This document shows positions 1-64,000 of a stretch of DNA of 64,000 bases, piece after piece (the stretch's first letter is position 1; each line of letters opens with the position of its first letter). Origin of the DNA: Tetradesmus obliquus (Eukaryota > Chlorophyta > Chlorophyceae > Sphaeropleales > Scenedesmaceae); NCBI GenBank assembly GCA_030272155.1, contig CP126197.1:1612001-1676000 (forward strand). The letters are read 5' to 3'. Below the pieces are notes generated by a model. That model made no database searches. It had not been told where the DNA came from and worked only from the letters and a program-made list of their open reading frames with translations. Both the position numbers and the translations under genes were made by a program.

Positions 1-199
1 CATGTGAGCGGGCTTTTCTCCCTCATGACATTCACTGCTGGTGCAGGCAGCTACATCTTTTGGCTGTGGCCTCGTGTGCCAGCTGGGGCTTGTTGTTGCT
101 ATGCCGTCAAACAGTGTGCAACAATAAGTCTGATACCGCCCTGTGCTGACAGGATGCCGACCGCAACTCCTGTGCTGGGTGTTGTTTGTGGTGCTGCAG

Positions 200-801
200 G
201 TACGGATTCTTCAACAACAAGCGCATCGTGCTGTTTGACACGCTGATCAAGGAGTGCAGCGAGGAGCAGGTGGTGGCAGTGCTGGCGCATGGTGAGCGCC
301 CCAGCAGCAGCAGCAACGGCGGCAGCAGCAGCGGCATTGGCGGCTTCAGCAGTTGGCTGCAGTTCCAGGGGTTGGCACCTGCAGCATGTGGGCTACTAAG
401 GTGTATGTATCTTCTGGGTGCATGCTGGTTGGCAGCATGCGCAGCGGTTTCAACACCCACCGGCTGCCTGGTGTTACCAAGCATCATGTGCTGAGTCACC
501 ATTGTCGGCCAGTGACCATGCTGTTTTATGATGCTCTGCGCTGCCTCCTCGCCTGCCATGTGCCTTTCTGCAGAGCTGGGCCACTGGAAGCTGCGCCACA
601 CCCCCATCAACTTTGTGATGAGCCAGTTCATCACTCTGGCAAACTTCCTGCTGTTTGCTGGCATGCGCACAGCACCAGGGCTGTTTGAGAGCTTCGGGTT
701 TGACAAGAGCCGCCCAGCCTTCATCGCGTTCGTGCTGTTCCAGTTTGTGGTGGCGCCTGTGGACGAGGTGAGGCTGCTGCTGCTGCTGCTGCTGCTGCGT
801 G

Positions 802-832
<31 letters not shown>

Positions 833-1292
833 CGTGAGTGTAGCCGCTGGTTGCATGGCAGTTTGTTATGGCCTTGATGGCTAGCTAGTGTCCTTGTGCT
901 GTGCCATGACAGCCGTGATACCGCTCTTGCATCTGATTCTTGTACAACGGCCTTGGTTCACTGGTGTTCTCAGGCACGGATAATGTGCAGACTTCGTACA
1001 GTGCCCCAGCGCCACTGCTCATGCTGGCTGCTGGACCACCTTTCTTTTTGCTCATTTGCAGGTGATTGGCTTCATCACAAACGTTGTCAGCAGGCGCTTT
1101 GAGTACCAGGCTGATGGCTTTGCAGTGCAGCAGGGCAAAGGCAAGGAGCTGCGTGAGGCGCTGCTCAAGCTGGAGGAGACAAACAAGGCCAGCTTAAACG
1201 TCGACCCGCTGTACAGTGCGTATCACCACAGCCACCCACACATCACAGAGCGCCTGGCAGCTATAGACGCTGCCCTGAAGAAGGGACAGTGA
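200..1292 (+). CDS. STE24: CAAX prenyl protease 1 (STE24/FACE1), C-terminal part
   Basis: Zinc metalloprotease of the ER membrane that removes the -AAX tripeptide from prenylated CAAX proteins (family knowledge). Three exons are visible: 200-291, 574-767 and 1062-1292, with compatible phases. The catalytic HExxH motif (HELGHW) is split by an intron, with His-Glu started at 291 and Leu-Gly-His at 574. The last exon begins near a VVSRRFEYQAD segment whose Glu is the third zinc ligand in this family. It ends with the usual SHPHITERLAAID tail and a TGA stop. Hydrophobic segments lie between the HELGH and FEYQAD motifs. The 5' part of the gene, including most membrane spans, lies before the window, and bases 1-199 are intron. 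The intron at 768-1061 contains a (CTG)n tract. The identification is secure; only the exact edges of the first visible exon are inferred. Confidence 0.9.
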
Positions 1293-1731
1293 GGTGGCAC
1301 GCCCATGTGCCAGGCTTAGGGTTATACCAAACCATTTGTTCAGCTGGGCTGCTTCAATGTATAAGCAAGTGTATCGTGAATTTCTGTGCGCATGCTGACG
1401 TTTACCTGCCTTGTGGCTTGAAAGTGCTGCACTTTAACAGCCCTGTCATCAGGCTCAGCCTGGCTGGCTGTGGTTTTGAAAAGGCTGGCCGTGTGCTGAG
1501 CAGGCCTTGGTCTGCAACCATCAAATGTTTGGACACAAATGGATTGCTTTTATTCCGTCTTTTAATCCAGGCTTTAACGTCTACAGTTCGTCTCGTTTGC
1601 TGCCACCGGTCAACTTGCGAGCTCCGGGCCCTCCCTGTGCAATGGTTTGCTTCCCACGGTGACATTATATCAGTGATGGAGCGCGAACAAACGTTCAAAG
1701 AAGCTAGAGCGTGAGATCAGTCTGCTGCAAG
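1293..1731 (+). other. STE24 3' UTR and LRR-gene promoter/5' UTR
   Basis: About 440 bases between two genes on the same strand. No coding exon or RNA gene was recognised. Open frames here overlap on both strands and lack family features. I see no clear TATA box and no TGTAA signal; a TGTATAAG stretch near 1361 is the closest. Confidence 0.5.
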
Positions 1732-4700
1732 ATGGCCTCGGTGGCAGATGGACAGCAGGAGGAGAAGCCCAGGGTGGAGTTCATCAAACGCAATGTTGGC
1801 CTTACCACTGTTCCTGCCAAGGTGTGTAACCGCTGCAGGCCGTGCAGTCACTTCGTTTTTACAGCTAGCTTTTGCATGCATGGTCATATACATGCTGCAG
1901 CAGCTGCACTTTTGCTCTGCTGCAGCACAATGATCCTGTTGATGCTGAGGTTTCCATGACTTCAAAACAGTACATGTTGCAGGGCATCAGGACAATGGTC
2001 AGGAATATGTAGGAGACAATTTACTATGCCTTGCCACTCTGCAGGTCATGGCCTTGGATGGCCTGGAGGTGTTGGACCTGGCTCAAAATCAAATCGAGGT
2101 GAACACGCCGCTGCCATGACAGCAGCAAGCACTCAGTATAGCCAAGCACACGTTGTAAGAGCAGATCCAACAGCTGTGCAACCCTTGTTTGCAATAACAG
2201 GGCAGCACCAGATGGTGTACCGAGCCAGCCTGGCACTGCCTGTGCTGCGCTGCCGTACTTGCTCTGCAGATTGTGCCCAAGGGACTGTTTCAGGACATTG
2301 CCCAGCTGAAGACGCTGGACCTATCACACAACGCCATCAAAGCACTGCCAGAAGAGGTTGCTGTGCTAAAGTGCGTGAGCAGCAGCACGTCGCGTCTGCG
2401 GTTGTCAGGCAGCACAATGCGCCATGCTGGGACTGCATCACAGGCCAGAGCAGCAGCAGCTGTGTGCAGATCTGCTGCCGCACTAGTTTGGTCAAAGGCA
2501 GCATCGCAACATGCGGCAGTTGTTGCTCTTTGCCATGCTTTGCGATCGAGCAGCGTAGTGCAGCAACTGCTGTGGCTGCTCGTGCCGCAGGTGCCTGGAG
2601 GTGCTGGCAATCAGCCACAACTGCCTGCAGGGCCTGCCAGAGGCGCTGTTCACACTCGCTGTGCTGCGGGACTTGAACGCCAGCTACAACCAGATTGACT
2701 TCATTTCCAACCACATCGGCGACATGGAGGGCCTGCATGTGGGTGGTGCTCAAAGCTGGCATCACGCAGAAGTGTTTGCAGCGGCGGTGGCAGCAGCAGC
2801 AGCAGGGTGGCTCAGAGAAGTGGAGAGCCGGCATGCAGTGCAGAAAGGCACATCTACAGCATACCAAGACATCTGCTGGCTAGCTTCTATGTGAAGCAGC
2901 ATAACACGGCAGCTGCCATCACCAGTGTGCTCTGCAGTTTCGGCTCATGTGCAGGCAGTTGCAGTGCAGGCACTACCTGCTGCCATTAGTCATGCCAGGC
3001 CCTGACGCCCATGTAATCGACTGTCATGCACGGCTTGCTGTGCAATGCTGCTGCGTGTGCTGCTGCAGGTGCTCAACCTTGCAGGTAACCAGCTGCGTGC
3101 CATCCCCAGTGATGTGGGCTGGCTGGGCCTCAAGCAGCTCAACATCAGCGACAACCCAGACCTCAACATTCCTGCACATGTCCTGCAGTGCGGCTTCAAG
3201 TACGTGCAGTGGGTCTGGTGCAGCACATGCAGGGCCAGCTCATGTGCAGCAGTAGTTGAGCATGCATGCATGCATGCATGCTGCAGGTGGCACTGCAACC
3301 GTTGACCGCACAAATGATGTGCATACAAAGGCCTGTCTCAGCCAAGCGCACCACTCCAGCGCACCAATACCAGGCATCAACAGAACAAATAGTAAAAGCT
3401 CATGTCACGAGTGCTGAAGCAATGGAAGCATGGTCTGGTGCACCCCTGCACTGCGGTGATGAACTACCTGCAGGTGGTGCCCAACAGCAAACTAGCCCCT
3501 TTTGGCATGCACACCAACACACCCACATGCCTGTGACGTACATATGTATGGCATGTGTGCCCCTGCAGGGCAGTGATGAGCTACCTGCAGGTGGTTGGCG
3601 AGCAGCACCAGCTGGTGGAGCGCCACATGGCTGCCTTCACAGCACGCCTGGCAGAGCTGCAGGAGCGGCACGGCCTGCAGCTGGGCAGCCTGGAGGTGAG
3701 CGGACGCCTGCAGCTTTCCTGCAAGTGTCCTGCAAGTGTCCTGCAAGTGTCCTGCAAGCACGCTTTCAGTGCAGCTCGCAGAGCGCCACCAGGTGCCTGC
3801 TGCTGCCACAACACATGCGCGTGTGATGTGTGTGGCGTTGTTGGGCTGCGTGTAGGGCTCAGTCCGCAGGCTCCGACAACAGCATTGCTGTTCCGCACTA
3901 ATGTCTCTGCAGGATGCAGCGGGTGTGTCGCTGCGGCTGAAGGTTGCGCAGCGCCTGGGCATCCTCAGCTGCAGGGGCAGCCGTATGGCAGTGCTGCCTG
4001 CCGCGCTTGATGACAAGCTGCCAGCACTTGAAGGGGTGCAGGTAAGTCTTCATGCAAGCTGGCACAGAGGCAATGCAATGCCATAAAATCGTCTGGCTGA
4101 ACTCCGAGCTTGCCAAATCACGTATGTTACGGCTGATGGAATAACAACCAGCGGCTGGGTTGCCGTTCCGCTTATTATGCAGCACAACTGGTACAACTGC
4201 TATACTATCACATGCTGTTCATGCAGGTGGTGGACTGCAGCCGCAACAGGCTCAGGGCGCTGCCCCACCAGATGCTGCAGGCCATGCCGCGCCTGGTGGT
4301 GCTCAACATGGCCTACAACAGCCTCAAAGCCTTACCTGCAGGCCTCACAATATCATCCCTCAGTGTGCTCGACCTGTCTTTCAACAAGCTGGCAGTGCTG
4401 CCAGCAGAGCTGGGGCAGCTGGTGCCTGGGCTGCAGCAGCTGTACCTTGCAAACAACTACCTGAAGCAGCTGCCGGAGAGCCTGGGGCAGATAACTGGGC
4501 TACAGGATTTGTTCCTGTCTGAAAATGGCTTTGAGGAGGTGCCCCAGGTGCGGTGCGAACCCTTGGCAGTGCAAGAACATAGCATATGTTGGTGCGCAGA
4601 TTCCTGCAGTGAAGGAAGCCAGTCCGTGTATGCAAACGCTGATGGGTCTACAGCACATGCTGCGGTATTGGTCGAGGGGCTGCACACACATTGAGTGTGA

Positions 4701-7700
4701 GACATGCATTGTCCTGCATGGCATGTGCTGAGCAGTGCGCCGTTGCCGCCTACAGGTGCTGCGCCTCTGCAGCAGCCTTGCCAAGCTCAGCTTGGCTGCC
4801 TGCCAACTGACAGCATTGGGGGACGAGCTGCAGGACTTGGTGGGGCTCAGGTGAGATGGCACTTGATCTCTTGCCTGGTCTAATGCGCCCTGCAGCTTGC
4901 ATGGCAGCACAATGCATGCCCTCCGCTGCAGTATCATCGTGCTGCACGCCTGCATGCAGCAGTGCACAATCAAACATAGCCTGAGTCTAGTTCACCACGT
5001 GGCCGGCTGCTGCAGGTTCCTGGATGTCAGCTTCAACCGCCTCAAGGCGCTGCCAGCTGGCATGTCCAGCCTGACTGGGCTGGCGGTGCTCAACCTGGCC
5101 TACAACCCTCTGGGCTGCTTCCCTGAGGTGCTGTGCAGCCTCACAAGCCTGCGGGAGCTCAACATGGACCAGACGGGTGCGCCGGCGTGGAGATGAGCTC
5201 TGCTAGCGCTGCTGGCAATTGTGTCAGCGTAGTTGTTTTGCCTGGCTGTGGTGCCAGCTGCTTCGCATGTGCCTGATCATTCACGATCTGCAGTTGCAGC
5301 AGCTAGCTGCTGATTATTGTCTCGCTAACCATTAAGTTGCTATTGTTCCCAAGTTGTTGATCATTGTTGCTGTGGCTTGCATTGCAGGCATCAGCAATGT
5401 GCCATTTGCCATTGGCGAGCTGCGCCTCCTAGAAGGCCTGCAGGCAGACGGGTGCCCGCTGGCGGCCCCTCTGGCCAGCCTGTACGCCAAGGATCCGCTG
5501 CTGCTGGTGCGGCTGCATGACACGCAGCTCCAGGCGCTTGACTTGTCAGAGGCTAGGCTTGAAGAGGTGCCTCAGGCGCTGCTGCGGCTGACAGGGCTCA
5601 CCAGCCTGGACCTGCACAAGAACGCCATCAAGGTACGCTTAATGTTGAGATGAGAGATGTTTGAATGACACAGCAATACATTGTTACAGACTGCGCTGGA
5701 CTGGTCAGAGGCTGGGCTGGAGGAGGTGCCGCAGGCGTTGCTACGGCTGACAGGCTTTACAAGCCTGGACCTGTGTTGTACAGAATGCCACCAAGGTGTG
5801 TTCAATTAGAGTAGGTGTTCGCAAACAGCTCCACACACACATGCCAACAGCGCAGCAGTGCTGCCTGCTGATCAAGCAATGGCAAGCACTGGAGCCCTTT
5901 TCTTGCACCTCTCGCTCCTCTTGCAGGACCTACCGCTAGGCCTAGGCGAGCTGCGGCAGCTGCAGCAGCTCAGCCTGAAGGCCAACCCGCTTCGGCAGCC
6001 CTTCCTGCGCCTGATGGATGCAAAAGGGGAGCTGGCGGTGCTGGCTTTCTTGAGGCCTGAAGGGGCCGCAGGGGCCCTAGATTTGGAGGGCTGTGGGTTT
6101 GAGGCGCTGCCAAAGGAAGTGTGGGAGGTGGCGGCGCGCAGCGCGCTAGTGTCGCTGAATCTGATCAACAACAGGCTGAGGGACTTGCCGCAGGTGAGGG
6201 TTGAGCGGTTTGTGTGTTTGTGCGCAAGTTTTGCGCGCCTCTTTCTGCTGGTGCTGCTGCTACTTCTGCTGATGTAGTTGATGTAGAGCAAAGCAGGAGA
6301 TGAAGACGTGTCTTTACATGTCAGCCAGTACACAGTCCACGCATGAACACGCAAGCATGCAGCCCGGCACCATGTTGCATTGTGAAGCATGCAGTTTTTG
6401 GTGCCGGCATCAACCCAAACTTTCTCTTGGTTGCGGTTCTTCATGTGGCGTGTCTTGCAGGAGCTGTCCAGCCTGGTGATGCTGACTCAGCTGGTGCTGG
6501 ACCACAACCTGCTGCGCCACCTGCCACCGGTGGTGCTGGCGCTGCCGGCGCTGGCTGTGCTCATGGCCTCCAGCAACAGCATCACCTACCTGCCAGACGG
6601 CCTGGGCCAGATGCAGCAGCTGCAGGCGCTGCTCATGCACAGCAACCAGCTCATGCAGGTGCGGTTGAAAGCTGTTCATAGAAGCAGCATGCCGTGGTGC
6701 GTGTTTTTGCTGCCTCCACTGTACGGACACCTGCTTGTCGCTCAAAGGGCTTGTCAATTCACCTGCCTTGTATGTCTGCTGCAGCTGCCAGACAGCCTCT
6801 TGGGAATAGCAATCTTGGGGTTACGTCATGAGGTTTGACCAACCCTACTGCCGTTCTTATCTGCTACACTGCTGCCTTTGCAGCTGCCAGGCAGCCTCAC
6901 CACGCTGACCGTCAGTTGGGCCAACTCGAGGGTCAACTCATGGATTGTAACACACACCTGCCCTGACCAACACATTTGTTTGTTGCCTCCGCAGCTGCCA
7001 GACAGCCTCACCACGCTGACCAACCTGCGGGTGCTGGGCCTCACCAGCAACCGCCTCTGGCAGCTGCCGCCAGGCATTGCCGGCTGCTCCAGCCTGCGTG
7101 TGCTGGACTGCTCCCACAACCTGCTGTCACGCTTGCCAGCTGGCATGGGCAGCATGGCAAGGCTGCGCAGCGTGAAGCTCACGCATAATAAGCTGGGGTG
7201 GGTGCCGGTGTGGGAGTTCCAGGAGCTGCCCGGGCTGAAGGAACTGCACTTGGCAGGCAACGGCTTCACGGTGAGACAGAAATGAGATTCAGTTGCACCG
7301 TTTGGTCTGTCAGTGATTGTCGGATTGATTCAAACCATGATGATGCTCACCCGGGGCCGCACAAAAGCCAGAATTGCTTTCTTGGTGCCTTCTTGACCAA
7401 ATGCTGGTTGTTCGCAAGCGATGCATGGCAGTCACTGCCAAGTTGGTGGGTGCAGTATGGTGGCTGATGCTGCTCAGTATTACACGCGTTGGGGCCTGTT
7501 GCTGCCTCACCATTACAAGAACCTCGCTTTTCAAACCATTAACAAATGTTACGTATTGCACTGTGCCGTACTGTGTGTCTTGCCCTGCAGTTGAGTGTGG
7601 AGGTGAATGCCAGCGATGAAGTAGCTGTGCAGGTGCTGCTGGCAGCCATTGCAGCCAGCCCAGCCGGCCAGCCGCCAGCGCAGCAGCCCAGCTACAGCCG

Positions 7701-9327
7701 CAACGTCAGCAGCGTGTATAGCAACGTCAACAGCTACAGCCCATCCCTCGCAGACAGCACAGCGCCAGCATCTCGCAGCCGGCTTCAGGATAGTCAGCCT
7801 GGCTCCCCAATGGGGAAGCAGCAAGCAGCTGGAGCTAAGCATGCAGGGGTGTGGGAGGCTGCTGCTGGCGGCAGCGGCAGCATGAGCAGCTGCAGCACTG
7901 GCAGCCGCCGCACCAGCAGCACAGGAGGTGGTGCGTCAGCAGCTCAGGAGGAAGGCGTGCCAGGTGCAGCAGCAGCCGAAGCCCGGCCAGCAGTGAGCAG
8001 GCTAGCCTCAGCACTGAAAGGCCGCAACCAGCCGCCGCTGCCGCAGCAGCAGAATGATGGGGAGGCTGTGGCCGCACCAACGCTGGCACCGCGTGTCAGG
8101 TGGACTGGTTCTGAGGGTGGCAGTCAGGCCAGCTCGCAAGTCAGCGAAGGAACAGGCGCAGCAGTGCAGCAGCAGCAGCAGCAGCACAGGCCGTCAGTGC
8201 GGTTTTCTGATGGGCTGGCAGGGGAAGAGGAGGGACTGACAGTAGGGCAGGGTGCCGCAGTGACGCAGCCAGCGCAGCAGAGTGAGCAGTCTGCGCCGCA
8301 CAAGGGCAGTGCAGATACAGCTGGCAGTATGGAAGACAAACAGGGCACACAGCACCCTGTCGCAGCTGCGCAGCAGGCAGGCAGCAGTGATGCAGGTGGA
8401 AATTGTGGAGTAGGAGCAGCACCAGTGGTGAGGCATGACGACGTAGGCGCTGCAAGTGCTGGAGAAGTGCAGCAGCAGCAGCAGCAGCAGCAGGATCGGC
8501 CTGTTGTGCAACAAGCAGCGTCGGCGACGCCTCCGCCTTCCAAGGCAGCAAAATTGCCAGTCAGTGAAGCAGTTGCATCTCGTGGCGAAGCAGCAGCAGC
8601 AGCATTGAACTGTTTAAATGAGCTACCAGCTACAGTGGCTCCAGCGCCAGCAGCAGCACACACCCTGGAGCCTACAGGGCAGCCCGTAAGCAGTAGCAAC
8701 GCTGGCAGATTGGCAGCTGGGCCTCGGCAAGAGGACAGCAGGAAAGTAGCGCAGCAGCAGAGCAATGCTGCCATTTCTGGCAACAGCAAGACAGAAAAAA
8801 ACAGCAGCACAAGCAAAGATGCTCAGCCGGTGCCCAGCAAGCAGCAGCAGCAGCAGCAGCAGCAGGAGCATTATGCCCTTGATGATTTCCGCCTGGCAGC
8901 GGCACTTCTCAGCAGCACCAACAGCAGCAGCCAGCCAGTGCAGCCCAGCAGCTGGGATACGATCCCTTTGATGGACATACCACGCATCGTCAAGGCACTG
9001 GCAGTTGCCCCGCCGCCGCCGCCACCCCCACAAGTCAGCAGACCTGCAGCTGCGGCTACAGCAGGAGACGGCAGTAGTGTGGGCCCAGGTGTGTCAGGCG
9101 CTGGGCAGGACTCCTGCCCCTCGGAGGGTCCAGCAGAGGTGCACAGCCACCCAGCAAGGCCGCAGACGAAGGCAAGGTTCAGTCGTGTCATTCAGCAGAC
9201 ACAGCAGGCGATGGCTCTGCTAGAGAAGAGCATGGCAGCTGCTGCGGTCTCCTGTAACACTGCGGCAGGTAGTGAGGAGCAGCAGGTGTTACATGACAAC
9301 AGGGGTGCGGACAGCAATTTGCAATAG
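1732..9327 (+). CDS. Leucine-rich-repeat protein, LRRC40-like, with Gln/Ser-rich C-terminal tail
   Basis: Fifteen exons give 1359 aa: 1732-1821, 2045-2098, 2270-2370, 2591-2738, 3069-3199, 3569-3695, 3913-4041, 4227-4547, 4756-4850, 5016-5176, 5388-5632, 5927-6193, 6461-6658, 6995-7270 and 7591-9327. Their summed length is a multiple of three and every junction keeps frame. Roughly residues 15-780 are LxxLxLxxNxLxxLP repeats of the plant intracellular/LRRC40 type. A short non-LRR helix (AVMSYLQVV, exon 6) interrupts them, as in LRRC40-like proteins. Residues about 785-1359 come from one long exon rich in Gln, Ser, Ala and Pro with CAG runs, and are probably disordered. No kinase, TIR or membrane segment is seen, so an intracellular scaffold is likely. 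The start is the first ATG after stop codons in the presumed leader. Introns carry degenerate copies of exons 6, 11 and 14, described separately. Confidence 0.85.
3258..3284. repeat. (TGCA)n microsatellite in LRR intron 5
   Basis: An uninterrupted run of TGCA/GCAT units lies between exons 5 and 6 of the LRR gene. Confidence 0.8.
3441..3490 (+). repeat. Echo of LRR exon 6 start
   Basis: This intronic stretch repeats the acceptor region and first ~40 bases of exon 6 (real copy 3558-3610), including the segment coding AVM(N/S)YLQVV. The acceptor is damaged: the real ctgcagg reads ctgcact here. It is therefore most likely a dead, truncated tandem copy rather than an alternative exon. Confidence 0.75.
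3717..3760. repeat. 11-bp minisatellite in LRR intron 6
   Basis: About four head-to-tail copies of TCCTGCAAGTG just after the exon 6 donor. Confidence 0.85.
5696..5795 (+). repeat. Echo of LRR exon 11 end
   Basis: About 100 bases in intron 11 repeat the 3' end of exon 11 (real copy about 5530-5632), with roughly 80 per cent identity by eye, including the donor-side ATCAAG-gt region. The copy has an inserted block near its end (ctgtgttgtacag) and no matching acceptor. It is probably a decaying tandem duplication of an LRR unit that is no longer spliced in. Confidence 0.8.
6785..6960 (+). repeat. Two echoes of LRR exon 14 start
   Basis: Acceptor plus exon head (cag then CTGCCAGACAGCCTC) occurs at 6785, 6884 and 6995. 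The last is the full exon 14. The copy at 6785 soon meets a stop. The copy at 6884 shares 27 bases of exon with only one difference and stays open in the same frame for 111 bases up to 6995, so use of that acceptor would add 37 residues without a frameshift. Confidence 0.85.
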
Positions 9328-10392
9328 ATCAGGTGCCATGCAGCTAGTGTGGAGTTGGCAGTTAGTCTGCTGCCTGCGCTGGTGTGGTGCAGGATGGGAC
9401 GGACTGTGATGTTGACCCAGATTTGACCAGCAGGGTTGTAAGTAGCGAACGACTTGTGTCGCGTGGACATGCACGGTAGTGATACTAAGAAGGTGTCGAC
9501 AATTCACAACACCGCAATGGTGAGACATCTAGGCTGGCCAAAAGTGGTGATGTGGTGGTTGGCCTCAGCAGTGCCGAACAACCCTTACTCCATGCACGGT
9601 GGGACGGACTGTGATGTTGACCCAGATTTGACCAGCAGGGTTGTAAGTAGCGAACGACTTGTGTCGCGTGGACATGCACGGTAGTGATACTAAGAAGGTG
9701 TCGACAATTCACAACACCGCAATGGTGAGACATCTAGGCTGGCCAAAAGTGGTGATGTGGTGGTTGGCCACAGCAGTGCCGAACAACCCTTACTCCATGC
9801 ACGGTGGGACGGACTGTGATGTTGACCCAGATTTGACCAGCAGGGTTGTAAGTAGCGAACGACTTGTGTCGCGTGGACATGCATGGTAGTGATACTAAGA
9901 AGGTGTCGACAGTTCACAACACCGCAGTGGTGAGACATCTAGGCTGGCCAAAAGTGGTGATGTGGTGGTTGGCCACAGCAGTGCCGAACAACCCTTGCTC
10001 CATGCCTCTTGAGACCTGATGAAGTGACACGCACCACGACAGCTGCCTTACAGCAGACCACTTCATACTTTTTTCACGATCTGCAGTTGTCACAGCTTGT
10101 AAAGCGGCCGATCACACGGGTTTCGTGCTGCAGCTTCAACCTGCACCGCGCTCTGGTACACGCTGGTTGCAGAAGCAAGGAAAGCCTCGTTACTTTGAGA
10201 CCGCAAAGTAGCTTGTAGCTACCTTCGAAGGACTGTTGCGCTTGTCTGTCTCGTCTGCTTGCACGCAACGCACAGCTCGTGGCCCGGCCACTGCGTGGAC
10301 GAGGGAGGGCACAACAACAGCTTCTTACGGGCTTGCAGCTGGGCCCTTCAACGGTGTACAGCTGCTAGCTGCTTGCAAGCAGCAGTAGGGCT
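9328..10392 (+). other. LRR 3' UTR with repeats, and Rab promoter/5' UTR
   Basis: No coding exon was recognised. 9396-10005 is the triple 205-bp repeat listed separately, with a TGTAA in each unit (first at about 9435). The remaining ~390 bases before the Rab ATG should contain the Rab promoter. I see no distinct TATA box. Confidence 0.5.
9396..10005. repeat. Three 205-bp tandem repeats
   Basis: Three head-to-tail units start at 9396, 9601 and 9806, giving an exact period of 205 bp with only a few substitutions. The third unit fades at about 10005. Each unit contains TGTAA in the context GGTTGTAAGTAG, so the LRR transcript meets three successive candidate poly(A) signals. ~80-residue open frames repeat in both directions, but they show no protein-like features. 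Confidence 0.95.
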
Positions 10393-12189
10393 ATGGCACA
10401 ACAGCAACGAGCTGGCAGGCAGGACTACGACTACCTAATAAAGCTGCTGCTTATCGGAGACAGCGGTAAGGCTTATCTCAGGAAAACAGCAAAGCACCAG
10501 CGATCACATGACTGGCCTAGGGCTTGGGTGCTGAACATGGCGCTGCTGCTGGTTGCGTGAGCAGGTGTGGGCAAGAGCTGCCTGCTGCTGCGCTTCTCAG
10601 AAGACTCGTTTACTCCCAGCTTCATCACTACCATTGGGTGAGGAGCAGCAGCTGCAGCACCACCAGCACATGCCTGCTGCTCCTTGAAAGCTTTAGCTGT
10701 GCTTGCAGCAACCGCTGCACCTCGTGGTACTGCATGCATGCATACAAACGGCTCAGCTGCTGAGCGCTTAATCCTTGCTGCATCCTGAGGTCGTGTTTTT
10801 TTGCCAACAGCATTGACTTCAAGATCAAGAAGATCTTCTTGGACAATAAGTGGGTGAAGCTGCAGATATGGGACACAGCAGGGCAGGAGCGCTTCAGGAC
10901 AATCACCAGCGGTGAGTGGCTTCAGAAGCAGCAGCAGCAGCAGTAGCTGTAGGAGCAGCGGCAATAGCAGCAGCAGATGAAGAAGAAGCAGCAGCAGAAG
11001 AAGAAGAAGCTCGGTTACATTGTCATTAACAGTAGCACCGGCGCCGTCATTGCTGGCATGAGAGGCAGCGAACAGGACCTCATGCTGCTTGCAGTCGCCG
11101 AAGGCATGTGGGCATGTCAGCGCTGAATGCAGAAACAGGAGCATTGGTGTGTGCAGTTGCGTGCAACATGCACAACATGCGCATACACAGTGCGCATAGA
11201 CTTGCTTGTTCGCTGTCTTCACTGCTGTTTGTATGTTGCGTGTGCAGCTTACTACCGTGGCGCCATGGGCATCCTGCTGGTGTATGACGTCACTGACGAG
11301 GCGTCATTCAACAACATCCGCAACTGGATGCGCAACATCGAGCAGCACGCCAGCGACAACGTCAACAAGGTGTGGCTGCTGTGCCGGGTGCAGGTGCTGG
11401 TGTTGCTCTCTCATGCATGCATCCATCCCGCAGTCTTGCAGCGTTTGTCGGGAACATTCAGCACTGTCACAGCACAGCATCAGGATTATTGGCTTCCAGT
11501 GCAGCGACACCTGGGTGCATACTAGTCTGCAGGACAGGCGGTCGTCAAGCTGTGTGTATGCATGCACTGCTGACAGGCGCACTGCAACTCATGGGCAGGT
11601 TGTGTCTCTGACACGGGCACTGTTTTTACTTGTTGGTGTCGCTCATGCGGCGCACATGCGGCTGCTGTCTCATGCCATGCATGTGGCTGTGAAGTGGCGC
11701 TCAAGTGCCCATTCATGCTGCCTTACTTTCTTTTGCAGGTGCTGGTGGGCAACAAAAGTGACATGGCCGATGAGAAGCGCGCCGTGCCAGTGGCGCGGGG
11801 CCAGGCGCTGGCGGCTGAGTACAACATGCGCTTCTTCGAGACCAGCGCCAAGGACAACCTCAACGTGGAGGAGGTGAGTGCAGCATGGCTTGTTTGTAGC
11901 TTTGTTTGATGGCGCTGTTGATGTTGACAGGGAGTTTACGTACATGCAAGCATTGGACTGAAGCTGCAGCTGCCGAGATGTATGCAGTGCGGAGGAGCTG
12001 CTGCTGAGGTCCTGGCTGAACTGTTGGGTGCCACGCTCGCCCAGTAGCTCCTGGCACTTAGCTGCTACATGCAGGCAGCTTCAAAGCATGTGTTGCCTGG
12101 GCTTACCGTCAATGTACTGCTGCCTTGTTTGGGCACTCGTGTCATTCATCGCCAAGGATGTGATGCAGCGGCCTTTCAATGCATGTGCC

Positions 12190-12234
<45 letters not shown>

Positions 12235-12399
12235 TCAAACCTCAGGTGTTCACGTCCATCGCCAAGGACGTGATGCAGCGGCTGCAGCAGGAGCAGGCGG
12301 AGCAGCAGACGGTGGGCGGCACCAGCTCGCCGCTGAAGCTGACCAGCAACCTGGACAAGAGCAAGCAGCGCAGGAAGAAGGGCTGCTGCGACTCCGGCT

Positions 12400-12401
<2 letters not shown>
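10393..12401 (+). CDS. RAB8: Rab GTPase, Rab8/RABE class
   Basis: Six exons (10393-10465, 10565-10637, 10811-10911, 11248-11369, 11739-11873, 12246-12401) give 219 aa. Small GTPases of this class direct post-Golgi vesicles to the plasma membrane (family knowledge). Visible motifs in order are GDSGVGKS (P-loop, split by intron 1), the effector TTIGIDFK (split by intron 2), WDTAGQERF (switch II), GNKSD and ETSAK (guanine binding). The segment [17 protein letters not shown] points to Rab8/RABE rather than Rab1. The C-terminus ends KKGCCDSG, a CCxxx-type geranylgeranylation signal. The ATG is the first in frame before [13 protein letters not shown] fragment of the last exon is duplicated in intron 5. 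Confidence 0.93.
12141..12175 (+). repeat. Echo of Rab exon 6 start
   Basis: About 35 bases repeat the start of exon 6 (real 12246-12283), still reading FIAKDVMQR in one frame. The repeat lies about 105 bases upstream in the intron. No acceptor AG is preserved directly before it, so it is probably unused. Confidence 0.75.
12192..12232 (+). repeat. (CTG)n tract before Rab exon 6 acceptor
   Basis: About 13 CTG triplets on the sense strand immediately precede the tttcaaacctcag acceptor of exon 6. They probably form part of the 3' splice-site region. Confidence 0.8.
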
Positions 12402-12433
<32 letters not shown>

Positions 12434-13055
12434 TGTTGGGCGACATGGCGGTGGGATGGCTTTCGCAAGCTGCAGCAGCAGCAGGAACAGCTTGCTAAGT
12501 GTCATGCAGGCCCGGCAGCTGCAGTGCGAGAAGCAGCAGGCGCGCTGCTGCAGGCGCTGGTGCAGGAGCGCAGCTCTGAGCAGGTGTGCTGCAGCCTCCC
12601 AGTCATAGATAGTGACTGATGCGTTGACCCCTGCGCTGTGACCAGCTGTTGTGCTGGGTATGTAGACAGCGGCTGCTTGGCATTGCAGCAGCACTGCTGG
12701 ATTGCTGCAGGAGATGCAGCAGCATTGGCGCACAACAGCTGGCTTAGGGAAGCTGGCAGTGGTTGGTTGCAGCCGGGCCTGCGCATGGGCGCTGCTTGGC
12801 TTTGGCTTCTTGTATTGCTGGGCTGCTGCTCAAAGCTGCATAGACAGCTGCACAGCAGTGATCAGCGTTCTGCAAGAGGGGAGGCTTTCAGACACTCAGC
12901 TGCAATTGGGCAGCGGCAGCAGCATGGTAGCTGGGGATGCTGTGGTGGCTCTTTTTTATGGATGGCTAGGTGCCGGTGCGGTTGTTGGTGCGTTTCTTGT
13001 GGTGAGTCTTGCGCCTGAACGTGCTGCCACGCGCCACATTGCTGCACTGCAATGA
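12402..13055 (+). CDS. Possible small membrane protein, or Rab 3' UTR
   Basis: Not recognised. The frame ending at 13055 (117 codons from 12702) contains two hydrophobic segments: AWALLGFGFLYCWAAA, and a second around VVALFYGWLGAGAVVGAFLV. It can be joined in frame across an intron (about 12583-12710) to an upstream stretch ALLQALVQERSSEQ. No convincing ATG exists for that upstream part. No TGTAA lies between the Rab stop and 13055, and the first one is at about 13122. The whole region may therefore be an untranslated Rab 3' end, or the second cistron of a shared transcript. Confidence 0.25.
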
Positions 13056-14078
13056 GTGTGCTCACTTACCGTGCAGCGCCATTGATTTGTGTGGTGGGTG
13101 AGACAGGGTCCAGGGAGGGTGGTGTAAATCAGCGGCAGCTGCTGCTGTGGCAGCAGCAGCTAGTTTAGTTGCTGGGGACAAAATAGTGCATGGGTAGCAG
13201 TAGCCGCGTCACTGTGCGTGCATGCGTCTGCATGCTCACATGCCAGGCCCATGACTGCTGCTGTCTCCTATATGTGTGCACGCAGCCTGAGCCGCAGTGA
13301 GAGCAGGACCACATTTGCCTGTGCTGCTTGGTTTTGGGGCGCATTCGATGGCAGTGACATTTCCAGGTGTTGATGCGTGTTTGGTGGCCGGGTTGCTTGT
13401 TGGAATGGTATGCCTTTGCAAAGGACACAATTGTAGCGTACACTGGTAGTGCTGCAGCTTAGTGCTGGACAGTCACAGGAAGCATCACCCATAGCTGGGC
13501 TGCGTCCGATTGCTGCAGGGCAACACAAACATATGGTGTTTTCTGGCCGCCATTGGGTGGGGTGCCAGTGGTAGATTCTGCAGAGCGCCTCAGGCTAACA
13601 GTGCGGCTTGCAGCAGCAGGCAGCTTGTGCCTTTATCCCTATGAGTGTGCTGCATCTGTGTTTGGGTTCAACCCAAGTTGGTCAGTTTACGGCGAAAAGG
13701 CATGAGCTGTAAAGAAGCCACCCTGCTATCACAACCTGTTCATGAGGGCCACATCAGAAATTTGTAGGGCGCTGTTTATCCTGCGTTGCTTGCACTGGCA
13801 CGTCTAACTCGCCACGCTGGCTGCAATGTTGGGCAGAGGATGGTGAACACATAGCGCAGCACTGGCACAGCCCTCCTTCAATGTTATGTGGGGAAGCCAC
13901 TCCATGTTGAAATGGTTACAACATTCCAAAGCCTCTTGGGGTGCTTCCGCTGCCTGCATAACCGGCGTGCTGAGCCAGCATTGCTGCCATTTGGCACTTC
14001 TTCCAAAACCAGCAGCGCGTCGCACACACATCACGCCAAACCAGCTGCAGCAGCTGCTAGCAGAAGCACCCCAAACCA
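13056..14078. other. Convergent intergenic region
   Basis: Lies between the Rab-strand transcript and the nuclease gene on the opposite strand. A TGTAA at about 13122 (+) and a reverse-strand TGTAA at 13916-13920 are plausible poly(A) signals for the two converging genes. No coding exon, RNA gene or mobile element was recognised. Confidence 0.5.
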
Positions 14079-16771
14079 TCATAAGCCTGGCAGGGTATTC
14101 CTGCCGGCCGTATTACTGCTGCTGCCAGGAGCAGCCGCCCAGCCAGCTGCAACTGCCTCGCTGCTGCTGCAGAACCAGCGCTCCCCAGTCGCCACATCAA
14201 CCTGCACTGCCTTATACTGCCCATGCTGGCTGGTATAGTAGAGCTTCTTGCTGCTTGCTGCATCGATGTCTCCTTTGATGGTGCATCCTGCGGGCCGCCA
14301 GCCTGCAAGCTCTGCTTCGTTTGCGTTGCAGAACCAGCGCTCGCCGGAGGATTGGCTGATGTGTGTGCTGCTGTAGCTTGGGCTGCTCGGCAGGTGGTAC
14401 ACCTAGCAGCAGTGGTGCACGGTGCAGGGGAGAAAGTAGCGGCAAGCGTGTTGACAGAGGGGTTATAACTGGATGCATGTATGTCTGCGGCCCAGCTGCC
14501 ATGCTGTTGAACAGTTATGTGTGTGCTGCTGTAGCTTGCGCTGCTGGGCTGGTGGTACACCTGGCAGCAGTGGTCCGCTGTTCAGAACAGCGGTGGGAAA
14601 GGGTTAGAGCACAGCCCACATGTTGGCAGAGGGTTGCGGTTGAATGCATGTATGTATGTGGCCCAGCTGCCATGCTTTTGAACAGCAATGTGTGTGGTGC
14701 TGTAGCTTGGGCTGCTTGGCAAGTGGTACACATGGATGCCAAGCAGATGAGCAGCAAGGCTGGGAGTGAAGCGCAGGACATGCATATATCCCTGGATCAG
14801 CTGGCACGCTTCTGAATGCAGTTATTTGGTGGCAGACCTGCAAGGAAGTTGTCAACCTGGTGATCCACCCTGCCATGTCAACAGCAAAGCACTACACACA
14901 ATAACCACACAACTGTGCAGCAAAGAGAAGATGTGCGCAAGCTAGCCGCAAGCGCATCAGCCTCACCTTGTCTCCATCACTGGCAATGTTGCCCTTCACA
15001 AGGCACTCTGAGCTGTCAGGGGCTGCGCTGCTGTCACTGCTGCTGCTGCTGCTGCTGCCAGTCTGCTGCTGCCTGCGGAAGTCCCATGGCAGGGTGAAGC
15101 TGCCTGCGGGGCAGCAGCAGCAGCAGCAGCACAAGGCCGCACCAGTATGCGTCAACCACCATTTGATGTTCTGCAGTTTGGTAAGTGCCACACCCCAGTT
15201 GCAAAAGAGGTGCCTGTACGCAGCATGCAGCAGCAACGCAGAGCTGTACCGTACATGGTGGATTGCTGCTGATCGAAACTGTGACTTTAGCAACACATTG
15301 ACTCGCTCTCACCTTCCCACACTCCCAGCTTTGCGCTTTTCGCTGCCTCCTCTTCCGCAACATAGCGGCTGCTGTAGTGCCTGCACCCACCCACACACAC
15401 GCGGACAAGTGGCACACACGTTGATGCAAGCAACAGCACAAACCGTAAGGCTCTTGATACACAGGTCCATTGTTGCAGATCCATGTGCAAGCGCATGCAG
15501 CATGCACACAGACAAGCCACACAACAGAATGCACGGCTTATGAGTAACCAGTAAGTGCTTGAAGTGCTCACCGATATGCAACAGCTGCTCCCTTGGCTAC
15601 CAATGTACGCCCCAAGTCAGGGCCGCTGCCACTGTTTGCATAGCAGATGGCCACCTTCCTGTCATATGTATCAGTCGTCTGCACATCGCATTTTACTGGC
15701 TGGCCTGCTATGGCATCCAGCAAAGCTTGCCGTGCTATTTGGCCTGCAGAAGGAGATGTAGCACAGTTGACCCAGACGTGAGAAGTGCTGCTGCTTGGCT
15801 AGTACATCGACAACCAATGCCTGAAGGTGCACAGCTTTGCATTTTTCATGCTAGACTCGAGCTTGCTAGACTGCCCAACTTTACATCTGCGGCAAGCACA
15901 AAGGCATCACACCACAGCACGCAGCAGCGCTTGCTCCATCGCTTGCCCTACGCATCAACACCAGGGCAAAGCGCGCCTGCCACCACTACATTGATATAAA
16001 AGAGTTGTGTAGCTGCACAAGGCAACCGCGCTCTGCTGAAACTTAGGCAAACCAGATTCTGTACATTGCTGCTGTGCTGCGGACGCATGCGGCCGCGGCA
16101 CCGCTGCAGCCACAGCTGCTGCTGCTGCTGTGGAGCGCTTGGACGCTCCATATATGCAGCTTGTCCTACTGTGCAGTCTTGCGAGTATGGCAGCCCTAGC
16201 ACAATGCGGGGCGTCAGCGTTGCTCACCACAGGCTACTGTTGCCCCACTTGCTGCCTTGCAGGTCTGTGTGAGCTCCGGGGCATCTATGCCAAACACGCG
16301 GATGCGTGCTTGGCTGCCTGAAGCCCTGTCATTGACCTGATAGCATCACAGAGTGAGGGTGAGATGGTGGCAGGTGGGATTAAAAGGCTGGCGCTGCAAT
16401 CACTGTTGAATTCCTCTCCCCCTTGCAGCTCGACCAGCCTGGCAAGTAGTCACTGTAAGAGCAGCCAGCTCAGGATGCAGACAGAGATTGACAGCCTTGC
16501 AACACGTTTGTGATTGAAACACCATGATGTTCATCAAACGGTCAGCTGCTTTGGGGACAGGCTGCTTTCTTACAGCCATGGCCTCTGCTGCTGCTGCTGC
16601 TGTTGCTGCTGTGCAGCCGTGGCAGGCAACATGCCTTCTGCTTTGCAGTCTCACCCTTAGAGTGTCTCCGTCATGAACCGAGGAAACGGTGCCCGTGATG
16701 GAAGACGCTGTGCAACAGGACGCGTACGCTAGTGTGAAGCACAACAGTATCTTTAGCGTACGGAACGCCAT
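14079..16771 (-). CDS. Secreted staphylococcal-nuclease-like (thermonuclease) protein
   Basis: Six exons on the reverse strand (16771-16655, 16336-16228, 15743-15572, 15380-15313, 15103-14967, 14402-14079) give 308 aa. An N-terminal hydrophobic signal peptide (FRTLKILLCFTLAYA) is followed by an SNase fold. Its features are GTVSSVHDGDTLRV, the active-site-like FGIDAPEL, CGQIARQALLDAI, DTYDRKVAICY and EEEAAKSAKLGVW. The C-terminal exon has two copies of a GERWFC..(N/S)EAxxAGW module preceded by KGNI/KGDI and (V/L)Y(H/Y) segments. Such modules follow SNase or other nuclease domains in bacterial proteins. A Ser-rich linker joins the two parts. The likely role is extracellular or secretory-pathway phosphodiester hydrolysis. 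Its compact bacterial-type domain order could reflect an old transfer, but the gene is fully intron-adapted. The first ATG of a longer in-frame stretch at 16810 is an alternative start. Confidence 0.85.
14480..14740 (-). repeat. Two echoes of nuclease exon 6 start
   Basis: The intron before exon 6 contains two further copies of the exon head coding VYHLPSSPSYS, at about 14519-14560 and 14690-14735. Each is joined to the same stretch of intron, with periods of about 160 and 170 bp. The copies code VYHQPSSASYSSTHI and VYHLPSSPSYSTTHI, then run into intron-like sequence instead of the GERWFC module. Acceptor AGs are partly retained, so inclusion would usually disrupt the C-terminal domain. Confidence 0.85.
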
Positions 16772-17667
16772 CCGCTCACTACCGGTTGCGATACAGCATG
16801 CTTTGAGCAAAGGATTTGGCTGTTTGTATAGGGCTGTCGTCCGGATAGTACAGGCCCTGCAACAATTGCAACTAGCTGTCTGTCAGACAGCTCTGACAGA
16901 GCGAGTGAGTGTGACAGTCACTAGCTGTTTGAATCGTTCAATGCAGCTTCCTGTGCACACACGGCTGTGTGCAGCTGGAGCGGATAGCATCTTCAAGCCA
17001 AATTGCCAACAAGATAAAGTGGTGTGCGACACGCGCACCTTCAGGCATGTTGCTTACTGCAGCACGCGTGCCGGCACTGTGACACCTCAGGTGGCTTGCC
17101 CCAAGCCGCAATTTCTCTGCCATACGTGAACAGGCTGTTCCGCACAACAGCCAGCAAAATAAGGGTATTGTGTGTTACTCGATTACTGGTATATGGGCGG
17201 CACCAGCTGCTGGAAGTTCTGCATCAGTGCACTGCTGTTGCAGCGTGCCAGCATCATGCTGGCAGTGCCATGCACATGCACTGCCGCACGCGACTGCTTG
17301 CCCCGGTCACAGCATGGCTTTGCCACGACAAGTAGTGCTGACAGATTTTACCATATCCTTCCATCTAGAGGATGCCCTGGCGAGGTGGCTCCTCGCAGAG
17401 TGGCCTGCAACTGACCTTCCGGGAGTGTGTGCACTGCTCCAGCTGCAGGAAGCTACGTGAACATGGTCCGTGGCGGGAGCCCACTGTCGATCGTATAAAA
17501 AAGCCTACTGCCGCCTCAACCTGGTCGCAATTTGCGGAGACGTTCACATTCAACAATCGCCGCTTGAAATCCGCGTTGCACTCTACTCCTTCCGGCAACC
17601 CACGCTCTCAATACGTGGAGAGGATTGCCAATTCACTGCTGATCGAGCCAACCGCTTCAACAAAATA
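16772..17667. other. Divergent promoter region (nuclease / membrane-protein gene 1)
   Basis: About 900 bases between divergently transcribed genes. It should contain both promoters and 5' UTRs. Open frames are short and show no family features. No obvious repeats or TATA boxes were seen. Confidence 0.45.
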
Positions 17668-19854
17668 ATGCATGGATCAAAAATGTTTGATGCGAAAAGG
17701 TGGCGGGTGGGCCTGTGCTCTCTTCAGGTCAGTCTCAGATGGCCTCTGGCCTGTGCTGCTTGTGTACAGCTTGCTGCTGTCAACTCTTGTTGGCACTTTA
17801 CTCGAAACTGACGCATGTTTCACTGCACATTCTGCATCGCATTAGTGAATGTCTCAACCAGCACGACAGTATTGCTGCCGCCCTTGCCACCAACAGACTT
17901 TGTGTTGAGATCACCGCCTGCGTGTCTGGTGAATCAGCAGACACGCAGGCGGTGATGATGACCCAGCCTTTCAAGGATGGGCCACCCGTTTCTCTGCCCA
18001 GGTCTAACGATCCTGCAAGTCAGACTTGCCAAGGCTCGGGGACTCGCTGAACGCGGCAAACCAGTAAAGCCAGAGCCATGCAGGACGCTGCTCCTCAGGC
18101 GACAGCAGCAGGCTGAGTGGCCTTCCCAACACAGCTGCTGCTGCTGCTGCTGCCTTTGCTTGCAGATTGCTGTATTACTCGCTGATGCAGCACTGACTGC
18201 TGTAGCGCTTGCAACTGTGTGAACAATGTGGGCCCGGCACAGCATGAGCCAGCTGTGTTTGCATCAAGGAGGCTGCAGCAGGAGGAGCAAGGAGCTGGAG
18301 GCCTGCAGCCATTGACATCAACAACAATGGTGAGGCCATCCATCGTGAAAATGCTACATTGTCAATATAAGAGGAACCATGATCTCACAAGATGAGCCAT
18401 ACCACTGGCATTATTTTGTGAGGATGTTGCACCGCACTGAGTGCTGCTGCAGCACTGGCATGGCACTGTGCAGTACATACGCCGCAATATCCTGGTGCCA
18501 TTGTCTGATGCTCGCATTGCATGCTTACATGCGTGGGCGTACATGATATGGTGTGCACGCATGCATCGACTGCAGTCTCATTCAGCAGCACATGCTTCTG
18601 GACCAGCATTGCTTGCAGGTGAACGGTTGTGCATGTACCATGCCTAAAACTGTCATATTACATGCTGTCGCCTGCAAGCATGCACGGCCAGCTATAGCAA
18701 TGGTCACCTCTGCCCCTAGCCCTGTGCAATCAGCACAAGCAGCAGCAGCAGCATGTGGTGCTGGCTTGGCGAGGGCACGCCTCTTGGGCAGCCAAGCGCT
18801 GACGATAGCTGCTGCTGTTTGCACATGTGTGCTGCTGCCGTGTGTGTTGCGCAGGCCGCGTTGATTGTTTGGCTGGCAGTTGACCTCACAGGTGAGTTCT
18901 GTGGGTGAACAGGCGCCGCACGTTTCAGCAATGCACAGCGATGCTGCTTTCGTTTGATAGCTTCCACATGCCTTGCAACAGCAACGCTTGCGCATCGTGC
19001 CTGCCGGGCGGTGCCATGTGAGTTACCACTGAATGGACAGCCTGTGGTGTCACATGCAAAATGACGAAGTTAGGCAATGAATGCACCTTCATGCACCCTC
19101 CAAGCAATGCTAGACCAGGAGCGTGTGTAGCTCTCACAGACTGACCCTTGAACAGTGCAGACCGCTGAATGCAACGTCAAGGGGCATGTACTGTATCCAA
19201 ATGCGTGCTTTGTCTCACTGTTGGTGCTGTCCTGCTGCTGCTGCTGCTGCTCCTCTTTATCGGTGCCCTGCTGCAGGTGCCGCGCTGTGCACCACCTGGC
19301 TGGTGTTCGAGCTGGCGCCAGCAAGGCGCGCGAAAGCTGACTGCTGCGGCAACTGCAGCTGCTGCATTGCCCCTATTAACGCAGGCACGTATCTCTGTGA
19401 CATTTGCTATGCTACGCTGTTTTATATGCGTTTAACGAACGGCGAGGATTGGGTCGCAGAATTCAGCGTGGCCGTAATGTATGCATTGATTATGATGGTG
19501 CTCTTCACTGCCATTATGGTACTGTCTGCTGAGATGGGCCGCGCTACAAGGGAGATGAAGCAGCAGCAGGTAGCTTCAGCTGTTGGGACAGCCTTGGTCC
19601 CTGCAAAACCCGCTGTTGCTGCTGCTGCCGGCCCGACTGCCACGCCCAAGGTAGTTGCTTCTACTACTACTACTATAGTGTCAGCAAAGGTGGTGTACGC
19701 ATTGATGTGTCACCTGGCAGGCGTGATCTCCTGGTCATCTCATGCCACTGATCAAGCGCAAGGATTAACCAATCTACAGATGTATACATATAGTACATAC
19801 ACAGATGTGACGGCAGAGCACCCAACAGTCATGCTGTGCTGCAAGCCCTGCTGA
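17668..19854 (+). CDS. Tandem membrane-protein family, copy 1 (divergent, possibly degenerate)
   Basis: Not recognised as a known family. It shares the layout of the two genes downstream: a 60-base first exon (17668-17727) ending in SLQ before gtcagt, an exon starting IAVLLADAALTAVALA at 18166, a 37-base exon (18855-18891), and a long last exon (19277-19854) with ALCTTWLVFELAPARRAKADCCGN and a hydrophobic segment around VAVMYALIMMVLFTAIMVL. Exon 2 must end at 18216 before a weak gtgtga donor, because the frame meets TGA two codons later. The sister genes have longer second exons with good donors. The C-terminus runs past the sisters' PPKVVECV end by about 60 residues. If spliced as drawn it gives 241 aa; otherwise it is a pseudogene. 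Confidence 0.5.
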
Positions 19855-20074
19855 CTGGTCTGTCAAGAGGCTGTCTGAGGGGGAGGTCACTGCAACTCTT
19901 GTAGTGTGAGGAATGCGCTCTGTTGAGGGTTGTACAGTTTTTTTTGCATGCACAGTTGTGAGGCCGTCACAAACCATTTTCAGACACATGTGGGATGCAC
20001 TGCATTGCATGGTACTGCATGAGTGCGCGATCAAACATTGATCCCCGTTGTGGGGGTGCAGCATGCCGCATGCG

Positions 20075-20178
20075 TGTGTGGTGGCGGACTAAACGCCTGT
20101 GTGGTGCCGCATTAAACGCCTGTGTGGTGCCGCATCAAACCCCTGTGTGGTGGCACATTAATTGCCTGTGTGGTGGCG
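20075..20178. repeat. 23-bp minisatellite
   Basis: About 4.5 units of a 23-bp repeat that starts GTGTGGTG and ends AAACGCCT, with a few substitutions per unit. Confidence 0.85.
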
Positions 20179-20452
20179 GTTGCCATGGCGCAACGTCATG
20201 CACAGCATTGGCAGGAGGGAGAGGTCACAGATAACGTAGACTTGACTAGCAGTGTGATGGTGCCGACTGCAACAGCTCATAGCTTGGTATGATGGTGGTT
20301 AGTGACACCTGAGCATTGCGTGCATATTGTCATTGCACGCTGACTCAGCTACGGAAGGCCGAGTGAGCAGAGGAAACATGGACATGACTGACAGTGTGAC
20401 GGTGCAATAGCTACAAGCATGGTATACTGGTTGTTAGTGACACTTGCGCGCA

Positions 20453-20592
20453 TTGCAGTGAGCAATGCAGTGAGCAATGCAGTGAGCATTGTAGTGAGCA
20501 CTGTAGTGAGCATTGTAGCGATTATTGCAGTGAGCATTGCAGTGAGCATTGTAGTTAGTATTTCAGCGAGTATGGCAGCGAGCATTGCGAAC
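20453..20592. repeat. 12-bp minisatellite
   Basis: About a dozen imperfect copies of GCAGTGAGCATT. Because 12 is a multiple of three, the array is open in several frames and yields spurious repetitive peptides. Confidence 0.9.
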
Positions 20593-20747
20593 ATGTTTGT
20601 ATTGCACGTCGATCCAGCTGCGCCAGGCCGACTAAGCCTGATGATGCATTTCAGCCGTGAGTTACTGCTCAGAATCACCCGGTAGCAGTGCTCCCTCCCC
20701 ATTCCCCTTGTCCTGTTCTGTCAGCCGCTCCTGTGGGCCACCAGAGT

Positions 20748-20815
20748 TACCTGGTTTTGGGCCACCTGGTTCTGGGCCACCGGCGTCACCTGGTTCAGCG
20801 TCACCTGGTTCAACT
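20748..20815. repeat. 15-bp minisatellite
   Basis: Four to five copies of a unit around CACCTGGTTC (GGGCCACCTGGTTCT and GCGTCACCTGGTTCA forms). Confidence 0.8.
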
Positions 20816-21635
20816 TCTCAGCTCTTTTTGGTCCGGGTGCTGGGCACCTCCTGCCAGGAGGTACAGTGTATAGGGCATGGCGTGTCTTGCTGGTGAGGCA
20901 ATCATTGCATTATGCCCTCCTTCCCCGACATTGCGTGCACCCAGATGTGCTGTGGTGACACGTAAGTAGGATTCCATCTTTTCTGTTACCTGGGGACGGA
21001 ATCATTCCTGGCAGAACACCAAAAGGCAGTGATGACAGTGACACATCACCCAGAGGGCTGCAATGCATAGGCGTATGCCCCATGGTGTTTGGCATGAACA
21101 CATGTAGAGCTGGTAACTGGTAATGTAGTGAAACCATGAATGTGTTGGGGGTGGTGGATGTGGTTGTTTGTCGGTGCAATTAACATTCGTTCTCAATTGT
21201 AGAGCTGTGGAAACACAACTGAGGCAGCATGCAGCAATACTGATGCTGCGCAAGGAGCCATGTTGAACTTGCAGATCTATGCAAGCACAATGATATGACA
21301 TGCGTCGTTTTTGTCAGAATCAGGAAGCCCGACGCTGCAGAGCGATGGACTGCACCTGTACCAGTCCCGCCAGCTGCCTGCACTCGACCTTCCTCTCATG
21401 GAAGGAAGACCGTGACTTTCCTTCGAGCTTCAAGGATGACACCCGGAGCAAAACACGCCATCTGCATAAAATTCAAACCATTATTGTATCATCAGGAGCC
21501 ATTACTGCAGCCGTACACAAAAGCAGAGTGCCTCTCGCTGAACACACCATCACCGTCTGCTGCGTTTGCCAACCCGCGCTTTCGCCGTATCGTGGCTTTT
21601 TGCTCACTGTCGATTGCTCGTGTTATCTCCAGCAA

Positions 21636-23407
21636 ATGTCGGGATCAAGTTGTTCTGCTGTGAAGGGATGGCTCGTGGGCTTGCGCTCTCTTCAGGTCAG
21701 TGGTACAAGGTCTCAGGCTCCGAGCCAGAGTCTGGGACTGTTGCTGCTGCCAGCTTCTGTCAGCACCGCAAGAGCGCTTCAGGCAGCAAATACTAGTTCT
21801 AAATGCAATTGAATTGATGTAGCAGCTGTCTGCTGAGCTCCTCGGCACCTTGCATGAGCAGATTCTGGTGTGGCATACATCACACATGCACGTGATTATC
21901 ATGGTGCACCAGGCTGAAAGAGGGCTAGAACAGCATCAGGCCGCATCAGAGCTCTTATTTACCCTATTGAGAAGGATCCAGTGTTATATCCTCGTGTACA
22001 GCAAAAGAAACCAGGCCCTGGGACTGACTTTGCGCTCGTGTCGAGTTAATTGGAGTCAGGGCAGTGTGCACTAGTGTGCAGTACTGCCTCAGGAGTGAAC
22101 GCAGTGCGGCTGCTTCAGGTGACAGCGGCATGCTATCTGACTGACCTGACACTGCTGCTGCTGCTGCTGCTGCCTGCTGCGTTACTTGCAGATTGCTGCA
22201 ATGCTTACTGGTACAGCGTTTCTTGCCATGACGCTGGCCTATGTAGGGTCAGCACAACAATCGGTGAGGCTGCTCTGCACACAACCATGAAGCACTTACA
22301 GCTGCAACACCTGCACCGGCACTGCAGGTGCCGCGGCCTGCCTGACACACAGTCGTCATTACCTGCTTGCTGTTTGCATTCAGTGCTTGCCTGCAATTGG
22401 TAGATGTGCTCGTGCCTACACTGTTTGCCGTCCCAGCAACTGCCGCCACTCTTCAGGCACAGCGATCTGCAGCAGCTACTAGGCGGTGCACATCGGTGTA
22501 TATCAAGTTGGTAACTTGTTTTCAAACACCAGCCACCTTAAACCCTCGAGGCCTCTCAAAGCAAGCAGCAAGAAACAGCAGGCATTGCTGGTTTGTCTGG
22601 GGCAAACCTCACCTGCAGCCAGTCGCTGACTGGAGCTGCTGCTGCCTTTCTGTGGTGTGCAGGGTATCACCATTGTTGAGCTGGTATCAAGCTTGGCAGG
22701 TGAGTATTGCTGTGCACAGGTAGTGTGTTTGCGGTGTCAAAAGTGCTCTTCATGAACAGCTGAGATGTGTGTACAGAGCAGCACACCAACCACGGTGCCT
22801 GTGTGCGTGTGTCATGTCAACTGCCAGTACAAGCATGTGCCTGGTTTTTTAGCATTTGTTTTAGCATACACGTCTCTCTTTGTTCCAGACGTCAAGACAC
22901 ATATTAAAACAGCCCTTACCAGACACTGAACAACAGGAACTCCCAGTCATCATGGGTGTCGTTACAAGCCTCACCTAATCTGACTGTTTCTGCTGCTGCT
23001 GCTGCCGCCCTTCTGTTCCTGCCTGGCATCCTGTTGCAGCTGTTGCGCTGTGCATAGCATGGATGGTCTACACCCTGAAACCAGCAAAGCGGGCACAGGC
23101 CGGCTGCTGCACCAACCGGGACTCCTGCATCACGTTCCGCTACGATGTTTCGTGGGACGGCGTGTTCACAGTGGTGTACTGTGTGAAACTGGTGGCAGGC
23201 GTCGTGCAGGGCGCAACTATTCTCGCTGTGGTGTTAAATGGTGTGATGATGACGCTGTTCATTGCCACTGCATTACTATCCAAGAAAATGGGCCAGCAAG
23301 CCAGGGAGGAGCAGCAGGGCATTACTTATGTCACACCTGTGGTGGCTGCAGCACCTGCTGCTGCTGCTGGCCCGGGTGCTCCTCCCAAGGTAGTAGAGTG
23401 TGTGTAA
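21636..23407 (+). CDS. Tandem membrane-protein family, copy 2
   Basis: Unknown family. Four exons (21636-21695, 22192-22263, 22663-22699, 23040-23407) give 178 aa. The N-terminus is MSGSSCSAVKGWLVGLRSLQ, nearly identical to copy 3. Hydrophobic stretches follow: IAAMLTGTAFLAMTLAYV in exon 2; ELVSSLAAVALCIAWMVY across exons 3-4; VFTVVYCVKLVAGVVQGA and ILAVVLNGVMMTLFIATALL. This suggests four spans. Between spans two and three lies a conserved basic/Cys stretch (KPAKRAQAGCC..RDSCITFRYD). The tail ends in Ala/Pro-rich PPKVVECV, and the TGTAA signal overlaps the stop codon. Exon lengths 60 and 37 are the same in all three copies, which supports the model. The function is unknown. Confidence 0.75.
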
Positions 23408-24947
23408 GCGTCAGCGACATTGATTGTTGATTTCACATCACGTCCTTGTCGCTTATGTGTGTTCAGTCCAGCTACAGCAGCGCATGCGCGGCAGATTGAG
23501 GGGAGGGGGGGGGGGGTGTTTGATATGTCCTGTGGCATTCAATGCCAGTCAATTTGACTGATGAATCCTCTGCCCTGCAGCCCTGGCGCATGTCGCTCAA
23601 CAGGAGCTCTGTGGGGCGGGGTCCAGCTCATAGTAGATAGCGTGCAGAATGCTTTTACAGATGCAGTGTGGACAGCTGTACTACTCGTTACAAGTCGTGA
23701 GGCCTTTACAGATGCCTTTACAGAGGTATGCAGTGCATGTGATATGCACCAGAGGGAGGGTGATGTGTACAGCTGCACCTTGCAGTGCATTCCGCATGTG
23801 GGCTGATGTACAGAGCTGTGCTATGTTGGTTACCTTGGCACAATGCCATGCAGGATGATGGCAGTTATGAGAGGGCTAAATGTGACAATGTACTGGCACT
23901 GTGACAGCGCCAGCTGCACATAGCACCATCCTGCAGTTGCCTTAGCGGTATGGCAGGGTTTGGCTGCAACATGGCTGATTGTAGAATGGCCTGGACACTG
24001 CCAGTGCACTTCGATCAGGCGAAAACAGGTTCCCTGCGCTGATGATGTCGAGTTTATGCTGCTGTTGGCGGTGGCACGTGCTGCGGACAGCAGCGATGCA
24101 TCATCTGTAAGGCCGGGCTGCAATGCAAAACCATGTTCGGGCACTGATTACTCAGTGCACCACTAGTGGCGCAGCGGTTGGGCGGCGCCTAAGGCATGGT
24201 CAGGGTGTAGCACTACAGTTGTTACCTTTTGTAGCAGTAAGTGTGCGGCAGTAACATTAGAGTAGGGATTTCTTGTAATCATCACAGTGAATTAGTTTGT
24301 CAGGCTCTCTTGTTAAGAGCCACATGCCCTTACCCCTGGGGACAATGGCACCAGGGCTTCTGTTTCACTGCCCCCCTCCCCCCCCCTCGCCCCCGCTGAA
24401 GGCCCAAAATGCCGCAGGGGCCCTGTTTCCCACTAAAACTTACCCCCAAAAGGCTTTGGAAGTGCACCAAGCCCCCCTCCCCTCGGGGGGGTCAAGCACC
24501 TGGAAGGTGTTGGCACCTCCGGTTTGCAGCTGCGCAGCAGCATGCGGGCCGCTGCGCTGAAGCGGTGGACGCTCAGCTGCAGTACTGCACTAGTGCATGG
24601 CTGCTGCGCAGCGCTGCAAGCAGCTAAGTACTGTCGATTGACATACGTTGTCAATCGCTAGAATCGTCCCATGAGCCGTTTTCCGTCGCGAGGAAGACCG
24701 TCATCCGCAGAACGTGGGCCTGCAGGTGACCTTCGCGTGTGACACGTGTAACCTTCCTTGTGACATTCCTGGTCGGTAGCTGGAGCCAACTGCACATCGT
24801 GCATAAAGCCTGATGAATGAAGCAACGTCCCATCGCATTTCAGTCGACGTTTCTAGCAGAAAACACATCGCTGAACACAGCCGTGTGCTCATCCGTGTAT
24901 ACAGTTTCAGCTAGTGTTGATCGCGCGTCAAATCTTCAAGCAAGATA
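23408..24947. other. Intergenic region between membrane-protein copies 2 and 3
   Basis: No gene was recognised. It holds a poly-G run near 23501-23517 and C-rich runs at about 24371-24400 and 24475-24490. A tRNA-like stretch near 24168 was examined and rejected. The promoter of copy 3 should lie in the last few hundred bases. Confidence 0.5.
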
Positions 24948-26217
24948 ATGTCGGCATCAAAAACATCCGCTGTGAAGGGTTGGCTGGTGGGGCTGCGCTC
25001 TCTTCAGGTCAGTTTACTGTTGTCGCTGTCATTGGGACTGCTTGCTGCTGCCCAGCTCATTTGGCTTCCTCATACGTCTTACTCGCACATTTTGTTCTCT
25101 GATAAGGCCCTGAGGGCGACGGTACGCGCCAAACCGATCAGTTCAGCAGTATTGGACAGGGCAGCACTTGACAACATCACAGATGTTTGCATGCATCATA
25201 TGATGCAGAACTCACTGACCTTCCTGACCCAAGTGCTGCTGCTGCTGCTGCTGCTGCTACCGGTCACTGCATTGCAGATCGCCGCGCTGCTGGCTGGCAC
25301 AGCGTTCATTGCTATAGCGCTCACTGGCTTTGCGGCTTTCCTTGACCTGGCACAGCGTGGTGGACCTGCTTATGCAGGTCTTCAGCCACTGGCGGCAGCA
25401 GGAGTGGTGAGTTCGCTCTGCAGCCTGAGCAGCAAAACTAACTGTGATGATATAAGCAAGAGCTTGCAGTGCTGGCTCGGCTAGAGCAACTTCTCTCTGC
25501 AGGCGCTGACTGTCGCTGCTGCTGACTTGTTGTGTGTTGCAGGGCGTCACCACTTTTGCACTGGCACTCAATTTGGCAGGTGAGTGCTGTGTGTGCACAG
25601 ACCCCAAGTCTACAATGCATTGGCTGCTTGTGAGCAGCTTGTACACATTGTCCGGTAGTAATGCACACACAGTGCGGCCGCCGCAGTGTCACGTACACTG
25701 TCAGTGCATGTGTGCCCACCTCTGCGTGACATCTGCAGAATCACAGCGTTGAAAAGTTCAAAACGCTACCCTATCTCTCAGCACCAACAACCCCCAATCT
25801 TTGCGGTTGTCCTGCGAGTTTCTCAATACCTTGCTGCTGCTGCTGCTTGTTCATGCTGCAGCTTCTGCACTGTGCATCACTTGGCTGGTGTACACCCTGG
25901 CGCCAGCAAGACGCGCAAAAGCCAGCTGCTGCGGCAACCACGACTCATGCATCACTTTCCGCCATGATGTTGCGTGGGACAGCGTGTTTGCTGTGCTGTA
26001 TGGCGTCAACTTGATCATTGCAGCGATGCAGGGTTCAGGCGTTGTTGGGCCGATCATTTCTGCAGTCATGATGGCGCTGTTCATTGCTACTGCTGTGCTG
26101 TCCAGCAAAATGGGCCGCGCTGCACGGGAGGTGCAGCAGGGTCATGGTGCTGCTGTTGGTACGCCCGCCACTGCTGCCGGCCTAGCTGCTCCACCCAAGG
26201 TGGTGGAGTGTGTGTAG
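24948..26217 (+). CDS. Tandem membrane-protein family, copy 3
   Basis: Unknown family. Four exons (24948-25007, 25278-25406, 25543-25579, 25862-26217) give 193 aa. The N-terminus MSASKTSAVKGWLVGLRSLQ matches copy 2. The predicted spans are IAALLAGTAFIAIALTGFAAF, FALALNLAASALCITWLVY, VFAVLYGVNLIIAAM and ISAVMMALFIATAVL. The basic/Cys loop reads APARRAKASCCGNHDSCITF. Exon 2 is 57 bases longer than in copy 2. The unspliced frame from exon 1 into exon 2 is also open, so retention of intron 1 would not stop translation. The 3' end is partly duplicated just downstream. The neighbours show a local gene-family expansion but give no hint of function. Confidence 0.75.
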
Positions 26218-26249
26218 GCGTCAGTGATATAGCGTGCATGCATTCGTTG

Positions 26250-26330
26250 TTGCTGTTGGAACACCTGCAGTTGCTGCCGGCCTTGCTGCTCCACCGAAGG
26301 TAGTGGAGGTTGTGTAGGCATTGATGTTAT
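26250..26330 (+). repeat. Echo of copy 3 C-terminal coding end
   Basis: About 80 bases repeat the end of the copy 3 coding region (26151-26230), from the AVGTPA codons through PPKVVE(C/V)V and its TAG stop and a little beyond. The period is about 100 bp. It lies after the stop codon, so it would be untranslated. Confidence 0.85.
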
Positions 26331-26578
26331 GACTTGCTGATAGACTTCGTCGTCGAAAATCACGACATCAGCCATCACTGGTATAAGTGTGGGATGTTGC
26401 TGAAACCATTGCATTTGGAGGCATGCAAGCAGCTCTAGCCTAGCAAGCATTACGTTGGACAAGGATAGTTGAAGCAGCGGCGGATGTGGTTGGAGAGCCC
26501 AGCAGTTCTGCTATGGCACAAGCCCTGAGCACGCGCCTTGCAATGCACCTTTTGGAGGATGCTCTGTGTGCGAGGTCA

Positions 26579-26643
26579 ATGCTGTACAGTAGTGGAGAAT
26601 GTGGAGAAAGTGGAGAAAGTGGAGAAAGTGCTGTACAGTAGTG
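26579..26643. repeat. 9-bp minisatellite with flanking repeat
   Basis: Four AGTGGAGAA-like units at about 26590-26629 lie between two direct copies of TGCTGTACAGTAGTG. Confidence 0.85.
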
Positions 26644-27233
26644 AAGAAAGGCTTCATGTTGGTTGCACAATGCGGCATGCAATGCGGCACAATGCGGCAT
26701 GCACAGCCTCCATACCGCGTCACCAAGCTGTAAACACATGCACGTGGGCTGCACTGTTGCGGGAAAGACTGCACAATGTGAGACTGCATGAATTCGTATG
26801 GAATTCGTATGGACTTCAACACAGGACAACGGCAGCGTTGAGTTTCCGCTTAGTAACGGTGGCTTGTTGACAGTGTCACAGTTCCAGCTGTGCATGTGAG
26901 CCTTGTACAGTTACCACACCTTCTCGCATGGCATGCTTGTGGTCACCGTGATTGTGGTCACCGGTCGGACCGGTATTTGTGCAAGCCGCGCATATTGTCA
27001 TTGCCCGTTGTTTTGTGAAGCCGTGTAGGGTCATCGAGCCTGATAAGCCACTTAGTGTGGGGGCTGCTGGCTAGGGTGACTTGCAGTCCTTGCCCTCCTT
27101 GAATTCCTGCATGGAAGAGGATAGGCTCAAGCAGGCTTGCCTGATTCTGATGCATAGGATTTGTAACTCATATCGTCATCTGGAATGGTTCCAACGCCCC
27201 AAGTTTGGGCACTGCAGAACGTGTAAACACGAT

Positions 27234-27302
27234 GGTCGCCCAACGAGCCTGTCTTTGGCCTTGAAAGAAGCTGTGTTTGCGTCATGCAACACACGAGTCG
27301 TG
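27234..27302 (+). repeat. Dispersed ~69-bp repeat, copy A
   Basis: Matches 35369-35437 and 37193-37260 in the same orientation; the core is GCCCAA(T/C)GAGC(C/T)TGTC. Copies A and B read similarly in one frame (RPTSLSLALKEAVF against CPMSLSLARKRAVF), suggesting a relic of a repeated, once-coding element. Confidence 0.65.
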
Positions 27303-28067
27303 GCTGGCGGTCAGTCTGGTTGGGTTGTAGTCAATCCGTAGCACCGACTGTTCTCTCAAAGAGCTACTGCAGATGGTAAGATGTGGGTTTCACTGGTACC
27401 AGAATATTGTTGATAGAACTGAGGTCAATAGCTCTGTCTTGCAGTGCAGTGCTGTTGGGGATCACTTGTGTGTTGGTGCAGCACCGGCGGTGCTCGCAAC
27501 AGGAAGCACATGGCTTTGCGCGTGTAACCTGACATTGAGTCAAAAAAGTTCAAATCCATGTATTTTCAACGACAGAACTGCATTGTATGCTATGAACTGC
27601 TAGTGACAAGGCAGTGGCGGGGCTTTGGGGGCGTAATGATTGCCAGCGAAGTGACAGGGGGCGTAATCAGTGCAGGGCAGGAGGCGTATCATCGCACTTC
27701 AGGACAGCAGCAACTTCGGTTTTATTAGTCCCAAAAAAATTATTGTAATTCATGTAAGCTGCCAAATCACCGCTGGAAGAGCACAGTATCGGAGAGTTTC
27801 GGAAAAGCAGTCTGGTCTGCACATCAATAACGGACTCTTCAACAATCTGCTGACGATACAAACGCACTAACCATTTTTTTTAGCACGTGTGACGTTCAAC
27901 TACCCCTCAGAGAGCATATTCAACCTAGCGTGGAGCTAGAAATCCCCCAAGTAAGTGCTGCTAGCAGCGCTGTTGCTGCCAGAGGCACCACTTCCATGCA
28001 CCACAACAAACACACAAGTTGCTTTTGCACTTGACATGCAGGTGTGACCTGACCAACACCGGTTCAA

Positions 28068-28391
28068 ATGGTGGGAGCAGCAGTACTGCTGTTGGCAGCA
28101 CTGCTGCGCTGCAGCTTGGCGGACCCCCCTGAAGCAATGCTGCACAACGAGTGCAGTGCCATAAAAGATGACAGGGTTGGATACACCACACCATACCATA
28201 TGTCATCTCCTGGTGGAGCTATGCTGTACTGCTGGAGCCGATGCTCCCATCGCTGCATCAACCAGCTCTGGATTCTGCAGCAAGGCCGACCCAGCATGCA
28301 AGCTGCAGCAACAGCCTACTTCTGCCACCGCTGCGGAAGGTGCAAGAGCTGCACCAACATATGCACATGTGCGCTCAAGTTTCTCCTTTAC
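28068..28391 (+). CDS. Possible 5' exon of a secreted Cys-rich protein
   Basis: The ATG at 28068 begins a good-looking signal peptide (MVGAAVLLLAALLRCSLA, then DPPEA). The frame stays open and becomes Cys-rich (FCHRCGRCKSCTNICTC) up to the transposon that begins at 28395. With that element removed, the frame runs on only about 18 codons. It could be a short secreted protein, or the first exon of the WSC-domain gene at 32667-35953, which is on the same strand and lacks a start. No splice junction linking the two was found. Confidence 0.3.
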
Positions 28392-28394
28392 TTA

Positions 28395-31300
28395 CACTCT
28401 GAGGAACCCGGTTTTTCAGAACGTTACAGACTAGTTTTCAGACCAGGTTCAGACCAGGTTCAGACCAGCACAGCATTGTCTGAACTATGCCTGAATGATG
28501 TCAGGTGTTGGTCTGAACCGGAGGGTCTGAACCAGTCTGAAGTAACTAATTGTTCAGATATGTCACCTGGTCTGGCAGAATTCAGAACTGTTCAGAACCC
28601 TTCAGAGTGTTACATGTTCAGACATTGACAGATATATTTCAGACTGCTGTCAGAGCAAGGCTGTTCAGACCTGACATCTGACACCGTTGTGAAAGTCAAC
28701 AAGAGGTGCATACCATAGCCCCTCCCATGCTGTCACCACTCCCATGCTACTACCCAACACCCATGCTTTGACACCTCTCAATTGGCAACAAAAGCCTGCC
28801 ATATATGTATACAAATACAAAGTCTGCTCCAAAGCGACCGATGGCCAGCTAGGCTGGCAATGCACAACCTGAACGTGTGCCAGGTGTGATGCACCACTAA
28901 ACAGCAATGCTATCACTGCCACAGACACAACACAACTATCGCTGCCTTTGCTTCTTGCCATCACGCTGCCCAGCGGGCGAGTTGCTGGTGCGCTTGCCGC
29001 TACCAGGGGCCTTTGGAGACTGCGCAGCCCCCTTCTTGTTCTTCTGGCTCTTGCGCTTGGGCGATGTTCCTGCCGCCGCTGGTGTGTTGACCTTGTCGAT
29101 GCCCATCTGCTGCAGCTGCTGCATCTGCTGCTGCTCCTGCATGTTCCAACATCAGTACAATGGCAGCAGATCAAGGACAGGATTACCATGACAGGTTCAT
29201 GTAGGCTGCTGGCAACACACTCGACTGGCAGTGCAACTGCAGCAGCACAGCTGCACTGCTGTTGCTGCTGCTCAGTATGTAGCTGCCCTGATCAATGGAG
29301 CTGAGCTGCTGCAGCAACTGCAGATGAAACATGCTGCAGCACACACCCAGAGCCTCACAAACAGCCACAGCTGCTGCTGCTGCTTCAACCAGCACACCAT
29401 GCACTGCATATCAGCTGCACTGTAACCTTAAAACATGAAAACAGGGCGGGCTGCAGACTGCAGTTAGTTGACGGCAGGAACAACTTCAAAATGTAAGCCC
29501 AGAAAGTACTAGTAACAGGTCTGGCCACTACAGGCTGCATTGCTTGTGCGACACTGCAGTCCTACCTGCTTGGCCTGCTCGTCCTCTGCTGCTGAAACCT
29601 CTTTTTTCTTCTCCTTCTTGTTCTTCTCAGCGGCTGCGATGGCCTTGGCAGCTGCTGACCAGCCCAAGCGGCCCAGTTCAGCCAGGAACTTGAGGTCCTC
29701 AGGCACCTCAGTGCCGTTGGAGTGTGTGTCGAAGAAGGCGCTCCACTTCTCTGCCTTGGCTTTCTCTGCAGCAGTGCAACAGCAGGCAGGTTCACCACCA
29801 GTGGTATCAGTTGGTAGCCACAGAACACTGCCAAAGGGGCGGCAGCAATTGTTGATGGGGCTTTGCACGACCTGCTGGCGATGGTGTGCATCGCTGCAAT
29901 GTATGACTGATAAGGGCAGCAGCTGCATGTTGAAATTCAGTTGGGCCACATGTTGCTGAGCAAACATAGAACATGCCTGCACAGCTGACACAGCAGGCAG
30001 CACACTGCCAACTGAAAAACACCCACCTGGCAGCCCACCACACTTGATGTAGCCGTGTTCTTGCGACAAGTAACAGGCATCCTTGGTGCCACAGCTGGAG
30101 CAGCGAAATTGGAAGCATCTGCGGACAAGGCGCAGCAGCAGACACGGTTACAGCCAGGCGACAAGTTTAAGGCAATGCCTGCCACACAAAGTACATGAGC
30201 AGGGTGAGTCTGCATCTGCAACTGCAGATCACAGACAAGCACATCTATCCCAACATCTATTCCACATCGCCACCAGAACGACTTGACAGATCACATGTGC
30301 ATCACCACGCGACCCACCTTGTTCTGCATAGCGCACTGCTGCTTACTCCTGCGGCCGCGACCTGCAGGGTACTGCTGCTGCACCAGCAGGTTGCACAGCT
30401 ATGCTAGATCAGCACTGACACTGCTGCTGCACCCTGCATGATCCTGCAGGATGCTGCTGCTGCTGCAGCAGCAGGTGGCGCTGCTGTGCCTGATCAGCAC
30501 TGCTGCTGCTGCAGCAGCTGCAGCACGTGGCGCTGATGTGCCAGATCAGCCCAGATTTGGCGACTACGTGCATGTAAAAGGCACCACCAACAACTGTACA
30601 CTGATCTGCTGCAGCGTTCTGCAGGCCTGGCTTGTTGCCTGCGACAAAGCGTGCAGCTGCTGCGTGACGCGCTGCTGCTTGATCGGCGTCTCACAGTGCC
30701 TAATCTCATGATCAAAGTCAGATGTTTCGGTTCGCTGATACATCGACATCGACGCCGATATGCCTTCGACGAAGCAGAATAGCTGATGTGTTCCACCCAC
30801 GCAAGCAGCACAGACACGAACTGTTCTTTACACGACGAGAGCAATGATTGCGTTCATTGCGAATTGCAGTGTGATCGCTGCCAAATGGCCAGATCATTCA
30901 AAGTTTCACAAATGACTGACATGACACAACAGCTGCGAGCCGTTCTAACCGTCAAATATGGTACATTTTGCCGTTTTGTTTTTACGAAAGTTTTTCCGAG
31001 GATGTAAGCCCCTCGTTTTGATGACAGCGGGATCTACTGTAGAGTGCATAGCACCACGCATAGTGCTGCGTAGTGCCACTTGGTAGTGCAGAGGTATGTG
31101 GGGCTGCAGCAAGCGAAAACCGGTGGGCCTACCATGCCTTAGCATTTGTAATCATATGGTACTTGCAGCAGTAGCTAGGCCTTCAGGGGCCCTACAAAGG
31201 AAGCAACCCATGCTGCCCCAGCAGCCACTGACACTGTCAGTGACACTCAAGGGCAGGGGTCACCAGGAGAGCTGCTGGCACCTCGTACAAGCAGCAGACA

Positions 31301-31498
31301 AGTCCTAAGAGGCGTTAACAGGTAGTATGTTGTTCCTCAGGCGGTGCAGGTGCGTGTTGCTGGGTGGGTCAGATCAGGTGGTCTGTACCATATCTGAATG
31401 CGTTGACCAGCGTTCAGACTCAAAGCGGCAGTCTGAACCATGTCTGACCCGCTCTGTGCCGGTCTGCACCATGTCTGAAAATGACGTTCCTCAGAGTG
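28395..31498. mobile_element. CACTA-like DNA transposon A, carrying a spliced gene
   Basis: 3104 bp. Both ends start CACTCTGAGGAAC in inverted orientation (13 of 13, with further matches at TTTTCAGA), and the flanking triplet TTA is duplicated (28392-28394 and 31499-31501). Dense subterminal copies of TCTGAAC/GTTCAGA in both orientations occupy about 28430-28680 and 31370-31498. A 3-bp target duplication, CACT termini and mixed-orientation subterminal motifs are the hallmarks of the CACTA/EnSpm superfamily (established knowledge). No transposase was recognised, so it is probably non-autonomous. The interior holds a reverse-strand gene (28936-30361). Confidence 0.85.
28936..30361 (-). CDS. Unrecognised Cys-rich/Lys-rich protein inside transposon A (partial)
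   Basis: Four exons with matching phases: 30361-30318, 30118-30027, 29765-29566 and 29136-28936. The first visible exon is not the start; the 5' exon was not found (a possible one lies near 30770-30590). Exon 2 has a zinc-finger-like Cys pattern (CFQFRCSSCGTKDACYL, then IKCGG). Exon 3 has WSAFFDTHSNGTEVPEDLKF and an acidic/basic helix (AAAEKNKKEKKKE). Exon 4 is a basic Pro/Ser/Lys tail (SPKRKSQKNKKG) typical of nuclear proteins. It does not resemble the TnpA or TnpD proteins I know, so it is either a captured host gene fragment or an unfamiliar element protein. The function is unknown. Confidence 0.55.
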
Positions 31499-31501
31499 TT
31501 A

Positions 31502-32666
31502 AGAATTATCAGCGGCACACACTGCACCGTGCATGACGGGTGTACACTGTGGTAAACTGTGGTTGTGATCTGTAGTTGGTGGTCGGTGTCGAGTTGATTT
31601 GGGCGACGCTGCTGGCTTCAGGCAAGCTGCACACAACTTGCGTTGTACACTAGGTGTTGTATGTGTATCATGCGTCACCATGCGCTGCTCCTTTAGTGCA
31701 GGGTTGAACCCAGCACTGGATTCCAATGCAGCACTGCACAACATGGTGCTTGCAACAGTGCCATCACTGCTGGATTGGTTAGCATGCTCAATGCTGTCAT
31801 ATTTTACACAGTACCATCTATTTAATAGGTACTGCTGCATCATAGTGCTGCTGCATCACAGTCACAACTGCGGTTCAAGCAGCCATGGTGGCCTCTAGGG
31901 GGCACCACTTAAATGCCATGTGAGTACGCACTATGTTGCATTATGCTCTGCAAATAGTGTTTACATGCCTATGCAAGCTTTACAGTCGTGCTGCATCACC
32001 GGGTGTCACCAGCTGGTGCTGGTGCTGCTGCTGCAGCTGCATGCACACTGAGCTGCTTACGGCGCTGCAGCATGATCATTATGTGCAGTATTGGATTGGT
32101 GGCGAGCAGTGGCTGCACCGGTCACCGTGTAGCAGCGGGTGATCACATGCTACAAGAAGCATCGACGGCGCTGCACAGTGCTGCTAGCGTTGAAAACGGC
32201 CTAATTTGATGTACAGGCGCACATGCTAGTTGCTGCTAGTCACTGCACCAGAGTTCGGCACTGCAATCGCCCATGTAACACACCGGAGAGGCCAATACGC
32301 TGTGATGTCAAGGGGCTTCGCAGCAGCACCTGCTAAGCCCCTTATCACGAAGCTACTAGGCTTAGCCAGCAGCAGTGCTACGGGGCTTAGTGACAAGGGG
32401 CTTCGTACTGAGGGCCTCGCCAGCCACTAAGGGTGGGGCTTAGCAACCAAGGGGTGGGGTTAGCAACTAAGCCTGTGCAATCACTAAGATCTTACCACCT
32501 GATGACTGGCTTAGTAACTAAGGTTAAGGCTTGGTAAACCAGGGGGGTTGCCAGGGTAGTGGTATGGAAACACCTGCTGCTGTGCGCAGTGTGCATGAAG
32601 CCACCTGCAGTTCCCATTGACCACGCTGACTGGTGGCATCCTGCTGATGGTGTGCAGATTGCCCAG
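31502..32666. other. Stretch between transposon A and the WSC exon
   Basis: No gene was recognised. The last third is occupied by the CTTAG-motif cluster. The acceptor for the WSC-gene exon (gattgcccag) closes the stretch. Confidence 0.5.
32305..32545. repeat. Cluster of GGCTTAG/CTAAGCC motifs
   Basis: At least ten copies of a CTTAG core in both orientations, many as GGGGCTTAG or CTAAGCCCC. It has the same look as the subterminal arrays of the three transposons in this window, but no partner cluster or inverted terminus was found. It is probably one end of a deleted element or a small palindromic element. Confidence 0.65.
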
Positions 32667-32787
32667 TGGTACTTTCCACTACCGACACGTGGTTCAACTG
32701 CACCAGGGGTGCATTCGATGGCCAAATGTGCAGCGGAGCTTGCAGAGGTGGCCTTGCAGGCAAAGTCAGCGCTGTATGCTCCGCTGG

Positions 32788-35619
32788 CCCTACCGACGCC
32801 AGGCTGTGTTTATCCCACAGGATAATCGATTATCTGGTGAATATCTCAAGGATAAACTGAGCATCCCTCATGGCATGGATATCCGACATTATGTTTTTAT
32901 CCTGTAATTGCACTGGATAATCATCTGGATATCCTGACAGAATAGAGATTATCCACAGCGTAGTACAGGATCTCATACATGGCATTGTGCAACGCTGCTG
33001 TTGGAGTTGGGTTGGCAGGAACTTCTGAGCAGGGTCCCTGGCAGTCATTGCTGCCATGCCAAGGCTGGCAGCAGGCCTGCAGCACCCTGCAGCACAGGTT
33101 CTGACCGGGTAGTACGTACAAACATTTCCAGGACTCTTGTAATTGCTTTGGAAACGTCTTATTGCCCAAAAGCTGCAACACCTATGAGCAATTGCCTTTC
33201 CCACTTATCATTGGCAAGCATTGCGGAGCTCTAAGTGCAGCAGTGGTGTGTGAGTGGTGCCTGTATCATTCCTTTTGCAAGCAGAGCACAAAAGACGCCA
33301 TGTCTCATATACTCGCAGTAGGCGAGCAGTGCACATAGGATCGCGGGAATAAGCTTGGGGGGCATTTGCTTGTCACTGTGTTACAGCACAAAATGCCACC
33401 GACAGCTCTTCGCAGCTTCATCTCACAGCATGCTCTGAAGCCAAAGATATTGCATACAATGTTTGATACGTCCAGCTTACCGATATCATAGCCTGGCTAG
33501 ATGCGTGCAATATGGACACGCGAGCGCAGCAGCTGTTCGGCCGTTACCCTGCTTGATCCTGACCGTGCGCTGCCGGTCATAGTGCGTCTGATGACGCGTT
33601 TCTTGTATAAGCGAGGCATCGGTCTAGATCAGGGCTAGCCATGCAGTGTGGGGTTGCAGGAGCTGCCAACAGTTGAGGTCGCTGGCAGCGACTTGCTGCT
33701 GCTCGACACAAGAGTCAATGCACTGAAATGGACGGTGGATAACGTATGAAGCAATAATGATGGCATATGAGCAGGTGCGTCCGTGATCTGGGGCTCTGCC
33801 CTACGTCAGAAAGCAAGTAGGTAAAGTGCAGCAGCGCCACTGGAACATACAGCAGCAGGTGACTCCATCTAGGCCATAACAGGTGTATATACTTACCAGA
33901 TCTGGCAGCGGAACTGCTGGAAATCTGTTCATCAGCTCGACATATTGCTCAGCGTCCTGATCCACAGCACTCCTGCCCTGCTGTGTGCTGCTGCTGCTGG
34001 TGTGCTGCGCCTTACCCCATACCAGGTGGGCCACAACAACGGTGTTACCGGATGGGGTTGTCTTGTGACCTTCAAGCCAACTGGATCGATGTCGCTGCTG
34101 CCATTGGGTCTGGTCAACACGGCTGAGCGCACGAAGCAGCGACGCAGCTGGTGGTTTGGGCGGGTGTTGTGCAGGGTTGGTCAGATCTGCTGCAGCACCA
34201 GTGGTTGTTGCGGGATGCAGTGATGATGTTTGTGTTGCCAGAAAGCAGGTACACAGCAGCACGCATGCTGTCTACAGCTGCATAGTGAGCTGGATGACGC
34301 TCTTGTACGCGGTGGGTGGCTGCCATCAGCATCACGCATCACGGCGTGCGGCACATAGCTGACGTTGTTTGGTTAGCTAGGCAGGTGATCAGGTGCTGGC
34401 CTAGCCAAGTGCCCTTGCAAAGTCGTCAGTTTGTATAGCAGGACATGTTCTGCCAACAGCAGCTGATAGTAGTGCTGATAAGAAGTAATCAGTAAGAGAT
34501 ATAGCCAGATATATTTTGCTATGGTGACTGCCTTGTGCGCCATGCACAGCAGCACGGGCTGCGCGCACAGCGCACTGAGCATGTGCAGCAGCTAGTATAT
34601 GCTCTCATGCAGTATGGTATTATGTGCTGTTGCCAAATGAATACAGCAGTATTGGAGTGGCTTTCATGTTTGTTGCTGCATCAGCTGCAGGTGAAGCTTG
34701 GATCCTGCAACAATCGATGGATGTTTTCTGGCTGACCGTAGCAGACAGACAGCAAAAGATCCACGCCATGCTGGCAGACTCGGAGCTTTGAGCTAGAGCA
34801 GGAACATTTATTTGTGCTTTTACATTTGTGTTGTGGTGTTGGGTTGTGTGGCAGACCAGCTGGCCTGCAGGCGATTGCTTGGGTGCTGGTTCAGTTGCTT
34901 GCTTGCAATCTGTCTTGATGGTGTTGCTGCAGGACAGCAACTGGCTTTTGTAGATGGTGGTGCATTGTCATTGCTCTGAGTCACGCATACGGTGTGCTGT
35001 TTAGCCGCTGGTGTGTGCAATTGTGGACATATGAGTGACCATAGCACGGTCATGACGTCAGCATCTTGCTGCATCTCAGCTGACTGACTGCTACAACAGC
35101 CAGCTGCGGTGCACGTGGCGCCATTTACTGGAGCACAGCTGCACATGTGAGGCTGACCAGCTTATTGCAGTAATCATGAATGGTGTAACAAAGCATGTGG
35201 CGTACTGCTGGCTGTGTCCAGAGAGTGCTGGGGGTAATCTGGTACGAAGTGATAAGCGGAGGAGGGCTGTTGTACGTGCAGTCAGGATTAGGGGCTGCTT
35301 GCCATAGTGCAGCTTGCCAGTGCGCTAGAGTCACTGGCCGAATCCAGTGGATGGCTGATGGATCAGGTGGTTGCCCAATGAGCCTGTCATTGGCTCGAAA
35401 ACGGGCTGTGTTCCCGTCGTGTAGCACACAAATCGTGATAATCTGATGGATTATCCACGGCGGTTATCCATCGATTATCCTGGCGATAATCCTGAGGCGA
35501 ACTAGATATCCATTAGATAATCGATTATCCGTCACTGCAGCCTGGGATAGTCACTGGGGCGATTATCCCACCGTCCCACTGACTTTTCACTGGATAATCA
35601 CAGCCTGGCGTCTGTAGGG
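32788..35619. mobile_element. CACTA-like DNA transposon B, inserted in the WSC exon
   Basis: 2832 bp. The termini match over 26 of 28 bases in inverted orientation: CCCTAC, one variable base, then a shared GACGCCAGGCTGTG and TTATCC. The flanking triplet TGG is duplicated (32785-32787 and 35620-35622). Subterminal arrays of GGATAATC/GATTATCC in both orientations lie at about 32820-32960 and 35437-35605, including perfect palindromic pairs. No transposase was recognised inside. The 3-bp duplication and subterminal arrays fit CACTA/EnSpm elements, although the terminus is CCCTA rather than CACTA. Confidence 0.88.
35369..35437 (+). repeat. Dispersed ~69-bp repeat, copy B
   Basis: Lies inside transposon B just before its right subterminal array. 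It matches copies A (27234-27302) and C (37193-37260), which suggests that those copies mark remnants of related elements. Confidence 0.65.
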
Positions 35620-37192
35620 TGGACAATACACCATCACGCGGGGCAGCTGTGTATCTGCATACATGGGTTGTTATAAGGACGACTTTGCCCGCCGCCTGCC
35701 CTGGGGCTTTGGGCATTACGAACATGGCAACATCACGACAGGCTGCAAGCAGCAGGCAATGAATGCACGCCTGCCGTATTATGGCACACAGTTTGAAGTT
35801 GAGTGCTGGGGTGGAATGGATCTGCTGCGTGCCAAATCATATGGCGAAGCCGAGGGCTGCTGTCATGCATGCCATGGCGACGAATCGATGATGTGCGGTG
35901 AATTGTGGTGTTTTGCCCTGTATTCCGTGCACACCCCGGCACAGATGCGCTGACTCATATGATACAGCAGCATGCAGGATTCTGCAAAGGCTGGTGAGCT
36001 TCACATAGATGGACATTTTGCTGTTGCCAGGTGTACATTTCCCAGGCTGCCGTGTCACAATGTGGTGGCATCACAAACGTGGTGAAGCATATCCACCTAA
36101 TTGAACTGAGTCTAGACTCATTTGGAACGCCTCACGCCGGCGCTGCAACATGCGCGTATGCATATGCTGCTGTATGTTGATGCAGTTGTGGAGAGCAGTG
36201 TAACTGGGCACGTGCAGCTGACCTGCAGGCCCACATGATTATCCTGTTCTGCTTTTGTGGGCAATGTGCATAGTTTGTCATGTTGCAAAGGCATGGCATC
36301 TGGTTGTTACTGGCATTTGGAGTGCCCTACTACTTCACATGCACTGTGTCGGCTATGCTACCAGCAAGCCCAGTTGAGCAGCCTAGCAGGAGCATTGGCT
36401 CTGCTGTTTGGCGCTTCAGGCTGACGCTGTCCCAGTGGCATATCTCCACCAGAGGTGGCTGCTGGCCTGCTTGCATGCAACCTTACGCAGTCTCTCTGTT
36501 AACGCTTGCTGCACAGATGTGTGTAAGTACATGTTAGATCTTTGTTTAGCAGGACTGGGTACACTACTACATGGTACCTGGCAGGTCTGCCCAGCAGGAT
36601 GCCTCCAACCACTATGCATGGAAATTTTGGGCTGGCGGAGTCTAGCATTGAGTAGCTATGCATTTACCATATGCACGTCTCTGGATACAACATGTCAATT
36701 TCGGCGTGCAAGGGTGTGCATTGTGTTCATGGGTGCCCACTCTCCTTTTCAGGTATCACTGAGACCTGAGACCATGTGTTCAACCTGTTGTGGTTCATAC
36801 CATCTAAATGGTGCCAGGACCCGCATGTAACTATCCTCTCTCTCATTTGCACGCAGCTGTTACCTTTTGGGCAACACGCGTTGCTAGTGGGTAACAAGCA
36901 TTGCTACTCAAGACCTGCTCAGCACGTGAGAGACAAGACGCGCACCGATAGTAGTTACAAGGCGGCATGGCATCAGATAGTCAATTTCTTTCAAACTTGC
37001 CTGTTGATTACATTGGGCCCATTGTCAGCCCAGTGGGGGCCCCCCAGTCCCGCCGCCACACGGCTGTGAGCAAGGCAGGGCGCTGCTCTTGGTCATGGCG
37101 TGTTGTGCTTGGCTGCTGGCACCAGCGCTGCCAGCCTACTACGCTTGAAGCTTCCCATGGCTTCACGTCGACCTTGTGGGGTTGGATTCAGT

Positions 37193-37260
37193 AGTTGCCC
37201 AATGAGCTTGTCATCAACTCGACACCGGCTGACAGCCCGTCGTATGATGCACAAATGGCG
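37193..37260 (+). repeat. Dispersed ~69-bp repeat, copy C
   Basis: The most diverged copy; it shares GTTGCCCAATGAGC and the GCACAAAT end with copy B. Confidence 0.55.
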
Positions 37261-37666
37261 ACCACCCTGCCGTCACGCTTGCGCCTGCAGCACGTAGGCT
37301 GTCACCGACCCCATGGAGTCCAGCACTGCACGCAACTGCAGGCACAGACATGCAGCAGCAGCCATCGATCAGTCATGACTCGCAAGACGTGGGACCACAG
37401 CCAGGTATGGACAAGCATGGACGAGTTGGCTCACAGCCACAGACGTAGCAGCAAACAGCCAGTCAACACACCCATGTTTGCTGAACACGTCATGACATGT
37501 ACGATTTACTGTTGCAGTGTGCTTCCGTGCCTGTGAGGCAATGCTTGCGATCACAGCGGTGCAGTGCTGCCCCATGCAAAGCTTGTAGCAAGTGCTAGAA
37601 CTGCGTGCCCAGGGCATGATAGCATGTGCATTTCATGGGGTGTTTGCATCAAGCCGGCCTCAGCTC

Positions 37667-37835
37667 CTGCAGCCGCCCCAGGTGGGGCAGCAGCATCAGC
37701 ATGCTCCCTCCCACGAAAGCCAACATCAACTGCACAGCCAGCACTGTGCACAAAGGCATGCAGGGTGTGACGTGCACCTCCTACAGGCCTCACCTCCTGC
37801 AGGCGCCCCAGGTGCCGCAGCAGCAGCAGCAGCAC
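37667..37835 (-). repeat. Two echoes of SKA1 last-exon end
   Basis: Downstream of the SKA1 stop, the stretch coding LLRHLGRLQE recurs at about 37790-37835 and 37667-37705, preceded by partial LMLL-coding bases. The first copy keeps the bases that read gtgagg after GAG in the real exon. Confidence 0.8.
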
Positions 37836-37881
37836 GCTACATTGCGCCTGCGCCAATGCCATGATATGCCTACTGCAAAGC

Positions 37882-38036
37882 TCATCGCAATGGAGCCAGC
37901 CTCACCTCCTGCAGGCGCCCCAGGTGCCGCAGCAGCATCAGCATGCTCTTGCCGCTCTTGTCCATCTTCACTGCAGTGCCAGCACGCAGGTCATTTTCCA
38001 GGAACCAGAAGCGGCCTTTGGCAGCCTCCTTATTCT

Positions 38037-38100
<64 letters not shown>

Positions 38101-40812
38101 TAGCAGCAGCAGCAACAGCAGCAGAGTGTGCAGTCGCAGCAGTCAATGCAGGCCCAGTATACAGCAGGGTGCACAGGCACAGCATACAGCGCAGCAGGTC
38201 GCCCTCCAGGAACCAGCAGCAGCCCTTGGCTGCCTCCTTATTCTGCGGCGCAGCAGCAGCACGCACAGCTGTGAGTGCAGGCGCACTGCACAGCAATTTG
38301 CACAGTGGCAGCACACAGCGCGGAAGATAGCAGCACGCATCTTGATGACATGCGCCTGAGACGCAGCAGACAGCGCTGCAGCGCGGCCTCACCGCAGCAG
38401 ACCAAGCAGCCAGCACCACAATGCTGCAGAGTCGATATTCGCCGGTTGAATCTTCAGCAACACCATCCACGCTGTATCTCCCCTAAAACACAGCAGCCAG
38501 AGCCTCCCCACGTTGATGTGGTACAGCTCCTGCAGCCAACGGCCTTCACCAACAGTAAAGCCATGCTGACACTACCTGAGCAGCAGCCTCAGCCTCCTCA
38601 ATTACACAGGTTGAGGAAGGTTGGTTTTCATACTCACCGCAATGCTGTGGTACAGTTCCTGCAGCCTGATGCGCTCCTCAGCGCCCACGCGTGCCAGCTG
38701 GTTGCGCGCCACACTGGCCATGGCCTTAGCACACGCCTCAGCAAAGCCAGCCAGCTCGTCCACTGCTGCATTCACCTGCAGTTTAGCACCGGCACACAGG
38801 TCAGCAGCGTTAGGTGGCTACCGCAGCACTAGCAGCACCGGGTTCGAGGATGTGCGTATAGCTGGTGTGCTGTGCAGCTGAGCCTCAGCAAAGCCAGCCA
38901 GCTCATCAAAGGCTGCATCCACCTGCAGGCACATATCACCAGCACACGTGTGACACGGTTAAGCATAGAGTGTATAACTGCTGCTTCTGTTGGCAAGACG
39001 CATTTGGTCAAAGCACAGCCAGCAGGCGCGGCACAGCTGCGCAGCAGCAGCAGCAGTAGCAGCAGGTGGTGGCGTGCTGAGATGTGGGGTGTAGCTTGGG
39101 TGCTGTGCAGCTGGGCAGCAAGGTTGCATGATGTGCATGCAGATAGGCGCTGGCCAATACATGGCGGCGCGTCTGCTTGTACCTGTGTAGAGCTGTACTA
39201 CAGCTAGTAGCTGCTGCGGCAAGTATGCACGCCATCCGATTGTAGCAGAGAAATCAGGTCTAGCCGTGCTGCAATCCACACACGGCAGAAGCAGAGGGCC
39301 TCCAGGTAACCGCAGCGCTGCTGGCAAGTCACAGAAGCACAGACAGTGCACAGGATAAACTGACACACAGCAGCAACCCACCTTCTCAAGTGTCAGGCGG
39401 CCCTTTATGTAGCTGGGCACTGACGCCAGCTCAGCTGCAGTGACATACCAGCGCGGGGCAGCAGCAGGCACAGGCCTGGCAGCTGCCGGCCCATCCTTGC
39501 GCCGCTTGTCTGCTGCTTTGCTGCCTGCAGGACAGGTGCGGCATGCCCTCGGACGGATGGGATTAGATGCGGAGGACGCCGCCATGCAGTGCAACATCAG
39601 CAGCATGCCACACGCTGAGTGCTGTGATGACACCGCTGCTGACACACGCATGCCGAATCATGCACAACTCGAAACCAACTGCAGCTGCTGCCCCTGATGG
39701 TAAGTGAATGCGTCTGCTCACCTCTTGCATCGTCTGCTGCTGCTGCTGCCACCGATGTTGCACCGCGCACGCCCAGCACTGCTGTGCCAGCTGCGCCTGG
39801 CTGCTTCGCAGCGCCCTGCTGGTGTGCTGCTGCAGCAGCTGCTGCAGGTGCTGCTGCTGGCGCGGGGCACGTGCTTGGCAGGTGCTGCGGCAGATTGCTG
39901 CTGATCTGCTGCAGGTGCTGCTGCTGAAGCTCTGCTGCCTGCAGGAGTGCACGTGCCTGCACGCAGCGTTGGATCCCAGCCAGAAAGGTTACGCTCATTC
40001 TCCTGTATGCAGTTGTGCAGCATCATGGCTGTCTGCAGTAGATGCAACGCTTACTGTGCTATGCCACACCCCTTGGCAGTTGCTGTGACCGTCAGGTGCT
40101 ACTGGGGGCGCATGAGCTGTTGCTTGCAGGCCAGCTGCACCTACGTACCTTGGGCACTGATGCCATCTCCTGCTGCGTGCGCTGCCTGAGCTCATCAAAC
40201 AGCTGCTCCAGCGCACGAACACTGGCCTGCAGGAACCAGTGACAGCAGCAGCAGCAGCAAAGCTCAAAATTTCTGCCTAGCTCGCCCGGCACTCTAGCCC
40301 GCTCATCTGGCAAACATCTGCATGGGGAGGCTGCAGCAACATTATGCGTGCTAGTGCGGCATACATGGCAGGTGGATGGCCTGACTGTTACTGTACTACA
40401 GAGGCATGCACAGCTGCTGGCTCTGCTGCTCACAGGCATCAGTGCGGTTGCTAGTCGACCATTCCGCATCACGCAGCGCACCTCGATGCCTTGTATGTCT
40501 CGCACAAAGATATGTTTTACACTGTCTGCAAGAGCAGGTGCCCGTCAGGACAGCTTGTGAGAAAGCAGAAACTGCTTATGAACACAAGTCATGCTGCAGA
40601 CGCAGTGGTGATTTGCGCTGCTGCTGCAGCAGAAGTGTTGATCTGCCCTGTGGCCAGCACTCACCCTCTACTCGGAAGCAAACCAGCTGCTGCAGCTCCG
40701 ATATGCGTTGAGAGAACGCCTGAGTCATGTATGAGAAAGAGCTGCTGGAGGAGCAGTTCTCATCCAGCAGGTCATCCTGGAAGGTGGAGGCAGAGGCTCT
40801 GAGAGCCTCCAT
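37882..40812 (-). CDS. SKA1: Spindle and kinetochore-associated protein 1 (SKA1)
   Basis: Microtubule-binding subunit of the SKA complex at kinetochores (family knowledge). Proposed exons: 40812-40684, 40226-40149, 39956-39722, 39524-39382, 38775-38638 and 38034-37882, giving 291 aa (263 aa from the later ATG at 40728; human is 255). The N-terminal coiled-coil part includes ALEQLFDELRQRTQQEM and LQQISSNLPQHLP, like the SHLP segment of animal SKA1. An Ala-rich linker leads to the winged-helix C-terminal domain: ELASVPSYIKGRLTLEKVNA, LARVGAEERIRLQELYHSIA, KEAAKGRFWFLENDLR, KMDKSGKSMLMLLRHLGRL, ending QEVRLAPLR. The last exon reads straight to TGA at 37882. The exon 1 boundaries are the weakest part (donor gtttgc). 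The last intron ends in about 20 CTG triplets. Confidence 0.82.
38041..38098 (-). repeat. (CTG)n tract at SKA1 last acceptor
   Basis: About 19 uninterrupted CAG triplets on the plus strand, hence CTG on the sense strand, ending in the ctgcag acceptor. The tract is likely unstable in length and could affect splicing of the last exon. Confidence 0.95.
38196..38256 (-). repeat. Echo of SKA1 last-exon start
   Basis: Repeats the head of the last exon with its ctgcag-like acceptor: KEAAKG, then CCWFLEGDLL where the real exon has RFWFLENDLR. It lies about 220 bases upstream in the preceding intron. Confidence 0.85.
38880..38946 (-). repeat. Echo of SKA1 exon 5 start
   Basis: Repeats the acceptor and first ~45 bases of the exon at 38775, coding V(D/N)AA(F/V)DELAGFAEA, about 150 bases upstream in the intron. 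The acceptor ctgcag and the bases before it are also duplicated. Confidence 0.88.
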
Positions 40813-40979
40813 AGCAAATCTTTCCGTTTCTTGAATGCTGCTAACTTTCAAACTCAAATATTCGCGGGACGCCCGGCTAAGATCAGTCGACAGGTGCTGC
40901 TGCTGATGGCAGGAAAGGCTGGCTGGTCGCGCGCTGGTGAACTTCCTACGTGGGCACTTTCGTCGCATAACAAGTTTCA

Positions 40980-40988
40980 ATATATAAT
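40980..40988 (-). promoter_or_regulatory. Possible SKA1 TATA box
   Basis: Reads TTATATATT on the reverse strand, about 170 bases before the proposed SKA1 ATG. This is the only clear TATA-like run near that gene. Confidence 0.4.
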
Positions 40989-43964
40989 GGTTGTGCTGTG
41001 GAACCGGCAGCCTGCCTCGACTACAAGACCAATGACTGAGCAGTTCAAAAAAATGTTAGTCGATACACCTTCCGTTCTAAGGGCCGTGAGGACATCAGTT
41101 CAATGTGTTGATTCAATCGAGAGTTCGCACTGTAGTTTATCGCCGCTGGTGTTGTGCCGGCCACCTACCGCATGGTGTTGCATCTCATCAGACCTTGCAC
41201 CAACAGCGCATGTCAAGTTCAAGTTCAACATGTGTACTACCACCATCGTGGCATGACAAGGCAGTGCTGCAATTGTACGGATTAAGGGTGTAAGCACAAG
41301 AATGCTTGTTACAGATGGTGTCAAGCAAAGGCATTTGCGAAGTGCAATGCAAGGCCACCACCAGAAGAAGTGGATGCCTAGCGAAGTGAACCGGCGAAGC
41401 GCCTGAAGCCCCGACACGCGCACCTGAAGGTTGGTGTCTATTGTAAAGGGTGAGTTTACATTTTATACCATGGAAGCAGGGCTGGCGCTGGCGCTGGCGC
41501 CGAAAGGCTATTGTAATGCTGCATGTTACAGCACCTCCAACAGCCATAAGCACATGTGTACGCACCAGCTATCGTGATCCACAGGCAGGTAACATGGCAG
41601 CAGTTCTAGAGCCGCATCTGCAGAGTTTACAGCCGCAGCCGCTGCCAGATGGCATACACACAGGGATGCAGGCCATACTCAGCTTCGTTACATTGATGCT
41701 CTATTCGTGCCCTTGGCAACAGATGTGCATGCACGGCCAATAACTTGGGTCGGTAAACTCATTTTCTGCATCATGATCGCCAGGTTGGCCGTTCACAACA
41801 CATAGCTGCTGTGTGCATCTGTCAAGCTGGAATGTGTTGACAACGCAACCTGTGTGATAACATGCAGCTCATCAGGCAGATATGAAGCACTGTGAAGTTT
41901 CCGTTCATCCATTGCGTGACAACTGAGATGCGCCGCTGTGGGACAAAACATGTGCACCACGACTGCACATCGACTCCACAACACGGTTGAATGGCAGACA
42001 GTAGCCTACGTCCTGCAAAGCTGCAATAGAAGTACTTGCAATGCTTGCAGTTCATCATCTAACCTGCCACCTGATGGGCGCAAGACAGCAAGCGCCAAGC
42101 AAGTATGGCGCACAATCAAGAGGAAACAATATGCATAGTACTACTCAAGTCTTGGGGTTATTGCGGGTGCAACCCTAAGAGGGCTGATCATCTGCCACAA
42201 TGCTGGCGCCTGTGCACACGCACACAGCATGCGAGAGGAATGGCTGACTGACATACCAGCCGTGTGTGCAAAGCAAAACTGACATAGTTTACTGCTCTGG
42301 TGTGGAGCAGACATACCCACAAGCCTGTCAAGCCGATGCCTGCAACAACGGTGAGCATGCATGCACAAAAGCCGAAGATCAGTGCTGCAGTGCAGTGATA
42401 TGTGTGGGCCGGGCCTGGCCACTCCATTGCCCCCACATAATGTTTGTCACGTGAAGTCACGTGACGTGCACGCCACTCCTAAATCCAACACGCACATGCC
42501 TACAGCCTGTGAAGGCGCCACATGTGTGAACAGAGGAGACGCTGCCCTGTGCAGGTGCAGCACCATGGCAGCTCCTCTGCCACTGCGGACATGCTGCTAC
42601 AGCAGCTGCCGATTTAAATAGCCTACTAGGTTGTGAGTAACAACACGCAGGCAAGCAGTCCTTCTCATGTACATAGCATGTATGCTGCCATCGTTGCAAG
42701 AGCAGGCATGTCGGCAGCAGCAGCCGCGGCCTTTTGCCAACAACAATGTGAGTGCACACCAAGACATGTGTGCACACAAATGGCATTATGCTCAGGCAAC
42801 CCCCTGTTCCACCCATGATCATCATGCCTGTATGCATAAGCCCAACGCCCAATGCAGCCCATGAGGCTTTACAAGCCCACAGACAAGCACCCACACCAAA
42901 CTAAGTGGATACCCTTCAAGCCGCATAGGCCGTCGCACGCATTCCCCATACAGCAGGGCAGCATGCCACTGCAACTGGCTGCAGGTTGGTTTGTTGCACT
43001 CCCTATTCCACACGCTGTACTAGCACGAAGCTACGTCACAACGTAGCGAAAGCACGCTGGTGTGCGCTGCAATCTCACCAAATGCTCCCAGTGCTGAAAC
43101 ACAGTCCACGCGGTGCATGCTTGCTTACACGGCCGCAGCTTGCACGCACTCCCCGATTTGCTGCCCAAATACCCGGCAGATCATACATACATATCATCAT
43201 ATTGCAATGCTCTTCACGGGAACAATATGCAGATGAGTGCCGAGGCTGTGCATGCAGATCTTTACACCACACGAGTCTGGCCAGGGCACGAAAGCACACC
43301 ACAAGATGACACCCCGGAAAACTTCTGCTGTCACAGGTTATCAGCCGATAAGCCCGCATATGACCAAGGAACTCCTCCCAACCTCATTCAAGCAGGCTGC
43401 CAGTACCCCATTGCTGCTGTACACCAGATGGCTCACAGCCACTGCTGCAACCCAAACCGCAGCACACCAACAAACGCATCGCTTTGCCACTACGCAGCTG
43501 GACACAGCTGCTGCAGCCTGGTTGGCGGTGCTGCAACCAGCCAGCTAATGCTGCATGAGCAAGCGTAAATCATGCATGCAGGCTAAGCCTTATAACACTA
43601 GCTGCTGACCACACACTCTGCAGCTGGCACAGACAAAGCAGGGTGCGGACACTGGTACTCTATACAAGACACGCACAAGAGAGCAAAGCAGGCAGCAAGC
43701 CCATAGCGTACATGCTGCTGAGGCAAGGTGTCAACTGTCCGCAAACATTGGCTTTGATTCAGTGCCACAGGAACAACGTGCTGCTCCGAGTGCACACATC
43801 AAAACACCAGGCCCCAAGCAGTTGGCACGGTGCCATCAGGTGGCACGTATGAAACAAATGCAGATCATGGCAGGACGCATCAGCCACCTCCTTTGCGCCT
43901 GTCACAAGCTGCCAAAGCAATTGTGTACCAGACTCGCCGACAGTACATCTGCACCATTAAAAGT

Positions 43965-44143
43965 TTGCTGCTGCATGCACCAACACCATTGACTGCACAG
44001 AACAGCAACAGAATGGAATCCTTTGCTAGCAGACGCCGATGCCAAGCCCCTAGGCGGCATATGCTGACAATGCCCCATGCCATGGAAATTTGCTGCTGCA
44101 TGCACCAACACCACCGACTGCAAGTTCAGCAACCAGATGGCAT
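43965..44143. repeat. Direct repeat pair
   Basis: Two ~55-bp copies sharing TTTGCTGCTGCATGCACCAA start at about 43965 and 44088. Confidence 0.75.
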
Positions 44144-47100
44144 CCATTGATAGCTGAACATCAGAAACAACCTGGGTCCCCATCCTGGTCTACACAGACT
44201 GCCTGCCTAGGCTGCGCGCGAGCCAAACAGGCACAGATGATGACCTGCTCTCTGTTGGCCTGCATACCCAAGGCGCTGAAGCTGCCCTGTTGTGTCATAT
44301 TCTCTTCATTATCCCTCTCAAGGCTGAACTGGTGACCCGCATCATCAGCAATGCGTAGGCTACAACCATGCGGCTACGGATTGCCTGCCTACGCCACCAT
44401 TGACACTGCCTACCTGCTGCACTCGCCTACTTCATACATGCTGCCGTACATACATACCAAACTCAGCCCATACTCAAGAGTGTCTAACACCACAGAATCC
44501 TGTGCAGGACCTATCCAGCTGCAGCAGCTGTTACAGCAGCTGCAGCTGGAGCAACACATGACGCTGGCTGCTATATGACCATTCATAATATGCAATGGGC
44601 CAGGCAGACAAAGCAGACAAGGCAGACAAAGCAGAGCCGTGACACTGTTGTTCTTCATAAGCTGCATCAAGCCCATCTCTGTACATGCACTCCTGCCATA
44701 ATATGGCAGCACCATATATAAATCTCCACGCCTTTGCGGCCCTGCATTGCATGCACTACCAAACAATGGTAGCAAAATGAAACACACGTTTGGGGCCCTG
44801 CATTGCACAAGCAGAAGCTCAACTGGCATTGCTGCATGGCATATGAATAGCAACAGGCACATGCCGCTGGCACAAATCTTCGCATCAGCATATAAAAGTA
44901 GAGGTTAGGATGCAGCCCTGCAAAAGCCGCCAAACAAGCTGCTGCACTGCAAGTGTCTCTCTGCAAAGGCACAAGCAGCAGCTGCTCCTGCTCCGTATTA
45001 GACACACAGCCACGGACGCACTACAACACTGCACGCCCAATCAAGCATATGTGCAACACGGCGCCCTGCTGTGGGGTGTTTCTAGTGCTGCCAAGACGCT
45101 CTGGCACATCCACGCTAACAGCTGAACCACATGATAAGCAAGACATGCAGGCATGGGGCAGGGATCTTGCCGGCTGTCAGCCACTGCCGCGCTTTGCCAG
45201 CAGATTAAGATGACGCCTGGCGCAACAAGCAGGCACTTGTACGCAATCATGCAGAACCGTGTCTGGCGGGCAGACAAGATTGTGCGTTGCAAGCGGCACT
45301 ACTTTCTGTCCGCCAACCATGTCTGCATACAATGGATTAGATGCATGTAGATGCACAATCTGCACGCATCACAAAGCATGGTGCCGGGCACACGTGTAGG
45401 TACATCCGTGCACCCAAACACATGACACACACTCGGAGGCCACACATGATTACCAGCCGCATGCATTGACCTAAGCATCTACCACAGTCCAGGAATGACT
45501 GCCCTTGCACATCAAACAGTACTTCATGCATTGGTTGGCTGACACATGCCGAGAGGAGACGGTGGCAGCAGCGCAGAACAGCACTGCTGCCGGCCACAAA
45601 GCTGCTGCAGCACCAAACACGTCTGGCCGGCATGTCTGGCCGGCATGTTGTTCGCACAAAAACGCATAAGACCCAGAAGGCTGATGTGTGAAGGCACTTG
45701 GGTGGAGCTGTGACAGCAGCATCCACTAATGCACCATAGCATACGGCAACCATGGTTAGTAGGGGCTGCATCTGGCAGCTGTTTCCCAACAAATGACATC
45801 CAGCACAAGCGCCTTGAAGACAGGCGCACTCCGCCACGCCAATCATACTTCAACGGTGAGTAAACCGACACGAGGTAAGCCGCGTGCTAAGCTGATAGGC
45901 AGCATAATGCAGCAGCCACAGCAGCACAGTGCAAGGCCCCTTCAGGGCATGCACCCTGGCACATGCCACTTGCTGCTGCTGGCATCTATAGTCTTGCTGT
46001 GTTGGCTTGAAAAGCTGACACGCAGACATTGCCAGCAGGTTGGTGGTTCAGGCGTGCTGCTCTGCCAGACACCAGTGCGCAATTGCTGCAGTGCATGTGA
46101 CGGAACGCTTGACCATACCATCGCCGCTGCACAAGCACCCTGCTGCTCACTGTGTATATCAAAATGAATGACTCTTTGGTGCTGCAGGCTCTAGCACCAG
46201 ACACTTGACTTTCCACGCAACACATGTAAGCCGCACACTCAACATGTGCCCACACCGGCACTCATCACAAGGCATCAGCTGTGACATGTGCTTGGCCGCT
46301 GCGACGAACTGTTGCATAGCCCGAGACACCGTTTGTTGTGGGTGTTCATGACAAAGGGTTCTGACCGGCCTGCCGTCTGCCAAAAAGGCAACGGCATACA
46401 TACAACACAGCCTCGTACATAGTAATAGCATCCAGCATATATGATTGCCACCACGAGCCATCACAAGCAAAGCAGCCACTGGCAATAAATGGCACCCATA
46501 ACCAAGGCAAACAACCGCCCTTTGAGGAAGTCACACATCACTGCATGCACTGTAATATTTGTAGCATTGAGCCATCCATGCAGCATCGCTAGGACAACTG
46601 CGTCCGTCCAAGCAACTGGGTCCAAGCACTCGTACCCTCCATACACCACACACCCAATCACATCCCATCCCCCGGGTAATAACACCACCAGCCAGCATAA
46701 CAAGCGCAGCTGCAGGCACGAGCGAATAAGTAGTACAGTAGCATAAGCAACAACATGCATCCCCACTAATCCACTTGTGAAGCACAGCAGCAGCTCACTG
46801 CGTGCTCACATACGCTGCATATTGTGCTGCACACCCATCGCAGCCAAAGCTGCATAGCACGCTGACCCTATGTGTATGATGCCAGCATGCACATATGGCA
46901 AAACAGAATGCTTGTTGCACAGCAAGGCAAGGGAAACACCACACCAAAAGCAGCACACACGTTGTGCCTGTCATGCATCAAAGCAAAGCGCAATGTAGCA
47001 ACATACTTGAGACACCTGGTGAACGAAACGCTGCAAGGCCTGCCCACAGGCGCACCAGCCGTGTAACAGCGCAAACAAGCAACCCTCGCGCAACACGTGC

Positions 47101-47424
47101 AAACACAGCTGATGTTTGCAAACAGGTTGGTTCTAACAAGTTGGCGTTCAGCCACCTGCGACACAACTGCTGCACTGCTGCAGCTTTCATTGCACCAGCT
47201 TTGCCTGCAACAACATCCTGCAAGCGATACACAGCTGCAAGCAAGCAACACACAGCTGCAAGCAACATACTATCCACCACCTGCACGACATGCTCCTGCA
47301 CTGCAGGGTTCCAGCTCTGCGGACTATTTCACCACCGCAATAAAGCCAATACTCGGATCCCATGGTCCTGTGTTGCACATCACAGGGCATGTACAACACA
47401 TCTCCCACTGCCACCTACTCGTCG

Positions 47425-50024
47425 CTAGTACCTATGTGCAGCGAGCGGAGACGAGTAGGAGTCCCCGCCTTGCACCAGTGGCAGCTGCATCAGCAGCGCC
47501 TGCAGGGGCCCGGCAGACGCACCGCCACCCACAGCATGCTGCACAGGCAAGCCATGCTGCATCATGCGAGGCACATTGCTGACGCTGCTGTTGCGAGAGT
47601 GGCTGGCTCCGCTGCTGTTGCTGAGGCGCGAAGCATTCAGGCCAGCTGGCCAGCCGCCAGCACTGCTGCCACTGCAGCTGCTTGCAGGAACGGCAGTAGC
47701 AGCACTGGCAGCGCTGTTGCCGCTGGAGGAGCGGCCAAGCGCAGCAGCAGCTGCTGCTGCTGCACCGCCTCCAAAGCCAGCTGCTGCAAGTGCAGCTGCT
47801 ATGGACAACTCCCCTTCATTTCTGCCGCCTGCCCTACCCATGCCTCCCACATTGCTAGCCATTCCTCCTGCAAGCACAGCCTCTCCTGGCCAGCTGCCGC
47901 TGCTGCTGCTGCCTGGCAGAGCCTGTCCTGCAGGCATGCCTAGCATTGCAGACACTGCAGCAGCACCTGCCCTCAAGCCTGCCCCAATGCCCTGCACACT
48001 GCCGCGCACCGCCTCTGCCAGCCCAGACAGTACATTGCCTTCATCGTGCATAAAGTTGCAGCGTGCGCCATAGGGGCAGCTGCCAGTTACGCTGAAGGTC
48101 CTGCAAGGCTGTGTCTTGTACTTCGGGGGCCTCACCACTGGCCGCAGCTCCAGGTGGCCATGTGCAAACTGGCAGCGGATGCCGTAGCGGCAGCTGCCGG
48201 CATCCAGCCAAGAGCGGCACAGCTCAGTCTGCAGGAAGCGAGGAGTGAGGTCAAATGGGGTTCAGCAGGCGGGCAAAAGGTCAGGGCGGGAGGCAAGAAA
48301 CTGCAACAAAAGGGTTGCAAACTGGCTGGGCACATGCGACGTAACAAGAAGGCATGAGGTAGCTGCGTGCTGCAGAGCTGCACCCAGAGCAGTTCCTGCA
48401 GGTGTTGGCATTCAAGAAAATCTATGCGACAATAGCAGCCTAACCAAGTTGTTATTAACTGCAAGGGGAACCATGGGCGTAATCACTCCAGCAGTGCTGG
48501 CAGCCGCCTCACCTTGTACAGTGGGTTGTGTGGAGCCTGTGCACCAGGCCTGCCTCCTTTAGGGCCGCTGCTGCCGCTGCCGCCTGCAGCATCTGTCATG
48601 CCCAAGGCACTGAAGCCGCCAGGCAGCATGCAGTCTGTTGGCCCTGCAGGCAAGCCCTGTAAGGCAGTCAGGCCTGCAGCACTGAAGCCAGAGGAGTCCA
48701 GCAGCACGGCATCCTGCAGCTGCTGCATGCCTGGCGCCGCTGCGCTGCCACTGTACCCGCTGTTGAGCAGCTGCTGCTGCTGCATGAGCAGCAGCATGTC
48801 ATCACTGCACTCGCCGGCAGTGCCAGGCCATGCTGCGGAGCCTGCTGCAGCGGTAGCCAGGTATGCAGGCATTGCTGTCTGGTCAGCTGGGAAAGGGTTT
48901 CCTGCAAGGGCCATGTTGAGGTGGTTGAGGGTTGTGCTGTTGTTGGCGCTGCTAGGGCCCCCACCGCCTGCTGCCAGTGAAGATCCTGCAAGCAACTGCT
49001 GCTGTAGCAGCAGCTGCTGCTGCTGCTGCTGGCCTGCCAGAGGCGCCATGCCAGCCAGCATGCCAGTCATGCTTGCAGGAAGGCTTGCAGGAACGATATT
49101 GTGTGGCGCAAGCCCGCTTGCTGCAGCTGCTTGGTTCTGCAGTTGCTGCAGCTGCTGCTGCGTCATCATTGGCTGTCCTGCAAGCGCCAAGCCACCCATG
49201 CTGCTGTCGCTGCCGCTGTTCCAGCTGGCTGCCGGCTCCACAGCAGCTGCTGCTCCTGACATGTGCGTAGCTGCCAGCAGCAAGGACAGCACATCTGTGT
49301 CTGCGGGGTCTGCGTTGGTGGTAGGGCAGCTGTTGCTGTTGTATGCAAAGCCAGCTGCGGAGCTGAGGGGTGCTGTGGGTGTGGGGTGGGGAATCGACGA
49401 AGCCCTTCCCATGAGGGACGCTGCTGCTGTTGATGCTGGCATTGGAGCGCGTTCCTGCAAGCCGCTGGAGGGTGTGGCGTTGCTGTGCCAGCTGCGGCTG
49501 CTGCTGACACATGCTGCTGATGCTGCAGCTGCTGCTGATGATGACTGTGGGCTGCACACTGGCATAGGAGGCTGGGAGATGATCTCGCAGCGAGGCTTGG
49601 CTGCTGCGTGTGCAGCAGCAACAGCGCTCGCTCCTGGTGTGGCAAGGGCAGGTGCAGCTGAGCGCAGACGGCCATACAAGGATGACACACTACCGCTGCT
49701 GCTGCCGCTGCTGCTCACACTGGAAGCCATCAGAGCTGTGGGTGATGCATCTGCTGATGCTGGAGCCATCTTGCTGCTGCTGAAGGCAGCAAGGTTCTGG
49801 CCTTGCTTCATCTGCCTGTACTGCAGAGCAGCTGCCACTGCCAGGCTGCTGTTGCTACTGGTGCTGACTGCCGAGGGCTGCGGTCCCGCCTGCTCCCCAG
49901 CCAGGCCGAAGGGCTGTATGCTCGCCATCTGTGCATCTCGAGTGCGGCGTGCGGGCTGTGCGGAATCACCACAGGCCGTCTCGGGAACATCAGCAGGTAG
50001 TGGAGCAGAATGGATGGGCTGCAT
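47425..50024 (-). CDS. Tandem CCCH zinc-finger protein (TTP/TIS11 type)
   Basis: Two exons on the reverse strand (50024-48513, 48228-47425) give 771 aa from the first ATG; an upstream exon is possible because the frame is open to about 50078. The long first part is low-complexity (Ala, Ser, Gln, Leu, Met). The second exon starts exactly at the first finger, so LYK joins TELC. The two fingers are [20 protein letters not shown] and [20 protein letters not shown], joined by [18 protein letters not shown]. Both fit C-x8-C-x5-C-x3-H, with the TTP-like lead-in (Y/R)KTELC. TTP-type proteins bind AU-rich elements in mRNA 3' UTRs and promote decay (family knowledge). A Gly/Ser/Ala-rich tail follows. 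A 524-codon antisense frame over exon 1 is a by-product of base composition. Confidence 0.88.
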
Positions 50025-50718
50025 GGCGGACTGTGGGGCAGGTTGCAGCGGTTGTCTGCAGGCCTCAACAACTGGCACACGCGGATAGCAGATCGCGTGG
50101 CGGGTCAGAAGGAGTCCATGTTGTCAATGTACGGCTGTGCACGCCTTGCGGTTGCGTGCGTTGTGGTGCTGCAGGCTTTAGATGAGCTTTCGAAACGTTA
50201 TTGCACCACTAGGACAGAAGATTTGCCTGAATCAGCGTTCGGTCAGGCTGGGCCTGGTCAACTGATTGGCTGCTATCTAAGTACTACTTGTGCTTGAGGA
50301 GGTCCAGAGGTGGAAAAAAGAGGGTGTGACCTCTTGTGGGGTGTTGTGGTTGAGCTGGGGTTGCAGGTTCCCTCGGACGTTACGATCAACAAAAGGTAGA
50401 ACGCGGTTAACCAGATGCAAGCAGACAGCGAAGGCATAGCCCAACAAAAGTGCTCACAACAAGCAAGCAGGACCCCGACGCTGCCTTTCACCCAACCTGC
50501 CGGCCACTCAATGACGACCGTTGCATGGTAGAGTGCGAAGATGGTCACATGCTTGCCAGAAAGTAGCTCAAACGTGCACCAAACAATAAAATTCTCTCCA
50601 TCAGCCAAATAACAGAGTTTCAGGTATGAGTACCAACATAAACACGCTGCTGTATCCAAGGAAAGGACTGCAGTTCTGCTGCACATCTGCAGCAGGCCGC
50701 CTGGGCCCTGCCATGGTC
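50025..50718 (-). other. CPA 3' UTR and CCCH-gene promoter/5' UTR
   Basis: Lies between two reverse-strand genes. No coding exon is needed. Hydrophobic frames on the reverse strand (50273-50848) read through the CPA 3' end in the wrong frame. Confidence 0.5.
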
Positions 50719-52071
50719 TCATGCTGACAGGCTGTGGTGCTTGAGAGAACCGTCCAGAGTGACCAGCGGCGTGTACAGCTCCGGCCTCCGGTCCCTGAAC
50801 ACCCCCCATCTGCAGCAGCACCACAGCAGCAACTTCTTGTTTATCCAATGTTTGCCCGCCAACCGCTCTGCATTGCAGCTAACAGTTGGCTGTCCTCGCT
50901 GGACACATTCAGGCCTCCTGCCCGTGCTCACTTGCATATCACCAGCACTTGATAGCAACAAAAATTTTGACCCATGTCACGCTGCTGGCCCGAAACCATG
51001 CATTCCTGCAAGCATCAACAGCAGCAACTGCCCCCAACTCGCCCCGCTTCGGGTATGCATTGTAAGCTACCGAAGCTTTTCCTCCTCTTGCGCTGCACAC
51101 TCACCCCAGCCTGTTGGTCCTGCACTGGTCCAGATCAAAGGCATGCACCACAAAGCCCTCAACCTTGTCAGGATTGGGGTGCAGGTTGCCGCCCTTCAGC
51201 TCCTTCGCACCAACCTGCAGCAGACAGCAGCACAGCAATAGCAATAGCACATCAGTGCTGTGCAATGCGCGTTCTGCAGGAACGGGCGCCTGAACAGGGC
51301 GATTAGTGCGCAAGAGGGAGCACTGGCATGCACTAGTGTGTAATGCACGCAGTTGACTGGAGCTGCTGACTGGCTGTTGGCTTGCACAAGTGCGCAGCTG
51401 GCGCGTCCGCAAAGCGACGGCACGTATGTGAAATGCATATACGTGTGTGCTAGGACATGCGGAAAGGCCCAGTGACAGAAAAAGCGGCCCTATGCAGGGC
51501 ATGATGGATGTATGACTCGCCATGACTCGTGTTGCATGAGTCGTGTGTCTGACGTGACATGCTGACACAGCATATGCATGCAGCCAGCAACTATGCTGCA
51601 GTCCAGACTGTGCCATGGTGTGCTGGCATGCACATGTCAGCACCACTGCTGCCCTCATGCATGCCTTTCAAGATGCAACAGAACCCATGTGTGCATGCAC
51701 AGCGTGCATGATAACAAGGAAAGTGCGTTCGCATGCATGCAAGCAGGTCAGCCGAAACGCACCTGTGCTTGCTCACAACCCGCGTGTCACCTCCAAACAC
51801 GCTGTGCTTTGTCCTGGACATATGCCAGACACCATGCTGGCCCAAACCAGCCGCAGCACATGCTTGCTTGAAGCCCAAATGCAACACTATATGTTTACAT
51901 GCATATGCCAGGGCAGTGTCAAGATGGACACATCTAACAGTGTCCCACCTGCGCCAGCACCTCTCCGCGCTGCCCTGAGATGAAGCTGCCCCCGTAGAAG
52001 GTGATGCTGCTCTTGGCCCAAGTCTCCGTGCCGATGCGGTTCGAGGCGACAACAGGCACCTGGCACAACAA

Positions 52072-52102
<31 letters not shown>

Positions 52103-54476
52103 CGGCGGCGGCGGCGCAAAGGCAGGTTCAAGGTAAGGTGCACTACAGCATGCAGGCGGGGTCAACCTGCAGCTGCATGAGGGCAGGCTAGAGCAATCAG
52201 CATAACAGCTGCTGCTGGCCTGCTAGCTATTGCATTATATCAATGGGGGTGGCTTACCAGGTTGGCTGCTGCATGGCCCAGCATGGTGCGTGTCCAGTGA
52301 GGGTAGCTGTTATAGCTCGGGTCCTCTGGCTCGCTGCCAATGGCGGTGGGGTAGAACAGCACCTGTGAACAGCAGCAGCAGCAGCAGCAGCAGCAGTGAC
52401 AGGCGTGTCAGTCACAGCCCGCAAGCTCAACCAGGACACCAACCAAAGCATAGAAGGACAGTAGGTGTCAGCCACAGCACACGAAGCCTGCTTGTAGGCA
52501 AGGCTAGCTCAAGGTTATACTGCAGCCAGCCCTGCAGAACCCTGCAGCGGATTCACACCCCTGCCTTGACCACCCGCACAGTGTGTCACGCAATTATGCC
52601 TGAACATGCACCGCTGCCTCACCTCTGCGCCCATGAGCGCGAGGGATCGTGCTGTCTCAGGGAACCACTGGTCCCAGCAGATGCCTGCGCCCAGCCGCCC
52701 AAACTTGGTGTCCCACACCTTGAAGCCCGTGTCCCCGGGGCTGAAGTAGAACTTCTCCTGGTAGCTGCGGGGTCAACATTACAAAAATAAACAATGTTTT
52801 TATGTTGCACTGCAATCGATTTGCACGTCATTTGAAGTGCACAGCATTCCTGCAGGCTACCTGCAGGCTGCACGGTCCAGTGCAGGGCCAGCCGGCCGCA
52901 TGCGTTGGCAGGTAAGCAGCAACTGCGCATTGTGCGGGGAAATCCTTTGCGCAGCTGTGCAAGCGGGCATGCTGCACACAGGCTACTGTTGCTGCTGCTA
53001 CTCTTCTCATCGCCCAGTCCCTGCCAGCAGCACTGGCTGCAGTGCGCCTGCTGCTTTTGCTGCTGCTGCTCACCCTGCCCCTGCCAGTGGCATTGTCTGC
53101 TGCTGCTGCTCACCCTGGCCCTGCCAGCGGCATTGTCTGCTGCTGCTGCTGCTGCTGCTGTTGCTCACCCTGGCCCGTCTGGGATGTGTGACTTGCGGTA
53201 CACGCCCAGCACGCTGCCGTCTGCGTCGATCATGGCCAGGCTGTTGAAGTGTGCATTGTTCATGCGCTCGAAGAAGCTCACAGGCAGCACCACTCCCAGC
53301 TCCTTGGCCAGCTTGGACAGCCTGCAGAAGCATGTTCACATGTGGCCATCATATAGCAGCAATGAGTGTGCTGTAGTTGGGCAGCGCATCAGCGCATAAG
53401 CAGCACCACGCCCAGCTCCTTGGCTAGCTTGGACAGCCTGCAGGAAACATGAGCGCAAGCAGCACATGCGTGCAGAACTGTTTGGTGTGTGCAGCTCCTT
53501 GGCTAGCTTGGACAGCCTGCAGGAAACATGTGCACACATGCAGGCGATGGCGGCGTTGCTGTGGCTGAATGGTATCAACGCCTCATGCTGAGCGCTGGTT
53601 CAGCGTCCTGAACGACGCGCAGCCACGCTGTCGTGCACATTGTGCAGGATGTGCACAGCACGGCTGCACACCTTGGTGCAGCCCAGAGGCAGTTGGGCAG
53701 ACACAGCACCTGCCCACACTGCACTGCAGCACGATGCTGTCTCTGGCTGCCCATCTGAATGGTGCCCATGCACATCATGTGAAAAGTGCTAGCTGCAAGC
53801 TTCTATTAAGTTAAATGCTGCGGCCGCACGCCTCACCGCTGTACTGGCTTGCTCTCTTCCAGCGGCTTTGCCCAGTCAAAGTACTCCTGCAAGCACAAGG
53901 CAAGCAAGCAGAATCGCGCTGCAGGGCGTGCCCAGCTACGCAAACACTGCTGCTCCATGTCAGCTTGCATATGTAGAGAGTTCAGTGAATAAGTAGGTAC
54001 AAAGCAAGTTGTCTGGGCATGCTGTAAGCATTGCAGGAGTACAGCACCTACCCCCTTCTGCTCCTGGCAGAAGTACCAGTTCTCAAACAGCTCCTGCAAG
54101 CAGCACAAACAGCAATGAAAACAGCAGAAGGCACAAATATTCTTCCTATTGCAGCCTTGGCGGCATGCACAGCACGCATATGCTTCAACAGAGAACACAG
54201 CAGCAGCTACACCTACTGCTACAACTGCCGTGTACCTGAAGCAGGATGACATTGGCGCCAGCAGCTGCTGCCTCCCTGATGATCTTCTCTGCCTTTGCCT
54301 GCGTGAACCGTGCGCCACAAGCTGCTGTCAGCGGTGTCTGGGTAAAAGTTGTCGCGCCTTGGGCTGTTGACAGCAGCAGGTGGTCAGAGGCCTGGCTGAC
54401 CCGCACACACCAGGTTTTCCTCTGGGTCGCGTGTGATCTCAAGCTGCGTTGCAGCTACTTTGACTACGCGAGGCAT
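50719..54476 (-). CDS. CPA: N-carbamoylputrescine amidase
   Basis: Hydrolyses N-carbamoylputrescine to putrescine, CO2 and ammonia in the plant arginine-decarboxylase route of polyamine synthesis. It is a nitrilase-superfamily enzyme. Ten exons (54476-54411, 54298-54236, 54093-54052, 53886-53837, 53321-53169, 52764-52623, 52362-52258, 52059-51949, 51214-51105, 50809-50719) give 310 aa, close to the family's ~300. All parts of the Glu-Lys-Cys triad are visible: LLQELFENWYFCQEQK (Glu), VYRKSHIPDGPGY (Lys) and AGICWDQWFPE (Cys). Other signatures are NLVPVVASNRIGTE, ITFYGGSFI and WGVFRDRRPELYTPLVTLDG. The start ATG gives the usual MPRVVKVAATQ. No targeting peptide is seen, so it is probably cytosolic. 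It is divergent from the aquaporin gene. Echo copies of exon 5 lie in intron 4. Confidence 0.95.
53400..53527 (-). repeat. Two echoes of CPA exon 5 start
   Basis: The acceptor and exon head coding LSKLAKELG(V) occur at 53321 (real) and again at about 53401-53446 and 53491-53527 in the intron upstream. The middle copy continues to VVLL before diverging. The furthest copy loses similarity after KEL. Both keep the cag acceptor. Confidence 0.88.
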
Positions 54477-55019
54477 GGTTGTGCTTCTGCTTTCAGTGAA
54501 CAGAATGCGGAAGCTCTTTGTGTTGAATGCAAACTGCTCAAACTATAGCGATTTAAGCAAAGGAGCAGATGTCGAGCTATGCGTGATCGCAAAATAAAGC
54601 AATAAATGCAGCTCTCCAGGCTGATCAATCGTGTCTGTGTCTCACTCTGTCTAGGTTCCAGACAGTATGGTCGTACAGCAGGCAGTTGCCCGATGTCTTC
54701 CCACCGAGTAAGATAGGAAACGCACAGGCACATAAATGCTAGATGCCTCCAAGTTTTCACTTACGATGCCTTCAAGGGAGGGATGGCATTGGCGCCTGCC
54801 AGGCTGGCAGTACATTGCAGGGCCCCATGATTGCGTCAGGACCGGCAGAACGGATAATCGCTGATCGTCTCGCCTATACGAGTCGGTAGAGCTTTCAGAA
54901 GGCACGCAAAAGAAAGGCTTGAGACGCCAAAAGCGTGCTGAGGTCACAGCTGCAGAACTTGCCATCAGGCTGTGCATCTTCTTTCCCTTTTAGTTCTCTG
55001 AAGCACAAGCTGCACCAAT
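54477..55019. promoter_or_regulatory. Shared divergent promoter (CPA / aquaporin)
   Basis: About 540 bases separate the two start codons. On the aquaporin side, tcccttttag at about 54984-54993 looks like an acceptor, so the ATG-bearing bases 54994-55029 may be the end of a 5' UTR exon. No clear TATA box was seen in either direction. Confidence 0.45.
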
Positions 55020-57018
55020 ATGACAACAGGTATGTAGATTACTGCGATCGTTTGCTTCTGCAAGCGCTGATGACACTATTGGCTCCCAGCAAGAGCACAA
55101 CTAGCAGGCTCTGCAGTGCATCTCAGTGGAGCAGTGAGCAGTGCTCACAGCAGCTCGTTTCATGCATGCAGGACGTAAGCCGAATGGTTCAACGCTGGAC
55201 CATCCCCTGCCCAAGAAAGAGGGCAGGATGGGGCTGCTTCATGAAACAAAAGCACCAGGAGGCGCATGGAGCCTGCTGGCTGCAGGCCTGGCAGAGTTCT
55301 TCTGCACAGCTGCATTCCTGTTCATTGCTACAGGTAAGCAGATCAGCACAGCAGCCATTACAGGTTAGGCCTGAGTGCAAGCTCTGCATGAACGCCGGTG
55401 CTGTTGTCACAAACGCATGCACCTGAACCACACCTGTGTACTGTGAAGCCAGTGCCTCCACATCATTTGCTTTGTGCTAATGAAGCACCTCGTGTTGGTC
55501 CTGCTGCTGCTGCTGCTGCTGCCGCCCAGGCACTGTGACCAGCGGCTGCCACACTGCCGACACTGCACGCCAGTCAGGAGCTAAAGACCAGGAACTGGAA
55601 ACAGGTGCGCGGGCGTGCTCTGCAACACAGCAACATACCAGTTGTTGATTGACAGATCAGCATGCTGTGTGAAAGCGGCTCTATGCCTGGATGCAACAGA
55701 TGCAGCAAGTCAGAACGCAAGTCAGAACGCATCTTGACATGCGGCTGCATCACAACAGAAAAGTGGCTGCTCATCTTGCCTCAATGCATTTTTGCTGAGC
55801 CTGCCAATGTTTTGACATTGACGAAGCACTTCATGCCTCCCTGCCGCCGCAGTGGAGCCCGGCGCGTGCTTCCTGGGCAGCACCAACCTGCTCAACATCG
55901 CCATGGCCTTCGGCCTCTCCATCTTCGTGCTGGTCTACGCAGCAGCCAGCTTCTCGGGTGCGCGGCGTGTGGATAGGCGGTGTGGCAGCGCAGCAGTGCT
56001 TGTCAACTTGAACGCTGCTGGCAGACTGGTGGCGTACTGCACGCCAGATGTTAGTTCTGCACAGTAGCTGGACTTGGAGCATACATCGCTGCATCAGCAG
56101 CTGAGAATGGTATGCAGCGAGCAGCAGCGCTGAAACCTCCAGCCACAATGCTGCCACGACAACTCAAGCGATGGTGCTGTACTTCGCACTTCCCCGCCAT
56201 CTTTGTATTGCAGGCGGCCACTTTAACCCTGCCATCTCCAATGACGCCCACCACCCACTAACTGCTGCTGCTGCTGTTGCTGCTGCCGCGATGGTGTGCT
56301 GCCACTGCATTGCCCCACTGCAGGCGGCCACCTCAACCCTGCCATCACCATCGGTTTCTTCCTGGCCACAACGTGCCACTCCAACTTGACACAATGCTGT
56401 ACTTCGTGCCTTCCCTACCACCCTTGCGCTGCAGGCGGTCACCTCAACCCTGCCATCACCATCGCCATGTTCCTCACGAGGCGCATCTCCCTGGTCCGCA
56501 CAGCCGTGTACATCATTTGCCAGGTGGCAGGTGCCATTGTGGGCTCTGCACTTGTGCGGGCAGTGGATCCAAATGGCTTCAAGGCAGCGCTTGGTGCAGC
56601 AAATCGGCTCAATACCTGGGCAAAGGTTGGCACAGGGCTGGGAGTAGAGCTGATCCTCACCGCCATATTCGTGTTCATTGTGTTTGCGGCAGTTGACAAG
56701 ACGCGTGGCGCGCACAGTGCACACGTGCCTGTTCTAGCACCCCTGGCAATTGGCATCGTGGTGTTCCTATGCCACATGGTGGCGGTGCCAATCGACGGCT
56801 GTTCTGTCAACCCTGCGCGCTCGTTTGGAACTGCTGTTGTGGCGCGCACGTGGGCGCATCACTGGATCTTCTGGGTGGGTCCCATTGTTGGTGGTGCTGC
56901 TGCAGGGCTGCTGTATGAGGCACTGGCTTACAGGGCACCGCTGTTTGCGGGGCCTGTGGAGGAGCAGGGCAGGGAGCCTGGCACCAGCCCTGCTGGGCCA
57001 CAGGAGTACACGGTATAA
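55020..57018 (+). CDS. Aquaporin (MIP family)
   Basis: Water or small-solute channel of the plasma or internal membranes. Five exons (55020-55029, 55172-55333, 55530-55604, 55853-55957, 56435-57018) give 311 aa. The first exon codes only MTT plus one base. Both NPA boxes are present: GGHLNPAITIAMF at the start of the last exon and SVNPARSFGTAVV near its end. Span 1 is in exon 2 (LLAAGLAEFFCTAAFLFIAT) and span 2 in exon 4 (NIAMAFGLSIFVLVYAAA). The rest lie in exon 5, for example ELILTAIFVFIVFAAVDK and PLAIGIVVFLCHMVAVPIDG. A long, Cys-containing loop between spans 1 and 2 (exon 3) is unusual. The family layout resembles plant PIP-like and algal MIP proteins; I do not assign a subfamily. A transposon starts four bases after the TAA. 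Confidence 0.93.
56170..56434 (+). repeat. Two echoes of aquaporin last-exon start
   Basis: The acceptor and exon head coding GGH(F/L)NPAI occur at 56214, 56324 and 56435 (real), each preceded by a related ~40-base intron tail. The copy at 56214 diverges after NPAIS. The copy at 56324 reads GGHLNPAITIGFFLATT and stays open in the same frame for 111 bases into the real exon. Use of that acceptor would therefore add 37 residues and a third NPA box. Confidence 0.9.
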
Positions 57019-57022
57019 TATA

Positions 57023-59720
57023 CACTATGGTCACCGAGATGTCCAGTTGCATGTCCAGGCATGTCCAGCTGCACCAAATCGTGTCCAGGTGGTGTGTGTG
57101 CACGTCCAGTCGCATGTCCAGCCTGATAGCATCTGGACATCTGCTGCTGCTGAGACGATACATGCTCATATATGACACGCTACCAGCATGAGATGCCCCA
57201 AGTAGATGGTCATGCATGTATGCCGCACATATTGTGGGATTTGGCAGCCAGCACGGCAGCTGAACTTGCTGTAGGGTTTGCCGTGGTCAGATCACGACCT
57301 CGACAATGCACAGCAATAAAAGACTGCAAACAAATGAAACATACACTAGAATACTTGGTAAATGTGTAAAATGGGCACGATAGTGCCTCACAGCGAAGAT
57401 CAGCATGTCACCACAGTGTTGCACAGTTTCCCCGCACTGCTGAAACACCAGCCTCACCACTAGATCGTTTCAATCCACAACTTTTTCGTTCACTTGTCGA
57501 GATAGTCCCATTGTGCGGTGCTGCCAGGCGTGTCATTTGTTACAATACAAAACGGCAGGTGGCAAACGCCCGTGGAGTGATCGTCGACTGGCAAGTAAAC
57601 AGCTGCAGACAGCAGTTGCATTGGTTGCTACAGAAGCAAACGAGTGATCGCACCCCTGTCGCGCACCGCAGCTGCTGTGCAGGTAGTGCGTAGGCCTGAA
57701 ACAGGCTACGAGCGTGTGTCCGCTGGCAAAGCCCTTCGCGAACAGTGAACATGAATCACAACATATCAATGCGAGCATTGAGTATTCAGGTGGCTGCGGA
57801 TGCCTGCTCATTGAGCTGCAGCAGTCTGTGCAGCAGTAGGCAACTTTGCAGATTTCCTGCAGTACACTGTTTGAAGCGCCTGGCGCGGCAAGGTGATCAT
57901 CGTTCTACATCAAAGCCATGGTAAGCCACTTACAGGCAGATCAGCAGCGGTTGGAACGACAGCCGGCGCCCAGCTCACTGTGGCATAGCAGCAGCAGCAG
58001 CAACAGTCGCAGCATTGCAGCAGTACCGTTGCAGAAAAGAACAAACATTCACCAGATCAGGATCAGTTCCATGTACAGCTATATTAGCCATGCTATGCTA
58101 GCTTCGCAGGGCTGTGTGCGTGCAGGTTGTCCACAGGTGCAGTTGTGCATCACATGTGCTGATGTTGCTGTTTGCAGGCTCCTACCAGCTGTTTAATTCC
58201 CAGCATCACAGGTGGGTCGGAGTTATGCTCGTAAAACATAACACGTTACTGCTGCTGCTGCTGCTGTCATAAAGTGACAGCTCTTCCTACTTGGAGCATG
58301 CTGCTGCCGCACACTTGGCATTTTTTGCAATGCGTACATGAACCACAACGCAGGCAGCAGACAACATGCCCAGCAGGCCAGCAGGTGCATGATGTAGAAC
58401 ATGCCTGTGACTTCACGCCTTGCCATGCCCGCAGTGTGGAGTGCGCACCACCCATCCAGCTGCTGCTGTCTGCTTCTCTCACACTTGATTGCAGTAAGCG
58501 TGGGGCCGCTGGATTTGGTGCAGCGGCAAACCTGCTGCTGGGAGATTGCGTTTGTGATGAATTGGCAGGAAGCTTGCACGGGCAGGCAGCAGGGGACACA
58601 GCAAGCAACCAGCTGGCAGCTTGGCATGGCTGGTGCACTTTCTGGTGAGCTTCAAGACGGTAAATGCCAGTGCAAGCAGTCTGCCTCATATGTGTAGTGC
58701 AGCGGCAGCGATTGGGTTGGCGCCCAGGACGCAGGCTCTTGCTCTTGAGCGTGGCAAGTAGGTGGCGGGCGCCAATCGGCACGCACGCACCTGCCGGCCC
58801 ACACCCTGTTTGGCATAGGGCCAACCTCAGCAAGTGCCACGTCCTAAGCTGCAGCCTGCACGTATCAAGTGCAACTGCTCTGTTTCTGCTGCACTGCTGC
58901 AGGGGTGAAGACAACTGCTACACTTGTGATCAATGCGGGCGGTGGCGGCGTGCCAACTCGCTGTTGCTGCAGGCTGGGCAGGAAACAGTGTGCGATCAAC
59001 AGCTGTTGAAATAGACTGGTGTCTTCGGCAGATGGTTGAACGCAGCTGTGATGGCAGCCCACTGCTGCATTGCTTTGCTGGCACTGCTTGCAGCAGGATG
59101 CACAGATATTGCAATTGCGTGTGCTACTGACATAGGCATGCCCGGTACCAGTGGTATGACTGCAATGTTGTCAATGTGTTATTGTCAACTTAGCTGTGTG
59201 CTGTCCCCATGGGGAGTGGACACTGCTTCTACGCATGCGTATTCTGCACAGAAGCAACGTGTTTTGATGGTAGCAGCTGGGTGCTTTTGCTGTGAATGCA
59301 GCAAGATGCGATCAACCTCAACATTGTTGTACAGCAGCTGCCAGTTTCTGTTGAAATTGCAACAGCTGCAGCAGCGTGCTCATTGTGCTACAGCCCATGT
59401 GCCACTTGCCCACTTAGCAGCTGCAGTGACTTGGCACCAGGGGGTCGAGGGCGCCAACCCGAGCACCTCGATCTCGCTGCCCTGCCTCGAAAACATGTTT
59501 ATTGCATCAAATACATGTTATCTAAGGTAATTATATTGCACTGTTTGAAAGTCCAGATGCCTTGTGCAGTTGCGTGTCCAGTCACCTGCTCGATGTCCAG
59601 CAGCACACTGGACATGGCCATGTCCAGTCCCACACTGGACATGCCATGTGACATGTCCAGATGCACACCAGCAACTGGACATGACTGGACGCGCAGCTGG
59701 ACATTTCAGTGACCATAGTG
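57023..59720. mobile_element. CACTA-like DNA transposon C, in the aquaporin 3' end
   Basis: 2698 bp. Both ends read CACTATGGTCAC in inverted orientation, and similarity continues for about 50 bases with few differences. The flanking triplet ATA is duplicated (57020-57022 and 59721-59723). Subterminal arrays of TGTCCAG/CTGGACA in both orientations lie at about 57040-57140 and 59565-59705. This is a textbook CACTA/EnSpm terminus. No transposase was recognised. The interior has plus-strand splice-like features and a CG-rich 215-codon reverse frame (58267-58914), but nothing identifiable. Confidence 0.92.
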
Positions 59721-59773
59721 ATAGTTCGTTCGTGTTACACTGCATGAACTAACAGCCTGACAACGGTCCCGTT

Positions 59774-59826
59774 AAGGAGCAAGGTTGGAGCCTGGCAGCA
59801 CCCTTACTGGGCCGCAGGAGTCCGCG
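59774..59826 (+). repeat. Echo of aquaporin C-terminal coding end
   Basis: About 53 bases resemble the last codons of the aquaporin (EEQGREPGTSPAGPQEY), with several substitutions and small indels. They lie on the far side of transposon C, so before the insertion the duplicate lay roughly 55 bases beyond the stop codon. Confidence 0.75.
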
Positions 59827-59992
59827 ACATGACATTTTTGGCGCATACCATCCAAATTTTACTTGTAGTGTTGTGTTGTGATTGTAGTACAGGACTAGGT
59901 ACAGCTGAGCCTCAGCGAGATGCTGCTGCATTGTGTCTTATGCTTACGGCAGACTCTGCAGATGACAGGCAGATGAATGGTGTGATTTGTAA

Positions 59993-60024
59993 GGCTGCAT
60001 TAGGCTGCATTAGGCTGCATTAGG
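59993..60024. repeat. 11-bp minisatellite
   Basis: Three full units of GGCTGCATTAG with a partial fourth. Confidence 0.85.
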
Positions 60025-61136
60025 CGACTCACTCCTGGTTGGCGTTATTCTTTGTAGCTTGTAGAAGTGGCTGTGCATGTCCCGTTTTCTAAACCCTTGT
60101 GAAACTCCAGCTTCTGCAGATCGACAGCCTCTCAGCTGTTCCTGCGTTATGGTATGTCCGCTAGAGCTTCTGCATTATGGTATGTCCGCTAGAGCGTGGC
60201 AATCATGCTCAGTGCTTTTGTCAAAGCATTCAATGCCAAGCATGTTGATTGGTGTCCGAGTGAACTCAAGTGTGGGACCTTAGCCACATATGTACACGTA
60301 TGTGTGGCCTAATGTGTGGCGTTATCTACAGCTATGCTGCTGGCAACGAGTTCTTGGTTGTTGGTGATGATGGTTGAGATGGCTCTTGGATCTGTTGTCA
60401 AGGTGCATTGGCACCTGTGTGGAACGCCGTTTTTGGCTCTGGTTATCGGCTCAGCAATATGCCATCTCTCAGTTCATATGAATGCAAATGGGTAGAACCG
60501 AAGACTTCTGACGTGCTTTTGCATGGTTGTGTGATTACCACCCCAGGCAGGCAATGAGAAGCAATGAGCAGCTAGGCATATATTTTCAGCGGTATCCAGC
60601 AGGCTAATTATACAGCTGATTGGCTGTGGAGTGGACATGCTGCAAGTATGAACATTCATGCATGTGGATTCCTATTGGTTGGCAGCTCAGTGTGTTGCAG
60701 CTGTGTTCAAACAGTCGCCATCAGCAGCTGTATTGCAGTTGATGCGCACTTGCTCAAGCTGCTGTGCGCTGCGCCGCTATGATGCGTGCTGGGGTTTATG
60801 TTCGTCACCAGCACCGCTGTGTGAGGCGAGGAGATGTTGCAGTTGATCTTGGTTGATGTTCCCAGATGATGTGCAGGCTGATCTGGTTCAAGACAAATTG
60901 CTCGTGACAGGGTCAGGGCAGCACAGGTGCATCTGATCATCTGAGTAATCATTTCATCGCAAGCATCTGATCATGTACATTTGAGGCGCCCTTGCAACCC
61001 TTGAATGCGCTCCCGTCCCGGCAGCGCAGCAATGCTACACTACATTGGTGTTATGCATAGAGTGCACACACACCTGCTCCTTCAAAAACCTCACCTTCTG
61101 CCCCGCCGCCTTTTGGGCGGAACATTGTGTTTGTCA

Positions 61137-61283
61137 GATGCCCCGCCACGTGTGGGCGCAAGCATCGCCTATTCGATGCCCCGCCACGTGTGGGCGCAAG
61201 CATCGGCTTGTAGATGCCCCGCCGCGTGTGGGCGCAAGCATATCCTGTTTCATGATGCCCCGCCACGTGTGGGCGCAAGCATC
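61137..61283. repeat. Array of four 30-bp palindromic repeats
   Basis: Units start at 61137, 61175, 61213 and 61254 (periods 38, 38 and 41), separated by 8-11 variable bases. Each begins GATGC and ends GCATC (the third ends differently) with a central CCACGTGTGG, so each can form a hairpin and holds a CACGTG E/G-box. Similar C/G-rich sequence precedes the array at about 61098-61123. Confidence 0.9.
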
Positions 61284-61524
61284 ATCTTTAGCCTGCGGCT
61301 ATCTATAGTCTTAGGCTATCGATGCCAGGGCCACAGGTGAACACGCGCATCATTGAGGGGCGCACAACACGGGTTTGGTGAAGCCGCAGGCATCGCGCCG
61401 CCACCTTGCCACCCACGGGCTAAGGCGGATACTCACCCGGGCGCATCGCCATGGGTGAGCGTAGCATGCAGGTGAATATAGAATTTGCTGCATGTGGATG
61501 GAAGTATACTGAGAATTGAAGTAT

Positions 61525-61839
61525 ATGACCTCAGTTGTTGGCTCCTTCTGTCGCCCTCACTGGTACAGACCTCTGCTGGACGTGCTGATATGCCCCCTCA
61601 CCAGGCCTGTGACCAACTACGACGCAGAAGTTGCTGCCACGTCATGGTATGGTGGCAGCAAGACCACCTGTGGGCACAGCTGTAATTGCATATTCTACAG
61701 CATCAACACCTATCTATTACATTTTGAGGCCGAGCACAAGCGGCCAGGGCCATGCAGGGCAAGGCCCACGTGTAAACAGCAGTGCTGTCCGGCGGCAAAC
61801 TCCGCGCCAATGACAACGAAACGCCCAAGCAGATTGTAA
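61525..61839 (+). CDS. Weak candidate: C-terminal end of an unknown Cys-rich protein
   Basis: An open frame of about 104 codons with several Cys (GGSKTTCGHSCNC, ARPTCKQQCC) ends at a TAA that overlaps a TGTAA signal. No domain was recognised and no upstream exon found. It could be the tail of a larger secreted protein or chance. Confidence 0.2.
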   Translation: MTSVVGSFCRPHWYRPLLDVLICPLTRPVTNYDAEVAATSWYGGSKTTCGHSCNCIFYSINTYLLHFEAEHKRPGPCRARPTCKQQCCPAANSAPMTTKRPSRL

Positions 61840-62281
61840 AACTTTGAATAAAACTATCTAACTGTACAAATGGTTATTTATTCGTTGTTGAAGCCTGCCG
61901 TGGCTGTCACAGCCGAATTGGCGTGTGAGCGACAACATTACAATTGCTGTGACAGCTGAAGCAGCCTGAGACTGCCGGAAGCGTTGTAGACCAGGGCTGT
62001 GTCTGTGTTCAAGGGTTTAAACGTGAAAGCAGGTCAATCATTGCAAGCATAATGCAGCATAATGAGCACTCACATCTCTACAGCTTGACATCTAGCTAAA
62101 GTAGCTATATGCTTGAGCCGTTGACCAGGTGGCAGCCAGCAAGCAAGCACTTAGAGGTCAGCAGCGGTCTCTGTGGTTTGAACTTTAACATGAAACAGGC
62201 TCCGGCTCCTATCAGCTATCAGTTGCCACTGCCGCCGCTGCTGCTGCTGCTGCTGACGATACCGTATGTGACACAGCCCAA

Positions 62282-63729
62282 CTACGTGCTGCTGCAGGCG
62301 CGCTTGTGCCGCGGCCAGTCTGCCCGCTGGCACTGCACACAGCAGTACCTGTCAGCATCGCTCCTGCAGCGGCTGCAGCGCAGCAGCTGCTGCACCACGG
62401 CACCACCCGCACCCCTGCTGCCTGGCTTGGCCCCACACACTCTGCAGGCACCACCAGCACCTGCCTCCGCTGCCGCTGCTGCTGCCACTTGGGGTCTTGC
62501 ACCTGCAGCAGACCGCCCAGCCGCTGCTGCTGCTTCTGCTGCAGCAGCACGCACTGCACCAGCATCAGCTCGGCTCACTGGCCTGCTGCTGCCCCCGCTG
62601 CCAGCGCCAGCTGCTGCGCCGGCTGCTGCCATTGCGGCCTTCTTGAAACTATCAGGTATTGCATCCATGAGTGTAGCCGAGTCACCCAGCAGCTCCGGGT
62701 ACACAGGGCAGATGAAACTGGCCAGCCAGTGGCTGTTGGGGCCCAGGGGCAGGTGCTTGACCTGCCATGATGTGGGCTGCATGCGGCGTGCGTTGCGCTG
62801 TAGGAGAGAGCGCAGCAGCTGCAGCTCGTGGGTGGAGCAGAAGGTGGTGGATGAGGCACCCTGGGCAGCAGCAGCAGCAGCAGCAGCAGCGGCGGTGGCG
62901 GTTGCAGGAACCGGATCAGTGGATGGTCAGACAGATGTGGCATGGGATGGCAAGTGACTGCTGACGCCGGCAGCAGGCAACACGGCAGCACCGCACTGAA
63001 GGAAGCTGCAGCAGCAACACATGAGGTGCTTGCGCTGCCACGGTGTGGGTTGCATGCGGCGTGTGTTGCTCTGTAACAGAGCTCGCAGCAGCTGCAGGCT
63101 GCAGCTCACGGGTTGAGCAGAAGGTGGTGGATGAGGCGCCCTGCGGGCAGCAGCAGCAGCAGGTTGAGTATTGTGCATTCAAAACATAGAGTTGTGCATT
63201 CAGTGTGATGCATGCAGTTAGTGGCTGCTAGCAGACGGTGGTGGGCGAGCAGCCCTGGGACAGCAGCAGCAGCAGCAGCAGCAGGAAAGCAGCAAGCCTG
63301 TGAGCTAGCACTCCTGCCGATGTCACCAGCTGTTTGTGTGCCCTTCCCACACTTCAGGGCATCCTGCATCTTGCATCCATACAAAAACACTTGGCCGACC
63401 ACGCTGCGCTGTGTGAGAGGTGACTCTTGGCCGCATACAAACGCAAGCTTGGCAGCCACGTCTGACACTTGAACGACAGCCACGTATCACCACATTATGC
63501 ATGTCACGCTGCCACACACCTGTGCCATGATGACCTCCTTGAAGCGTCCCAGCTCCTTGTTCATATCTATCTTGCCCTGCTGCAGCAGCGCCATGCCCTG
63601 CTCATTGTCAACCACACTCAGCACAGCCAGCGGGCGGTTGGTGGAGGTCAGCCGCCGCAGCGGTGTGTGCACGCGAATGTACATGGCATGAGCCTTGTCG
63701 CTGCCTTGTGGCGCGTCCTTGTTGATGAT
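62282..63729 (-). CDS. MYND-type zinc-finger protein, C-terminal part
   Basis: Two exons are visible (63729-63520, 62860-62282), both in phase 0; the gene continues beyond the window. The upstream exon codes KAHAMYIRVHTPLRRLTS, LAVLSVVDNEQGMALLQQG and MNKELGRFKEVIMAQ. The last exon codes STTFCSTHELQLLRSLLQ and MQPTSWQVKHLPLGPNSHWL, then an Ala-rich linker and a MYND finger at the C-terminus (CRVCGAKPG, LRCSRCRSDADRYCCVQCQR, DWPRHKRAC, end SST). MYND fingers bind proline-rich peptides in protein partners (family knowledge). The body of the protein was not recognised. Both exons have echo copies upstream. Confidence 0.75.
63021..63265 (-). repeat. Two echoes of the MYND-gene last-exon start
   Basis: 63021-63143 repeats about 120 bases of the exon head (codes GASSTTFCST(R/H)ELQ, then a small insertion shifts the frame). 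63230-63265 is a shorter, more diverged copy of its first bases with the CTG tract. Both lie in the intron before the real exon at 62860. Confidence 0.85.
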
Positions 63730-63815
63730 CTACGGCGGCGGCAGCAGCAGCAGTAGCAGCAGTAGCAGCAGTTGAGCAAGCAGACGATCAACCGGCAAAG
63801 CAGCAAGGGAGAGTG

Positions 63816-63983
63816 TGCGCCTTGTTGCTGCCTTGCGGGGCGTTCCACTTCAAGTTCAAGTTCAAGTTTGGCAGAAGCAGCAGTAGCAGCTTTCACACAT
63901 CTAATTAAGCAAGCGGCAAACCGGTGTGTGCACAAGGATGTACATGGCAAGAGCCCTGTCGCTGTCTTGCAGTGCGACCTTAT
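63816..63983 (-). repeat. Two echoes of the MYND-gene penultimate exon start
   Basis: 63919-63983 repeats the exon head (ATCATCAA(T/C)AAGG onward, the MYI.VHTP codons) with a ctag acceptor like the real one. 63816-63842 is a shorter fragment of the same stretch. Both lie upstream of the real exon at 63729. Confidence 0.82.
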
Positions 63984-64000
63984 TGATGATCTAGCGAGTA

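Follow-up and report, generated by a model that had tools for sequence, protein, structure and literature searches.

Copied exon edges in the window

The window, i.e., the whole stretch of 64,000 nucleotides analysed here, contains genes with Pfam support for Ras/Rab, SKA1, CN_hydrolase (N-carbamoylputrescine amidase, CPA), MIP (aquaporin) and zf-MYND, as well as an LRR gene and a membrane-protein gene termed copy 3. A profile search (Pfam) of 10 long open frames returned one family, MIP. Next to several exons lies a copy of the exon head with its acceptor or of the exon tail with its donor, which we call an echo.

According to gene model and alignment, the LRR gene (plus strand) carries three copied exon edges, as the first-pass annotation had proposed. 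The head of the exon starting at 3569 (3560–3595, with acceptor) recurs at 3443–3478 with 89% identity, an offset of 117 nt and loss of the AG, and the head of the exon starting at 6995 (6981–7021, with acceptor) recurs at 6870–6910 (90%, offset 111 nt). The tail of the exon ending at 5632 (5534–5634, with donor) is copied downstream at 5693–5797 (80%, offset 159 nt, with indels). By eye, a shorter additional copy of the 6995 head is visible near 6781. In the Rab gene (plus strand; gene model and Ras family), part of the head of the last exon (12257–12282; exon start 12246) is repeated at 12147–12172 with 25 of 26 positions identical and an offset of 110 nt. The claimed copy of the exon head stands; the copied stretch begins 11 nt inside the exon and includes no splice site. 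The 3′ end of membrane-protein copy 3 (plus strand, open frame ending at 26217) is copied past its stop, as claimed: 26148–26219, which includes the stop codon, aligns with 26248–26319 (83%, offset 100 nt). At the locus previously described as SNase, about 2.4 copies of a 158-nt unit form a tandem array (14359–14735, without strand assignment; 78% by alignment). Of six open frames searched against Pfam at this site, none gave a match, so an exon edge is not assignable and the gene identity is not confirmed.

SKA1 (minus strand; gene model, alignment and SKA1 family) shows the reported two exons with three copied sites. One exon tail with its donor (37894–37948) has a first echo at 37787–37831 (44/45 identical, offset 112 nt) and a second at 37652–37706 (91%, offset 242 nt), in which the GT is lost. 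The exon head at 37986–38054, with acceptor, is echoed at 38194–38261 (86%, offset 208 nt), and a further head at 38735–38797, probably the real copy, has its counterpart at 38882–38947 (82%, offset 147 nt). For CPA (minus strand), alignment, Pfam and homologues identify 53275–53334 as the real exon head with acceptor; it is copied at 53391–53451 (89%, offset 116 nt) and again at 53492–53536, which is 91% identical to the real head and 96% to the first echo. The aquaporin exon head with acceptor that encodes GHLNPAIT (56429–56464, plus strand, MIP match) likewise has two upstream echoes, one at 56318–56353 (35/36 identical, offset 111 nt) and one at 56175–56240 (79%, offset 220 nt), the latter comprising about 35 nt of intron and the exon-head part 56209–56240. 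A copy of the aquaporin tail past the stop had also been described; the best local score in the 582 nt downstream is 16, and this claim is not confirmed. In the MYND-finger gene (minus strand; zf-MYND and alignment), a stretch with an exon head and acceptor region (62751–62880) recurs at 63024–63162 (83%, offset 273 nt), an upstream exon region (63661–63732) recurs at 63922–63993 (85%, offset 261 nt), and a further pair lies at 63116 and 63230. The MYND copies are present as described, but the exon edges are less certain.

Frequency, orientation and placement of echoes

The host genome, that of a Tetradesmus/Scenedesmus-like green alga, comprises 104.7 Mb in 17 contigs, and CAG/CTG runs are abundant in it. 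Near repeats are overwhelmingly direct, with 159 direct and one inverted in the 314 kb sampled, a count in which arrays enter more than once and one locus is all N. At 60 bits or more, the window has 21 direct and no inverted near repeats, beyond chance. Exons and introns were labelled by our own gene finder, trained on the host genome and including exon and intron length terms. Alignment shows that in CPA, Nad7 and the TAPT1-like gene this gene finder called exons where echoes lie, and the same seems to hold for aquaporin and SKA1. Counts are given both for unfiltered models and for models from which 26 predicted exons resembling echoes were taken out.

A copy of the adjacent exon edge occurs in 38 of 359 introns and 14 of 43 gene models without the filter, and in 38 of 341 introns and 16 of 43 models with it. 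Random placement would give 23.4 of the 43 filtered models, so the echoes are clustered, and the earlier statement that they occur in nearly every multi-exon gene is not borne out in the sample. The scan threshold overlooks short echoes: the LRR/Rab model contributes one of 23 introns, yet four of its edges are copied. At a score of at least 50, reverse-complement controls gave no echoes, and swapped-intron controls gave none with unfiltered and one with filtered models, where the shuffle had left one intron paired with itself. We conclude that the observation of exon-edge copies in introns is largely real.

In 40 of 46 cases (36 of 41 after filtering), the echo sits flush with the splice site. 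Offsets cluster at 100–140 nt (48 of 106 pairs); 28 of the 46 unfiltered echoes and 20 of the 41 filtered ones (median 133 nt) lie at 95–145 nt. Among filtered exons of at least 160 nt, 10 of 138 heads have an echo compared with two of 138 interiors, and eight of 125 tails compared with two of 125 interiors. Exon-interior sources number three as against 11.2 expected, which disfavours templated insertion blind to splice sites. As the first-pass annotation had stated, the duplications straddle exon edges and leave the truncated copy on the outer, intron side (27 of 32 aligned edge pairs); three of the exceptions are swapped CPA and aquaporin gene models and two are without explanation.

The annotation had named the lack of an excess of exon-edge over intron-only duplications as the outcome that would speak against it. 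By counts there is such an excess: from 96 pairs, 39 edge and 11 intron-only duplications remain with unfiltered models (set aside: 32 with exon in both copies, 11 touching sequence outside the models, three with a wholly exonic source), and 47 and 15 once echo-like exons are removed (20, 11 and three set aside), the 15 including echo–echo pairs derived from one edge. Among 64 spaced pairs with an offset below 300, from which 13 with exonic sequence on both sides and nine that touch sequence outside gene models were set aside, 30 are edge pairs as against 12.9 expected on random placement. Geometry alone predicts an edge to intron-only ratio of 0.47:1 if the exon part is at least 24 nt and the intron part at least 50 nt, and the excess over this ratio persists under a twofold (p = 1e-5) or threefold (p = 0.004) detection advantage; under this filtered geometry it is therefore more than geometry and decay would explain. 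Without length filters the geometric ratio is 0.92:1 and the excess is marginal or gone (by our own arithmetic, the expectation is about 40 and 46 among the 62). Hence, an edge excess beyond the geometry of tandem units depends on the assumptions made.

Decay, spacers and possible origin

Echo cores are 72–100% identical to the exon edge. Many retain an intact AG or GT, and some have lost it or carry frame-shifting indels. Past the cores, anchored extension of 45 spaced pairs shows no similarity (1.38 compared with 1.48 for the null). Since anchored flanks lack similarity although whole-unit arrays diverged by about 13% are still alignable, uniform decay of plain tandem units is rejected as a full account. 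Such arrays of exon edge plus intron occur in Nad7 (137 nt), the TAPT1-like gene (about 103 nt) and loci L004 and L022, and the divergence between echoes in their exon and intron parts is 12.4 and 16.5% (L004), 12.5 and 13.1% (Nad7) and 7.5 and 13.5% (L022). Free alignment of spacers was applied to 27 selected edge pairs, i.e., 24 of the 32 aligned pairs plus three added by hand; for CPA, aquaporin and SKA1 38735, we ourselves decided which copy is real and which is the echo. Left out were two SKA1 copies of older age, three rows in which CPA or aquaporin was wrongly modelled, the CAG-rich row L004 8840, L015 2972 and L022 276. In 19 of these pairs no clear similarity was found, and in eight z is at least 2. 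The 19 include some with 95–100% identical cores, a combination that a uniformly decaying tandem unit would not yield. Residual similarity lies on the side predicted for tandem units (mean z 1.24, s.e.m. 0.39, n = 27). The intron still extends over at least 49 nt ahead of the real acceptor in 19 acceptor-side pairs (figures entered by hand). Plain tandem duplication is incomplete as an explanation because sequence without clear similarity separates most copies, and given the dissimilar spacers, refreshing of the core or a filler-type repair may be needed beside it. At L015, a core identical at 82 of 82 positions adjoins an unrelated spacer, and there is a third copy, 88% alike, whose flank on the donor side is also found at the second copy. 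This suggests patchy identity as in gene conversion at L015 and, more weakly, at L023.

We consider the echoes to be best explained, and probably to have arisen, by tandem duplications across splice junctions that are tolerated by splicing, with possible refreshing of the core. Small tandem duplications, with an offset mostly of 100–140 nt, would be frequent in some genes. Where the unit spans a splice junction, the outer edge copy would come to lie inside the intron and the intact edge would remain joined to the rest of the exon; therefore, splicing would keep the original sites, presumably ignoring the echo, and the duplication would be nearly neutral. Units entirely within exons would mostly be purged by selection. 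The echo would then decay as dead sequence, in line with the codon-position mismatches given below, and owing to the constraint on the exon that holds the partner copy, its exon part would remain recognisable for longer than its intron part. Existing echo units could expand into arrays by further duplication. At some loci, local homogenisation through gene conversion or template switching might renew the echo core from the real exon; this is our proposal for near-identical cores beside unrelated spacers.

A rival account, which we regard as unlikely yet deserving serious attention, invokes break repair: a staggered break falling on an exon edge would be filled in and joined via filler, yielding edge copy, filler and edge copy in one step, so that the spacer would never have been copied from nearby sequence. 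It accommodates the abrupt core ends and the mostly unrelated spacers even at 95–100% core identity. Furthermore, a genome search with the 63-nt spacer L023:4646-4708 matched nothing but the spacer itself, and the same holds for the 581-nt stretch L015:2690-3270, which includes a spacer of 163 nt; the absence of matches is no proof of rarity. Offset does not vary with core length (r = 0.07), and the gap shortens with longer cores (r = −0.59, partly arithmetic). In Daphnia, insertions at gained introns are reported to be flanked by short direct repeats (PMC3443670). In contrast, the eight of 27 spacers resembling sequence past the echo and the existence of whole-unit arrays speak against one-step repair, and direct repeats of 26–140 nt would appear long for staggered-break fill-in.

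An extension of the refreshing step seems rather improbable to us: exon edges may act as templates that re-seed the adjacent intron, echo cores being repeatedly overwritten or recopied from the constrained edge while the remaining intron turns over. If so, introns would have a living exon-like fringe with usable splice signals, and splice junctions would be duplication hot spots that steadily supply alternative splice sites.

It is very unlikely that the echoes function as alternative or mutually exclusive exons, as the intact splice signals of many of them and the gene finder's fitting of some as in-frame mini-exons could suggest. Mismatches between real copy and echo fall on codon positions 1 to 3 at 37/471, 25/472 and 71/471, compared with 75/593 in intron parts (33 pairs in which one copy is mainly exonic and the other intronic, with a few rows carrying swapped roles or a wrong exon start because the gene-finder labels mistook echo segments for exons). 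This pattern is as expected with constraint on the real copy alone; the third-position concentration (ratio about 2.3) is no greater than the real exon explains. The loss of AG or GT and the frame-shifting indels in some echoes argue in the same direction. Moreover, the echo segments are absent from all 14 aligned homologues of CPA (five of 120 listed), Nad7 (five of 120) and the TAPT1-like protein (four of 52), including a 98%-identical CPA of Tetradesmus obliquus and a 95%-identical Scenedesmus protein. The idea that echoes feed new exons accordingly finds no support in these three genes.

We give hardly any credence to an artefact of chance similarity, low-complexity CAG/CTG, assembly error or gene-finder bias: the genome is CAG/CTG-rich and self-trained models took 26 echo-like stretches for exons, but the controls gave zero or one, the count persists without doubtful exons, the pattern is present in homology-supported genes, and the several per cent divergence of most copies would be unlike a duplicated assembly piece. 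Least credible of all is an introner-like mobile element that inserts at exon edges and creates a large target-site duplication there; for this, the copy–spacer–copy structure with its preferred total length would speak, but no shared spacer family was found: the L023 and L015 stretches match themselves alone, nearly all of the 39 genome matches of the aquaporin spacer stretch are to its CTG-rich part, and spacer matches among the sampled loci are few, short or CTG-rich, or within their own locus.

Significance and comparison with known systems

If about one tenth of introns hold such copies, splice-site-spanning duplications form a measurable, near-neutral mutational class. Echoes would then allow one to study how often small duplications arise, how large they are and which repair creates them, and would offer raw material for testing whether exons or splice sites originate from relics, and they are a practical hazard for gene prediction. 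Among the literature matches listed (titles and the starts of abstracts), we found no description of exon-edge copies in introns.

Mutually exclusive or tandem exons are copies of whole exons that appear in mature products. Echoes resemble them in that exon sequence is copied next to the exon, but an echo comprises the edge alone, is truncated and decaying, and is missing in the aligned homologous proteins. Introner elements are one sequence family repeated across many introns. Similarly, many introns of one genome here hold recognisable insertions; in contrast, an echo copies the neighbouring exon edge, differs per intron, and no common spacer family was found. In rice, Vaughn and Bennetzen reportedly described in 2014 patch-mediated repair with small tandem duplications. 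Small tandem duplications also arise in break repair via Pol alpha-primase/CST fill-in (PMC8355091). Echoes are alike in being direct, short, local and recurrent, but differ in being tied to splice junctions, in their offsets of about 100–140 nt and in their often unrelated spacer. In intron gain by tandem genomic duplication, a duplicated exonic AGGT creates a new intron (PMC3443670; Drosophila cases in PMC2891723). Such an intron would be expected where relatives have no interruption, with both of its splice sites derived from the duplicated AGGT. Splice sites are involved and one copy turns intronic in both situations. However, the layout of echoes, with the edge copy outside an existing splice site, differs from that predicted for AGGT intron gain: an echo is a copy of the exon's own edge in an existing intron, and a new intron is unnecessary.

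Echoes at predicted exon edges

Echoes are truncated copies of an exon edge within the adjacent intron, either heads (exon start with acceptor) or tails (exon end with donor). In 43 gene models, we searched every predicted intron for matches to the ends of the two exons on either side of it, at a score of at least 50. In this first scan, 38 of 359 introns contained an echo (25 head, 21 tail), and the reverse-complement and swapped-intron controls on the same introns both returned 0. Exon and intron labels come from our own gene finder, trained on the sequence analysed here. Predicted introns have a median length of 265 nt, with donor CAG/GTGAG and acceptor CTGCAG/G, and predicted proteins match the families CN_hydrolase, Complex1_49kDa (Nad7), MIP, SKA1 and Ras; a zf-MYND match was found for an open frame. 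The chief error of the gene finder is to call echo segments exons, as homologue alignments exposed in the CPA (N-carbamoylputrescine amidase), Nad7 and TAPT1-like genes. Since echo units are thus present as exons in some models, 26 short predicted exons resembling a neighbouring exon edge were removed and the scan was redone.

The second scan detects echoes in 38/341 introns (23 head, 18 tail). Most abut the splice site (36/41), and the median copy-to-copy offset is 133 nt. The reverse-complement control again gave 0 and the swapped control 1, where the shuffle had paired one intron with itself. For exons of at least 160 nt, heads match in 10/138 cases versus 2/138 for interior segments of the same exons, and tails in 8/125 versus 2/125. 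The echo exons described in the first-pass annotation are largely borne out. Their proposed presence in nearly every multi-exon gene is too strong a statement: 16/43 models carry an echo versus 23.4 expected under random spread (p=0.0002), which shows that echoes are clustered. In the first scan, several models with 10-18 introns had none and others had 4-6 affected introns. Short echoes escape the threshold, for example at 3 of 4 edges of the LRR/Rab model. Echo and tandem-repeat density also clusters strongly by locus or gene among the sampled 10-kb loci (L003, L004, L015, L020, L022, L023, L024 and L026 versus L007, L008, L010, L012, L013, L016, L019 and L021).

The echo looks dead and the exon does not, judging by sequence divergence. 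Mismatches in 33 pairs number 37/471, 25/472 and 71/471 at the three codon positions of the real copy and 75/593 in the intronic parts of the matching cores. This fits an echo that evolves neutrally next to an exon under constraint: the expected divergence is then d at the first two codon positions, rising to as much as 2d at the third and in introns. In some echoes AG or GT is gone or indels are present. Moreover, the echo segments inserted by the gene finder are absent from all homologous proteins aligned, namely five of 120 listed for CPA, five of 120 listed for Nad7 and four of 52 listed for the TAPT1-like gene. The suggestion that echoes feed new exons is without support here (segments absent from 14 of 14 aligned homologues, three genes).

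Probable tandem duplication across the exon edge

Tandem duplication across an exon edge, leaving a truncated outer copy, was proposed as the origin of echoes and appears right in outline. The head copy lies upstream of the acceptor, or the tail copy downstream of the donor, in 27/32 pairs. Three exceptions are CPA and aquaporin rows in which the model exchanged real copy and echo; the other two are L022 276 and L004 8840. Arrays of exon edge plus intron demonstrate that whole-unit duplication across the edge does occur: Nad7 (L026) repeats exon tail, donor and ~101 nt of intron every 137 nt, units of ~103 nt recur in the TAPT1-like gene (L024), and, real copies included, L004 and L022 have eight and six heads spaced 113-126 and 122-138 nt apart. 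In the three arrays measured, echo-echo divergence in exon/intron parts is 12.4/16.5% (L004), 12.5/13.1% (Nad7) and 7.5/13.5% (L022).

Spaced pairs (gap >10, offset <300) number 64, and in 42 of them one copy lies entirely within an intron. The partner crosses an exon edge in 30 (12.9 expected by random placement, s.d. 2.9), is intron-only in 9 (17.8 expected) and wholly exonic in 3 (11.2 expected). The sample loci without the window yield 19 edge pairs versus 9.0 expected. With adjacent pairs included, edge exceeds intron-only 39:11, or 47:15 with echo-like exons removed, so that the anticipated edge excess holds on counts. A randomly dropped tandem unit gives a geometric ratio of 0.47:1 if an exon part of at least 24 nt and an intron part of at least 50 nt are required, and 47/62 is then above expectation for a detection advantage of twofold (30.1, p=1e-5) or threefold (36.4, p=0.004). 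Without these filters the ratio is 0.92:1 and, by our own arithmetic, the excess is marginal or absent. Because the excess depends on the filters, an edge preference exceeding what geometry gives is insecure.

The commonest offsets are 100-140 nt (48/106 pairs). The intron left between echo and real acceptor measures at least 49 nt (median 81; 19 acceptor-side pairs, hand-entered figures), which, as detection also requires ~25 nt of exon, sets an offset floor near 75 nt. Such a remnant suffices for branch point and pyrimidine tract, and selection may explain part of the size preference. The upper fall-off would reflect the size distribution of tandem duplications.

Cores and spacers

Many pairs depart from the array pattern. 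In 45 spaced pairs, cores end abruptly (mean 59 nt) and anchored extension finds no similarity beyond them (1.38 versus 1.48 for the null). When the spacer is freely aligned with what lies beyond the echo, the mean z is 1.24 (s.e.m. 0.39, n=27); z is at least 2 in 8 pairs, and 19 show no clear similarity. Identical cores lie beside unrelated spacer at L023:4604/4709 (42/42) and L015:2694/2939 (82/82). Two tested spacer stretches have no genomic match other than themselves; an aquaporin stretch has 39 matches, nearly all via its CTG-rich part. The second L015 copy shares its donor-side flank with an 88%-alike third copy, yet its core equals the first exactly. L015 looks as if the exon had overwritten an old echo. 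Adjacent L023 cores are 89-100% alike and a 142-nt spacer is 83% alike to its counterpart in the next unit, which suggests overwriting more weakly. Alternatively, break-repair duplication with filler might have produced both loci. At L023:4604-5214, a single exon head has four upstream echoes within one intron, and two of the spacers contain a (CTG)n run. Within L015:2694-3416, the farthest of several tail copies has the first copy's intron start and the middle copies another common flank.

Repeat landscape and known systems

The window (G000:C7:1612001-1676000) belongs to a genome of 104,662,953 bases in 17 contigs. The predicted CPA protein aligns with a Tetradesmus obliquus protein at 98% identity, and the L024 membrane protein with Scenedesmus sp. 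NREL 46B-D3 at 95%. GC content is 53-58% and CAG/CTG runs are abundant. The repeats are genuine and have a direction: comparing the window with itself yields 21 direct and 0 inverted repeats at most 1 kb apart (at least 60 bits). In 314 kb, made up of the window and 25 sampled 10-kb loci (among them L009, C2:600001-610000, all N, withheld or a gap), 159 are direct and 1 is inverted at a threshold of 45 bits, arrays being counted repeatedly. The number per 10 kb varies between 0 and 27. Three 205-nt tandem copies, 98% alike, lie between the coding parts of LRR and Rab (9388-10005), short arrays occur at 61131-61283 (38/76-nt units containing a GCCCCGCCACGTGTGGGCG motif) and 20075-20588 (units of 23 nt and of 12 nt), and 17655-26230 appears to be a tandem of three diverged membrane-protein paralogues (matching segments 70-85% alike).

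Judged by title and abstract opening, no report of exon-edge copies in introns appears among the matches listed, and this is weak evidence. Small tandem duplications from staggered-break repair are described (PMC8355091); intron-gain mechanisms include tandem duplication of an AGGT within an exon, as well as break repair involving short direct repeats (PMC3443670). The present pattern is a variant in which the duplication falls on a splice junction that is already present and is taken up by the intron already there.
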